A program made the translations under genes and the position numbers. From assembly GCA_036785705.1 (NCBI GenBank), contig JAWUZG010000160.1:660519-724518 (forward strand): 64,000 nucleotides of DNA, in the 5' to 3' direction. A model generated the notes under the pieces. That model did not search any database, was not told where the DNA came from, and saw nothing but the letters and a program-made list of their open reading frames with translations. This stretch comes from Acanthornis magna (lineage: Eukaryota; Chordata; Aves; Passeriformes; Acanthizidae). Positions 1 through 64,000 of the stretch are shown here, in pieces. Numbering within the stretch: position 1 is the stretch's first letter; every line of letters starts with the position of its first letter.

Positions 1-183
1 CCCTCGGGCCTTGTCCCCTCCTGTCCCTCCCGGGGTGTCCCCAAAGGGGGGGACACATCCCGAGGGTGTGGCCGCGTGTCCCCCCCGCCCTGGGGACCCC
101 CAAAAGTGACTCACGGGGGGCGTTCCCACAGCTCCTCCCTGCGTGGGGGCCCTGCCTCAGTTTCCCTTTTTCTGTTCCCAATT
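1..183. other. GC-rich sequence with no recognised gene
   Basis: No repeat, conserved exon or splice-bounded reading frame is recognised here. Confidence 0.5.
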
Positions 184-515
184 TGCCTCCCCAAAAAAAG
201 GGGAAACTCCCCAAAAAAGGCGGGAAACCTCCCCAAAAAAGGGGGGAACCCCCCCAAAAAAGGGGGGAAACCTCCCCAAAAAAGGCGGGAAACCTCCCCA
301 AAAAACGGGGGAAACTCCCCAAAAAACGGGGGAACTTTCCTAATAAATGGGGGAACCCCCAAAAAAAGGGAAACTCCCCAAAAAAGGGGGGAAACCCACC
401 CAAAAAAGGGGGAACCCACCCAAAAAAGGGGGAAACTTCCCTAAAAAATGGGGGAACCCCCAAAAATGGGGGGAACCTCTCCAAAAAAAGGGGAAACTTC
501 CCCCAAAGAAGGTTT
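184..515. repeat. Minisatellite, unit about 21 bp
   Basis: Units alternate CCCCAAAAAAGG and GGGGAAAC with variable A and G runs. The long reading frames across it are repeat read-through. Confidence 0.9.
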
Positions 516-529
516 TTCTGGGGGACAAA

Positions 530-1745
530 TGCTCTGAATTGGGGTGCAGGAATGGGGGCTACCCAAAGTGAGGGATGGGGATGGGGTGCCCCAAAATTGG
601 GGTGAAGGATTGAGGACCCCAAAATGGGATTTAGGGATGGGGTACCCCCAAAGTTGGGTGAAAGATTGAGCTCCCCCCAAAGCGGGATTTAGGGTTGGGG
701 TCCCCTTTTGGGGCCAGGCCGGGGGTTCCCCCACAGCGGATTTGGGGCTGGGGTCCCCCAAAGTTCGGTGTAGGATTGAACCCCCCAGAGCGGGGCTTGG
801 GGCTGGGGTCCCCTTTGGGGTCCCCCGGGGGTCCCGCAAGTGGGATTGAAGGCTGGGGTCCCCCAAAGCGGAGTTTAGGGCTGGGGTCCCCTTTGGGGTC
901 CCCCAAAGTGGAGTTTAGGGCTGGGGTCCCCTTTGGGGTCTCTCAGAGAGGATTTGGGGCTGGGGTTCCCTTCGGGGTGCCCCAGAGCAGGTTTGGGGCT
1001 GGGGTCCCGTTTAGGGTCCCCCAGAGCGGATTTGGGGCGGGGGTTTTCCAAACCAGGATTTGGGGCTGGGGTCCCTCGGGGGTCTCTCAGAACGGATTAT
1101 GGGGCTGGGGTCACTTTTGGGGTCCCTCGGGGGTGCCCCGGAGCGGATTTGGGGCGGGGGTCCCCGGGGGTTCCCCCAAACCGGGACTTGGAGTGGGGAT
1201 CCACTTTGGGGTCCCCTGGAGCGGATTTGGGGCGGGGGTCTCTCAGAGCGGATTTGGGGCGGGGGTCCCCGGAGCGGATTTGGGGCGGGGGTTCCGTTTG
1301 GGGTCTCTCAGAGCGGATTTGGGGCTGGGGTCCCCCGGAGCGGATTTGGGGCTGGGGTCCCCCGGGGGTTCCCCCAAACCGGGACTTGGGGCTGGGGTCC
1401 TGTTTGGGGTTCCCCGGAGCGGATTTGGGGCGGGGGTTCCGTTTGGGGTCTCTCAGAGCGGATTTGGGGCGGGGGTCTCTCAGAGCGGATTGGGGCGGGG
1501 GTCCCCCGGAGCGGATTTGGGGCGGGGGTCTCTCAGAGCGGATTTGGGGCGGGGGTTCCGTTTGGGGTCTCTCAGAGCGGATTTGGGGCGGGGGTCTCTC
1601 AGAGCGGATTTGGGGCGGGGGTCCCCCGGAGCGGATTTGGGGCGGGGGTCTCTCAGAGCGGATTTGGGGCGGGGGTCTCCCGGAGCGGATTTGGGGCGGG
1701 GGTTCCGTTTGGGGTCCCTCAGAGCGGATTTGGGGCGGGGGTCTC
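530..1745. repeat. Minisatellite, unit about 26-50 bp
   Basis: The left part repeats GGATTTAGGGCTGGGGTCCC with spacer. From about 1,000 it becomes a tight array of CAGAGCGGATTTGGGGCGGG units. Open frames on both strands come from the repeat. Confidence 0.9.
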
Positions 1746-1749
1746 GGGG

Positions 1750-1940
1750 GTGCCGCTCTCACCGTGCGCTCGGCGGTGTCCCGGTCTCGGTTCTGTCTCG
1801 GTTCTGTCCCGGCTCGGTCTCGCGGTGTCTCCGCTCGCTGCGGCTCTGCCGGGGCGCGGCCCGGCCCGGGATAGGCACGGCGGGGGCGGGCCGGGCCGGG
1901 GGGCGCGGGGGGGCGCGGGGAGGCCGCGGTGACTCACCGG
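1750..1940. promoter_or_regulatory. CpG-dense block, possible promoter of an unidentified gene
   Basis: This short non-tandem stretch is rich in CpG, including GGCGCGGCCCGGCCCGGG. On the minus strand there are donor-like sites CACG|GTGAGAGC near 1,757 and CCCG|GTGAGTCACC near 1,938. No coding sequence is recognised, so the gene, if any, is not known. Confidence 0.25.
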
Positions 1941-1959
1941 GACCGCCCGGGGACAGCGC

Positions 1960-2650
1960 CCCGCCCCGGGCCTGCCCCCCCGGCACAGACACCGCCACCC
2001 CGGGAGCCACCGGGACACCCCCGGGACCCCCCCGGACAGCGGGGACACTCCCGGGACCGGACACAGGACACCCCCGGGACCCCCCCGGACAGCGGGGACA
2101 CCCCCGGGACCCCCCGGACAGCGGGGACACCCCCGGGACCGCACACAGGACAGCGGGGACAGCCCCGGAACCGGACACAGGACACCCCCGGGAGCCACCG
2201 GACAGCGAGGACACCCCCGGGACCGGACACCCCGGGACCCCCCAGACACACGGGACCCCCCGGGAACCCCAACCGGACACTGGGGACCCCCCGGGAGCCC
2301 CATCCGGACACCGGGGACACCCCCGGTCCTGCCCTGGGTACCCTCCAGGGTCCCACACCGAACACGGGACCCTCCCCGGGCTCCTCCGGTCACCGGGAAG
2401 CCACCCGTGTCCCCTCTGGGACATCGGGGACCACCCGGAAACCTCCGGTCCTACCCTGGCGGGACCCCCCGGACCCCCTCGGGCTCCTCCGGCCACCGGG
2501 GACCCCCCGTTCTGCCCTTGGCACCTCCGCAGTGTCCCCCCCCGGACACCGGGGACACCCCCGGGACCCCCAGCTCTGTCCCTGGCCCCCCCCCCCGTGT
2601 CCCCCCGTGTCCCCCCCTCGGTGTCCCCTCAAACCCGGGGGGGTGTCCCC
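1960..2650. repeat. Minisatellite based on GGGACACCCCCGGGACC
   Basis: Imperfect units of about 25-30 bp carry ACACCCCCGGGACC and CCGGACAGCGGGG. They decay to the right into less regular C-rich DNA. Confidence 0.85.
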
Positions 2651-2699
2651 CCTGTGTTTGTGCCCCCCCAGGGCCCGGCGCCGGCCCGGCGCGTGCCGC

Positions 2700-2731
2700 G
2701 GTAATTGCGTTAATTACAACTAATTGCGTGC
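2700..2731. other. AT-rich TAATT cluster (homeodomain-type sites)
   Basis: In an otherwise GC-saturated region, TAATTGCGT occurs at 2,702 and again at 2,721, with TTAATTA between them at 2,710-2,716. TAATTA/TAATTG are core homeodomain sites. A chance AT-rich remnant is equally possible. Confidence 0.3.
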
Positions 2732-2759
2732 GGGGCGTGGGGCCCTGCGGGTGAGCCCC

Positions 2760-3005
2760 ACGCGTGGCACCGACACCGGGGGGGGGGCACGGGGGGGACA
2801 CCGAGGGCGAGGGGGGACACGCCCGGGTCACCCTCGGTGCCATCCTGAGAGGGGACACGCCCGGGCCACCCCCGGTGCCAAGGGGGGGGACACGCCCGGG
2901 TCACCCCCCCGGTGCCATCCCCGGTGCCAAGGCGGGGGACACGCCCGGGTCACCCCCCCGGTGCCATCCCCGGTGCCAAGGCGGGGGACACGCCCGGGTC
3001 ACCCC
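2760..3005. repeat. Minisatellite, unit about 48 bp
   Basis: About five units contain GGGGGACACGCCCGGGTCAC followed by CCCCCGGTGCCATCCCC. Confidence 0.88.
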
Positions 3006-3599
3006 CCCTTTGTCGCCGCCCCGCCCCGGCCCTGCCTCAGTTTCCCCACCCAGGAAAGGGCAAAGGTGAAGGCCCCACCCATGGGTGGGGGCGGGGAGCA
3101 CTCGGGTGATGGGGGCGGAGGGGGTGGCACCGCCCCCCTCCCCTCTGTCGCCTCCTTGTCGCCACGGTGTCCTCCCGCCTCCTCCAGCGGGGACTCCTCC
3201 CTTGTCCCCACGGCCACACCTTGTTCCTTATTGTCCCCTTGTCCCCGCTGTCCCCACGGCACTGCCATTGTCCTCACAGCGCCGCCTTGCCCCTTATTGC
3301 CCCCTCATGGTCCCCATGCCCCCCCTGTCCCCTCATGGTCCCCATACCCCCCTGTCCCCTCATTGTCCCCATACCCCCCCTGTCCCCTCATGGTCCCCAT
3401 GCCCCCCTCATCCTCACGCCCCACCCCGCCCAGCCCCCCTCAATCAACCTCAACTCTCTCCCCTTCCCCATAGAAACCCCCCATCCTCACCCTCCCCTCC
3501 TCACCCCTCCCTCAGTCCCCAAAGCGCCCCCAAAAAACCCCAAAACGCCCCAAAATCCCCTCAAAACCCCCCGGGCCCCCCTTTCCGACCGTTTTGCCC
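3006..3599. repeat. C-rich stretch with a short array near 3,295-3,410
   Basis: About four copies of a 28-bp CCCCTCATGGTCCCCATACC unit lie inside C-rich DNA. No gene is seen in the remainder. Confidence 0.7.
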
Positions 3600-4030
3600 T
3601 CAGTTAAAATGGCGGCGCCCCCGCCTCACCTTTTTCAAGATGGCGGCCGCGCCGCCACGCGGCCTCGCGCTGCCAGGCTGCCCTTACTCAAGATGGCGCC
3701 CGCCCTCCCATGCTAACCTATGGCGCTGAAGCCGATCAGGGGTAACCCGGATGTAGCCGCCATGTTGCCCTTACCCAGCATGGCGCCGCCCTCCCCGTGA
3801 TTCTCTATAGGCGCGAAGCCGCGGCGGGCGCCCCGTGCCCGGATGTGGGCGTGGTTTAAACGGTGGGTGGAGCCTCGTCCGACCGGAAGTTGCGTCAGAG
3901 CGGAGCCGCCCGCGGGGAGCGGGGAGCGGAGCGGACGGAGCCAAGATGGCGGCGCCGGGGCTGGGCCGGCCCTGAGGGGCCGTGAGGGGCCGGGAGGGGC
4001 CCCCGCGCACGGCGGGGCTGGGACGGGCCG
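3600..4030. promoter_or_regulatory. CpG-rich promoter-like block, probable DEDD start region
   Basis: Four or five AAGATGGCGGC-like YY1 elements occur (near 3,605, 3,638, 3,690, 3,779 and 3,941), with CCGGAAGT at 3,883 followed by TGCGTCAG. The sequence is CpG-dense and lacks the flanking repeats. A GTGAGG at 3,982 could end a non-coding first exon. By human synteny a divergent UFC1 would lie to the left, but I find no UFC1 coding sequence in the window. Confidence 0.6.
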
Positions 4031-4079
4031 CAGGGGGGGCCCCGCCGCTCCCCCCGCCGCTCCTCGCGACGCTGCCGCC

Positions 4080-4530
4080 TCCGGAACCTCCCCGGGACCT
4101 GACCGGAGCCTCCCCGAAGCCTCCCCGGGGGAGAAGCCGGGCCTGCTCGGCGCTTTTTGCGGCCTTACCGGGGCCTCCCCGCGGCCTTTCGGGGCTCGGC
4201 GGGGCCTTTTGGGGCCTCCCCGGGGCTTCGCGGGGCCGTTTGAGGCCTTACCGGGGCCTCCCCGGGGCTTGACCGGAGCCTTTTGGGCTCGAACCGGGCC
4301 CTTCCCGAAGCCTCCGGAGCTGAACCGAGGCCTCCCCGGGGCCTTTTGGGGCCGAACCGGGCCCTTCCCGGGGCCTCTGGGGCTGAACCGCGGCCTTTTG
4401 AGGCCTCCCCGGGGCCTTTAGGGGTCGAACCGGGTCCCCCGGGGGTGAACCGAGGCCTTTTTGGGCCTGACCGGGCCTTTTTTGGGGTCTTACCGAAGCC
4501 TCCCGGGGCTTTAAAGGCCTTGAACGGGAG
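4080..4530. repeat. Minisatellite, unit about 35 bp
   Basis: Units contain CCTCCCCGGGGCCTTTTGGG and GAACCGGGCCCTTCCCG, decaying to the right. It lies in the presumed DEDD 5' intron. Confidence 0.85.
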
Positions 4531-5269
4531 GAGCCCCCCGCCCCTTCCCCCTTTATTTCGTAATTTTGGGTCAAAAAACCGCGACAAAATCAGCGCTTTT
4601 TTTTTTTTTTTTTTTTCTTTTTCCTTTTTTTGGTATTTTTTCCTATTTAACAGCAGCGCTTTTCCCGTTTTTTTCCCGGGATTTCGGCTCCTCCCGAGGG
4701 TCAGAAAATCCCGGGATTTCAGGCGTAGCGGGAGCGGCATGAAATTCCAAGGATTTCTTCACTCGAGTGAGCTTTTTTTGGCTTTTTTATTGCGGTTTTT
4801 CCTTTGATCGAGCCCGGAATCGCCCAAATCCGCGTGAAATCCAGGGAATTCATCCCTCGGGAATGGTGTCCCTGAAACCAGGAATGACTTAAGGGCAGCC
4901 CCGGACTTGGCTTTTCCTCGATAAATTATTAATTAGGAAGGAAAAAAAAAAAAAAAAGGGTTTTTTTTGGGGGAAAAATCCGCTGTTTTCCGGCAAGTGG
5001 AGCAGCGCAAGGACTGACGGCGATCCCGGCCTCTGGAATTCCGGCCACGAGAGGAACTTTGGGAGCCTCCGCGGGGTTTTTTGGGAATTTTATTTAAAAA
5101 AAAAAAATCAAGGAAAAAAAAAAAACCCAACAAACCAAACCAGGGGATAGAAGATTCCTTAAAAACGCTCCGGGATCCAGGGACGGCTGGAATTGCTCCT
5201 GGCTGAGGTGGGTGCTCGTGGATTTGGGATTTTTCCGAGATTTTTTTTTTTAGGGATTTATTTAAAGAT
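4531..5269. other. Mostly unique intron-like DNA with poly-T/poly-A runs
   Basis: A T run near 4,590-4,616 and A runs near 4,940, 5,098 and 5,115 stand out. No gene or recognised element is seen. Confidence 0.5.
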
Positions 5270-7190
5270 TGGGGACGAGGGAGGGATCCAGGGGGTTTGG
5301 GATGGATCCTGAGGGATCCAGGGAGGCTCGAAATGGATCGAGAGGGGCTCGGGGTGGATCCAGGGAGGTCTGGGATGGGTCAAGGGAAGTTTGGGAGGGA
5401 CCCGGGGGGTCTCAGGATGGATCCAGGGAGTTTGGGATTGATCCAGAGGGTCCTGGTGGATCCAGGGAGGTTCGGCATGGATCTGGAGAGGCTCAGGATA
5501 GACTCAGGGAAGCTTGGGATGGATCCAGAGGGTCCTGGGGGATCCAGGGAGGTTCGGGATGGATCTGGAGAGGCTCGGGATGGATCCAGGGAAGTTTGGG
5601 ATGGATCTGGAGAGGCTCAGGATAGATCCAGGGAAGTTTGGGATGGATCCAGAGGGTCCTGATGGATCGGGAGGAGTTTGGGGTGGACCCAGGGAAGTTT
5701 GGGATGAGTCTGGAGAGGTTTGGGATCGATCCAGAGGGTCGTGGGGGATCCAGGGAAGTTCAGGATTGATCCAGGGGCTCAGGATGGATCTGGAAAGGCT
5801 CAGGATGGGACCAGGGAAAAGTTTGGGATGGATCCAGAGAGTCCTGATGGATCCAGAGGGGTTCGGGATGGATCTGGAGAAGCTCAGGGTGGATCCAGGG
5901 AAGTTTGGGATGGGTCTGGAGAGGTTCGGGATTGATCCAGAAGATCCTGGTGGATTCAGGGAGGTTCGGGATGGATCTGGAGAGGCTCGGGATGGACCCA
6001 GGGAGGTTTGGGATGGGTATGGATAGGTTCGGGATTGATCCAGAGGGTCCTGGTGGATCCAGGGGGTCTCAGGATGGATCCAGGGGCTCAGGATGGATCT
6101 GGTGAGGTTCAGGGTGGACCCAGGGAAAAGTCTGGGATGGATCGAGAGGGTCCTGGTGGATCCAGGGGGGTTTGGGGTGGATCTAGAGAAGGTCAGGGTG
6201 GATCCAGGGAAGTTCAGGATTGATTCAGGGGTTGGGATGGATCCAGGGAAAAGTTTGGGATGGATCTGGAGAGGCTCAGGGTGGATCCAGAGAGTCCCAA
6301 TGGATCCAGGGAAGTTTGGGATGGACCTGGAGAGGTCAGGAGGGAGGTTCGGAAGGTTTGGGATGGATCCAGTGAAAAGTTTGGGATGGATCCAGAGGTT
6401 CCTGATGGATCTACGGAAGCTCGGGGTGGATTTGGAGAGCCTCGGGATGGATCCAGGGATGTCTGGGATAGATCCAGGGAGGCTCAGGATGGATCTGGAG
6501 GGTCCTGCTGGATCCAGGGAGGGTCGGGAGGGATCCAGAGGAGTTTGGGATGGATCTGGAGAAACTCAGGGTGGATCCAGGGAGGTTCAGGATTGATCAG
6601 GGAAGCTCAGGATAGACTCAGGGAGGTTTGGGATCAATCTGGAGAGGCTCAGGATGGATCCAGGGAAAAGTTTGGGATGGATCCAGACGTTCCCGATGGA
6701 TCCAGGGAGGCTCGGGGTGGATTTGGAGAGCCTTGGGATGGATCCAGGGGAGTCTGGGATGGATCTGGAGAGGTTTGGGATTGATCCAGGGGAGTCTGGG
6801 ATGGATCTGGAGAGGTTTGGGATGGATCCAGAGGCTCAGGATTGATCAGGGAGGCTCAGGATAGACTCAGGGAGGTTTGGGATCAATCTGGAGAGGCTCA
6901 GGATGGATCCAGGGAAGTTTGGGATGGATCCAGAGAGAGTCAGGATTGATCCAGAGGGTCCTGAAAAAGTTCGGGATGGACCCAGAGAAGTTCAGGATGG
7001 ATCCAGGACGGCCTGGGATGGATCTGGAGAGGCTCAGGATGGATCCAGGATTGATCCAGAGGGTCCTGATGGATCCGGAGAGGCTCAGGATAGACCTAGG
7101 GAAGTTTGGGATGGATCTGGAGAGGCTCCGGATGGATCCAGGGAGATCCAGGATTGATCCAGAGGGTCCTGGTGGCTCCAGAAGTTTGAG
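5270..7190. repeat. GGATC-rich minisatellite, 1.9 kb
   Basis: Roughly 20-bp half units such as GGATCCAGGGAAGTTTGGGA and TGGATCTGGAGAGGCTCAGG combine into higher-order blocks of 40 to over 100 bp. All three frames stay open, so none is taken as coding. Confidence 0.92.
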
Positions 7191-8689
7191 ATGGAATTCC
7201 CTCCCTCCCTGCTCCGGCCAATTATCCTCCTGGCACTAATTATTCCCACCCGGAGAGCTCCGGGAAGAATGGAAAAGTCTCCCTGGGTCCATCCCGGGCT
7301 CCCCTCGGCGCTCCAGGGATTTATTTTGGGATTTGGGCACCCCGGGGTGCTGCTTCTTTGGGAATCCTTGGAATTCCCTCAGAATTCAGGGCCGGAGTGA
7401 CATTTTGGGATCGATCAGGGACTGGTTGGAAGCAAAGCCTCTTAGGAATAAAAGTTAAAGCTGCTCAAGAATAAAATTCTCATTTCCCAGCTGATCCCAG
7501 GGCTCGGAATTCCCAAATTCCATCCCAAAACAGCCCCGGGAAGAGCCTGTGGCCGATTTTCCTCAGCGATGTTTTGTCAGGAGCTTCCTCCTCCTCCTCC
7601 CCAGCCTTTCTTTTTCCCAGAAATCCGATTTATTGGGACCGGGAATGGCTTTGCTGCGATTTCCTGGGATTTAGGAGGAGGAATTCCCAAAAAAAATTGC
7701 TCTTCGAAGGGGAAAATCAGAGATTAATCCCAATTTTTGTGAGTTTTTTTCTCGTTTCTTTGGGAATTGTTCCCATCCCTGCCTTGAGATCGTGGGAAAA
7801 ACAGAGATCCCACCCCTGGCAGAATTCCCACTGGGAATTGGGACGGGAAAAGTTCCCTCAGAGTCTCCCCCTATGGAAAATTCACCCAAAAATCAGGATT
7901 TGGGCCTTTTATCCCCACCCAGGCTGGGATTTTCAGGGATAATGTGGAATTTTGGGTGGGTTTGGCCTGAATTTCGTGGGAGAAATCCCACAGGGATCCC
8001 ATGGGGGTGAGCTCCGGGAACTCGTTTTTCCCGTTCTCCCGAAATTATTTTAATGCTCCCGGAATTCTCTTCCCGGGGAGAGCCTCCCGAGCGGGGCGGG
8101 GATGGGATTTTCCGAGGGATTTTTGGGATTTTGGGGAATCTCGGGATCTCCTCCCTGCGTGGGAGCGAATTGAACCATTTCTGTGGAATTTCGGGAAGGT
8201 TAATCCCCAAATCCCCCAGGGATCAGCGCTTCCGTAAAACCTCATTTTTCCCAGATTTCTTTGGGTTTTCACCAAATTCTGCTTTTTTTTTTTTTTTTTT
8301 TTTGGGCTTCCATAGGAGGAAAACACTCCGGGGTCATTGTGCAGAATAATCCAAAGATTTTTCCCTTTTTTTTTTTCCCTTGGATTTATTCAATTTACTG
8401 CCCAAATGTGAGGAAAAAAGAAGATTTTTAAAGGAAAATCCTCAAAAAAAAGCAGGATCGCAGCACCAGGTGCTCCCCCTTCTCATTTTTCCCACCTGGA
8501 GGTTGTTTTTCCCGGGGATTTTATGGGAATTTTCCCTTTGGAGAGGAACCCCAGCTGGGAATTGGGGATGGGTGGGGGCTCCTGTCGTTATCCCAATGTT
8601 TTCCCTTTATTTTGGAGACCGTATCCAGGGAAAGGTCGGAGCTCTGGAGCTGTGGAGCAGAGCAGGGGATGGATCTGATGGATCCCTCC
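7191..8689. other. Largely unique intron-like DNA
   Basis: The sequence is less GC-rich, with many GGAATTCC/GGGATTTT words and T runs near 8,281 and 8,366. No exon with conserved coding or recognised transposon is seen. Confidence 0.5.
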
Positions 8690-9200
8690 GGAAAAACACA
8701 GGGATTGGGGTCGGGATCCACTGGAAAAACGTGGATTGGGGTCGGGATTCCCATGGAAAACCGCAGGGATTGGGGTCAGGATCCACTGGAAAACCACAGG
8801 CGGTTGGGGTCAGGATCCTGAGTGGATCCCTCTGGAAAAACACAGGGATTGGGGTTGGAATTCCTGTGGAGAACCACAGGGATTGGGGTCAGGGTCCCTC
8901 TGGAAAACCCCAGGGATTGGGGTCGAGATCCCATTCGGAAACCACAGGGATTGGGGTTGGGATCCTGAGTGGATCCCACTGGAAACCCGCAGGGATTGAG
9001 GTCGGGATCCACTGGAAAACCGCAGGAATTAGGATCAGGATCCCATTGGGAAAGCACCGGGATTGGGGTCAGGATTTCTCTGGAAAACTGCAGGGATTGG
9101 AGTTGGGATTCCTGTGGAAAACCACAGGGATTGGGATCAGGATCCCGAGTGGATCCCATTGGATCCCCGGGATTGGGGTCGGGATTCCAATGGAGCTCCC
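8690..9200. repeat. Minisatellite, unit about 37 bp
   Basis: Units contain ACAGGGATTGGGGTCGGGAT and CCACTGGAAAACC. The reading frame through it is repeat-derived. Confidence 0.9.
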
Positions 9201-9860
9201 GATCCCGTGGATTCCTGCGGGATGGGATTTTCGGGATGCAGCCCTGGCACACCCCATATCCCAAAGGACTCCTCTGGATCCCGATGATTTTGGCCGAGGG
9301 ACAGCAAATTCCTGGGAAAACCCCACAGGGAAAAGGGGAATTTGTCCCTTTGTCCCCAGGGGATCCCGGGGTGGCTCCAGCCGGGATTCCCCACAGATCC
9401 TGACCCCTAAATATCCCTGCCCCATCCCGGGAGGGTTTTAAGGGATCTGTGCCCTACCTTTGTTGGGATGGAGGATTTGGGATCCCCACAGTCCCTGGAT
9501 TTGGGGTCAATCCGTGGTTGTGGGGATCGGTTGGGGCCCCGATCCCAAATTTCTGCTGCAGGAAAGGAGCGCAGGGTCCGGGCTCGGGGAGAGCAGAGCG
9601 GGATTTTCATCCCAAATCCATAGGGACAGGGTTTGTGGGATGGATTTGGGGTGATCCATCCCAAATTCCTGATTTTTGGGGTGGATTCTCCGGGAGAGGA
9701 GCAGAGTCCCCACTGCGGTTGTGTTGGGACACAGAGTGGGGTTTTTATCCCAAATCCATAGGGAAGGGATTCTCCCAGCTGGATTTTGGGGTGATCATTG
9801 GGGTGGTTCGTAATCCTTCATTTTGGGGTTTTTAACTCGATAGCTGTGGGGGAAAGGCCT
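9201..9860. other. Mostly unique DNA with one dispersed duplication
   Basis: ATCCCAAATCCATAGGGA occurs near 9,610 and again near 9,748 with similar flanks. No gene is seen. Confidence 0.5.
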
Positions 9861-9861
9861 C

Positions 9862-10080
9862 TCCAGTCTGGGTTTGGGGTCAGTCCAATCTGGGTTTGGG
9901 GTCAATCCATCGGTGTCATTCCAGTCTGGGTTTGGGGTCAGTCCAGTCTGGGTTTGGGGTCAATCCAGTCTGGGTTTGGGGTCAATCCATCGGTGTCATT
10001 CCAGTCTGGGTTTGGGGTCAATCCAGTCTGGGTTTGGGGTCAATCCAGTCTGGGTTTGGGATTGATCCATCAGTGTCCCC
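9862..10080. repeat. Minisatellite, unit about 24 bp
   Basis: Units are TCTGGGTTTGGGGTCAATCC, with TCGGTGTCATTCCAG inserted in every second or third unit. Confidence 0.9.
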
Positions 10081-10129
10081 CCCAGTCCCCGATTTTTCTG
10101 CAGATGCTCCATGGGAACCCCCGTGTCTC

Positions 10130-12247
10130 CACTGACCCCAATCCCTGACCCCATATCCCTGTATCCCCACCGGTGCCAGATCCCACTGACCCCAATCCCT
10201 GGCCCTGTATCCCTGTATCCCTGACCCCATATCCGTGTGTCCCCAGGTGCCCATGGCGGGCCGGAAGTGCAGTGGTGACAATGACACGGCCATGTCTCAC
10301 TCCAGTCCCTGACCCCATATTCCCTGACCCCATATCCCATTTCTGTGTCCCCATGGCAAGCTGGAAGCGCAGCAGTGAGTGATGGGACTGTCTCCCACTC
10401 CAGTCCCTGACCCTATATCCCCTGACCCCGTGTCCCCCTGACCCCATGTCCCCCTGACCCTATATCCCCCTGCCCCCATGTCCCCCTGACCCCATGTCCC
10501 ATTCCCGTGTCCCCCGGTGCCCCCGGTGGGCCAGAAGCACGGTACTGGTGGCACTGGTTGCTCTGGTGCGGTGCCGTGGCCAAAGGAGCGCGGCGAGTAG
10601 GATCAGGGCCTGACCCCATGTCCCATTGTCCCCAGGTGCCCATGGTGGGCTGGAAGCGTGGCCCTGGTGGCCCTGGTGGTGGCCCTGGCACGGTGCCATG
10701 GCTGGAGGAGCACAGCGAGTGCCAGCAGGGCCTGACCCCATATCCCCCTGACCCCATATCCTCCTGACCTCATATCCTCCTGACCTCATATCCCATTGTC
10801 CCCATTGTCCCCATTGTCCCCAGGTGCCCGTGGCGGGCTGGAAGTGCAGTGGTGGCAGTGAGGTCCCACTCCAGTCCTTGACCCCATACCCCCCTGACCC
10901 CATATCCCATTCCCGTGTCCCCAGGTGCCCATGGCAGGCCGGAAGCGCGGCACAGATGGCAGTGGTGGCCCTGGCGGTGGCCCCGGTGGCTCAGTTCCGT
11001 GGCCGGAGGAGCGCGGCGAGCGCGAGCAGGGCCTGACCCCATATTGCATTGTCCCCATTGTCCCCAGGTGCCCATGGCGGGCTGGAAGTGCAGTGGTGAC
11101 AATGACAAGGCCATGTCCCTCTCCAATCCCTGACCCCATATCCGTGTGTCCCCAGGTGCCCATGGCGGGCTGGAAGTGTGGCAGTGACAATGACAGGGCC
11201 ATGTCTCACTCCAATCCCTGACCCCATGTCCTGTTGTCCCCATTGTCCCCAGGTGCCCATGGCGGGCCGGAAGTGTGGCGCTGGTGGCAGTGGTGGCCCT
11301 GGCGGTGGCCCCGGTGGCTCAGTTCTGTGGCCGGAGGAGTGTGGCGAGCGCGAGCAGGGCCTGACCCCATATCCCATTGTCCCCATTGTCCCCAGGTGCC
11401 CATGGCAGGCCAGAAGTGTGGCGCTGGTGGCAGTGGTGGCCCTGGCTCAGTTCTGTGGCCAGAGGAGCGCAGCGAGGACGAGCAGGGCTTGACCCCATAT
11501 CCCATTGTCCCCATTGTCCCCAGGTGCCCATGGCAGGCCAGAAGCACGGCGCTGGTGGCAGCGGTGGCCCCGGCGGTGGCCCTGGCTCAGTTCTGTGGCC
11601 AGAGGAGTGCAGCGAGCGCGAGCAGGGCCTGTCCCCATATCTGTGTGTCCCCATACCCCCCTGACCCCATATCCCATTGTCCCATTGTCCCCAGGTGCCC
11701 ATGGCGGGCCGGAAGCGCGGCGCAGGTGGCAGCGGTGGCCCCGGTGGCTCAGTTCCGTGGCCGGAGGAGCGCGGCGAGCACGAGCTGGGACTGACCCCAT
11801 GTCCCCTGACCCCATATCCCATTCCCATGTCCCCAGGTGCCCATGGCGGGCTGGAAGTGTGGCAGTGACAATGACAGGGCCATGTCTCACTCCATGTCCT
11901 CACAACCATGTCCTGTTGTCCCCATTGTCCCCAGGTGCCCATGGTGGGCCGGAAGTGTGGCGCAGGTGGCAGTGGTGGCCCTGGCGGTGGCCCCGGTGGC
12001 TCAGTTCTGTGGCCGGAGGAGTGTGGCGAGCGCGAGCAGGGCCTGACCCCATATCCCATTGTCCCCATTGTCCCCAGGTGCCCATGGCGGGCCAGAAGCA
12101 CTGCGCTGGTGGCAGCGGTGGCCCCAGCGGTGGCCCTGGCTCGGTTCCGTGGCCGGAGGAGCGCGGCAAGCACGAGCAGGGCCTGTCCCCATATCTGTGT
12201 GTCCCCATATCCCCTGACCCCATATCCCATTGTCCCATTGTCCCCAG
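10130..12247 (+). repeat. Array of copies of the DEDD first-coding-exon 5' edge
   Basis: About 15 copies of CCCCAGGTGCCCATGGCGGG (acceptor, six-base leader, start codon) lie upstream of the real exon. They are near 10,253, 10,349, 10,642, 10,820, 10,930, 11,073, 11,160, 11,257, 11,400, 11,530, 11,700, 11,840, 11,940 and 12,085. Many continue through the Gly-rich stretch to GAGCAGGGCCTG, then switch to the spacer ACCCCATATCCCATTGTCCC instead of TACTCCCTGCACC. Unit length is 90-180 bp. Confidence 0.92.
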
Positions 12248-12614
12248 GTGCCCATGGCGGGCCGGAAGCGCGGCGCAGGTGGCAGCGGTGGCCCCGGCGG
12301 TGGCCCCGGTGGCTCGGTTCCGTGGCCGGAGGAGCGCGGCGAGCGCGAGCAGGGCCTGTACTCCCTGCACCGCATGTTCGACATCGTGGGCGCGCAGCTG
12401 ACGCACAGGGACGTGCGCGTGCTCTCCTTCCTCTTCGTGGACGTGCTGGACGAGGCCGAGCGCGGCCGCATCCGCTCGGGCCGCGACTTCCTGCTGGCGC
12501 TGGAGCGGCAGGGCCGCTGCGACGAGAGCAACCTGCGGCAGCTGCTGCAGCTGCTGCGCATCATCACCCGCCACGACCTGCTGCCCTACGTCAGCCTCAA
12601 GAGGAGGCGGCCCG
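12248..12614 (+). CDS. DEDD: DEDD first coding exon (start codon and death effector domain)
   Basis: The acceptor AG is at 12,246-12,247 and the ATG at 12,254, six bases into the exon, so an upstream non-coding exon is implied. The exon codes MAGRKRGAGG through the whole death effector domain to KRRRP. The donor GTGAGT is at 12,615, phase 1. This start matches the conserved MAG N-terminus of the family. Confidence 0.93.
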
Positions 12615-15600
12615 GTGAGTGATGTATCGCGATATATTGCGGTATGTCGTGATATGGGAGTCTTTATCGTGATATATGGGGTCATTGTCGTGATATACTG
12701 CAATGTATGGGCTCACATCATCACCCGCCACGACCTGCTGCCCTACGTCAGCCTGAAAAGGAGACGGCCCGGTGAGTGATATATCGCGATATATCGTGAT
12801 ATGGGGGGGATAGGGTCACATCATCACCCGCCACGACCTGCTGCCCTACGTCAGCCTGAAAAGGAGACAGCCCGGTGAGTGCCGTCGCAATATGTCGTGA
12901 TATGGGCGGGATATGGGGGTCATTGTCATGATATACTGCAATGTGTGGGGTCACATCATCACCTGCCACAATCTGCTGCCCTACGTCAGCCTCAAGAGGA
13001 GGCGGCCCGGTGAGTGATGTATCGCGATATATTGCGATATGGGGGTAGTTATCGTGATACATGGGGTCATTGTCGTGATATACTGCAATGTATGGGGTCA
13101 CATCATCACCCGCCACGACCTGCTGCCCTACGTCAGCCTCAAGAGGAGGCGGCCTGGTGAGTGATACGTCGCGATATATCGTGATATGGGGGTTATTATC
13201 ATGATATACTGTAATGTATGGGGTCACATCATCACCCACCACGACCTGCTGCCCTATGTCAGCCTGAAAAGGAGGCGGCCTGGTGAGTGATATATCGCGA
13301 TATATCGTGATATGGGGGTTATTATCATGATATACTCTAATGTATGGGGTCACATCATCACTCTCCACAACCTGCTGCCCTACATCAACCCAAAAAGAAG
13401 GTAGCCCGGTGAGTGCTGTCGTGATATGTCGTGATATGTCGCGATATATCACAATATATCGCAATATGGGGGTCATTAGCGTGATATACTGTAATGTATG
13501 GGGTCGCATTATCACCTGTCACGACCTGCTGCCCTACGTCAGCCTCGAGAGATGGTGAGTCTGTCATGATATATCGCGATATGGGGGGGATAGAGTCACA
13601 TCATCACCCGCCATGACCTGCTGCCCTATGCCAGCCTGAAAAGGAGACGGCCGGATGAGTGCTGTTGCGATATATCACGATAGAGTGGGATAGGGTCACA
13701 TCAGCACCCGCCACGACCTCCTGCCCTACCTCAGTCTCAGGAGATGATAGCCAGGTGAGTCTGTCATGATATATCGCGATACGGGGGGAATAGGGTCACC
13801 TGCCACAACCTGCTGCCCTACGTCAGCCTCAAATGGAGACAGCCCGGTGAGTGCTGTCACGATATATTGCGATAAGGGGGTCGTTATCGTGGTATGTAGG
13901 GTGGTATTGTGATATGTGGGGTCACAGCATCACCTGCCCTGACCTGCTGCCCTACCTCAGGCTGAGTGGGAGACGGCCTGGTGAGTGTCTGTTGTGATAT
14001 ATCGCGACATGGGGGGTCATTATTGCGATATATGGGGGTGTATGGGGTCAGTGGGGTCACATCATCACCCACCATGACCTATGGCAGCCTGAAGAGATGG
14101 TGGCCAGGTGAGCATCTGTCACGATATATCGCGATATGGGCTGGTGGTGTCCTACACGAGTCTGGTGTGCTGTGTCACCTCTCCAGCAGTGTCAGGCTGG
14201 CAGGTGCCCTATGTCACGATAGGCCGCCCTATAACATTGCAACAGGCCACCCTATAGCATCACGACAGGCCGCCCTCTAATGTTGTGATAGGCCGCCCTG
14301 TGATATCGTGATAGGCCGCCCTATAACGTTGTGATAGGCTGCCCTATAACGTTACAATAGGTTGCCCTATAATGTCGCGATAGGCTGCCCTGTGACATTG
14401 CGATAGGCCATCCTGTGGCATCGTGATAGGCCACTCTATAGCGTCGCGATAGGCCGCCCTATAACATCATGATAGGCTGCCCTACAACATTGCGATAGGC
14501 TGCCCTATAATATTGCGATAAGCTGCCCTATAACATCATGATAGGCTGCCCTACAACATTGCGATAGGCCACCCTGTGACACTGCGATAGGCTATCCTGT
14601 GACATCGCAATAGGCTGCCCTATAACATTGCGATAGGTTGCTCTGTAGCGTTGCCCTAGGCTGTTCTCTATCGCGATAGACCGTTCTCTATCGTGGCAGG
14701 CTGCCTTATATCGCGATAGACTGTTCTCTATCATGGCAGGCTGTCATATATCGCGATAGACCGTTCTCTATCATGGCAGGCTGCCCTATATCGCGATAGA
14801 CCGTTCTCTATCATGGCAGGCTGCCCTATATCGCGATAGGCTGTCCTCTATCATGGTAGGCTGCCTTATATCGCGATAGACTGCTCTCTATCATGGCAGG
14901 CTGCCCTATATCGCGATAGACTGTTCTCTATCATGGTAGGCTGGCCTATATCGCGATAGGCTGTCCTTTATCATGACAGGCTGCCCTATATCGCGATAGG
15001 CTGTCCTTTATCATGACAGGCTGCCCTATATCGCGATAGGCCACTCTGTGCCACCCCTCCAGGGGCCCTGGGCAGGTGAGTGAGCACAGAGCCCTGAGCT
15101 GTGCCTGGGGATCGGGATCGGGATTGGGATCAGGGTCAGGATCGGGGTCGGGATCAGGGTTGGGATCGGGATCAGGGTCAGGACTGGGATGGGGCCAGGG
15201 CTGTCGGGACAGTCCCAGGTCAGTCCCAGGTTTTGGGGTCCCCTGTGGGATTTTTCCTGTGCCGTCCTGATGCCATCCCTGTGCCATCCCAACGACAGTC
15301 CTGGTGCCATTCCTGTGCTATTCCCTGTGCTATCCCAATGACATTCCCAGTGCCATCCCAATGACATCCTGGTGCCATCCCAATGACATTCCTGTGCCAT
15401 CCCAATGACGTTCCAATGCCATTGCTGTGCCATCCCAATGACATTTACAGTGCTATCCCAGTGACATCCCGGTGCCATCCTGATGACATTCCTGGTGTCA
15501 TTGCTATGCCATTTCCTGTGCCAACCCAGTGACATCCCGATGACAATCCCTGTGCCATCTGGGTGCCATTCCCATGCCATCCCAGTGCCATCCCGATGAC

Positions 15601-18600
15601 ATTCCCATGCCATTCCCAGTGCCGTTCCTGTGCCATCCCAATGACATTCCCTGTGCCATCCCGATGGCATTCTTGTGCCATTCACTGTGCCATCCCAGTG
15701 CCATTCCCTGTGCCATCCCGATACATTCCTGTGCCATCCCGGTGCCACCCCGGTGCCACCCCGCTGACGCTGGCGCTGTCCCCGCAGTGTGCCCGGACCT
15801 GGTGGACAAGTACCTGGAGGAGACGTCCATCCGCTATGTGACCCCCCGTGCGCCAGGGGGCGCTCCGCCCGGCCTCGGCCACCCCCACAAATCAGGTCAG
15901 GGTCACCACCCCCTTTGGGATTGTCACCTTCCTTCGGGGTCATCATCCTCCCCCTTTGGGATTGTCACCTCCCTTTGGGGTCACCACCCCCACAAATCAG
16001 GTCAGGGTCACCACCCCCTTTGGGATTGTCACCTTCCTTCGGGGTCACCACCCCCCTTAGGGGCACCACCCCCACAAATCAGGTCAGGGTCACCTCCCCC
16101 TTTGGGATTGTCACCTCCCTTTGGGGTCATCATCCCCCCGCTTTGGGATTGTCACCTCCCTTTGGGGTCATCATCCCCCCGCTTTGGGATTGTCACCTCC
16201 CTTTGGGGTCACCACCCCCCTTGGGGTCACCACCCTCTTTGGGATTGTCACCTCCCTTTGGGGTCATCATCCCCCTTGGCGTCACCACCCCCACAAATCA
16301 GGTCAGGGTCACCACCCCCTTTGGGATTGTTGCCTCCCTTTGGGGTCACCGTCCCCGCTTTGGGGTCACCATCCCCCCTTCTGGAATTGTCACCTCCCCT
16401 TTAGGGTCACCCTCCCCCTTTGGGGTAACCATCATCTCCCTTCGGGGTCACCATCCCTCTTTGGGGTCACCATCCTCCCCTTGGGGTCACCATCCCCCTT
16501 GGGGTAACCATCATCTCCCTTCGGGGTCACCATCCCCCCTTGGAGTCACCAACCCCCTTTTGGGATTGTCACCTCCCTTCGGGGTCACCATCACGCCCCT
16601 TGGGGTCACTATCCCCCTTTAGTGTCATCATCCCCCCCTTTGGGGTCACTATCCCCTTTTGGGGTCATCACCCCCTCTTTGGGATAAACCCCTCTCCCTT
16701 GGGGTCACCATCCCCCCTTTGGGATCATCGTCACCCCCCTTTAGAATCGTCACTGTCCCCCTTTGGGGTCACCATCCCCCCTTTGCAATCATTGTCACCT
16801 CCCCTTTTGGGGTCATCCCCCCTTTGGGATCATCACCCCTTTGGGGTGGTAACCCCCCACCCATCCCTGTCCTGCCCCCTGGGATGGGATTTGGGGTTTC
16901 TGGGGTGGGATTTGGGGTTCCCTATGGGATTTGGGGTCCCTCAGCCCGCTGTCCCCCCACCCCAGTGCCTGCCCCCCACCCGTCGCTGTGCTGCCCCCCA
17001 GGGTGGGATTTGGTGTGTCTGGGGTGGGATTTGGGGTCCCTGGATGGATTTGGGGTTCTCTATCAGATTTGGGGTCTGTGGGGTGGGATTTGGGGTCCCT
17101 CACCCCGTTTATCCCCCCACCCCAGTGCCTGCCCCCCACCCGTCGCTGTGCTGCCCCCCGGGGGGGCCCCAGCTGGGCCCCAAGCGCCAGGGCCGCGCCC
17201 GGAGCCTCCTCGGGAACCAACGGAAACGCAGGAAGTCAGCGACCCCCGACCCGAAAGAGAAACAGACCTGCGGTGAGAGGATGGGAATGTGGGATTGGGA
17301 ATGGGGAATGTGGGAAATATGGGATTGGGAATGGGATTGGGAATAGATCCTAAAGAGAAACAGACCTGCGGTGAGAGGATGGGAATGTGGGATTGGGAAT
17401 GGGGAATGTGGGATTGGGAATGGGGAATGTGGGATTGGGGAATGTGGGATTGGAGAATATGGGATTGGATCCCAAAGAGAAACAGACCTGCGGTGAGAGG
17501 ATGGGAATGTGGGATTGGGGAATGTGGGATTGGGGAATGTGGGAAATGTGGGATTGGGAATAGATCCTAAAGAGAAACAGACATGCAGTGAGAGGATGGG
17601 AATGTGGGATTGGGGATGTGGGATTGGGGAATGGGATTGGGAATGGGATTGGGGAATATGGGATTTGGAATAGATCCTAAAGAGAAACAGACCTGCGGTG
17701 AGAGGGGATTGGGAATGGGAAATATGGGATTGGGAATGGGAATGTGGGATTGGGAATGGAATTGGGATTGGGGAATATGGGAATGGGATTGGATCTCAAA
17801 GAGAAACAGACCTGCAGTGAGAGGATGGGAGCGGGGAATATGGGATTGGGAATGGGAAGGGGGAATAGGGGAATTGGATTGGGGAATATGGGATTGGGAA
17901 TATGGGATTGGGAATCAGATTTGGAACAGGATTGGGATTGGGGAATATGGGATTGGGAATGGGAATGGGATTGGGAATGGATTCTAAAGAGAAACAGACC
18001 TGCGGTGAGTGAGATCAGGAATGGGATTGGGGAATATGGGATTGGGAATGGGAATGGGAAGAGGATTGGGAATGGGATTGGATCCCAAAGAGAAACAGAC
18101 CTGCGGTGAGAGAATGTGAAAATGTGGGATTGGGAATGGGGTTGGGATTGGGGAATACGGGAATGGGGTTGGATCCTAAAGAAAACTAGACCTGGGTGGA
18201 GTTGGGGATTTAGGGATCCATGGGATTGGGGGGATCCCTAAAATTGGGGGAATTCCTGGCTTTGGGGCAATCCCTGGGACTGGGAGAGTTTCCGGCATCA
18301 GGACATCGCTGGAATGGGAAGAATTCCCAGTTTTGGGGCTCCCTGCGAGGGGCAAACCTCCCCAAATCCCTCACCCTACAACTCAGAGCCAGGCCTCCCT
18401 ATCCCACACCCTCCCACAATGCTAACAATCCCAAAAGCCCTAAATCCCCATTTTCCTGCTCTAAATCCCCCAGTTTCCCCTAAATCTCCCATTTTCCCCC
18501 TAAATCCCCCCTAAACCCCCATTTCCCCCCCATTTCAGACATCCGCGTCCGCGCCGAGTCCTGCCAGCATTTTCTGCCCCCATTTACCCCTAAATCCCCC

Positions 18601-20340
18601 CAAAACCCCAATTTTCCCTCCCAAATCCCACATTCTTCCCCCTAAATCTCAGATTTCCCACCATAACCCCCGTTTTCCCCCGTTTCAGACATCTGCCTCC
18701 ACGTCCGCGCCGAGTACTGCCAGCATTTTCTGCTCTCATTTTCCCCCTAAATCCCTCATTTTCCCCTTTAAATATCCCCTAAATCCCCCATTCCCCCCCA
18801 AATCCCCCATTTTCCCCCCTAAATCCCAGGTTTTCCCCCCCTAAATCCCCATTTTCTCCCCGTTTCAGACATCCGCCTCCGCGTCCGCGCCAAGTACTAC
18901 CAGCATTTTCTGCCCCCATTTTCCCCTAAATCCCCCCAAACCCCCAATTTCCCCCTAAATCCCACATTTCCCCCCCTAAATGCCCGTTTCCCCCCCGTTC
19001 CAGACATCCGTGTCCGCGCCGAGTACTGCCAGCATTTTCTGCCCCCATTTTCCCCTAAATCCCCCCAAAACCCCCATTTTCCCCCCTAAATCCCTGTTTT
19101 CTCCCCGTTTCAGACATCCGCCTCTGCGTCCGCGCCGAGTACTACCAGCATTTTCTGCCCCCATTTTCCCCCTAAATCCCTCATTTTCCACCTAAATCCC
19201 CCATTTTCCCTCCCAAATCCCACATTTTTCCTCCTAAATCCCAGATTTTCCCCCCTAAACCCCGTTTTCTCCCCGTTCCAGACATCCGCCTCCGCGTCTG
19301 CGCCGAGTACTGCCAGCGTTTTCTGCCCCCATTTTCCCCCTATATCCCCCATTTCCCCCCTAAATTACCCCCAAATCCCATATTTCCCCCCTAAATCCCC
19401 CCTAAATCCCAAATTTCCCCCCTAAATCCCCGTTTTCTCCCCGTTCCAGACATCCGCCTCCGCGTCCGCGCCGAGTACTGCCAGCATTTTCTTACCCCCA
19501 TTTTTCCCCCTAAATCCCCCATTTCCCCCCCAAATCCCCCATTTTACACCTAAATTCCCCCCAAATCCCTTATTTCCCCCCTAAATCCCCCATTTTCCTC
19601 CACATTTCCCCCCCTAAATCCCCATTTTCTCCCTGTTTCAGACATCCGCCTCTGCGTCCGCGCCAAGTACTGAGAGCATTTTCTGCCCCCATTTTCCCCC
19701 CAAATCCCCCATTTTCCACCTAAATCCCCTAATTTCCTCCTAAATCCCATATTTCCCCCCAACCCCCGTTTTCTCCCCGTTCCAGACATCCGTCTCTGCG
19801 TCTGCACCGAGTACTGCCAGCGTTTTCTGCCCCCATTTTCCTACTAAATCCCCCATTCCCCCCCCAAATCCCCCATTTTCCCCCCTAAATCCCATATTTT
19901 CTCCCCTAAATCCCCCCTAAACCCCCATTTTCCCCCCTAACCCCCGTTTTCTCCCCGTTCCAGACATCCGCCTCCGCGTCCGCGCCGAGTACTGCCAGCA
20001 CGACTCCGCCCTGCACGGCAACGTCTTCTCCAACAAGCAGGAGCCTCTGGAGCGACAATTCGAGCGCTTCAACCAGGCCAACACCATCCTGAAATCGCGC
20101 GACCTGGGCTCCATCATCTGTGACATCAAATTCTCGGAGCTCACCTACCTCGACGCCTTCTGGCGCGATTACATCAACGGCTCGCTGCTCGAGGCGCTCA
20201 AGGGCGTCTTCATCACGGACTCGCTCAAACAGGCCGTGGGCCACGAGGCCATCAAGCTGCTGGTCAACGTGGACGAGGAGGATTACGAGCTGGGCCGCCA
20301 GAAACTCCTCAGGAACTTGATGCTCCACACGGCTCCCTGA
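12254..20340 (+). CDS. DEDD: DEDD, death effector domain-containing protein (four coding exons)
   Basis: Seen: joining 12,254-12,614, 15,788-15,895, 17,126-17,272 and 19,964-20,340 gives an open frame of 330 residues with canonical GT/AG sites and matching phases (all three introns phase 1). The human protein is 318 residues. Residues about 35-113 form the death effector domain (GLYSLHRMFDIV, then FLLALERQGRCDESN and RIITRHDLLPYV). A basic nuclear-localisation region (NQRKRRK) precedes TPDPKEKQTC, which favours DEDD over DEDD2. The C-terminal exon holds the conserved region from DIRLRVRAEYC to LLRNLML. Known for the family: a nuclear/nucleolar protein linked to death-receptor and caspase signalling and to restraint of Cdk1/cyclin B1. 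Odd: compared with mammals, residues about 6-21 contain a Gly-rich insertion, and every exon edge facing an intron has spawned tandem copies. The gene lies tail to tail with NIT1. The family call is secure; the exact 5' UTR is not. Confidence 0.95.
12615..14115 (+). repeat. Array of copies of the DEDD first-coding-exon 3' edge with donor
   Basis: About 12 copies of the last 50 or so exon bases (CGCCACGACCTGCTGCCCTA to CGGCCCGGTGAGTG) follow the real donor, near 12,720, 12,825, 12,960, 13,105, 13,230, 13,355, 13,515, 13,605, 13,705, 13,800, 13,935 and 14,070. Spacers are built from TATCGCGATAT and TCGTGATATGGG. Confidence 0.93.
14190..15050. repeat. Palindrome-rich array (CGATAGGC / TATCGCGATA)
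   Basis: The left half has about 24-bp units of GCGATAGGCTGCCCTATAAC. The right half has about 36-bp units joining CTATATCGCGATAGG to CTATCATGGCAGGCTGCC. The 10-bp palindrome TATCGCGATA recurs about ten times. Confidence 0.92.
15100..15200. repeat. Short GGGATC/GGGTCA tandem repeat
   Basis: Six-base units GGGATC, GGGATT and AGGATC repeat over about 90 bp. Confidence 0.8.
15270..15750. repeat. Minisatellite, unit about 20 bp
   Basis: Units resemble GTGCCATCCCAATGACATTC. It lies just upstream of DEDD coding exon 2. Confidence 0.9.
15788..15895 (+). CDS. DEDD: DEDD coding exon 2
   Basis: The acceptor CCCGCAG ends at 15,787. The exon codes VCPDLVDKYLEETSIRYVTP, a stretch nearly identical to mammalian DEDD, then a short Gly/Pro-rich tail ending HPHKS. 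The donor GTCAGG at 15,896 is non-consensus at +3, but it is the form repeated in the downstream array. Confidence 0.93.
15896..16860 (+). repeat. Array seeded at the DEDD exon 2 donor
   Basis: CCCCCACAAATCAGGTCAGG, the last exon bases plus donor, recurs near 15,985, 16,069 and 16,288. The rest are spacer units CTTTGGGATTGTCACCTCCC and TTTGGGGTCATCATCCCCC. Confidence 0.9.
16861..17125 (+). repeat. Copies of the DEDD exon 3 5' edge
   Basis: The acceptor plus TGCCTGCCCCCCACCCGTCG and following bases at 16,963-17,001 match the real exon start at 17,122-17,160. A more diverged copy lies near 16,857. Spacer: GGGGTGGGATTTGGGGT. Confidence 0.88.
17126..17272 (+). CDS. DEDD: DEDD coding exon 3 (basic nuclear-localisation region)
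   Basis: The acceptor is CCCCAG at 17,120-17,125. The exon codes VPAPHPSLCCPPGG, then a basic run with RQGRARSLLGNQRKRRK, then TPDPKEKQTC. The donor GTGAGA is at 17,273, phase 1. A near-identical copy of the first 35 or so bases with its own acceptor lies at 16,963-17,001. Confidence 0.93.
17273..18195 (+). repeat. Array of copies of the DEDD exon 3 3' edge with donor
   Basis: Eight further copies of AAAGAGAAACAGACCTGCGG followed by TGAGAGG lie near 17,352, 17,473, 17,569, 17,674, 17,799, 17,987, 18,087 and 18,178. Spacers are of GGGAATGTGGGATTGGGAAT. Most keep a GTGAG donor. Confidence 0.93.
18200..18536. other. Mostly unique DNA inside DEDD intron 3
   Basis: The left part is GGGATTGGGG-type and the right part is C/A-rich CCTAAATCCCCCATTTTCCC. 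No gene is seen. Confidence 0.5.
18537..19963 (+). repeat. Array of copies of the DEDD exon 4 acceptor and 5' edge
   Basis: Nine copies of CAGACATCCGCCTCCGCGTC through GAGTACTGCCAGCA precede the real one, near 18,537, 18,686, 18,867, 19,003, 19,111, 19,280, 19,448, 19,640 and 19,784. After CCAGCA the copies switch to TTTTCTGCCCCCATTTTCCC, an acceptor-like pyrimidine tract. Confidence 0.94.
19964..20340 (+). CDS. DEDD: DEDD last coding exon
   Basis: The acceptor is CAG at 19,961-19,963. The exon codes DIRLRVRAEYCQH and continues through ERFNQANTILKSRDLGSII and LLVNVDEEDYELGRQKLL to the TGA at 20,338. Only this copy of the repeated DIRLRVRAEYC edge continues into the conserved C-terminus, so it is the real exon. 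Confidence 0.95.
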
Positions 20341-23300
20341 GGGATCCGGGATTTTTCCCGGTTTTTCCCGTTTTTTTTTCTCCCCGGGGGTTTTTCCCGG
20401 TTTTTTTTTTTCCGTTTTTTTTTTTTTTTTTTTTTTTCTCTCCCCCTCGGTTTTCCGGCGCCTCTGGCGGCCCGCACGTGGATTGAGGGGGGTTGGAGGT
20501 GTGGGATGTTCCGGGATTTGGAGCTTTTTCGGGGGTTCCTGTTGGGTTCTCCTTGTGTTTTTCCATGGGTTTTCCCCTCCTGTTCTCCCGCTCCTCGTTT
20601 TTCTTTTGTATCCATTAAAAACGGCGACGAAAAGGCAAAATTCCCATTGGTGAACATGAGATTTGGGGATTGGAGGTGTGGGAAGCATTGGAAAAATGGA
20701 ATATTCCAGAATTCGTTTCATTTTCCCTGTCAATTCTTTATTCTTTTTGGGTTTTCCGTGATTTTTTCCCATTTTCTGTTCTTTCGTATCCATTAAAAAC
20801 GGCAACGAAAAGGAGAAAATGCCATTGGTGAAACGCTCCAGGATTTGGGGATTTCAGGTGTGGGAAGCATTGGAAAAATGGAATATTCCAGAATTCTCAT
20901 TTTCCTGTCAATTTCTTCTTCTCCTCGCGTTTTCGATTATTTTTTCCCCATTTTCTGTTCTTTTGTATCCATTTAAAAAGGCAGAAAAAAAGGCAAAAAC
21001 GCCATTGGTGAAAAGCTCCAGGATTTGGGGATCGGAGGTGCGGGAAGCCCTGGAAAAACGGAATATTCCGGGTTGGAGGTGTGGGATGTTCCGGGATTTG
21101 GAGCTTTTTCGGGGGTTCCTGTTGGGTTCTCCTTGTGTTTTTCCATGGGTTTTCCCCTCCTGTTCTCCCGCTCCTCGTTTTTCTTTTGTATCCATTAAAA
21201 ACGGCGACGAAAAGGCAAAATTCCCATTGGTGAACATGAGAGATGCGCTGAGATTTGGGGATTGGAGGTGTGGGAAACATTGGAAAAATGGAATATTCCA
21301 GAATTCTCATTTTCCTGTCAATTTCTTCTTCTCCTCGCGTTTTCGATTATTTTTTCCCCATTTTCTGTTCTTTTGTATCCATTTAAAAAGGCAGAAAAAA
21401 AGGCAAAAACGCCATTGGTGAAAAGCTCCAGGATTTGGGGATCGGAGGTGCGGGAAGCCCTGGAAAAACGGAATATTCCGGGTTGGAGGTGTGGGATGTT
21501 CCGGGATTTGGAGCTTTTTCGGGGGTTCCTGTTGGGTTCTCCTTGTGTTTTTCCATGGGTTTTCCCCTCCTGTTCTCCCGCTCCTCGTTTTTCTTTTGTA
21601 TCCATTAAAAACGGCGACGAAAAGGCAAAATTCCCATTGGTGAACATGAGAGATGCGCTGAGATTTGGGGATTGGAGGTGTGGGAAACATTGGAAAAATG
21701 GAATATTCCAGAATTCTCATTTTCCTGTCAATTTCTCCTTCTCCTCGCATTTTCAATGATTTTTTTTTCCCCATTTTCTGTTCTTTTGCATCCATTTAAA
21801 ACGGCAGAAAAAAAGGCAAAATTCCCATTGGTGAAAAGCTCTGGGATTTGGGGATTGGAGAGGTGTGGAAAGCATTGGAAAAATGGAATATTCCAGAATT
21901 CTTTTCATTTTCCCTGTCAATTCTTTATTCTTTTTGGGTTTTCCGTGATTTTTTCCCATTTTCTGTTCTTTCGTATCCATTAAAAACGGCAACGAAAAGG
22001 AGAAAATGCCATTGGTGAAACGCTCCGGGATTTGGGGATTTCAGGTGTGGGAAGCATTGGAAAAATGGAATATTCCAGAATTTCTCATTTTCCTGGTGAT
22101 TCCTCATTCTCCTTGGTTTTTTCCATTATTTTTTCCCATTTTCTGTTCTTTTTTATCCATGAAAAACGGCGACGAAAAGGCAAAGTTCCCATTGGTGCAG
22201 CGCGGTGGGATTGGGGATTGGAGGTGTGGAATATTCCAGAATTCCTCATTTTCCTGTCAATCCTTTTTTCTCTTTCTGTTTTCCGTGATTTTTCTCTCCT
22301 TTTTCCCCATTTTCTGTTCTTTCGTATCCATTAAAAACGGCAGAAAAAAAGGCGAAAATGCCATTGGTGAAACATTTTGGGATTTGGGGATTGGAGGCGT
22401 GGGAAGCATTGGAAAAATGGAATATTCCAGAATTCTTCTCATTTTCCCTGTCAATTCTTTCTTCTTTTTGGGTTTTCCATGATTTTTTCCCATTTTCTGT
22501 TCTTTCGTATCCATTAAAAACAGCAGAAAAAAGGCGAAAATCCCTTTGGTGAAACATTTTGGGATTTGGTGATTTCAGGTGTGGGAAGCATTGGAAAAAT
22601 GGAATATTCCAGAATTCTCATTTTCCTGTCAATTTCTTCTTCTCCTCGCGTTTTCGATTATTTTTTCCCCATTTTCTGTTCTTTTGTATCCATTTAAAAA
22701 GGCAGAAAAAAAGGCAAAAACGCCATTGGTGAAAAGCTCCAGGATTTGGGGATCGGAGGTGCGGGAAGCCCTGGAAAAACGGAATATTCCGGGTTGGAGG
22801 TGTGGGATGTTCTGGGATTTGGAGCTTTTTCGGGGGTTCCTGTTGGGTTCTCCTTGTGTTTTTCCATGGGTTTTCCCCTCCTGTTCTCCCGCTCCTCGTT
22901 TTTCTTTTGTATCCATTAAAAACGGCGACGAAAAGGCAAAATTCCATTGGTGAACATGAGATTTGGGGATTGGAGAGGTGTGGGAAGCCCTGGAAAAACG
23001 GAATATTCCAGAATTCTTTTCATTTTCCCTGTCAATTCTTTATTCTTTTTGGGTTTTCCGTGATTTTTTCCCATTTTCTGTTCTTTCGTATCCATTAAAA
23101 ACGGCAACGAAAAGGAGAAAATGCCATTGGTGAAACGCTCCAGGATTTGGGGATTTCAGGTGTGGGAAGCATTGGAAAAATGGAATATTCCAGAATTTCT
23201 CATTTTCCTGGTGATTCCTCATTCTCCTTGGTTTTTTCCATTATTTTTTCCCATTTTCTGTTCTTTTTTATCCATGAAAAACGGCGACGAAAAGGCAAAG

Positions 23301-24500
23301 TTCCCATTGGTGCAGCGCGGTGGGATTGGGGATTGGAGGTGTGGAATATTCCAGAATTCCTCATTTCCCTGTCAATTCTTTCTTCTCTTTGTGTTTTCTG
23401 TGATTTTTCTCTCCTTTTTCCCCATTTTCTGTTCTTTCGTATCCATTAAAAACGGCAGAAAAAAAGGCAAAAATGCCATTGGTGAAACATTTTGGGATTT
23501 GGGGATTGGAGAGGTGTGGAAAGCATTGGAAAAATGGAATATTCCAGAATTCTTTTCATTTTCCCTGTCAATTCTTTCTTCTTTTTCGGTTTTCCGTGAT
23601 TTTTTCCCATTTTCTGTTCTTTTGTATCCATTAAAAACGGCAACAAAAAGGCAAAATTCCCATTGGTGAAACATTTTGGGATTTGGGGATTTCAGGTGTG
23701 GGAAGCATTGGAAAAATGGAATATTCCAGAATTCCTCCTCATTTTCCTGACAATTTCTTTTTATGTTTTCCATGATTTTTCCCCATTTTCTGTTCTTTCG
23801 TATCCATTAAAAACGGCAGAAAAAAAAGGCAAAATTCCCATTGGTGACCACGAGAGGTGCGCGGGGATTTGGGGGATCGCAGGTGTGGAATATTCCAGAA
23901 TTCCTCACTTTTCCCTGTCAATTCCTCCTTATGTTTTCTGTGATTTTTCGCTCTTTTTTCCTCATTTTCTGTTCTTTCGTATCCATTAAAAAGGGCGACA
24001 AAAAGGCAAAATTCCATTGGTGAAACTCTCTGGGATTTGGGGGATCGGAGGTGTGGAAAGCTCTGGAAAAATGGAATATTCCAGAATTCCTCCTCATTTT
24101 CCTGACAATTTCTCTTTATGTTTTCCATGATTTTTTCCCCATTTTCTCTCCTTTTGTATCCATTAAAAACAACAGAAAAAAGGCAAAATTCCCATTGTGA
24201 ATGTGAGGCAGAGTGGGAAGTGTTGGAAAAATGGAATATTCTGGAATTCCTCACTTTTCCCTGTTCATTCTTCAATCTCCTTGCGTTTTCCTTAATTTTT
24301 CTCTTTTTTCCTCCCATTTTCTCTTCTTTTATATTCATTAAAAACGGCGACAAAAAGGCGAAAATCCTTTGGTGAAATGCTCTGGGATTTGGGGTTTTGA
24401 GGTGTGGAAAATTCCAGAATTCCTCATTTTTTCCTGTGTCAATTCCTCCTTTTCCTTGTGTTTTCCATGTTTTTTCCATTAAAACGACGAAAAACGGCGA
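20341..24500 (+). repeat. 4-kb satellite carrying the DEDD poly(A) signal
   Basis: Units of about 135-220 bp run through CATTTTCTGTTCTTTCGTAT, CCATTAAAAACGGC, AAAATTCCCATTGGTGAAAC, GGGATTTGGGGATTGGAGGT and GGAATATTCCAGAATTC. About 20 units are present. Higher-order structure is visible: a 410-bp block near 20,900-21,310 is repeated almost exactly at 21,310-21,720, and a block starting near 22,006 recurs at 23,121. ATTAAA is kept in many units and altered to TTTAAA or TGAAAA in others. Confidence 0.93.
20614..20619 (+). terminator. DEDD: Candidate DEDD poly(A) signal ATTAAA
   Basis: This is the first ATTAAA after the DEDD stop (about 275 bases), in GTATCCATTAAAAACGGCGA. The same element is repeated about 20 times downstream, so cleavage could occur at several sites. 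Confidence 0.6.
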
Positions 24501-24950
24501 TTTCCCCCCAAAATTCCCTTTTTCCTTCCCAAAATCCCCCAAAAATTCCCATTTCCCTCCAAAACGCAACATTTTTTCCCATTTTCTCTGTTTTTCTCCC
24601 CATTCCTGCCCCTCGCCCCCCAAATTCTTCCACTCTTTGGGGTCATTTTCTGGGATTTTTGTATTTTTCAAATTTTAACAGAAGGAAATTCCTCCCCCCC
24701 CCAGGACCCCAAAAAAGGGAAACCCCCCAAAAATGGGGGAAACCTCCCAAAAAAAGGGGAGGGGAGCCCTGAGCCACCCCATTTTGGGGAGAAAAGCACT
24801 GATTTTGGGCAAATTCGGGTAAATTTTCGGGTGCCGCTGTCACCTCGGGGTGAGCTCCGAAATTGGGGGGACCCCAAAAGGAGAGAAGGACCCCAAAAGG
24901 AGAGGAGGACACTTTGTGCTGTTCCATTTTGGGGATAAAAGTGCTGATTT
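24501..24950. other. Mostly unique A/C- and G-rich DNA
   Basis: Poly-A-interrupted C-rich stretches (CCCCCAAAAATGGGGGAAAC) and a short GGACCCCAAAAGGAGAG duplication are present. No gene is seen. Confidence 0.5.
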
Positions 24951-26370
24951 GTGCAAATCTGGGCTGTTCTGGGGCAAATTTGGGCTGATTTGGGGCAGCT
25001 TTGGGGCTGAATTGGGGCGGCTTTGGGGTTGATTTGGGACTGAATTTGAGGCAGTTTTGGGATTGAATTTGGACTGAATTGATGCAGTTTTGGGGCTGTT
25101 TTGGGGCAGATTTGATGCAGATTTGGCGTTGATTTGGGACTGAATTGGGGCTGAATTGATGCAGATTTGGGGCAGTTTTGGGGCTGAATTGATGCAGATT
25201 TGGGGTTGATTTGGGGCAGATTTGGGGCAGTTTTGAGGCTGAACTGAGTCTCATTTGGGGCAATTTTGGGGCTGATTTGGGGTTGAATTGGGGCAGTTTT
25301 GGGGCTGAACCGAGTCTCATCTGGGGAAGATTCGGAGCAAATTTGGGGCACTTTTGGGGCTGATCCAGTGCACATTTGGGGCTGAATTGATGCAGATTTG
25401 GGGCCAATTTGGGGCAGTTTTGGGGTTGATTTGACACTGAATTGATGCAGATTTGGGGCTGATTTGGGACTGAATTTGGGCTGATTTGGGGCAGTTTTGG
25501 GGCTGATTTGGGGCAGATTTTGGGCTGAACTGAGGCTCATATGGGGAAGATTCAGAGCAAATTTGGGGCACATTTGGGGCTGAATTGGAGCAGATTCAGA
25601 ACTGATTTGGGGCTGAACTGAGGCTCATTTCGGGGAGATTTGGGGCAGATTTGGGGCAATTTTGGGGCTCATTTGGGACTGAATTGATGCAGTTTTGGGG
25701 CTGAATTGGGGCAGTTTTGGGGCCAATTTGGGGCAGTTTTGGGGTTGATTTGAGACTGAATTGATGCAGATTTGGGGTTGATTTGGGACTGAATTGGAGC
25801 TGATTCAGAACTGAATTGGGGCAGTTTTGGTGCAGATTTGGGACTGAATTGATGCACATTTGGGGCTGAATTGGGGCAGTTTTGAGGCTGAACTGAGGCT
25901 CATTTGGGGCAATTTTGGGGCTGATTTGGGACTGATTTGGGGCTGAATTGGGGCATTTTTGGGGTTGAATTGGGACAGTTTTGGGGCAGATTTTGGGCTG
26001 AACTGAGGCTCATTTGGGGAAGATTCAGAGCAAATGTGGGGCAGATTTGGGGCTGATCCACTGCACATTTGGGGCTGAATTGGGGCAGTTTTGGGACTGA
26101 TTTGGGACTGATTTGGGGCAATTTTGGGACTGAATTGGGGCTGATTTGGGGCAGTTTTGGGGCCGATTTGGGGCAGATTTGATGCAGTTTTGCGGCTGAA
26201 TTGGGGCAGATTTTGGGCTGAACTGAGGCTCATCTGGGGAAGATTCAGAGCAAATTTGGGGCACTTTTGGGGCTGATCCAGTGCACATTTGGGGCTGAAT
26301 TGATGCAGATTTGGGGCAGATTTGGGGCACTTTTAGGTCAGATTTGGGGCAGATTCAGAGGTGATTCAGG
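24951..26370. repeat. Minisatellite of 12-13-bp units, 1.4 kb
   Basis: Units GGGGCTGAATT, GGGGCAGATTT, GGGGCAGTTTT and GATGCAGATTT alternate in higher-order blocks; a block near 25,310-25,440 recurs near 26,230-26,350. Both strands stay open for long stretches. Confidence 0.92.
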
Positions 26371-26520
26371 GACGATTTGGAACTCCCAAAAAATGAGGAG
26401 AGGACACCTTGTGCTGCTTCACTTTGGGGACAAAAGGGCAGATTTGGGGCAGATTTGGGACCCCCAAAAGAGGGGGAGACCCCGTGGGCAGATTTGGGGA
26501 GGATTTGGCCCAAACTCAGC
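26371..26520. other. Short unique stretch
   Basis: Its right part resembles 24,880-24,960 (AGGACACCTTGTGCTGCTTC), a dispersed duplication. No gene is seen. Confidence 0.45.
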
Positions 26521-28161
26521 ACAGGTCCCCACAGATGTCCCCTCAGATGTCCCCTCGTGTCCCCTCACGTCACCCCAGGTCCCCACAGATGTCCCTGCTG
26601 TCACCCCAGGGTCCTGCAGATGTCCCCTAATGTCCCCTGGTGTCTCTGCTGTCACCCCAGGTCCCCATGGCTGTCCCCTCATGTCACCCCAGGTGTCTGT
26701 GGATGTCCCTTCACGTCACTGCAGTGTCCCCTAGACGTCCCCTCATGTCCCCTGAGGTCACCGCAGTGTCCCGCAGACATCCCCTCGTGTCCCCACTGTC
26801 ACCCCAGGGTCCCACAGATGTCCCCTGAGGTCACCGCAGGGTGCCGTGGACGTCCCCTCAGGTCACCCCAGGTCTCCGTAGATGTCCCCTCATGTCCCCA
26901 GTGTCCCCTCGTGTCCCCAGTGTCCCCTCGTGTCCCCGGTGTCACCGCAGTGTCCCATAGATGTCCCCGCAGATGTTCCCTCATGTCACCCCAGGGTCCC
27001 GTGGCTGTCCCTACTGCTGTCACCGCAGTGTCCGTAGATGTCCCCTCGTGTCCCCTCATGTCACCCCAGGGTCCTGTAGATGTCCCCTCATGTCCCCACT
27101 GTCACTGCAGGTCCCTGTAGATGTCCCTGTGGCCGTCCCCACTGTCACCCCAGGTCCCCGCAGATGTCCCCACTGTCACGGCAGTGTCCCACAGATGTCC
27201 CCTCGTGTCCCCACTGTCACCACAGGTTCCCGCAGATGTCCCCTCGTGTCCCCTCATGTCCTCAGTGTCACCGCAGTGTCCCACAGACATCCCCGCAGAT
27301 GTCCCCACTGTCATGGCAGTCCATGTCCATAGATGTCCCCTCGCGTCCCCTCATGTCCCTGCTGTCACCCCAGGGTCCCATGGCTGTCCCCAGTGTCACC
27401 GCAGCTCCCTGTAGACGTCCCCACTGTCCCCTCCTGTCCCTGCTGTCACCGCAGCTCCCCGTGGCTGTCCCCAGTGTCCCGTGGCTGTCCCCTCATGTCC
27501 CCAGTGTCACCGCAGCTCCCTGTGGCTGTCCCCGCAGTGTCCCTGCTGTCACCGCAGCTCCCCGTAGATGTTCCCACTCTCATCCCAGTGTCACCGCAGT
27601 GTCCCCACTGTCACCCTAGTGTCCCCAGTGTCACCGCAGCTCCCCGTGGCTGTCCCCGCTGTCCCTGCAATGTCCCCGCTGTCACCACAGCTCCCCATGG
27701 CTGTCCCCAGTGTCACCGCAGCTCCCCGTGGCTGTCCCAGCTGTCACCCCAGTGTCCCATGGCTGTCCCTAGTGTCACCGCAGCTCCCCATAGATGTCCC
27801 CACTGTCCCCTCATGTCCCCGCTGTCACCGCAGCTCCCCGTGGCTGTCCCCAGTGTCCCGTGGCTGTCCCCGCAGTGTCCCCAGTGTCACCCCAATGTCC
27901 CCGGTGTCACCGCAGCGCTCCGTAGATGTCCCCAGTGTCCCCTCCTGTCCCCGCTGTCACTGCAGCTCCCCATAGATGTCCCCACTCTCACCCCAGTGTC
28001 ACCGCAGTGTCCCCACTGTCACCCCAGTGTCCCTGCTGTCACCGCAGCTCCCCATAGATGTCCCCACTCTCATCCCAGTGTCACCCCAGTGTCCCCAGTG
28101 TCACCGCAGCTCCCCATAGATGTCCCCAGTGTCCCGTGGCTGTCCCCTCATGTCCCCGCTG
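26521..28161 (-). repeat. Array of copies of the NIT1 C-terminal/stop region
   Basis: Units of about 25-45 bp read TGTCACCGCAGCTCCCCGTA and GATGTCCCCAGTGTCC on the plus strand. On the minus strand these are copies of GGGGACGTCTACGGGGAGCT then GCGGTGACA, the last NIT1 codons and stop. Similarity to the real end increases towards 28,161. Confidence 0.88.
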
Positions 28162-28416
28162 TCACCGCAGCTCCCCGTAGACGTCCCCGCGGCGGTGGCC
28201 GTGCACGGGCAGCTGTTGGCGCACCTGGCGCAGGTAGCTGAGGTCGAGGTGTGCCAGGCACAGCCCTGGCCCCTCGTGGCACTGTGCCACCACCGCGCCC
28301 CAGGGGTCAGCCACCAGCGAGTGACCGAAGGAGGCGCGGCCAGCGTGGTGCCACCCGCTCTGCGCCGCGGCCACCACGTAGCACTGGCACTCGATGGCAC
28401 GGGCGCGCAGCAGCAC
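28162..28416 (-). CDS. NIT1: NIT1 last coding exon
   Basis: Minus strand: acceptor CCCCAG then GTGCTGCTG. It codes [34 protein letters not shown] and [15 protein letters not shown], ending GDVYGELR with TGA at 28,164-28,162. The last codons and stop belong to the unit repeated downstream. Confidence 0.94.
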   Translation of the reverse strand: MLLRARAIECQCYVVAAAQSGWHHAGRASFGHSLVADPWGAVVAQCHEGPGLCLAHLDLSYLRQVRQQLPVHGHRRGDVYGELR

Positions 28417-31400
28417 CTGGGGACGGGGACGGGGGGTCACTGAGGGGACAGGGACAGCAGTGTCACTGAGGGGACAGGGACAGGAGTGTCACCGAGGGGA
28501 CAGGGACAGGGCACTGAGGGGACAGGGACAGGAGGGTCACCGAGGGGACAGGGACAGGGCACTGAGGGGACAGGGACAGGAGTGTCACCAAGGAGACAGG
28601 GACAGCAGTGTCACCGAGGGGACAGGGACAGGAGTGTCACTGAGGGGACAGGGACAGGAGTGTCACTGTGGGGACAGGGACAGGGGGTCACTGAGGGGAC
28701 AGAGACAGGAGTGTCACCGAGGGGACAGGGACAGGGGGTCACTGAGGGGACAGAGACAGGAGTGTCACTGTGGGGACAGGGACAGGGGGTCACTGAGGGG
28801 ACAGAGACAGGAGTGTCACCGAGGGGACAGGGACAGGGACAGGAGTGTCACTGAGGGGACAGGGACAGGAGTGTCACCAAGGAGACAGGGACAGCAGTGT
28901 CACCGAGGGGACAGAGGGGACAGGGACAAGAGTGTCACCAAGGAGACAGAGACAGGGGACATGGGGGCACTCGCTGGCACAGGCACACAGCAGCACCTGA
29001 GGGAGGGTGACAGGGGCACCTGGGATGTCCCCACCCCCTCAGGAGTGTCCCCTGCCCCCTGCTCAACTACCCTGGGATTGTCCCCAACCCCAGCACTGTC
29101 CCCAATCCCCCAGCACTGTCCCCAACCCCAGCACTGTCCCCACCCCCAGCACTGTCCCCAACCCCAGCACTGTCCCCAACCCCCAGGACTGTCCCTTCCC
29201 CTCACTTCCCATGAGTGTCCCCAACCCCAGCACTGTCCCCTCCCCCAGCACTGTCCCCAATCCCAGCACTGTCCCCAACCCCCAGCACTGTCCCCGGCAC
29301 TGTCCCCAGCCCCAGCACTGTCCCCAACCCCAGCACTGTCCCCAACCCCAGCACTGTCCCCAACCCCTCAGGACTGTCCCCAACCCCAGCACTGTCCCCA
29401 ACCCCAGCACTGTCCCCAGCCCCAGCACTGTCCCAAGCCCCAGCACTGTCCCCAACCCCAGCCCTGTCCCCGGCACTGTCCCCAACCCCCAGCACTGTCC
29501 CCAACCCCAGCACTGTCCCCAACCCCCAGCACTGTCCCTTCCCCTCACTTCCCATGAGTGTCCCCAACCCCAGCACTGTCCCCAGCCCCAGCACTGTCCC
29601 CAACCCCAGCACTGTCCCCAGCCCCAGCACTGTCCCCACCCCCAGCACTGTCCCCAGCCCCAGCACTGTCCCCACCCCCAGCACTGTCCCCAGCCCCAGC
29701 ACTGTCCCCACCCCCAGCCCTGTCCCCGGCACTGTCCCCTCCCCCAGCACTGTCCCCAGCAGTGTCCCCTCCCCTCACCTCCCAGTGCGCAGCTCCGGTG
29801 GGGACAGTGAAGGCTGAGGGGAAGGTCAGGATCTCTGCCCCAGCCTTGCGCAGGGACAGTGACAGCTCCGGGAAACGCAGGTCATAGCACACGGCCAGCC
29901 CCACCTGGGGACAGCGAGGGGACAGTCAGGGGACAGTGAGGGGAGGGGACACATGGGGACACACTGGGGACAGCCCTGGGACACCCTGGGACAGCCCTGG
30001 GGACAGCCCTGGGACACCCTGGGGACAGGGAGGACAGTGAGGGACACGGGGTCAGGGTGAGGGGAGGGACAGCTCCGGGAAACGCAGGTCATAGCACACG
30101 GCCAGCCCCAGCTGGGGACAGCGGGGACAGTCAGGGGACACTCGGGGACAGCCTGGGGACAGCCCTGGGACACTCGGGGACAGCCCTGGGACACTCGGGG
30201 ACAGCCCTGGGACACCCCTGAGATACCCATGGGGACAGTGAGGGACATGGGGTCAGGACAGGGACAGCTCCGGGAAATGCAGGTCACAGCACACGGCCAG
30301 CCCCAGCTGGGGACAGTGAGGGGAGGGGACACTCGGGGACAGCCTGGGGACAGCCCTGGGACACCCTGGGACAATCAGGGACACTACGGGACACTTGGGG
30401 ACACTCAGAGCCCAGACCATGCCATACCTTGCCCATGGGGCTGGCCACGGGCAGGGTCAGCTGCCGGCTGACACTGAGAGGACACTCAGTGACACTGAGG
30501 GGACACTCAGGGATACCCAGGGACACTGAGGGGACACTGAGGGACACTCAGGGATACCCAAGGACACTGAGGGGACACTGAGGGACAGCAGGTGACACCA
30601 GGTGACATACCTTGCCCACGGGGGTGTCCACGGGCGGGCTCAGCCCCTGGCTGACACTGAGGGACACTGAGGGGACACTGAGGTGACACTAAGGTGACAC
30701 CAGGTGACACCAGGTGACATACCTTGCCCACGGGGGTGTCCACGGGGGGGCTCAGCCCCCGGCCCGCGTTGGTGAAGGAGCTCTCGCGCAGGCTGAGCCC
30801 CCCAGGCAGCTCCGCGTCAAACAGGTGCAGCTTGCGGTACGTGGCCACCACCGCGCCTGGGGACAGCGGGGACAGCGGGGACAGCGGGGTTGGGGACAGC
30901 GGGGACAGCGGGGACAGCAGGGACAGCGGGGACAGCGGGGTTGGGGACGGTGAGGACATCCAGGACGTGCAGGGGTTGGGGATGGTGGGGACAGCCGGGG
31001 ACATCCTGGGATTGGGGACAGTGGGGACATACAGAGGGTTGGGAACCAGGGGGACACGGGAACATCTGGGGGTTGGGAATGGTGGGGACATCCTAGGGGC
31101 TGGGAATGTTGGGGACATCGGGGACATCTAGTGTTTGGGGACTGTGGGGACATCCAGGGGTTGGGAAGGGTGGGGACACCCAGGGACATCGCAGTTGGGG
31201 ATGGTGGGGACACTTGGGGACATCCAGGGGGTGGGAAAAAAGGGGACAGGGGGACATCCTAGGGTTGGGAATGTTGGGGACACAGGGACACCTGGGGGAC
31301 TGCGAACATTGGGGACGCAGATTTTCCTGTACATGGCCACCACCAAGCCTGGGGACACCACGGCTGGGGACGGTGGGGACACAGATTTTCTGGTATGTGA

Positions 31401-34400
31401 CCTCCACCGAGCCTAGGGACATCCAGGGGCTGGGAATGAAGGGGACATTCAAGGGTTGGGAAGGGGGGGACACGGGGACATCTGGGGGGCTGGGAATGGT
31501 GGGGACATCCTAGGGTTGGGAATGTTGGGGACACAGATTCTCCTGCATGTGGCCACCACTGAGCCTGGGGACATTCAAGGGTTGGGAATGTTGGGGACAC
31601 AGGGGGGCCACGGGGACATCTAGGGGATTTGGAATGTTGGGGACACAGGGACATCTGGGGGTTGGGAACACTGGGGACACAGATTTTCCTGCATGTGGCC
31701 ACCACCGAGCCTGGGGACATCCAAGGGTTGGAAATGGTGAGGACATCTGGGGACATCCCGGGGATTGGGACAGAAGGGGACAAAGGGATATTTGGGGGAT
31801 TGGGAATGTTGGGGACACAGATTTTCCTGTACGTGGCCACCAAAGGTCCTGGGGACATCCAGAGGGTTGGGAATCTTGGGGACACAGGGGGACACAGGGA
31901 CTTCGGGAGGGTTCGGAATGTTGGGGACACAGGGACTGGGGATCCAAGGGACATGGGGGTGACACAGGGTGCCACAGGGTGACAGGGGGGTGACACAGGG
32001 ACATGCAGGGGGTCAGGAATGGCAGGGACACAGGGATCGGGGATCCAAAGGACACAGAGGTGACACTTGGTGACACAGGGTGACATGGGGTGACACAGGT
32101 GACACCGGGTGACCCGGGGGTGACATAGGGTGACATATGGTGACGTGGAGTGACACAGGGTGACACAAGGTGACACGGGTGACACAGGGGTGACAGAGGG
32201 ACATTCAGGGGATGCTGGTGACACGGATTGGGGATCCAGAGGACACACAGTGACACAGGGTGACACATGTTGATACAGGGTGACACAGGTGACACAGGGG
32301 AGACACGGGTGACATGGGTGACACAGGTGACACACAGTGACACAGGTGACACAGTGACACAGGTGGCACACAGTGACACAGGTGACACGGTGACACAGGT
32401 GACACGGGTGACATGGACTGACTCAGGGTGACACGGGTGACACACAGTGACACAGGGTGACACATGTTGATACAGGGTGACACAGGTGACACAGGGGAGA
32501 CACGGGTGACATGGAGTGACTCAGGGTGACACAGGTGACACAGGGAGGGTCAGAGGGCCGTGTCCCACCAGCGCTGTCCAGCACGATGTGGCAGTTGTAG
32601 ATTCGCCCTGTGCTGTCCCAGTCGTCCCCGCGCTCGTGGAAACCCCCGAGGGACAGCCACACGCCACACTCCCTGGGGACACACAGGGGACAGTGTCACT
32701 CCCTGGGGACACAGGGGACAGTGTCACACTCCCGAGGGACAGCCACACGCCACACTCCCTGGGGACACAGGGGACAGTGTCACACTCCCGAGGGACAGCC
32801 ACACGCCACACTCCCTGGGGACACAGGGGACAGTGTCACACTCCCGAGGGACAGCCACACGCCACACTCCCTGGGGACACAGGGGACAGTGTCACACTCC
32901 CTGGGGACACAGGGGACAGTGTCACACTCCCCGGGGACACAGGGACACATGTCACACTCCTTGGGGACACAGGGGACAGTGTCACACTCCCCGGGGACAC
33001 AGGGGACAGTGTCACACTCCCTGGGGACACATGTCACACTCCCTGGGGACCCACAGGGACACTCAGTCACATTCCTTGAGGACACACAAGTCACATCACA
33101 TTCCCTGGGGACACACGTGGCACACCTTGGCCTTGTCCCCAGCCCTGTCCCTGTGTCCCCAACTCCACCTCTCCCTGTCCCCATTCCTAACCCTGTCCCT
33201 TTTCCCTGTCCCTGTCCTTGTCCCTGTCCCCATCCCTGTCCCCATCCCCGTTCCCACTGTCCCCATGGCAGTGCCCTTCCTGCGCCCATGTCCCCATCCC
33301 TGTCCCCAGGTGTCCCCCTGCCACCTCCCAGGTGTGCCCAGCTGTCCCCAAGTGCCCCTGGGTTCCCCTCTAGAGTCCCCAGGTGTCCCCAAGTGCCCCT
33401 AACTGCCCCCAAGTTACCCCCTAGAGTCCCCACCTGTCCCCAGGTGCTCCCTGCCACCTCCTAGGTGTCCCCAAGTGCCCCTAAGTTCCCCCTTGAGCTC
33501 CCAGGTGCTCCCCTGCCACCTCCCAGGTGTGTCCAAGTGTCCCCGAGTGTCCCCAACTCCCCCCAAGCTCCCCCCCAGGAGTCCCCAGCTGTCCCCAGGT
33601 GTCCTCCTGCCACCTCCCAGGTGTGTCCAGATGTCCCCAAGTGCCCCCAAGCTCCCCCCTAGAGCCCCCAGCTGTCCCCCTGCCACCTCCCAGGTGTGTC
33701 CAGGTGTCTCCAAGTGCCCCTGGCTTCCCCCCCAGCTGTCCCCAAGTTCCCCCCTAGAGCCCCCAGCTGTCCCCAGGTGTCCCCAAGTTCCCCCCTAGAG
33801 CCCCCAGGTGTCCCCAAGTGCCCCCCTAGCTGTCCCCAGCTGTCCCCAGGTGCCTCCCCCCCACCTCGCAGCCATCCCCAGGTGTCCCCAGGTGTCCCAG
33901 CTGTCCCCAAGTTCCCCCCTAGAGCCCCCAGCTGTCCCCAGGTGTCCCCAAGTTCCCCCCCAGCTGTCCCCAGGTGCCTCCCCCCCCACCTCGCAGCCGT
34001 CCCCAGCTGTCCCCAGCTGTCCCCAGGTGTCCCCAGCCGTCCCCAGGTGCTCCCAGCCGTCCCCAGCCATCCCCAGCCGTCCCCAGCCGTCCCCAGGTGT
34101 CCCCAGGTGTCCCCAGATGCCGCACCTGGCCAGCTGGCGGTAGCGCCCCACGATGTCCCCGCCGAGGGGCTCGGCCAGCGCCAGGCTCTGCTGGGGACTG
34201 TCCCCGATGAAGTCGAAGCCCTCGGGCAGGAACACAGCCCTGGCCCCCAGCGCCACCGCCTGCCGCACCAGCGCCGAGCACTGCTGCCAGTTGTGCTCCT
34301 TGTCCGCCCGCGACGTCACCTGCGCCACCGCCACCAGCGGGCCTGCCTCTGGGGACACTGCCGGCGCTGGGGACACTGCCGGCTCCGGGGGCGCTGCCAT

Positions 34401-36038
34401 GGCCGGGGGGCTGCGGGGAGGGGACATTGAGGGGGTCCCCATGGGGACTAGGGACACCACCATACACGGGGAAACCACCCCCCTCGGGGACATTGCTGGG
34501 CCCAGGGACACTGCCATGGCCAGGGGGCTGCAGGGAGGGGACACACAGAGGGACTGGGGACACCTCATGGGGCCTGGGGACACTGCTGGGCCTGGGGACA
34601 CTGCCATGGCTGGGGGGCTGTGGGGAGGGGACACAGAAAGGGACTGGGGACACTGTTGGGTGTGGGGACACTGCTGGCTCCAGGGGCGCTGCCATGGCCG
34701 GGGGGCTGCGGGGAGGGGACACACAAAGGGACTGGGGACACTGCTGGGCCTGGGGACACTGCTGGGCCTGGGGACACTGCTAGGCCTGGGGACACTGCTG
34801 GGCCTGCGGACACCACTGGGCCTGGGGACACTGCTGGGCCTGGGGACACCACTGGGCCTGGGGACACTGCTGGGCCTGGGGACACTGCTGGGCCTGGGGA
34901 CACCACTGGGCCTGGGGACACTGCCATGGCCGGGGGGCTGCGGGGAGGGGACACTGTGGGGACACACAGAGGGACTGGGGACACCTCATGGGGACTGAGG
35001 ACACTTCACGGGGACTGGGGACACTGCCGGGCCTGGGGACACTACTGGGTCTGGGGACATACAAAGGGTCTGGGGGTGCTCCCATGGCCGGGGGGCTGTG
35101 GGGAGGGGACACTGTGGGGACACACAAAGAGACTGGGGACACCTCATGGGGACTGGGGACGCTGCCGTGGCCAGGGAGCTGCGGGGAGGGGACATTGTGG
35201 GGACCACAGAGAGACTGGGGACACCTCACTGGGACTGGGAGGCACTGCCAGGCCCGGGGACACTGCCGTGGCCACAGGGAGGGGACACTGTGGAGGACCT
35301 CACAGGGACTGGGGACAGCGCCATGACCATCGGGCGGCAGGGAAGGCACGGGACACTGTGGGGACCACAAAGGGACAAGGGACACTGCCACAACCACGGG
35401 ATTGTGGGGAGGTGACACCGTGAGAAACCTCAGAGGGACTGGGGGACACCATCGTCCCCAGGGACACCACCGGGCCTGGGGACACCGCCATGGCCAGGGG
35501 GCTGTGGGGAGGGGACACCATAGGGGACCTCAGAGGGGCTGGGGACATCACAATGGGGACTGGGACACTGCCATGGCCAGGGGGCTGCAGGGAGGGGACA
35601 CTGTGGGGACCTCACTGGAACTGGGGGTGACCTCAGAGGGACTGGGGACACCCCCTGGGGTCACCTCAGAGGGACTGGGGACACCCCCTGGGGTCACCTC
35701 AGAGGGACTGGGGACACCCCCTGGGGCCCAGGGTCACCCCACGGGGTCTGGGGACACCTCCTAGGTCACCCCACAAAGACTGGGGTCACCCATGGGGACA
35801 CCCCAGGGTCACCTCAAAGGGACTGGGGACACCCATGGGGACACCCCAGGGTCACCTCAAAGGGACTGGGGTCACCCCCAGGGTCCCCCGTGGGAACTGG
35901 GACACCCCCGTGTCACAGCTCGGGTCCCCCCCAGGGTTTTTGGGGTCCCCCCGGTACCTGCCCGCGGTGCTGGAGCTGTGGGGAGCTCTCGGGGGTCTCA
36001 GGGGACAGCACAGCAGGGCCCGGGGGGCCACCCTCAGC
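28162..36038 (-). CDS. NIT1: NIT1, nitrilase-family deaminated glutathione amidase
   Basis: Seen on the minus strand: exons 36,038-35,958 (presequence-like), 34,410-34,126, 32,672-32,569, 30,856-30,723, 29,904-29,779 and 28,416-28,162. From the ATG at 34,400 the joined frame is open for 297 residues; the cytosolic human form is about 291. The nitrilase catalytic triad is visible: Glu60 in FLPEGFDF, Lys135 in [11 protein letters not shown] and Cys177 in [10 protein letters not shown]. Known function: hydrolyses deaminated glutathione, a metabolite-repair reaction in cytosol and mitochondria. Context: it shares a bidirectional promoter with PFDN2 and runs tail to tail towards DEDD, as in human. 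Odd: the C-terminus ends YGELR instead of the longer mammalian tail, the stop lies inside a tandem-repeat unit, and no AUG is found upstream of the presequence-like exon. No frameshift is seen. Confidence 0.95.
28421..28980. repeat. Minisatellite, unit about 30 bp, in the last NIT1 intron
   Basis: Units are GAGGGGACAGGGACAGGAGT then GTCAC. Near 28,975-29,000, GCACAGGCACACAGCAGCACCTG resembles the exon 7 acceptor edge at 28,400-28,420, suggesting one exon-edge copy. Confidence 0.88.
29025..29775. repeat. Minisatellite, unit about 20 bp
   Basis: Units are CCAACCCCAGCACTGTCCCC with CCAGC/CCACC variants. A longer TTCCCCTCACTTCCCATGAG block at 29,195 and 29,538 resembles the exon 6 donor edge (CCCCTCACCTCCCAGTG). 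Confidence 0.9.
29779..29904 (-). CDS. NIT1: NIT1 exon with catalytic Cys
   Basis: Minus strand: acceptor CCCCAG then GTGGGGCTGGCC. It codes [15 protein letters not shown], containing the nucleophilic Cys, then EILTFPSAF and AAHWE. The donor GTGAGG is at 29,778, phase 0. Confidence 0.95.
29905..30400 (-). repeat. Two extra copies of the NIT1 exon 6 5' edge
   Basis: About 45 bp of exon 6 plus its acceptor (plus strand GACAGCTCCGGGAAACGCAG to GGCCAGCCCCAGCTGGGGAC) recurs at 30,068-30,120 and 30,253-30,310. Spacers are ACAGCCCTGGGACACTCGGG. Both copies keep an AG acceptor. Confidence 0.92.
30401..30722 (-). repeat. Two extra copies of the NIT1 exon 5 3' edge with donor
   Basis: Plus-strand ACCTTGCCCACGGGGGTGTC and following bases, the end of exon 5 with its GTATG donor, recur near 30,427 and 30,610. 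Spacers are GACACTGAGGGGACACTGAG. Confidence 0.9.
30723..30856 (-). CDS. NIT1: NIT1 exon with catalytic Lys
   Basis: Minus strand: acceptor CCCCAG then GCGCGGTGG. It codes [20 protein letters not shown], with the catalytic Lys in YRK, on to [10 protein letters not shown]. The donor GTATGT is at 30,722, phase 0. Confidence 0.94.
30857..31930 (-). repeat. Array with copies of the NIT1 exon 5 5' edge
   Basis: Plus-strand ACGTGGCCACCACCGAGCCTGGGGA-type blocks (minus: acceptor then the GAVVATYRK edge) recur near 31,330, 31,390, 31,540, 31,690 and 31,830. Spacer units are GGGGACATCCAGGGGTTGGG and GGAATGTTGGGGACACAG. Confidence 0.9.
31931..32568. repeat. Short GGTGACACA repeats
   Basis: Eight-to-ten-base units GGTGACACA, GGGTGACAT and GTGACACGG fill the intron up to the exon 4 donor. 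A block of about 100 bp near 32,250-32,330 recurs at 32,430-32,510. Confidence 0.88.
32569..32672 (-). CDS. NIT1: NIT1 exon coding [14 protein letters not shown]
   Basis: Minus strand: acceptor CCCCAG followed by GGAGTGTGG; the first base completes an Arg codon. It codes [19 protein letters not shown] and [11 protein letters not shown]. The donor GTGGGA is at 32,568, phase 1. Confidence 0.93.
32673..33120 (-). repeat. Array of copies of the NIT1 exon 4 acceptor and 5' edge
   Basis: Plus-strand GAGGGACAGCCACACGCCAC then ACTCCCTGGGGACACAGG occurs at 32,648 (real), 32,734, 32,790 and 32,847. Shorter CACACTCCCTGGGGACACAG units follow to 33,060. On the minus strand each keeps CCCCAG followed by GGAGTGTG. 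Confidence 0.93.
33121..34120. repeat. C-rich minisatellite in NIT1 intron
   Basis: Units combine AGCTGTCCCCAGGTGTCCCC, AAGTTCCCCCCTAGAGCCCC and CTGCCACCTCCCAGGTGTG. They become simple CCGTCCCCAGC repeats near the exon 3 donor. Confidence 0.88.
34126..34410 (-). CDS. NIT1: NIT1 exon with cytosolic start codon and catalytic Glu
   Basis: Minus strand: the acceptor CCCGCAG ends at 34,411 and the ATG is at 34,400-34,398 in a GCCATGG context. It codes [30 protein letters not shown], then [12 protein letters not shown] with the catalytic Glu, to RYRQLA. The donor GTGCGG is at 34,125, phase 2. Confidence 0.93.
34411..35660 (-). repeat. Array of copies of the NIT1 start-codon exon 5' edge
   Basis: Plus-strand TGCCATGGCCGGGGGGCTGC followed by GGGGAGGGGACA (minus: acceptor CCCCGCAG, leader, and in most copies an intact ATG) recurs about nine times, near 34,517, 34,604, 34,690, 34,925, 35,082, 35,166, 35,490 and 35,570. 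Spacers are CTGGGCCTGGGGACACTG and CACAGAGGGACTGGGGACAC. Confidence 0.92.
35661..35900. repeat. Minisatellite, unit about 37 bp
   Basis: Units are GGGACTGGGGACACCCCCTG then GGGTCACCTCAGA, adjoining the NIT1 presequence-like exon. Confidence 0.88.
35958..36038 (-). CDS. NIT1: NIT1 presequence-like exon (mitochondrial isoform)
   Basis: Minus strand: acceptor CAG just above 36,038 and donor GTACCG at 35,957. In phase with the next exon it reads [20 protein letters not shown], then a Ser-rich stretch and [11 protein letters not shown]. It is arginine-rich with no acidic residues, resembling the human RPPHRFLSLLCPG leader in place and character. No ATG precedes it within the exon. Confidence 0.65.
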
Positions 36039-36059
36039 CTGTGGGGAGGGGACACCCCA

Positions 36060-37090
36060 AATTGGGGACGGGTCACACAGTTGGGGGGACCCTGAACCCC
36101 CAAACCTGCCCCAAATACCCCCAAAGTGCCCCAAATACCCCCAAAGTGCCCCAAATACTCCCCAAAGTGCCCCTGAACCCCCAAACTGCCCCAAACACCC
36201 CCAAACTGCCCCTGAACCCCCAAACTGCCCCTGAACCCCCAAAACTGCCCCTGAACCCCCAAACTGCCCAAATAACCCCAAACTGCCCCAAATACCCCCA
36301 AAGTGCCCCATAACCCCCAAAACTGCCCAAATACCCCCAAACTGCCCCAAATAACCCCCAAAACTGCCCAAATACCCCCAAAGTGCCCCAGGTGTGACCC
36401 CAAATTGACCCCAGCCCCCCCAAATGCCCTCAGCTCCCCCAGCTGCCCCAATTTGGATCCCAAAGTACCCTAACCCCCCCAAACTGCCTCAAATACCCCC
36501 AAAACTGCCCCGAGACCCCTGAACTGGCCCAAGAACCCCACAAGAACCCCCAAATACCCCCCAAAAGTGCCCCAAACACCCCCAACCTCCCCCCAAGTGC
36601 CCCAATTTGGATCCCAAAGTACCCCAGCCACCCCAAGACCCCCCAAAACTGCCCCGAGACCCCTGAGATGGCCCAAGAACCCCCCAAGACCCCCCAAACT
36701 GCCTCAAATACCCCCAAAACTGCCCCAAGACCCCTGAGATGGCCCAAGAACCCCCCAAGACCCCCCCAAATAGCCCCAAAACTGCCCCACTTCAGATCCC
36801 AAAGTACCCCAGGCCTCCCCAAAACTGCCCTAAGATCCCCCAAACTGCCTCCAGCACCCCCCAGCTGGCCAAAGATCCCCCCAACACCCCAAAACTGCCC
36901 CCAAAATGTCCCAAATACTCCCAACCTCCCCCCAGCCTCTCCCCCCAAATGCCCCAAAGTATCCCAAAGTACTCCAGCCACCCCAAACTGCCCCAAACTT
37001 CTCCCAACACTCCCCAAACTGCTCCCAGCACCCCAAAACTCCCCCACACCCCTGAAAAACTCCCCCCAGCCCCCCAATCACCCCCCAACC
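36060..37090. repeat. C/A-rich minisatellite, units of about 13-25 bp
   Basis: Units CCCCAAACTGCCCCAAATAC and ACCCCCAAAGTGCC fill the first NIT1 intron. Longer duplicated blocks lie near 36,470-36,800. Confidence 0.9.
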
Positions 37091-37259
37091 TGCCCCCAGC
37101 CCCCCCGATCCCCAAATTCCCCGCACCTCCGCCCTCTCCCCACCCCCAAATCCCCTCCTGCGCTCCCCTTTTTCCCCGATTTCCCCGTTTTTCGCCCCAT
37201 TCCCGTACATTCCCCGCCGGAGGCAGCGCGGGCAAAGTCCCCCCCTCAGGCCCTGCCCG

Positions 37260-37400
37260 CACTCAAGATGGCGCCTCTCCCGCCTCACCCGAGTCAAAGA
37301 TGGCGGCCGGAAGTTGCGGGTCCGTTTCCGGTCGGGACCGGAAGTGACTGCCCCGTTTCCGGTCGGGACCGGAAGAGGCGGAGCCGCGCGGGAAAAGATG
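37260..37400. promoter_or_regulatory. Bidirectional NIT1/PFDN2 promoter
   Basis: Between divergent genes, this block is CpG-dense and non-repetitive. CCGGAAGT (ETS type) occurs at 37,307 and 37,338, with a CCGGAAG at 37,369. AAGATGGCG elements (YY1 type) occur at 37,265, 37,297 and at the PFDN2 start codon. A 31-bp unit containing TTTCCGGTCGGGACCGGAAG is tandemly doubled at 37,324-37,375. On the minus strand CTCGG|GTGAGG at 37,289/37,288 is a plausible donor for a non-coding NIT1 exon 1. No TATA box is seen. Confidence 0.75.
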
Positions 37401-37460
37401 GCGGAGCCGGGGAAGGGGCGAGGGACGGCCCCGGCGGGGAAAGGGCTGACTGCGGAACAG
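37398..37460 (+). CDS. PFDN2: PFDN2 exon 1
   Basis: The ATG at 37,398 sits in AAAAGATGGCGG, so the start codon overlaps a YY1-type AAGATGGCGG element. It codes MAEPGKGRGTAPAGKGLTAE plus Gln. The donor GTCAGG is at 37,461, phase 0. Confidence 0.93.
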
Positions 37461-40400
37461 GTCAGGGAGAAAAAGGGAACTGGGGAGGGGTCTGGGACTG
37501 GGGGTGCATGGGGGATAAGGGAGGGGAGTCTTTAGGGCTGTGGGGGAAACCGGAGGGGGACCTGGGCCTGAGGGGATGGTGGCGAATGAGGAGGGGTCTC
37601 TGGGGCTGAGGGGAGGAGTTGGGGAGGGGGCGCTGGGGAGGAGTCCCTGATACCGGGGGGGCGTTAGGGAATGAACGGGGGGTCCCTGGGACCGGGGGGG
37701 GGCATCGAGGGGGCTCCTTGGCCTTGGGAGGGGTCCCTGATACCGGGGAGGGGTCTCTGGTACCGGGAGGGGTCTCTGGTACCAGGGAGTGGTCCTTGGT
37801 AACGCGGAGGGGCTGGGGAGTGAGGGAGGGGTCCCTGATACCGGGGAGGGGTCTCTGGTACCGGGGAGGGGCTGGGGAGTGAGGGAGGGTCTCTGGGACT
37901 GAGGGAGGGGGCACCGGCGGGGGGTCCCTGGTCTTGGGAGGGGTCTTTGGGGCCGGAGGGAGGTCCCTGATACCGGGGTGGTCTCTGGGATGGGGGGGAG
38001 GGGGAGCTGGGGAAGGAGGGGGTCTCTGGAACCGAGGGGGGTAAATTGGGGAGGGGGCACCGGAGGGGGGTCCTGGGCCTTGGAAGGGGTCCCTGGGACC
38101 GGGAGGGGCTGGGGAATGAGGGGGGGGTCCCTGAGACCGGGGAGGGGTCTCTGGGATCGGGGGGGGGTTCTCTGATACGGGGGGGGGGTGGTACCTGACT
38201 TGGGGAGTGGTCTGTGGGACTGGGGAATGAGGAGGGGTCTCTGGGATCGGGGTCTGGGAATGAGGAGGGGTCCCTGGGATCAGGGAATGAGGAGGGGGCT
38301 CTGGAATCGGGGTCTGGGAATGAGGAGGGGGCTCTGGGACTGGGGAGTGAGGAGGGGCCTGTGGAACCAGGGTCTGGGGAATGAGGAGGGGTCTGTGGGA
38401 TTGGGAAATGAGGAGGGGTCTCTGGGACTGGGGAATGAGGAGGGGGCTCTGGGACTGGGGAATGAGGAGGGGTCTCTGGGATCAGGGTGGGGGTCCCTGG
38501 CACAGGGGGGTCGTGTCCCAGTTTATCCCAACCCCAGGGCTCTTCCCATGTCCCCCGTGGGGTCCCTGCCCCATCCTGGGTGTCCTTCTCCTATCCCGGG
38601 GGTCCCATTCCCACCCCGGGGGTCTCCCGGGGGTCCCAGTGGGATCAGACCCCAATCCTGGGGATCCCACCCCAATCCCAGGGGTCTGCTGGGGCCCCAG
38701 TGGGATCCCCCCACCCCTGAGGGTCTCCTGGTGAGTCCAGTTGGATCCCAGCCCCATCCCAGGAGTGTCCCCCTGTCCCCAGTGGGATTGCACCCAAATC
38801 CCAGGAGTGTCCCCAGTGTGATCCCACCCAATCCTGAGAGTGTCCCCATGTCCCCAGTGAGTTCCCACAGCCATCTCTGCATTCTGTCCCTGTGTCCAGT
38901 GGGATCCTATCCTAATCCTAGGAGTGTCCCCATGTCCCAAATAGGATCCCATCCTTATCCCGGGAGTGTCCCCATGTCCCCAATGGGATCCCATCCTTAT
39001 CCCGGGGGTATCCCCCTGTCGCCCGTGGGATCCCACCCCAATCCTGGGACTGTCCCTGTGTCCCCAGTGAGTTCCCACAGCCATCCCAGGAGTGTCCCCA
39101 TGTCCCCAGTGGGATCCTATCCTTATTTTGGGAGTGTCCCCATGTCCCCAGTGGGATCCCATCCCAATCCCGGCAGTGTCCCCATGTCCCCAATGGGATC
39201 TCACCCCAATCCCGGCAGTGTCCCCAGTGTGATTCCACCCAATCCTGAGAGTGTCCCCATGTCCCCAGTGAGTTCCTACAGCCATGCCTGCATTTTGTCC
39301 CTGTCCCCAATGGGATCCAACCCCAGTCTCGGGGGTCTCACGGTGCCCCCAGTGGGATCCCACCCCAATCCTGGGGATCCCATCCTTATCCCAGGGGTAT
39401 CCCCCTGTCACCCGTGGGATCCCACCCAATCCCAAGAGTGTCCCTGTGTCCCCAGTGGGATCCCATCCCCATCCCGGGAGTGTCCCCGTGTCCCCAGTGA
39501 GTTCCTGCAGCCATCCCGGGAGTGTCCCCATGTCCCTAGTGGGATCCTACCCCAATCCCAGGAGTGTCCCCATGTCCCCAGATGGATCCCACCCCAATCC
39601 CGGCAGTGTCCCCATGTCCCCAGATGGATCCCACCCCAATCCTGTCAGTGTCCCCGTGTCCCCAGGGAGCTCCCACGCCCGTCCCTGCATTCTGTCCCTG
39701 TCCCCAGTGGGATCCACCCCCACTCCGAGGGTCTCACGGTGCCCCCATTGGGATCCTGCCCCCACCCCACGGTGTCAGTGCCATTCCCACAGACTGGATC
39801 CTGATTTATCCCAATCCCAGGGCTCTCCTCCTGCCCCAGGGGTTTCCCACCCCAGTTGCAGCTCTCCAATCCCAGTTTATCCCAGCCCCAGCTCTCCAAT
39901 CCCAGTTTATCCCAGTCCCAGCTCTCCAATCCCAGTTTATCCCAGTCCCAGCTCTCCAATCCCAGTTTATCCCAGTCCCAGCTCTCCAATCCCAGTTTAT
40001 CCCAGTCCCACAGGTCGTATCCCAGTTTATTCCATTTCTCCAGTGGTGTCCCACCCCAATCCAGATTTCCAATCCCAGTTTATCCCAATCCCAGGGATGG
40101 AATGTCCCCATGCCCCCGATGAGATCCCACCCCAATCCTGGTTTCCAATCCCAGTTGATCCCCGTCCCACCCCAATCCCAGTTGATCCCAGTCTGATGTC
40201 TCCAATCCCAGTTGATCCCAGGCTCATCCCCATCCTGGGTCTCCAATCCCAGTTGATCCCAGGCTGAGGTCTCCAATCCCAGTTGATCCCAGGCTCATCC
40301 CAATCCTGGATCTCCAATCCCAGTTGATCCCAGTCCGAGCTCTCTAATCCCAGTTGATCCCAGTCCGAGCTCTCTAATCCCAGTTGATCCCAGTCCCACT

Positions 40401-43400
40401 CCAATCCCAGTCGATCCCAGTTGATCCCAGCCCCCTCCCGCAGCTCATGTCCTGGTTGATCCCCGTCTCACCCCAATCCCAGTTGATCCCGGTCCCATCC
40501 CAGTCCTACCCCAATCCCAGTGGATCCCAGTCGATGTCAGCCCGCTCCTGCAAGTCATGTCCTGGTTGATCCCAGTCCCACCCCACTCTCAGTGGATCCC
40601 AGTTGATCCTAGTCGATCCCAGTTGATCCCACTCCCAGTCGATCCCCCGCTCCTGCAGGTGGTGTCCGGGTTGATCCCAGTCCCACCCCACTCCCAGTCG
40701 ATCCCAGTGGATCCCGGTGGATCCCAGTTGATCCCGGTGGATCCCCCGCTCCCGCAGGTGGTGTCTCGCTTCAATCGCCTGCGGCAGGACCAGCGCGGCT
40801 TGGCCTCCAAAGCTGCCGAGCTCGAGCTCGAGCTCAACGAGCACAGGTGGGAGTGGGGTTTGGGGGAAATTGGGGTTTGGGGGAAATTGGGGTTTGGGGA
40901 TTGGGGTTTGGGTTTGGGGATTGGGGTTTGGGGATTGGGTTTGGGGATTGGGGAGTGGGGATTGGGGTTTGGGGGAAATTGGGGATTGGGGATGGGGGAT
41001 TGGGGATTGGGGTTTGGGGTTTGGGGGAAATTGGGGATTGGGGATGGGGGATTGGGGTTTGGGGAGGGGGGATTGGGGTTTGGGGGAAATTGGGGGGTTG
41101 GGGTGGGTTTGAGGCGATTTGGGGAGGATTGGGGGTTTGGGGGGGATTGGGGGGTTTGGGGATGGGGGATTGGGGGTTGGGGATTGGGGGAAATTGGGGG
41201 GATTGGGGTGGGTTTGAGGGGATTTGGGGGGGATTGGGGGTTTGGGGGGGATTGGGGTTTGGGGAGTGGGGATTGGGGTTTGGGGTTCGGGATTGGGGTT
41301 TGGGGATTGTGTTTGGGGATTGGGGAGTGGGGATTGGGGTTTGGGGGAAATTGGGGATGGGGGATTGGGGTTTGGGGGAAATTGGGGATGGGGGATTGGG
41401 GTTTGGGGATTGGGGGAAATTGGGGGGATTGGGGTGGGTTTGAGGGGATTTGGGGGGGATTGGGGATTTGGGATGGGTTTGGGGATGGATTTGAGTGGGT
41501 TTGCGGTGGGATTGGGAGGGGTTGGGTGGGATTGGGGATTTGGGGTGGGACTAGGGGGGTTTGGGGTGGGTGTGGGGTGGGTGTGGGGCTTTGGGGTGGA
41601 TTTGGGATGGGTTTGGGATGGATTTGGGATGGATTTGGGGTGGGATTGGGGTGGGATTGCGGGTTTGGGGGGGATTGGGAGTTTGGGGTGGATTTGGGGC
41701 ATATTTAGGACGGGATTGGGATAGATTTGGGGTGGGTTTGGGATGGATTTGGGGTGGGATTTGGATGGATTTAGGGTGGATTTGGGGCAGATTTAGGGTG
41801 GATTTGGGGTGGGGTTGAGTAGATTTGGGGTGGGATTTGGGCTGGATTTGGGATGGACTTGGGATAGACTCAGGGTGGATTTGGGATGGATTTGGGGAGG
41901 ATTTGGGGTGCATTTGGGGGTCCTGATCGCCCCTCCCCCAGCCTGGTGATCGAGACCCTGCGGGAGGTGGATCCCACCCGGAAGTGTTTCCGCATGGTCG
42001 GGGGGGTGCTCGTGGAGAGGACAGTCAAGGAGGTGCTGCCTGCGCTGGAGAGCAACAAGGAGCAGGTCTGGGAACCCCAAAATCTGCTGGGATCCAAGAA
42101 AAATCCACTGGGATAGCCTGGAATCCACTGGGAGAGCCCAAAATCCACTGGGATGGCCCAGAATCCACTGGGACCCCATAAAAACCCAGTGGGGTCCTAT
42201 GAAAATTTGCTGGGAGAGCCCAAAATCCACTGGGAGAGCCCAGAATCCACTGGGATCCCATAAAAATCCTCTGGGATCCCATAAAAATCCGCTGGGATCC
42301 CATTAAAATCCGCTGGGATCCCATTAAAATCCGCTGGGATCCCATAAAAATCCATTGGGATCCCATAAGAATCCACTGGGATCCCATAAGAATCCACTGG
42401 GATAGCCCAAAACCCAATGGGGTCCCATAAAAACCGCTTGGGGTCCCATAAAACATAAAAATTGGGTGGGGTAGCCCAAAATCTACTGGGATCCCCTGAA
42501 AACACAATGGAATCCCATAAAAATCCATTGGGATCCCCTAAAAACCCAATGGAATCCCGTTAAAATCCAGTGGGATCCCCTAAAAACCCAATGGAATCCC
42601 GTTAAGATCCAGTGGGATCACATTAAAACCCAATGGGATCCCATTAAAAGCTCTTGGCATCCCGTTAAAATCCAGTGGGATCCCAGGAGAACCCAGTGGG
42701 ATTCCATAAAAACCGAGTGGATCCCATAAAAATCTGCTGGGATTCACAAAACCCACTGGGGTCCCATAAAAATATGTTTAAAATTTTCTATTTTTTCCTG
42801 CTTTTTTTTCTCTTCCCTTCTCCTTTTTCTCCTCTTTTTTTCTCCTCCTTTCTTTTCCCTTTTTTCTCATTCTCAAGCTGACCGAGCCCCATTTTCCCCC
42901 CATTTTCCCCCCATTTTCCCCCCATTTTCCCCCCTTTTTCCCCCCTTTTTTCCCCCCTTTTTCCCCCCTTTTCCCCCCCCCTTTTCCCCCCCTTTTCCCC
43001 CATTTTCCCCCATTTTTCCCCATTTTTCCCCATTTTTCCCGCATTCCCAAGTTGACCAAGCCTCATTTTTCCCAGATTTCCAAGCTGATCAAGTCTCAGT
43101 TTCCTGAGGTTTTTCCCCCCAGATCTCCAAGCACATCAAGGCCATTTTCCCCCAATTTCCCGTTTTTCCCAATTTCCCGTTTTTTCCCCATTTTCCTCAA
43201 TTTCCATTTTCCCCAATTTTGGGTTTTTCCCCCCAGATCTCCAAGCTGATCGAGGCTGTATTTCTCAAATTCCCATTTTTCCCAAATTTCCCGTTTTTCC
43301 CCCAGATCTCAAAGCTGATCGAGGCGCTCATGTTTTCCTGATTTTTACCAATTTTGGGTTTTTTCTCCCCAGATCTCCAAGCTGATCGAGGCACTGATAT

Positions 43401-45714
43401 TTTCCTGTTTTTTCCCAATTTCTCCGTTTTTCCCCCCAGATCTCCAAGCTGATCGAGGCTCTGGCGCAGCAGCTGCAGGCCAAGGGTCGCGAGCTGACTG
43501 AGTTTCATTTTCCCAATTTCCAATTTCCAATTTTCCCAATTTTGGGTTTTTTCTCCCCAGATCTCCAAGCTGATCGAGGCTGTATTTCCCCAATTTCCAT
43601 TTTTCCCAATTTTCCCAATTTCCCCATTTTCTCCCCAGATTTCCAAGCTGATCAAGGCTGTTTTTTCCCAATTTTGGGTTTTTTCCCCCCAGATCTCCAA
43701 GCTGATCGAGGCGCTGATATTTTCCTATTTTTTCCCAATTTCCCAATTTCCAATTTTCCCAATTTTTCCATTTTTCTCCCCAGATCTCAAAGCTGATCGA
43801 GGCTGTATTTCCCCAATTTCCAATTTTCCCAAATTTCCCGTTTTTCCCCCCAGATCTCCAAGCTGATTGAGCTCTGGCGCAGCAGCTGCAGGCCAAGGGT
43901 CGCGAGCTGACCGAGTTTCATTTTCCCAATTTCCCAATTTCCAATTTTCCCATTTTTTCCCGTTTTCTCCCCAGATCTCCAAGCTGATCGAGGCGGTATT
44001 TCCCCAATTTCCAATTTTCCCAATTTTGGGTTTTTTCCCCCCAGATCTCCAAGCTGATCGAGGCTGTATTTCCCCAATTTCCAATTTTCCCAAAGTTCCT
44101 GTTTTTCCCCCCAGATCTCCAAGCTGATCGAGGCTGTTTTTTCCCAATTTTGGGTTTTTTCCCCCCAGATCTCCAAGCTGATTGAGGCGCTGATATTTTC
44201 CTGTTTTTTCCCAATTTCCCAATTTCCAATTTTCCCACTTTTTCCATTTTTCTCCCCAGATCTCGAAGCTGGTCGAGGCTGTTTTTTCCCAATTTCCCAA
44301 TTTCCAATTTTCCCAATTTTGGGTTTTTTCTCCCCAGATCTCCAAGCTGATCGAGGCTGTATTTCCCCAATTTCCATTTTTCCCAATTTTCCCAATTTCT
44401 TCATTTTCCCTCCAGATCTCCAAGCTGATCGAGGCGCTAATATTTTCCTGTTTTTTGCCCAATTTTTCCCATTTTTCCCCCCTAATTTCCAAGCTGACCG
44501 AGTTTCATTTTCCCAGTTTCCAATTTTCCCAAATTTCCCGTTTTTCTCCCCAGATCTCCAAGCTGATCAAGGCTATTTTTTACCAATTTTGGGTTTTTTC
44601 CCCCCAGATCTTGAAGCTGATCAAGGCTGTATTTTCCCAATTTCCATTTTTCCCAATTTCCCCATTTTCTCCCCAGATCTCCAAGCTGATCGAGGCTGTT
44701 TTTTCCCAATTTCTCCGTTTTTCTCCCCAGATCTCCAAGCTGATCGAGGCGCTGATATTTTCCTGTTTTTTCCCAATTTCTCCATTTTTCCCCCCAGATC
44801 TCAAAGCTGATCGAGGTTGTATTTCCCCAATTTCCATTTTTCCCAATTTCCAATTTTCCCAATTTTGGGTTTTCTCTCCCCAGATCTCCAAGCTGATCGA
44901 GGCACTGATATTTTCCATATTTTCTTGTTTTTTCCCAATTTTTCCATTTTTCCCCCCAGATCTCCAAGCTGATCGAGGCTGTATTTCCCCAATTTCCAAT
45001 TTTCCCAATTTCCCATTTTTCCCCCCAGATCTCCAAGCTGATTGAGCTCTGGCGCAGCAGCTGCAGGCCAAGGGTCGCGAGCTGACCGAGTTTCATTTTC
45101 CCAATTTCCAATTTTCCCATTTTTTCCCGTTTTCTCCCCAGATCTCCAAGCTGATCGAGGCTGTATTTCCCCAATTTCCAATTTTCCCAATTTCTCCGTT
45201 TTTCTCCCCAGATCTCCAAGCTGATCGAGGCTGTTTTTTCCCAATTTTGGGTTTTTTCCCCCCAGATCTCCAAGCTGATCGAGGCGCTGATATTTTCCTG
45301 TTTTTCCCCAATTTCCCAATTTCCAATTTTCCCAATTTCTCCGTTTCTCTCCCCAGATCTCCAAGCTGATCGAGGCACTGATATTTTCCATATTTTCCTG
45401 TTTTTTCCCAATTTCTCCGTTTCTTTCCCCAGATCTCCAAGCTGATCGAGGCGCTGATATTTTCCCAATTTCTCCGTTTTTCTCCCCAGATCTCCAAGCT
45501 GATCGAGGCTGTTTTTTCCCAATTTTGGGTTTTTTCCCCCCAGATCTCCAAGCTGATCGAGGCGCTGGCGCAGCAGCTGCAGGCCAAGGGTCGCGAGCTG
45601 ACCGAATTTCGGGAGCGCCACAACATTCGCCTGGTGGGGGAGGACGACCCCAAAGCGGCGCGGGACGGCCCCGAGGGGGGCAAGGGGGGCTCCGCGGGGG
45701 TCCTGGTGTCCTGA
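37398..45714 (+). CDS. PFDN2: PFDN2, prefoldin subunit 2
   Basis: Seen: exons 37,398-37,460, 40,758-40,846, 41,942-42,065 and 45,544-45,714 join with correct phases into 148 residues (human 154). The protein begins MAEPGKGRGT, reaches TAEQVVSRFNRLRQDQRGLA, then ELELELNEHSLVIETLREV, RKCFRMVGGVLVERTVKEVL, and ends in the second coiled-coil arm with QLQAKGRELTEFRERHNIRL and an acidic/Gly-rich tail GVLVS. The layout is the beta-type prefoldin one: two coiled-coil helices joined by a hairpin around the GGVLVERTV segment. Known role: subunit of the hexameric prefoldin co-chaperone that passes unfolded actin and tubulin to the CCT chaperonin. Head to head with NIT1, as in human. AATAAA lies 51 bases past the stop. 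Odd: introns 1-3 are tandem repeats and intron 3 holds dozens of copies of the exon 4 start. Confidence 0.96.
37461..38515. repeat. Minisatellite in PFDN2 intron 1 (left)
   Basis: Units are GGGAATGAGGAGGGGTCTCT and GGGGTCCCTGGTACCGGGGA, about 20-35 bp. Confidence 0.9.
38520..39840. repeat. Minisatellite in PFDN2 intron 1 (middle), unit about 50 bp
   Basis: Units are GTGTCCCCATGTCCCCAGTG then GGATCCCACCCCAATCC. A block with AGTTCCCACAGCCAT recurs four or five times, giving a higher-order period of 190-400 bp. Confidence 0.9.
39850..40757 (+). repeat. Minisatellite merging into copies of the PFDN2 exon 2 acceptor edge
   Basis: Units are CCCAGTTGATCCCAGTCC and AGCTCTCCAATCCC. Towards exon 2, CCCCGCTCCTGCAGGTGGTG then TC appears near 40,648, with weaker copies near 40,430 and 40,545. 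They match the real CCCCGCTCCCGCAGGTGGTG at 40,744. Confidence 0.88.
40758..40846 (+). CDS. PFDN2: PFDN2 exon 2 (first coiled-coil arm)
   Basis: The acceptor CCCGCAG ends at 40,757. It codes VVSRFNRLRQDQRGLASKAA and ELELELNEH. The donor GTGGGA is at 40,847, phase 2. Confidence 0.94.
40847..41935. repeat. G-rich minisatellite in PFDN2 intron 2
   Basis: The left part is GGGGATTGGGGTTTGGGGGA units; the right part is GGATTTGGGGTGGGATTTGG units. It is strongly G-rich on the transcript strand, so G-quadruplex-prone. Confidence 0.9.
41942..42065 (+). CDS. PFDN2: PFDN2 exon 3 (hairpin core)
   Basis: The acceptor CCCCCAG ends at 41,941; the first base completes a Ser codon. It codes LVIETLREVDPTRKCFRMVG, GVLVERTVKEVLPALESNKE and Gln. 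The donor GTCTGG is at 42,066, phase 0. Confidence 0.95.
42100..42775. repeat. Minisatellite in PFDN2 intron 3 (left), unit about 23 bp
   Basis: Units are TGGGATCCCATAAAAATCCG with CAATGGAATCCC variants. Confidence 0.9.
42780..43068. repeat. Pyrimidine tract (TTTTCCCC)n
   Basis: Nearly pure C/T over about 250 bp, with CTCAAGCTGACCGAGCCCCA near 42,871 and CCCAAGTTGACCAAGCC near 43,045. These are weak relatives of the exon 4 edge. Confidence 0.88.
43069..45543 (+). repeat. Array of about 33 copies of the PFDN2 exon 4 acceptor and 5' edge
   Basis: Copies of CAGATCTCCAAGCTGATCGA, each after a C/T tract, occur every 50-120 bp. Examples are near 43,121, 43,236, 43,371, 43,438, 43,692, 43,973, 44,114, 44,337, 44,553, 44,882, 45,140, 45,264 and 45,490. 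Three copies (43,438, 43,852 and 45,029) run further into CAGCAGCTGCAGGCCAAGGG to GAGCTGAC.GAGTTTC. The rest switch after GAGGC to GTATTTCCCCAATTTCC or GCTGATATTTTCCTG. Confidence 0.95.
45544..45714 (+). CDS. PFDN2: PFDN2 exon 4 (second coiled-coil arm and C-terminus)
   Basis: The acceptor is CCCCCCAG. It codes ISKLIEALAQQLQAKGRELT, EFRERHNIRLVGED and a Gly-rich tail to TGA at 45,712. Only this copy of the repeated ISKLIEA edge runs on into NIRLVGED, so it is the real exon. Confidence 0.95.
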   Translation: MSKLIEALAQQLQAKGRELTEFRERHNIRLVGEDDPKAARDGPEGGKGGSAGVLVS

Positions 45715-45764
45715 CCCCCCCAAAATCCCCGTGGGGGTTGGGGTCGGCCCGGGGGGGTTTGGGG

Positions 45765-45770
45765 AATAAA
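45765..45770 (+). terminator. PFDN2: PFDN2 poly(A) signal AATAAA
   Basis: A canonical AATAAA lies 51 bases after the PFDN2 stop, followed by a G/T-rich stretch. It is placed where a short vertebrate 3' UTR would end. Confidence 0.85.
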
Positions 45771-45799
45771 CGGGAATTTGGGACAAGCCGGGGGTGATT

Positions 45800-47830
45800 T
45801 TTGGGGGAAAAGGATTTGGGGGACCCCAAAAATGGGGGGGGGGGGGGGGCGTGTCTGGGGGGGATCAGAGAAATTGGGGGGTGGGACCTCAAATTTGGGG
45901 GGGGGAACGCCAAAAATGAGGGAGTGGGACCCCAAATTGGGGGTGGGCGTGTCTGGGGGGATCACAGAAATGGGGGCGTGAGACCCCAAATTTGGAGGGG
46001 GGGGAACGCCAAAAATGAGGGGGTGGGACCCCAAATTGGGGGAGTAGAGGGACCCCAAATTGGGAGAGTGGGACCCCAAAAATGGGGGCGGTGGGACCCC
46101 AAAAATGGGGGATGGCCCCATAGAATGGGAGGATCCCAAAATGGGGGAGATGGGGGACCCCAAAATGGGGAGAGGTGACCCCAGAATGGGGAGAGGTGAC
46201 CCCAAAAATGGGGGAGATGGGGGGGACCCTGAATTGCAGACAGGGGACCCCAAAATGGGGAGGGGTGACCCCCAAATGTGGGATTTGGGGGAACCCCAAA
46301 ATGGGGGAGTTGTGAGACCCCAAATTGGGGATGGGGGACCCCAAAAATGGGAATGGGGGACCCTAAAACGGATGGAGTGAAAACCCAAAATGTGGGAGTC
46401 GGGAGACCCCAAAAATGGGGGGGGTGGGACCCCAAAAATGCACGATGGCACCATGAAATGGGGGGAGGACCCCAAAATAGGGGAGATGGGGGACCCCAAA
46501 ATGGGGAGGGGGACCCTAGAGTGGATGGGGTGAAACCCCAAAATGGGGGACCCCAAAATGTGGGGTGGGACCCCAAAAATGGGGGAGATGGGGGGACCCC
46601 AAATTGGGGAGAGGGGACCCTAAAATGGGGAGGGGGTAGAGGCACCCCGAATTGAGGATCGGGGACCCCAAAATGCTGGGGTGGGGGGACCCCAAATTGG
46701 GGGAGTTGGGAGACCCCAAAATGGGAGAATGGGACCCCAAATTGGGGATTGGGGGGACCCCAAAATGGAGATGGGGGACCCTAAAACAGATGGGGTGAGA
46801 CCCCAAATTGGGGGAGTTGGGAGACCCCAAAATGGGAGAATGGGACCCCAAAAATGGGGGAGATGGGGGACCCCAAAATGGAGATGGGGGATCCCAAAAT
46901 GGGCATCGGGGACCTCAAATTGGGGGAGGGGGACCCCAAAATGGGGGAGGGGGACCCCAAAATGTAGGGGTGGGGGGACCTCAAAATGTGGGAGTTGGGG
47001 GACCCCAAAATGGGGGAGTGGGGAGACCCCAAAAATGGGGAGGGGGGACCCCAAATTGGGGATGGGGACTCTAAAACAGATGGGGTGAAACCCCAAAATG
47101 AGAGTTGGGGCACCCCAAACTGGGGGAGTTGGGAGACCCCGAAAATGGGGAGGGGGGGACCCCAAAATGGATGGGGTGAAACTCCAAAGTGTGGGAGCTG
47201 GGGGACCCCAAAAATGGGGAGGGAGGACCCCAAAAATGGGGGAGATGGAGGGACCCCAAACTGGGGAGGGAGGACCCTAAAATGAATGCAGTGAAACCCC
47301 AAAATGAGAGAGTTCGGGGACCCCAAAATGGGGAGGGGGGACCCCAAACTGGGGGTGTTGTGCCCATGGGGGACCCCAAAAGGAGGGGACCCCAAATTGG
47401 GGGTGTCGGGGTCTGGGGGTGATCCCAAATTGTGGGTGGGACCCCCAAAATGGGCGCGTGGTGCCTATGGGGGACCCCAAATTTGGGGGGAGGCAACCCA
47501 AAATTGGGGTGGTGAACCCCGGGGGGACCCCAAAAGGGGTGGGGACCCCAAATTGGGGGGGGGGGCAGTCAGTGGCCCCAAATTGGGGTGTTGTGCCGGT
47601 GGGGGGACCCCGAAATGGGGCTGGGGGTGTCAGGGGGACCCCAAATTGGGGAGAGGGACCCCAAAAATGGGGAGGGGGACCCCAAAATGAGGAGGAGGAC
47701 CCAAAAATGGGGAGACGGACCCCAAATTGGGGAGAGGGACCCCAAAAATGGAGAGGAGGACCCAAATTTGGGAGGGGGACCCCAAATTGGGGGTGGGGGC
47801 CAGCAGGGGACCCCAAACTGTGCCTGTGAC
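45800..47830. repeat. GGGGACCCCAAAATGGG minisatellite, 2 kb
   Basis: Units of 20-30 bp are GGGGGACCCCAAAATGGGGG with AGATG, AGTTG or AGAGG tails. Higher-order blocks are seen (46,730-46,800 resembles 46,800-46,890). Intergenic, after the PFDN2 poly(A) signal. Confidence 0.92.
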
Positions 47831-47834
47831 ACCG

Positions 47835-49329
47835 CAAGGGGTGGGGCCAGGGGACAGCGGGGTGACAAACGGGGGGGACAGAGAGGTGACAAAGACGTGG
47901 GGGGTGACAAGGACACGACAGGGAGGTGACAAGGATGAGGGTGGGGTGACAAGGACACCGGGGGGTGACAAAGAGAGGTGACAAAGACCGGCGGGTGACA
48001 AGGACACTGGGGGGGTGACAAGGACGCCGGGGGGTGACAACGGCAGGTGACAAAGACATGGGGGGGTGTGACAGGGACACTGGGGGGGTGCCAAAAGGGG
48101 GTGGCAAAGGTGACAAAGACGGGAGGTGACAAGGACCCCGGGGGGTGACAAAAAGGGGGTGACAGGTGACAAAGACCCGGCGGGTGACGAGGACACTGGG
48201 GGGTCACAAAAACAGGTGACAGAGACATGGGGGGTGACAAGGACACTGGGGGTGACAAAGATGTGGTGGGTGACAAGGACACGACAGGGAGGTGACAAGG
48301 ACGGGGGTGGGGTGACAAGGACACCGAGGGGTGACAAAGAGAGGTGACAAAGACCCGGCGGGTGACAAGGACACTGGGGGGGTCACAAGGACACCGGGGG
48401 GTGACAAAGGTGACAAAGACATGGGGGGTGTGACAAGGACCCTGGGGGGTGACAAAAAGGGGGAGACAAAGGTGACAAAGATGTGAGGTGACAAGGACAC
48501 CGGGGGTGACAAACGGGGGGTGACAAAGACGTGAGGGGTGACAAGGACATGACAGGGAGGTGACAAGGATGAGGGTGGGGTGACAAGGACGCCGGGGGGT
48601 GACAAAGACAGGTGACAAAGACCCGGCAGGTGACAAAGACATGGGGGGTGTGACAAGGACCCTGGGGGGGTGATGAAAGGGGGGGACAAAGGTGACAAAG
48701 ACGTGAGGTGACAAGGACACCGGGGGTGACAAAAAGGGTGACAAAGACAGGTGACAGAGACCCGGCGGGTGACGAGGACACTGGGGGGGTGACAAAAAGG
48801 GGGGGGACAGAGGTGACAAGGACCCGGGGGGGGTGACAAGAACGCCAGGGGTGACAAGGCTACGGGGAGGTGACAAAAAGGGGGGTGACAATGACAGGTG
48901 ACAAAGACATGGAGGGATGACAAAAAGTGGGGGTGACAAAGGTGAGAAAGACGTGGGGGGTGACAGGGACACGGCAGGGAGGTGACAAGGACACTGGGGG
49001 GTGACAAAGACAGGTGACAGAAACACGGGGGGGTGACATGAACACCGCGAGTGACAAGAACACCGGGGGGTGACAAAGCCACGGGGAGGTGACAAGGACA
49101 CCGGGGGGTGACAAGGAGCCGGGGGGGTGACAAAGCCACGGGGAGGTGACAAGGACACCGGGGGGTGACAAGGAGCCGGGGGGTGACAAAGCCACGGGGA
49201 GGTGACAAGGACACCGGGGGGTGACAAGGAGCCGGGGGGGTGACAAAGCCACGGGGAGGTGACAAGGACACCGGGGGGTGACAAGGAGCCGGGGGGTGAC
49301 AAAGCCACGGGGAGGTGACAAGGACACCG
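47835..49329. repeat. GGTGACAAGGACACC minisatellite, 1.5 kb
   Basis: Units are GGTGACAAGGACACCGGGGG and GTGACAAAGACAGG. At the right end a clean 60-bp unit (GGTGACAAAGCCACGGGGAG plus ACAAGGAGCCGGGG) is repeated five times from 49,070. Confidence 0.92.
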
Positions 49330-49653
49330 CGGCCGTGTCGCCATCACCCCGAGGCTGGCCGCGCTCGGCGCGTGCCGGTGTCACCCAGTGTCACCCGCTG
49401 TCACCCGGTGTCACCCGCTGTCACCGCGCTCCGCTGTTGACTGCACACAGGGACACACCCGCGGTGTCACCTGTCCCCGCGCCCGGCCCGTGTCACCCCC
49501 GCCGTGTCCCCGCGGTGTCCCCGGGGGTGGGGACAGCGCTGTTGACTGCACACAGTGCCACACCTGCCGTGTCGCTTGTCGCCGGGCCCGGCCGGTTGTC
49601 ACCAGCGCCCGGGGCCATTTAACGGCGGTGCCACCGCGCGGGGTGGGGACAGC
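49330..49653 (+). promoter_or_regulatory. CpG-rich leader upstream of the ATP6V1A-like start, with an internal duplication
   Basis: This is a CpG-dense, mostly non-tandem stretch between a minisatellite and the ATG at 49,654. CTGTTGACTGCACACAG occurs twice, at 49,434 and 49,539, and the flanks are also similar. So roughly 105 bp of the promoter or leader is duplicated. No TATA box is seen. Confidence 0.5.
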
Positions 49654-63987
<14,334 letters not shown>

Positions 63988-64000
63988 TGATTTATGGGAT

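Follow-up and report, generated by a model that had tools for sequence, protein, structure and literature searches.

Coding-exon edges are copied into the adjoining introns of four neighboring genes in a passerine bird, Acanthornis magna (GenBank assembly GCA_036785705.1). This edge copying is real, although the wording in which an earlier note on the same DNA had described it was overstated. The pattern is already in print, and the window (the whole stretch of 64,000 bases that was analyzed) is a strong case of the phenomenon reported as exon stuttering. With a probability of roughly two in three, we read the arrays as border-spanning partial tandem duplications produced by random-breakpoint duplication and deletion, with the selection-protected exon edge lasting as the template.

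Locus and gene models

The window takes up the final 64 kb, and so the end, of a contig of 724,518 bases (JAWUZG010000160.1, here C160). In gene content and order the contig resembles chicken chromosome 25, and its genes resemble those of human 1q21-23. Chicken chromosome 25 has been placed near, but outside, the ten dot chromosomes (Huang et al. 2023, PMC9974502). Most of the 724-kb contig is GC-rich and repeat-rich, and the host of the four neighboring genes is likely a bird microchromosome. The gene models used here were the following.

12248-12614, 15788-15895, 17126-17272, 19964-20340, + strand: DEDD, coding exons e2-e5
12248..12614, + strand: DEDD e2, first coding exon, source of acceptor-side and donor-side arrays; open frame, DED domain
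28162-36038, - strand: NIT1, six exons
37398-45714, + strand: PFDN2, four exons
45544..45714, + strand: PFDN2 last exon (e4), source of the array 5' of the exon; open protein, Prefoldin subunit 2 match
49654-63986, + strand: V-ATPase subunit A paralog, eleven exons; the gene runs past the contig end

Pfam domains were found in the four genes (DED, CN_hydrolase, Prefoldin_2, and ATP-synt_ab), and PDB matches were to Prefoldin subunit 2 and V-type ATPase subunit A. The names DEDD, NIT1, and ATP6V1A2 (for the V-ATPase paralog) are tentative assignments that agree with the domain matches. DEDD e2-e5 translate to an open 330-aa protein with a DED domain, and the frames of NIT1 (starting at an ATG in e3) and PFDN2 are likewise open from end to end. 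In the V-ATPase A paralog we observed several one-base frame breaks, some of them in or beside G runs (52205-52418, 54266-54401, 62031-62144, and 63870-63910). Because the three neighboring genes are open, these breaks are likely errors of the assembly consensus and not decay, and with such errors likely there, single-base differences in this gene are unsafe.

Exon edges are copied into the adjacent intron

The window was screened with the settings published for chicken, i.e., blastn-short with a length of at least 20 and at least 42.1 bits (PMC12954441). All 50 matches obtained were in sense orientation and in the intron adjoining the source exon (39 upstream and 11 downstream of it), with none in distal introns, in other genes, or on the minus strand in the window, and 20 shuffled sets put through the same screen gave no match. 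In 38 of the 50 matches (76%), the source edge was no more than 1 base away from the exon border. Positive introns numbered 12 of 23, or 11 of 21 when only introns between modeled exons were counted, since the 23 include two 5' flanks of a first modeled exon, one of them positive. The earlier note was right to discount random repeat insertion. Transposon insertion was rejected because matches are restricted to the source exon's own intron, and inverted copies were rejected in view of the zero minus-strand matches.

In an edge test, 30-base exon-only probes from 44 edges of the four genes were compared with the adjacent intron. At a score of at least 16, the exon's own edge was copied at 19/44 edges (43%), comprising 12 of 23 acceptors and 7 of 21 donors, and at a score of at least 15 the count was 20/44. 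The figure of about twenty edges given in the earlier note was therefore accurate, but its statement that most internal exon edges are copied was too strong. Mid-exon, reverse-complement, best non-adjacent intron, and shuffled controls each gave 0/44 at the cutoff of 16. The claim that copies of an acceptor edge precede the source exon and copies of a donor edge follow it was borne out, with no copies at a score of at least 16 in the opposite-side introns (0/38 edges). Altogether, 129 copies were found at 20 edges, counting the NIT1 e5 acceptor with its score of 15.

10247..12186, + strand: DEDD e2 acceptor edge, 13 copies, 24-118 exon bases, AG mostly kept
12711..14107, + strand: DEDD e2 donor edge, 10 copies, 33-62 exon bases plus donor
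15984..16301, + strand: DEDD e3 donor edge, 3 copies; CCACCCCC on both sides of the donor
16966..17007, + strand: DEDD e4 acceptor edge, 1 copy
17346..18195, + strand: DEDD e4 donor edge, 8 copies
18539..19821, + strand: DEDD e5 acceptor edge, 9 copies, 36-37 exon bases
28966..28996, - strand: NIT1 e7 acceptor edge, 1 copy
30060..30306, - strand: NIT1 e6 acceptor edge, 2 copies
30428..30651, - strand: NIT1 e5 donor edge, 2 copies
31324..31848, - strand: NIT1 e5 acceptor edge, 5 diverged copies; score 15, under the cutoff of 16
32728..33042, - strand: NIT1 e4 acceptor edge, 5 copies
34468..35584, - strand: NIT1 e3 acceptor edge, 6 copies (exon start with the ATG region)
43076..45509, + strand: PFDN2 e4 acceptor edge, 33 copies in two or more length classes (exon part about 20 and 67 bases)
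51995..52043, + strand: V-ATPase A paralog e3 acceptor edge, 1 copy
57458..57958, + strand: V-ATPase A paralog e6 donor edge, 7 copies
58028..58398, + strand: V-ATPase A paralog e7 acceptor edge, 4 copies
58704..58751, + strand: V-ATPase A paralog e7 donor edge, 1 copy, GT lost
58869..59664, + strand: V-ATPase A paralog e8 acceptor edge, about 10 short copies; the weakest edge, score 16, with many chance matches elsewhere
59968..60985, + strand: V-ATPase A paralog e8 donor edge, 6 copies
63439..63668, + strand: V-ATPase A paralog e11 acceptor edge, 2 copies, 53 exon bases

A tandem-repeat finder, proposed in the earlier note as a check, assigned 84.6% of the intron bases across the four genes to arrays; TRF coverage of three 5-kb samples from other contigs was 1.0, 0.8, and 7.5%. 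Exon bases were covered by TRF at 22% in the first 10 bases, falling to 0 past 70. A control with random non-exon anchors is uninformative here because 85% of the intron bases are array anyway. Edge copies made up 4,514 of 38,285 intron bases, and 54 of the 89 array families carried no exon copy. Very regular short arrays were also seen to fill introns without exon copies, at 54551-55243 (period 6, 116 copies) and 62152-62762 (period 7, 86 copies). For tandem units it is meaningless to say that they begin with the exon; what does hold is that they straddle the exon border.

Other genes on the contig and a paralog elsewhere

Edge copying recurred in further genes of the same contig. The 100 kb upstream of the window (C160 560519-660518) holds exons of genes that lay outside the view of the earlier note, named by eye as CELF3, MRPL9, TDRKH, RORC, a THEM gene, and S100A10, plus one unnamed gene, and Pfam agreed in the five pieces checked (RRM, Tudor, C4 zinc finger, 4HBT, and S_100). 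In human, the genes from CELF3 to S100A10 lie at 1q21.3. With flanks of up to 1.5 kb, 13/45 upstream edges were positive at a score of at least 20, where five controls gave 0; this set is cited at that cutoff, as at 16 or above there were control matches (one mid-exon, one reverse-complement, and two in other flanks). Most upstream genes share edge copying, while CELF3 had no positive edge.

A genome search located a second V-ATPase A gene, ATP6V1A, on an 18.15-Mb contig (C51). Its introns lie at the same places as those of the window paralog, its GC content was 0.42, and TRF covered 0% of 6,512 bases. None of the 14 edges of ATP6V1A had copies (best score, 11). At matched edges, the window gene had copies at 5/14 and ATP6V1A at 0/14 (p = 0.04, one gene pair).

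Anatomy and decay of the copies

The exon part of the 129 copies measured 14-118 bases (median, 25), and edges carried 1-33 copies each, with a single copy at four edges. Whole-exon duplication was rejected, since 0/129 copies held more than about 44% of the source exon. Identity between the exon part of a copy and the exon ranged from 70 to 100%, with distinct unit variants. The mismatches between exon and copy were mainly C to T and G to A (227/417), and copies lose GC relative to exons.

As the earlier note had foreseen, potential decoy splice sites are abundant: a search with exon-only cores recovered 156 copies, and 127 of these retained AG or GT. This set came with 382 background matches in non-adjacent introns, most of them produced by four cores of short length, namely those of the V-ATPase e8 acceptor (208), V-ATPase e6 donor (66), DEDD e3 donor (32), and NIT1 e4 acceptor (23). 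At the 16 low-background edges left without these four, the splice dinucleotide was kept in 96/119 copies (80.7%), against 80.6% expected if the two splice bases decay like the exon part. Retention thus equals the expectation from exon divergence, and the decoy sites give no indication that selection either maintains or removes them.

Codon positions were compared in 119 copies from 18 edges, leaving out two V-ATPase acceptor edges (e3 and e8) and dropping copies that scored <9 or had <75% identity. Variants carried by a minority of copies fell at codon positions 1/2/3 in 49/45/52 cases (p = 0.78). Among changes private to the exon, 8/11 were at third positions and 5/11 were nonsynonymous, and a test for synonymous change was not significant (p = 0.18). 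In a per-cell count, third positions differed most (12.8% versus 7.9 and 6.0%), but since such a count enters an exon-private change once per copy, we prefer the per-site variant count. These patterns fit an exon that is the constrained source and copies that are free DNA.

Borders without splice sites

Arrays were also found at borders that carry no splice site.

26570..28118, - strand: last 18 coding bases of NIT1 including the stop codon, 25 matches (at most 4 edits); reversed control, 2
20611..24377, + strand: unit that follows the end of the DEDD coding region, 21 copies, 15/21 with ATTAAA

The NIT1 array lies downstream of the gene and copies a protected border that has no splice site. 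Units downstream of DEDD are mostly about 180 bases apart, and their ATTAAA is presumably a polyadenylation-like signal, so that the units bearing it might offer alternative 3' ends. No copies were found at two further stop borders and two start borders that were checked.

Relation to exon stuttering and mirages

The earlier note knew of no published description of the pattern, which two literatures in fact provide. The older one, on amphioxus, includes an original Adh3 paper and a 2010 paper by Ebner and coworkers. A boundary VNTR exists in human CBS, for which our literature search found no paper.

Exon stuttering has been described in 115 genes and 236 introns of chicken, including 190/5,572 dot-chromosome introns (Hron et al. 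2026, GBE evag038, PMC12954441). As in that description, one flank of a coding exon recurs in the window, along with its splice donor or acceptor, within the intron next to it, and the source lies at the border; the introns are filled with tandem repeats; and the feature is absent from a paralog elsewhere. The ATP6V1A contrast repeats, for one pair, the chicken contrast of PHF8 and PHF2 (PMC12954441). The exon part measures 20-187 bases (median, 36) in chicken (PMC12954441), compared with the 14-118 bases (median, 25) recovered here by a looser search, and the share of matches with an edge within 1 base of the border is smaller here (76%) than in chicken, where it exceeds 90% (PMC12954441). 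With the same screen, 12/23 introns were positive here versus 190/5,572 on the chicken dot chromosomes (p = 3e-12), the present genes having been picked as striking and not at random. Our analysis extends stuttering to this contig at about fifteen times the intron share of chicken dot chromosomes, in a small and picked sample. In chicken, intron length varies between birds, and the mechanism of stuttering is speculated on only (PMC12954441); the main text of that paper contains neither the names of these genes, nor microhomology, nor the word mirage.

Mirages were reported in 2010 for the Adh3 and globin genes of amphioxus, as minisatellite-like duplications at either the 5' or the 3' intron-exon boundary, unstable in length, in which many units keep AG or GT (PMC3087553). 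The window shows such boundary duplication at 12/23 acceptors and 7/21 donors, with AG or GT in 127/156 copies, whereas the amphioxus cases are from a few genes of a cephalochordate (PMC3087553). Tandem repeats that cross a splice border, a possible source of new introns, are also known from human segmental duplicates, as internal tandem repeats located at exon-intron boundaries (PMC2812944), and from intron gain by tandem duplication (PMC4974935). Those repeats change the transcript, whereas in the window the frames of three genes stay open with a single copy of every exon, and the remaining copies are predicted to be intronic.

Origin of the arrays

Under the reading that we favor, a founding event would join exon interior to an intron motif with the aid of a few bases of microhomology, either by slippage or by microhomology end joining. 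Half an exon with a single splice site would be ignored by exon definition and thereby tolerated; a duplicated whole exon would be selected against. Intron sequence would then turn over, while the undeletable exon edge would refill the intron over time, and the copies nearest the exon would be the youngest. The exon edge should persist as a template because selection would remove events that damage it.

Non-exon context could be read at 12 of 34 junction classes, and 8 of these 12 showed microhomology of at least 3 bases, where 1.2 were expected; two of the 12 contexts resemble diverged exon copies, which brings the count to about 7/11 (PFDN2 dropped, 4 bases for DEDD e2). The clearest case is DEDD e3, where CCACCCCC flanks the donor on both sides. 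Such shared bases are compatible with slippage or with microhomology joining, without proving either.

An origin of the arrays solely by repeated meiotic gene conversion or unequal exchange, with the exon as just one more homogenized unit, is unlikely. It is one option named by Hron et al. 2026 (PMC12954441), and the rise of identity toward the exon speaks in its favor, as it also speaks for the exon as the source under our preferred reading: identity dropped with distance (mean rho -0.25, p = 0.008, 12 arrays; rho -0.22, p = 0.04, in nine low-background arrays), a gradient that is weak and opposite in the V-ATPase e7 acceptor array (rho +0.87), and whose p-values, like others computed on copies, are optimistic, since copies of one array share history and are not independent. 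Exchange nevertheless requires a pre-existing repeat, and it leaves new exon-intron junctions of several lengths unexplained.

Those several lengths could instead reflect exon borders that are true hot spots, where a splice-site-linked R-loop, stalled fork, G-quadruplex, or composition switch starts duplications; we consider this slightly less probable still. Nearly half of the edges are involved, and several have more than one junction class, such as PFDN2 e4 with about 20 and 67 bases, so that repeated capture is likely. We set this account, which corresponds to the idea in the earlier note that the exon border is the seed, against a coarse simulation where tandem duplications and deletions occurred at random and exon-damaging events were rejected. 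With no border-specific rate, this neutral, uniform-breakpoint model gave 29-89% positive edges and so reproduced the observed share. When the border rate was left free over 900 parameter sets, 37 of the 40 best fits lay at or below background, against a baseline of 624 of 896 usable sets that were already at or below it; a twofold excess appeared in 3/40 best fits, and a fourfold excess fitted badly, as did a tenfold deficit. The 40 best sets yielded 1.9-4.5 copies per intron compared to the 5.6 observed, a shortfall that favors a hot spot and leaves the neutral model incomplete. Acceptor and donor edges were alike (19/47 versus 13/42 in both gene sets at a score of at least 16, p = 0.38), the NIT1 stop codon and the ATTAAA unit behave in the same way, although the two other stop borders do not, and more than half of the array families (54/89) lack an exon copy altogether. 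Given the simulation, the acceptor-donor parity, and the borders without splice sites, the exon edge appears to be a lasting template and not a trigger, and the seed idea was not supported.

An assembly or sequencing artefact, i.e., a collapsed or stuttered consensus in GC-rich repeats, is highly improbable. The one-base frame breaks of the V-ATPase paralog, some in G runs, make residual errors likely, and the window lies at a contig end, but the 70 to 100% identity and the distinct unit variants are unlike simple stutter, the frames of DEDD, NIT1, and PFDN2 are open, and at one chicken gene, PHF8, the repeat structure was confirmed in raw nanopore data (PMC12954441). Least probable of all is a selected role of the copies, for example in tuning splicing through decoy sites or in providing reserve exons. 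Most copies do keep the splice dinucleotide (127/156), as do many units of amphioxus mirages (PMC3087553), but retention in the window equals the neutral expectation, copy-minority changes have no codon-position bias, no copy reaches half its exon, and amphioxus mirages seem by RT-PCR not to disturb regular splicing (PMC3087553).

Implications

Random duplication and deletion around protected exon edges thus remains our preferred reading of the arrays. Lasting templates at exon edges would imply that copies farther from the exon are older and that other protected borders carry arrays, with no special splice-site signal needed. The analysis ties chicken stuttering to the older amphioxus mirage literature and makes its open mechanism testable. 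More tentatively, and at somewhat less than even odds, exon edges and other protected sequence, such as stop codons and polyadenylation sites, may act in general as undeletable templates that steadily rewrite the introns of fast-turnover microchromosomes. If this is true, a single neutral source-and-sink process would unite chicken exon stuttering with amphioxus mirages, and intron content would be a by-product of purifying selection on exons.
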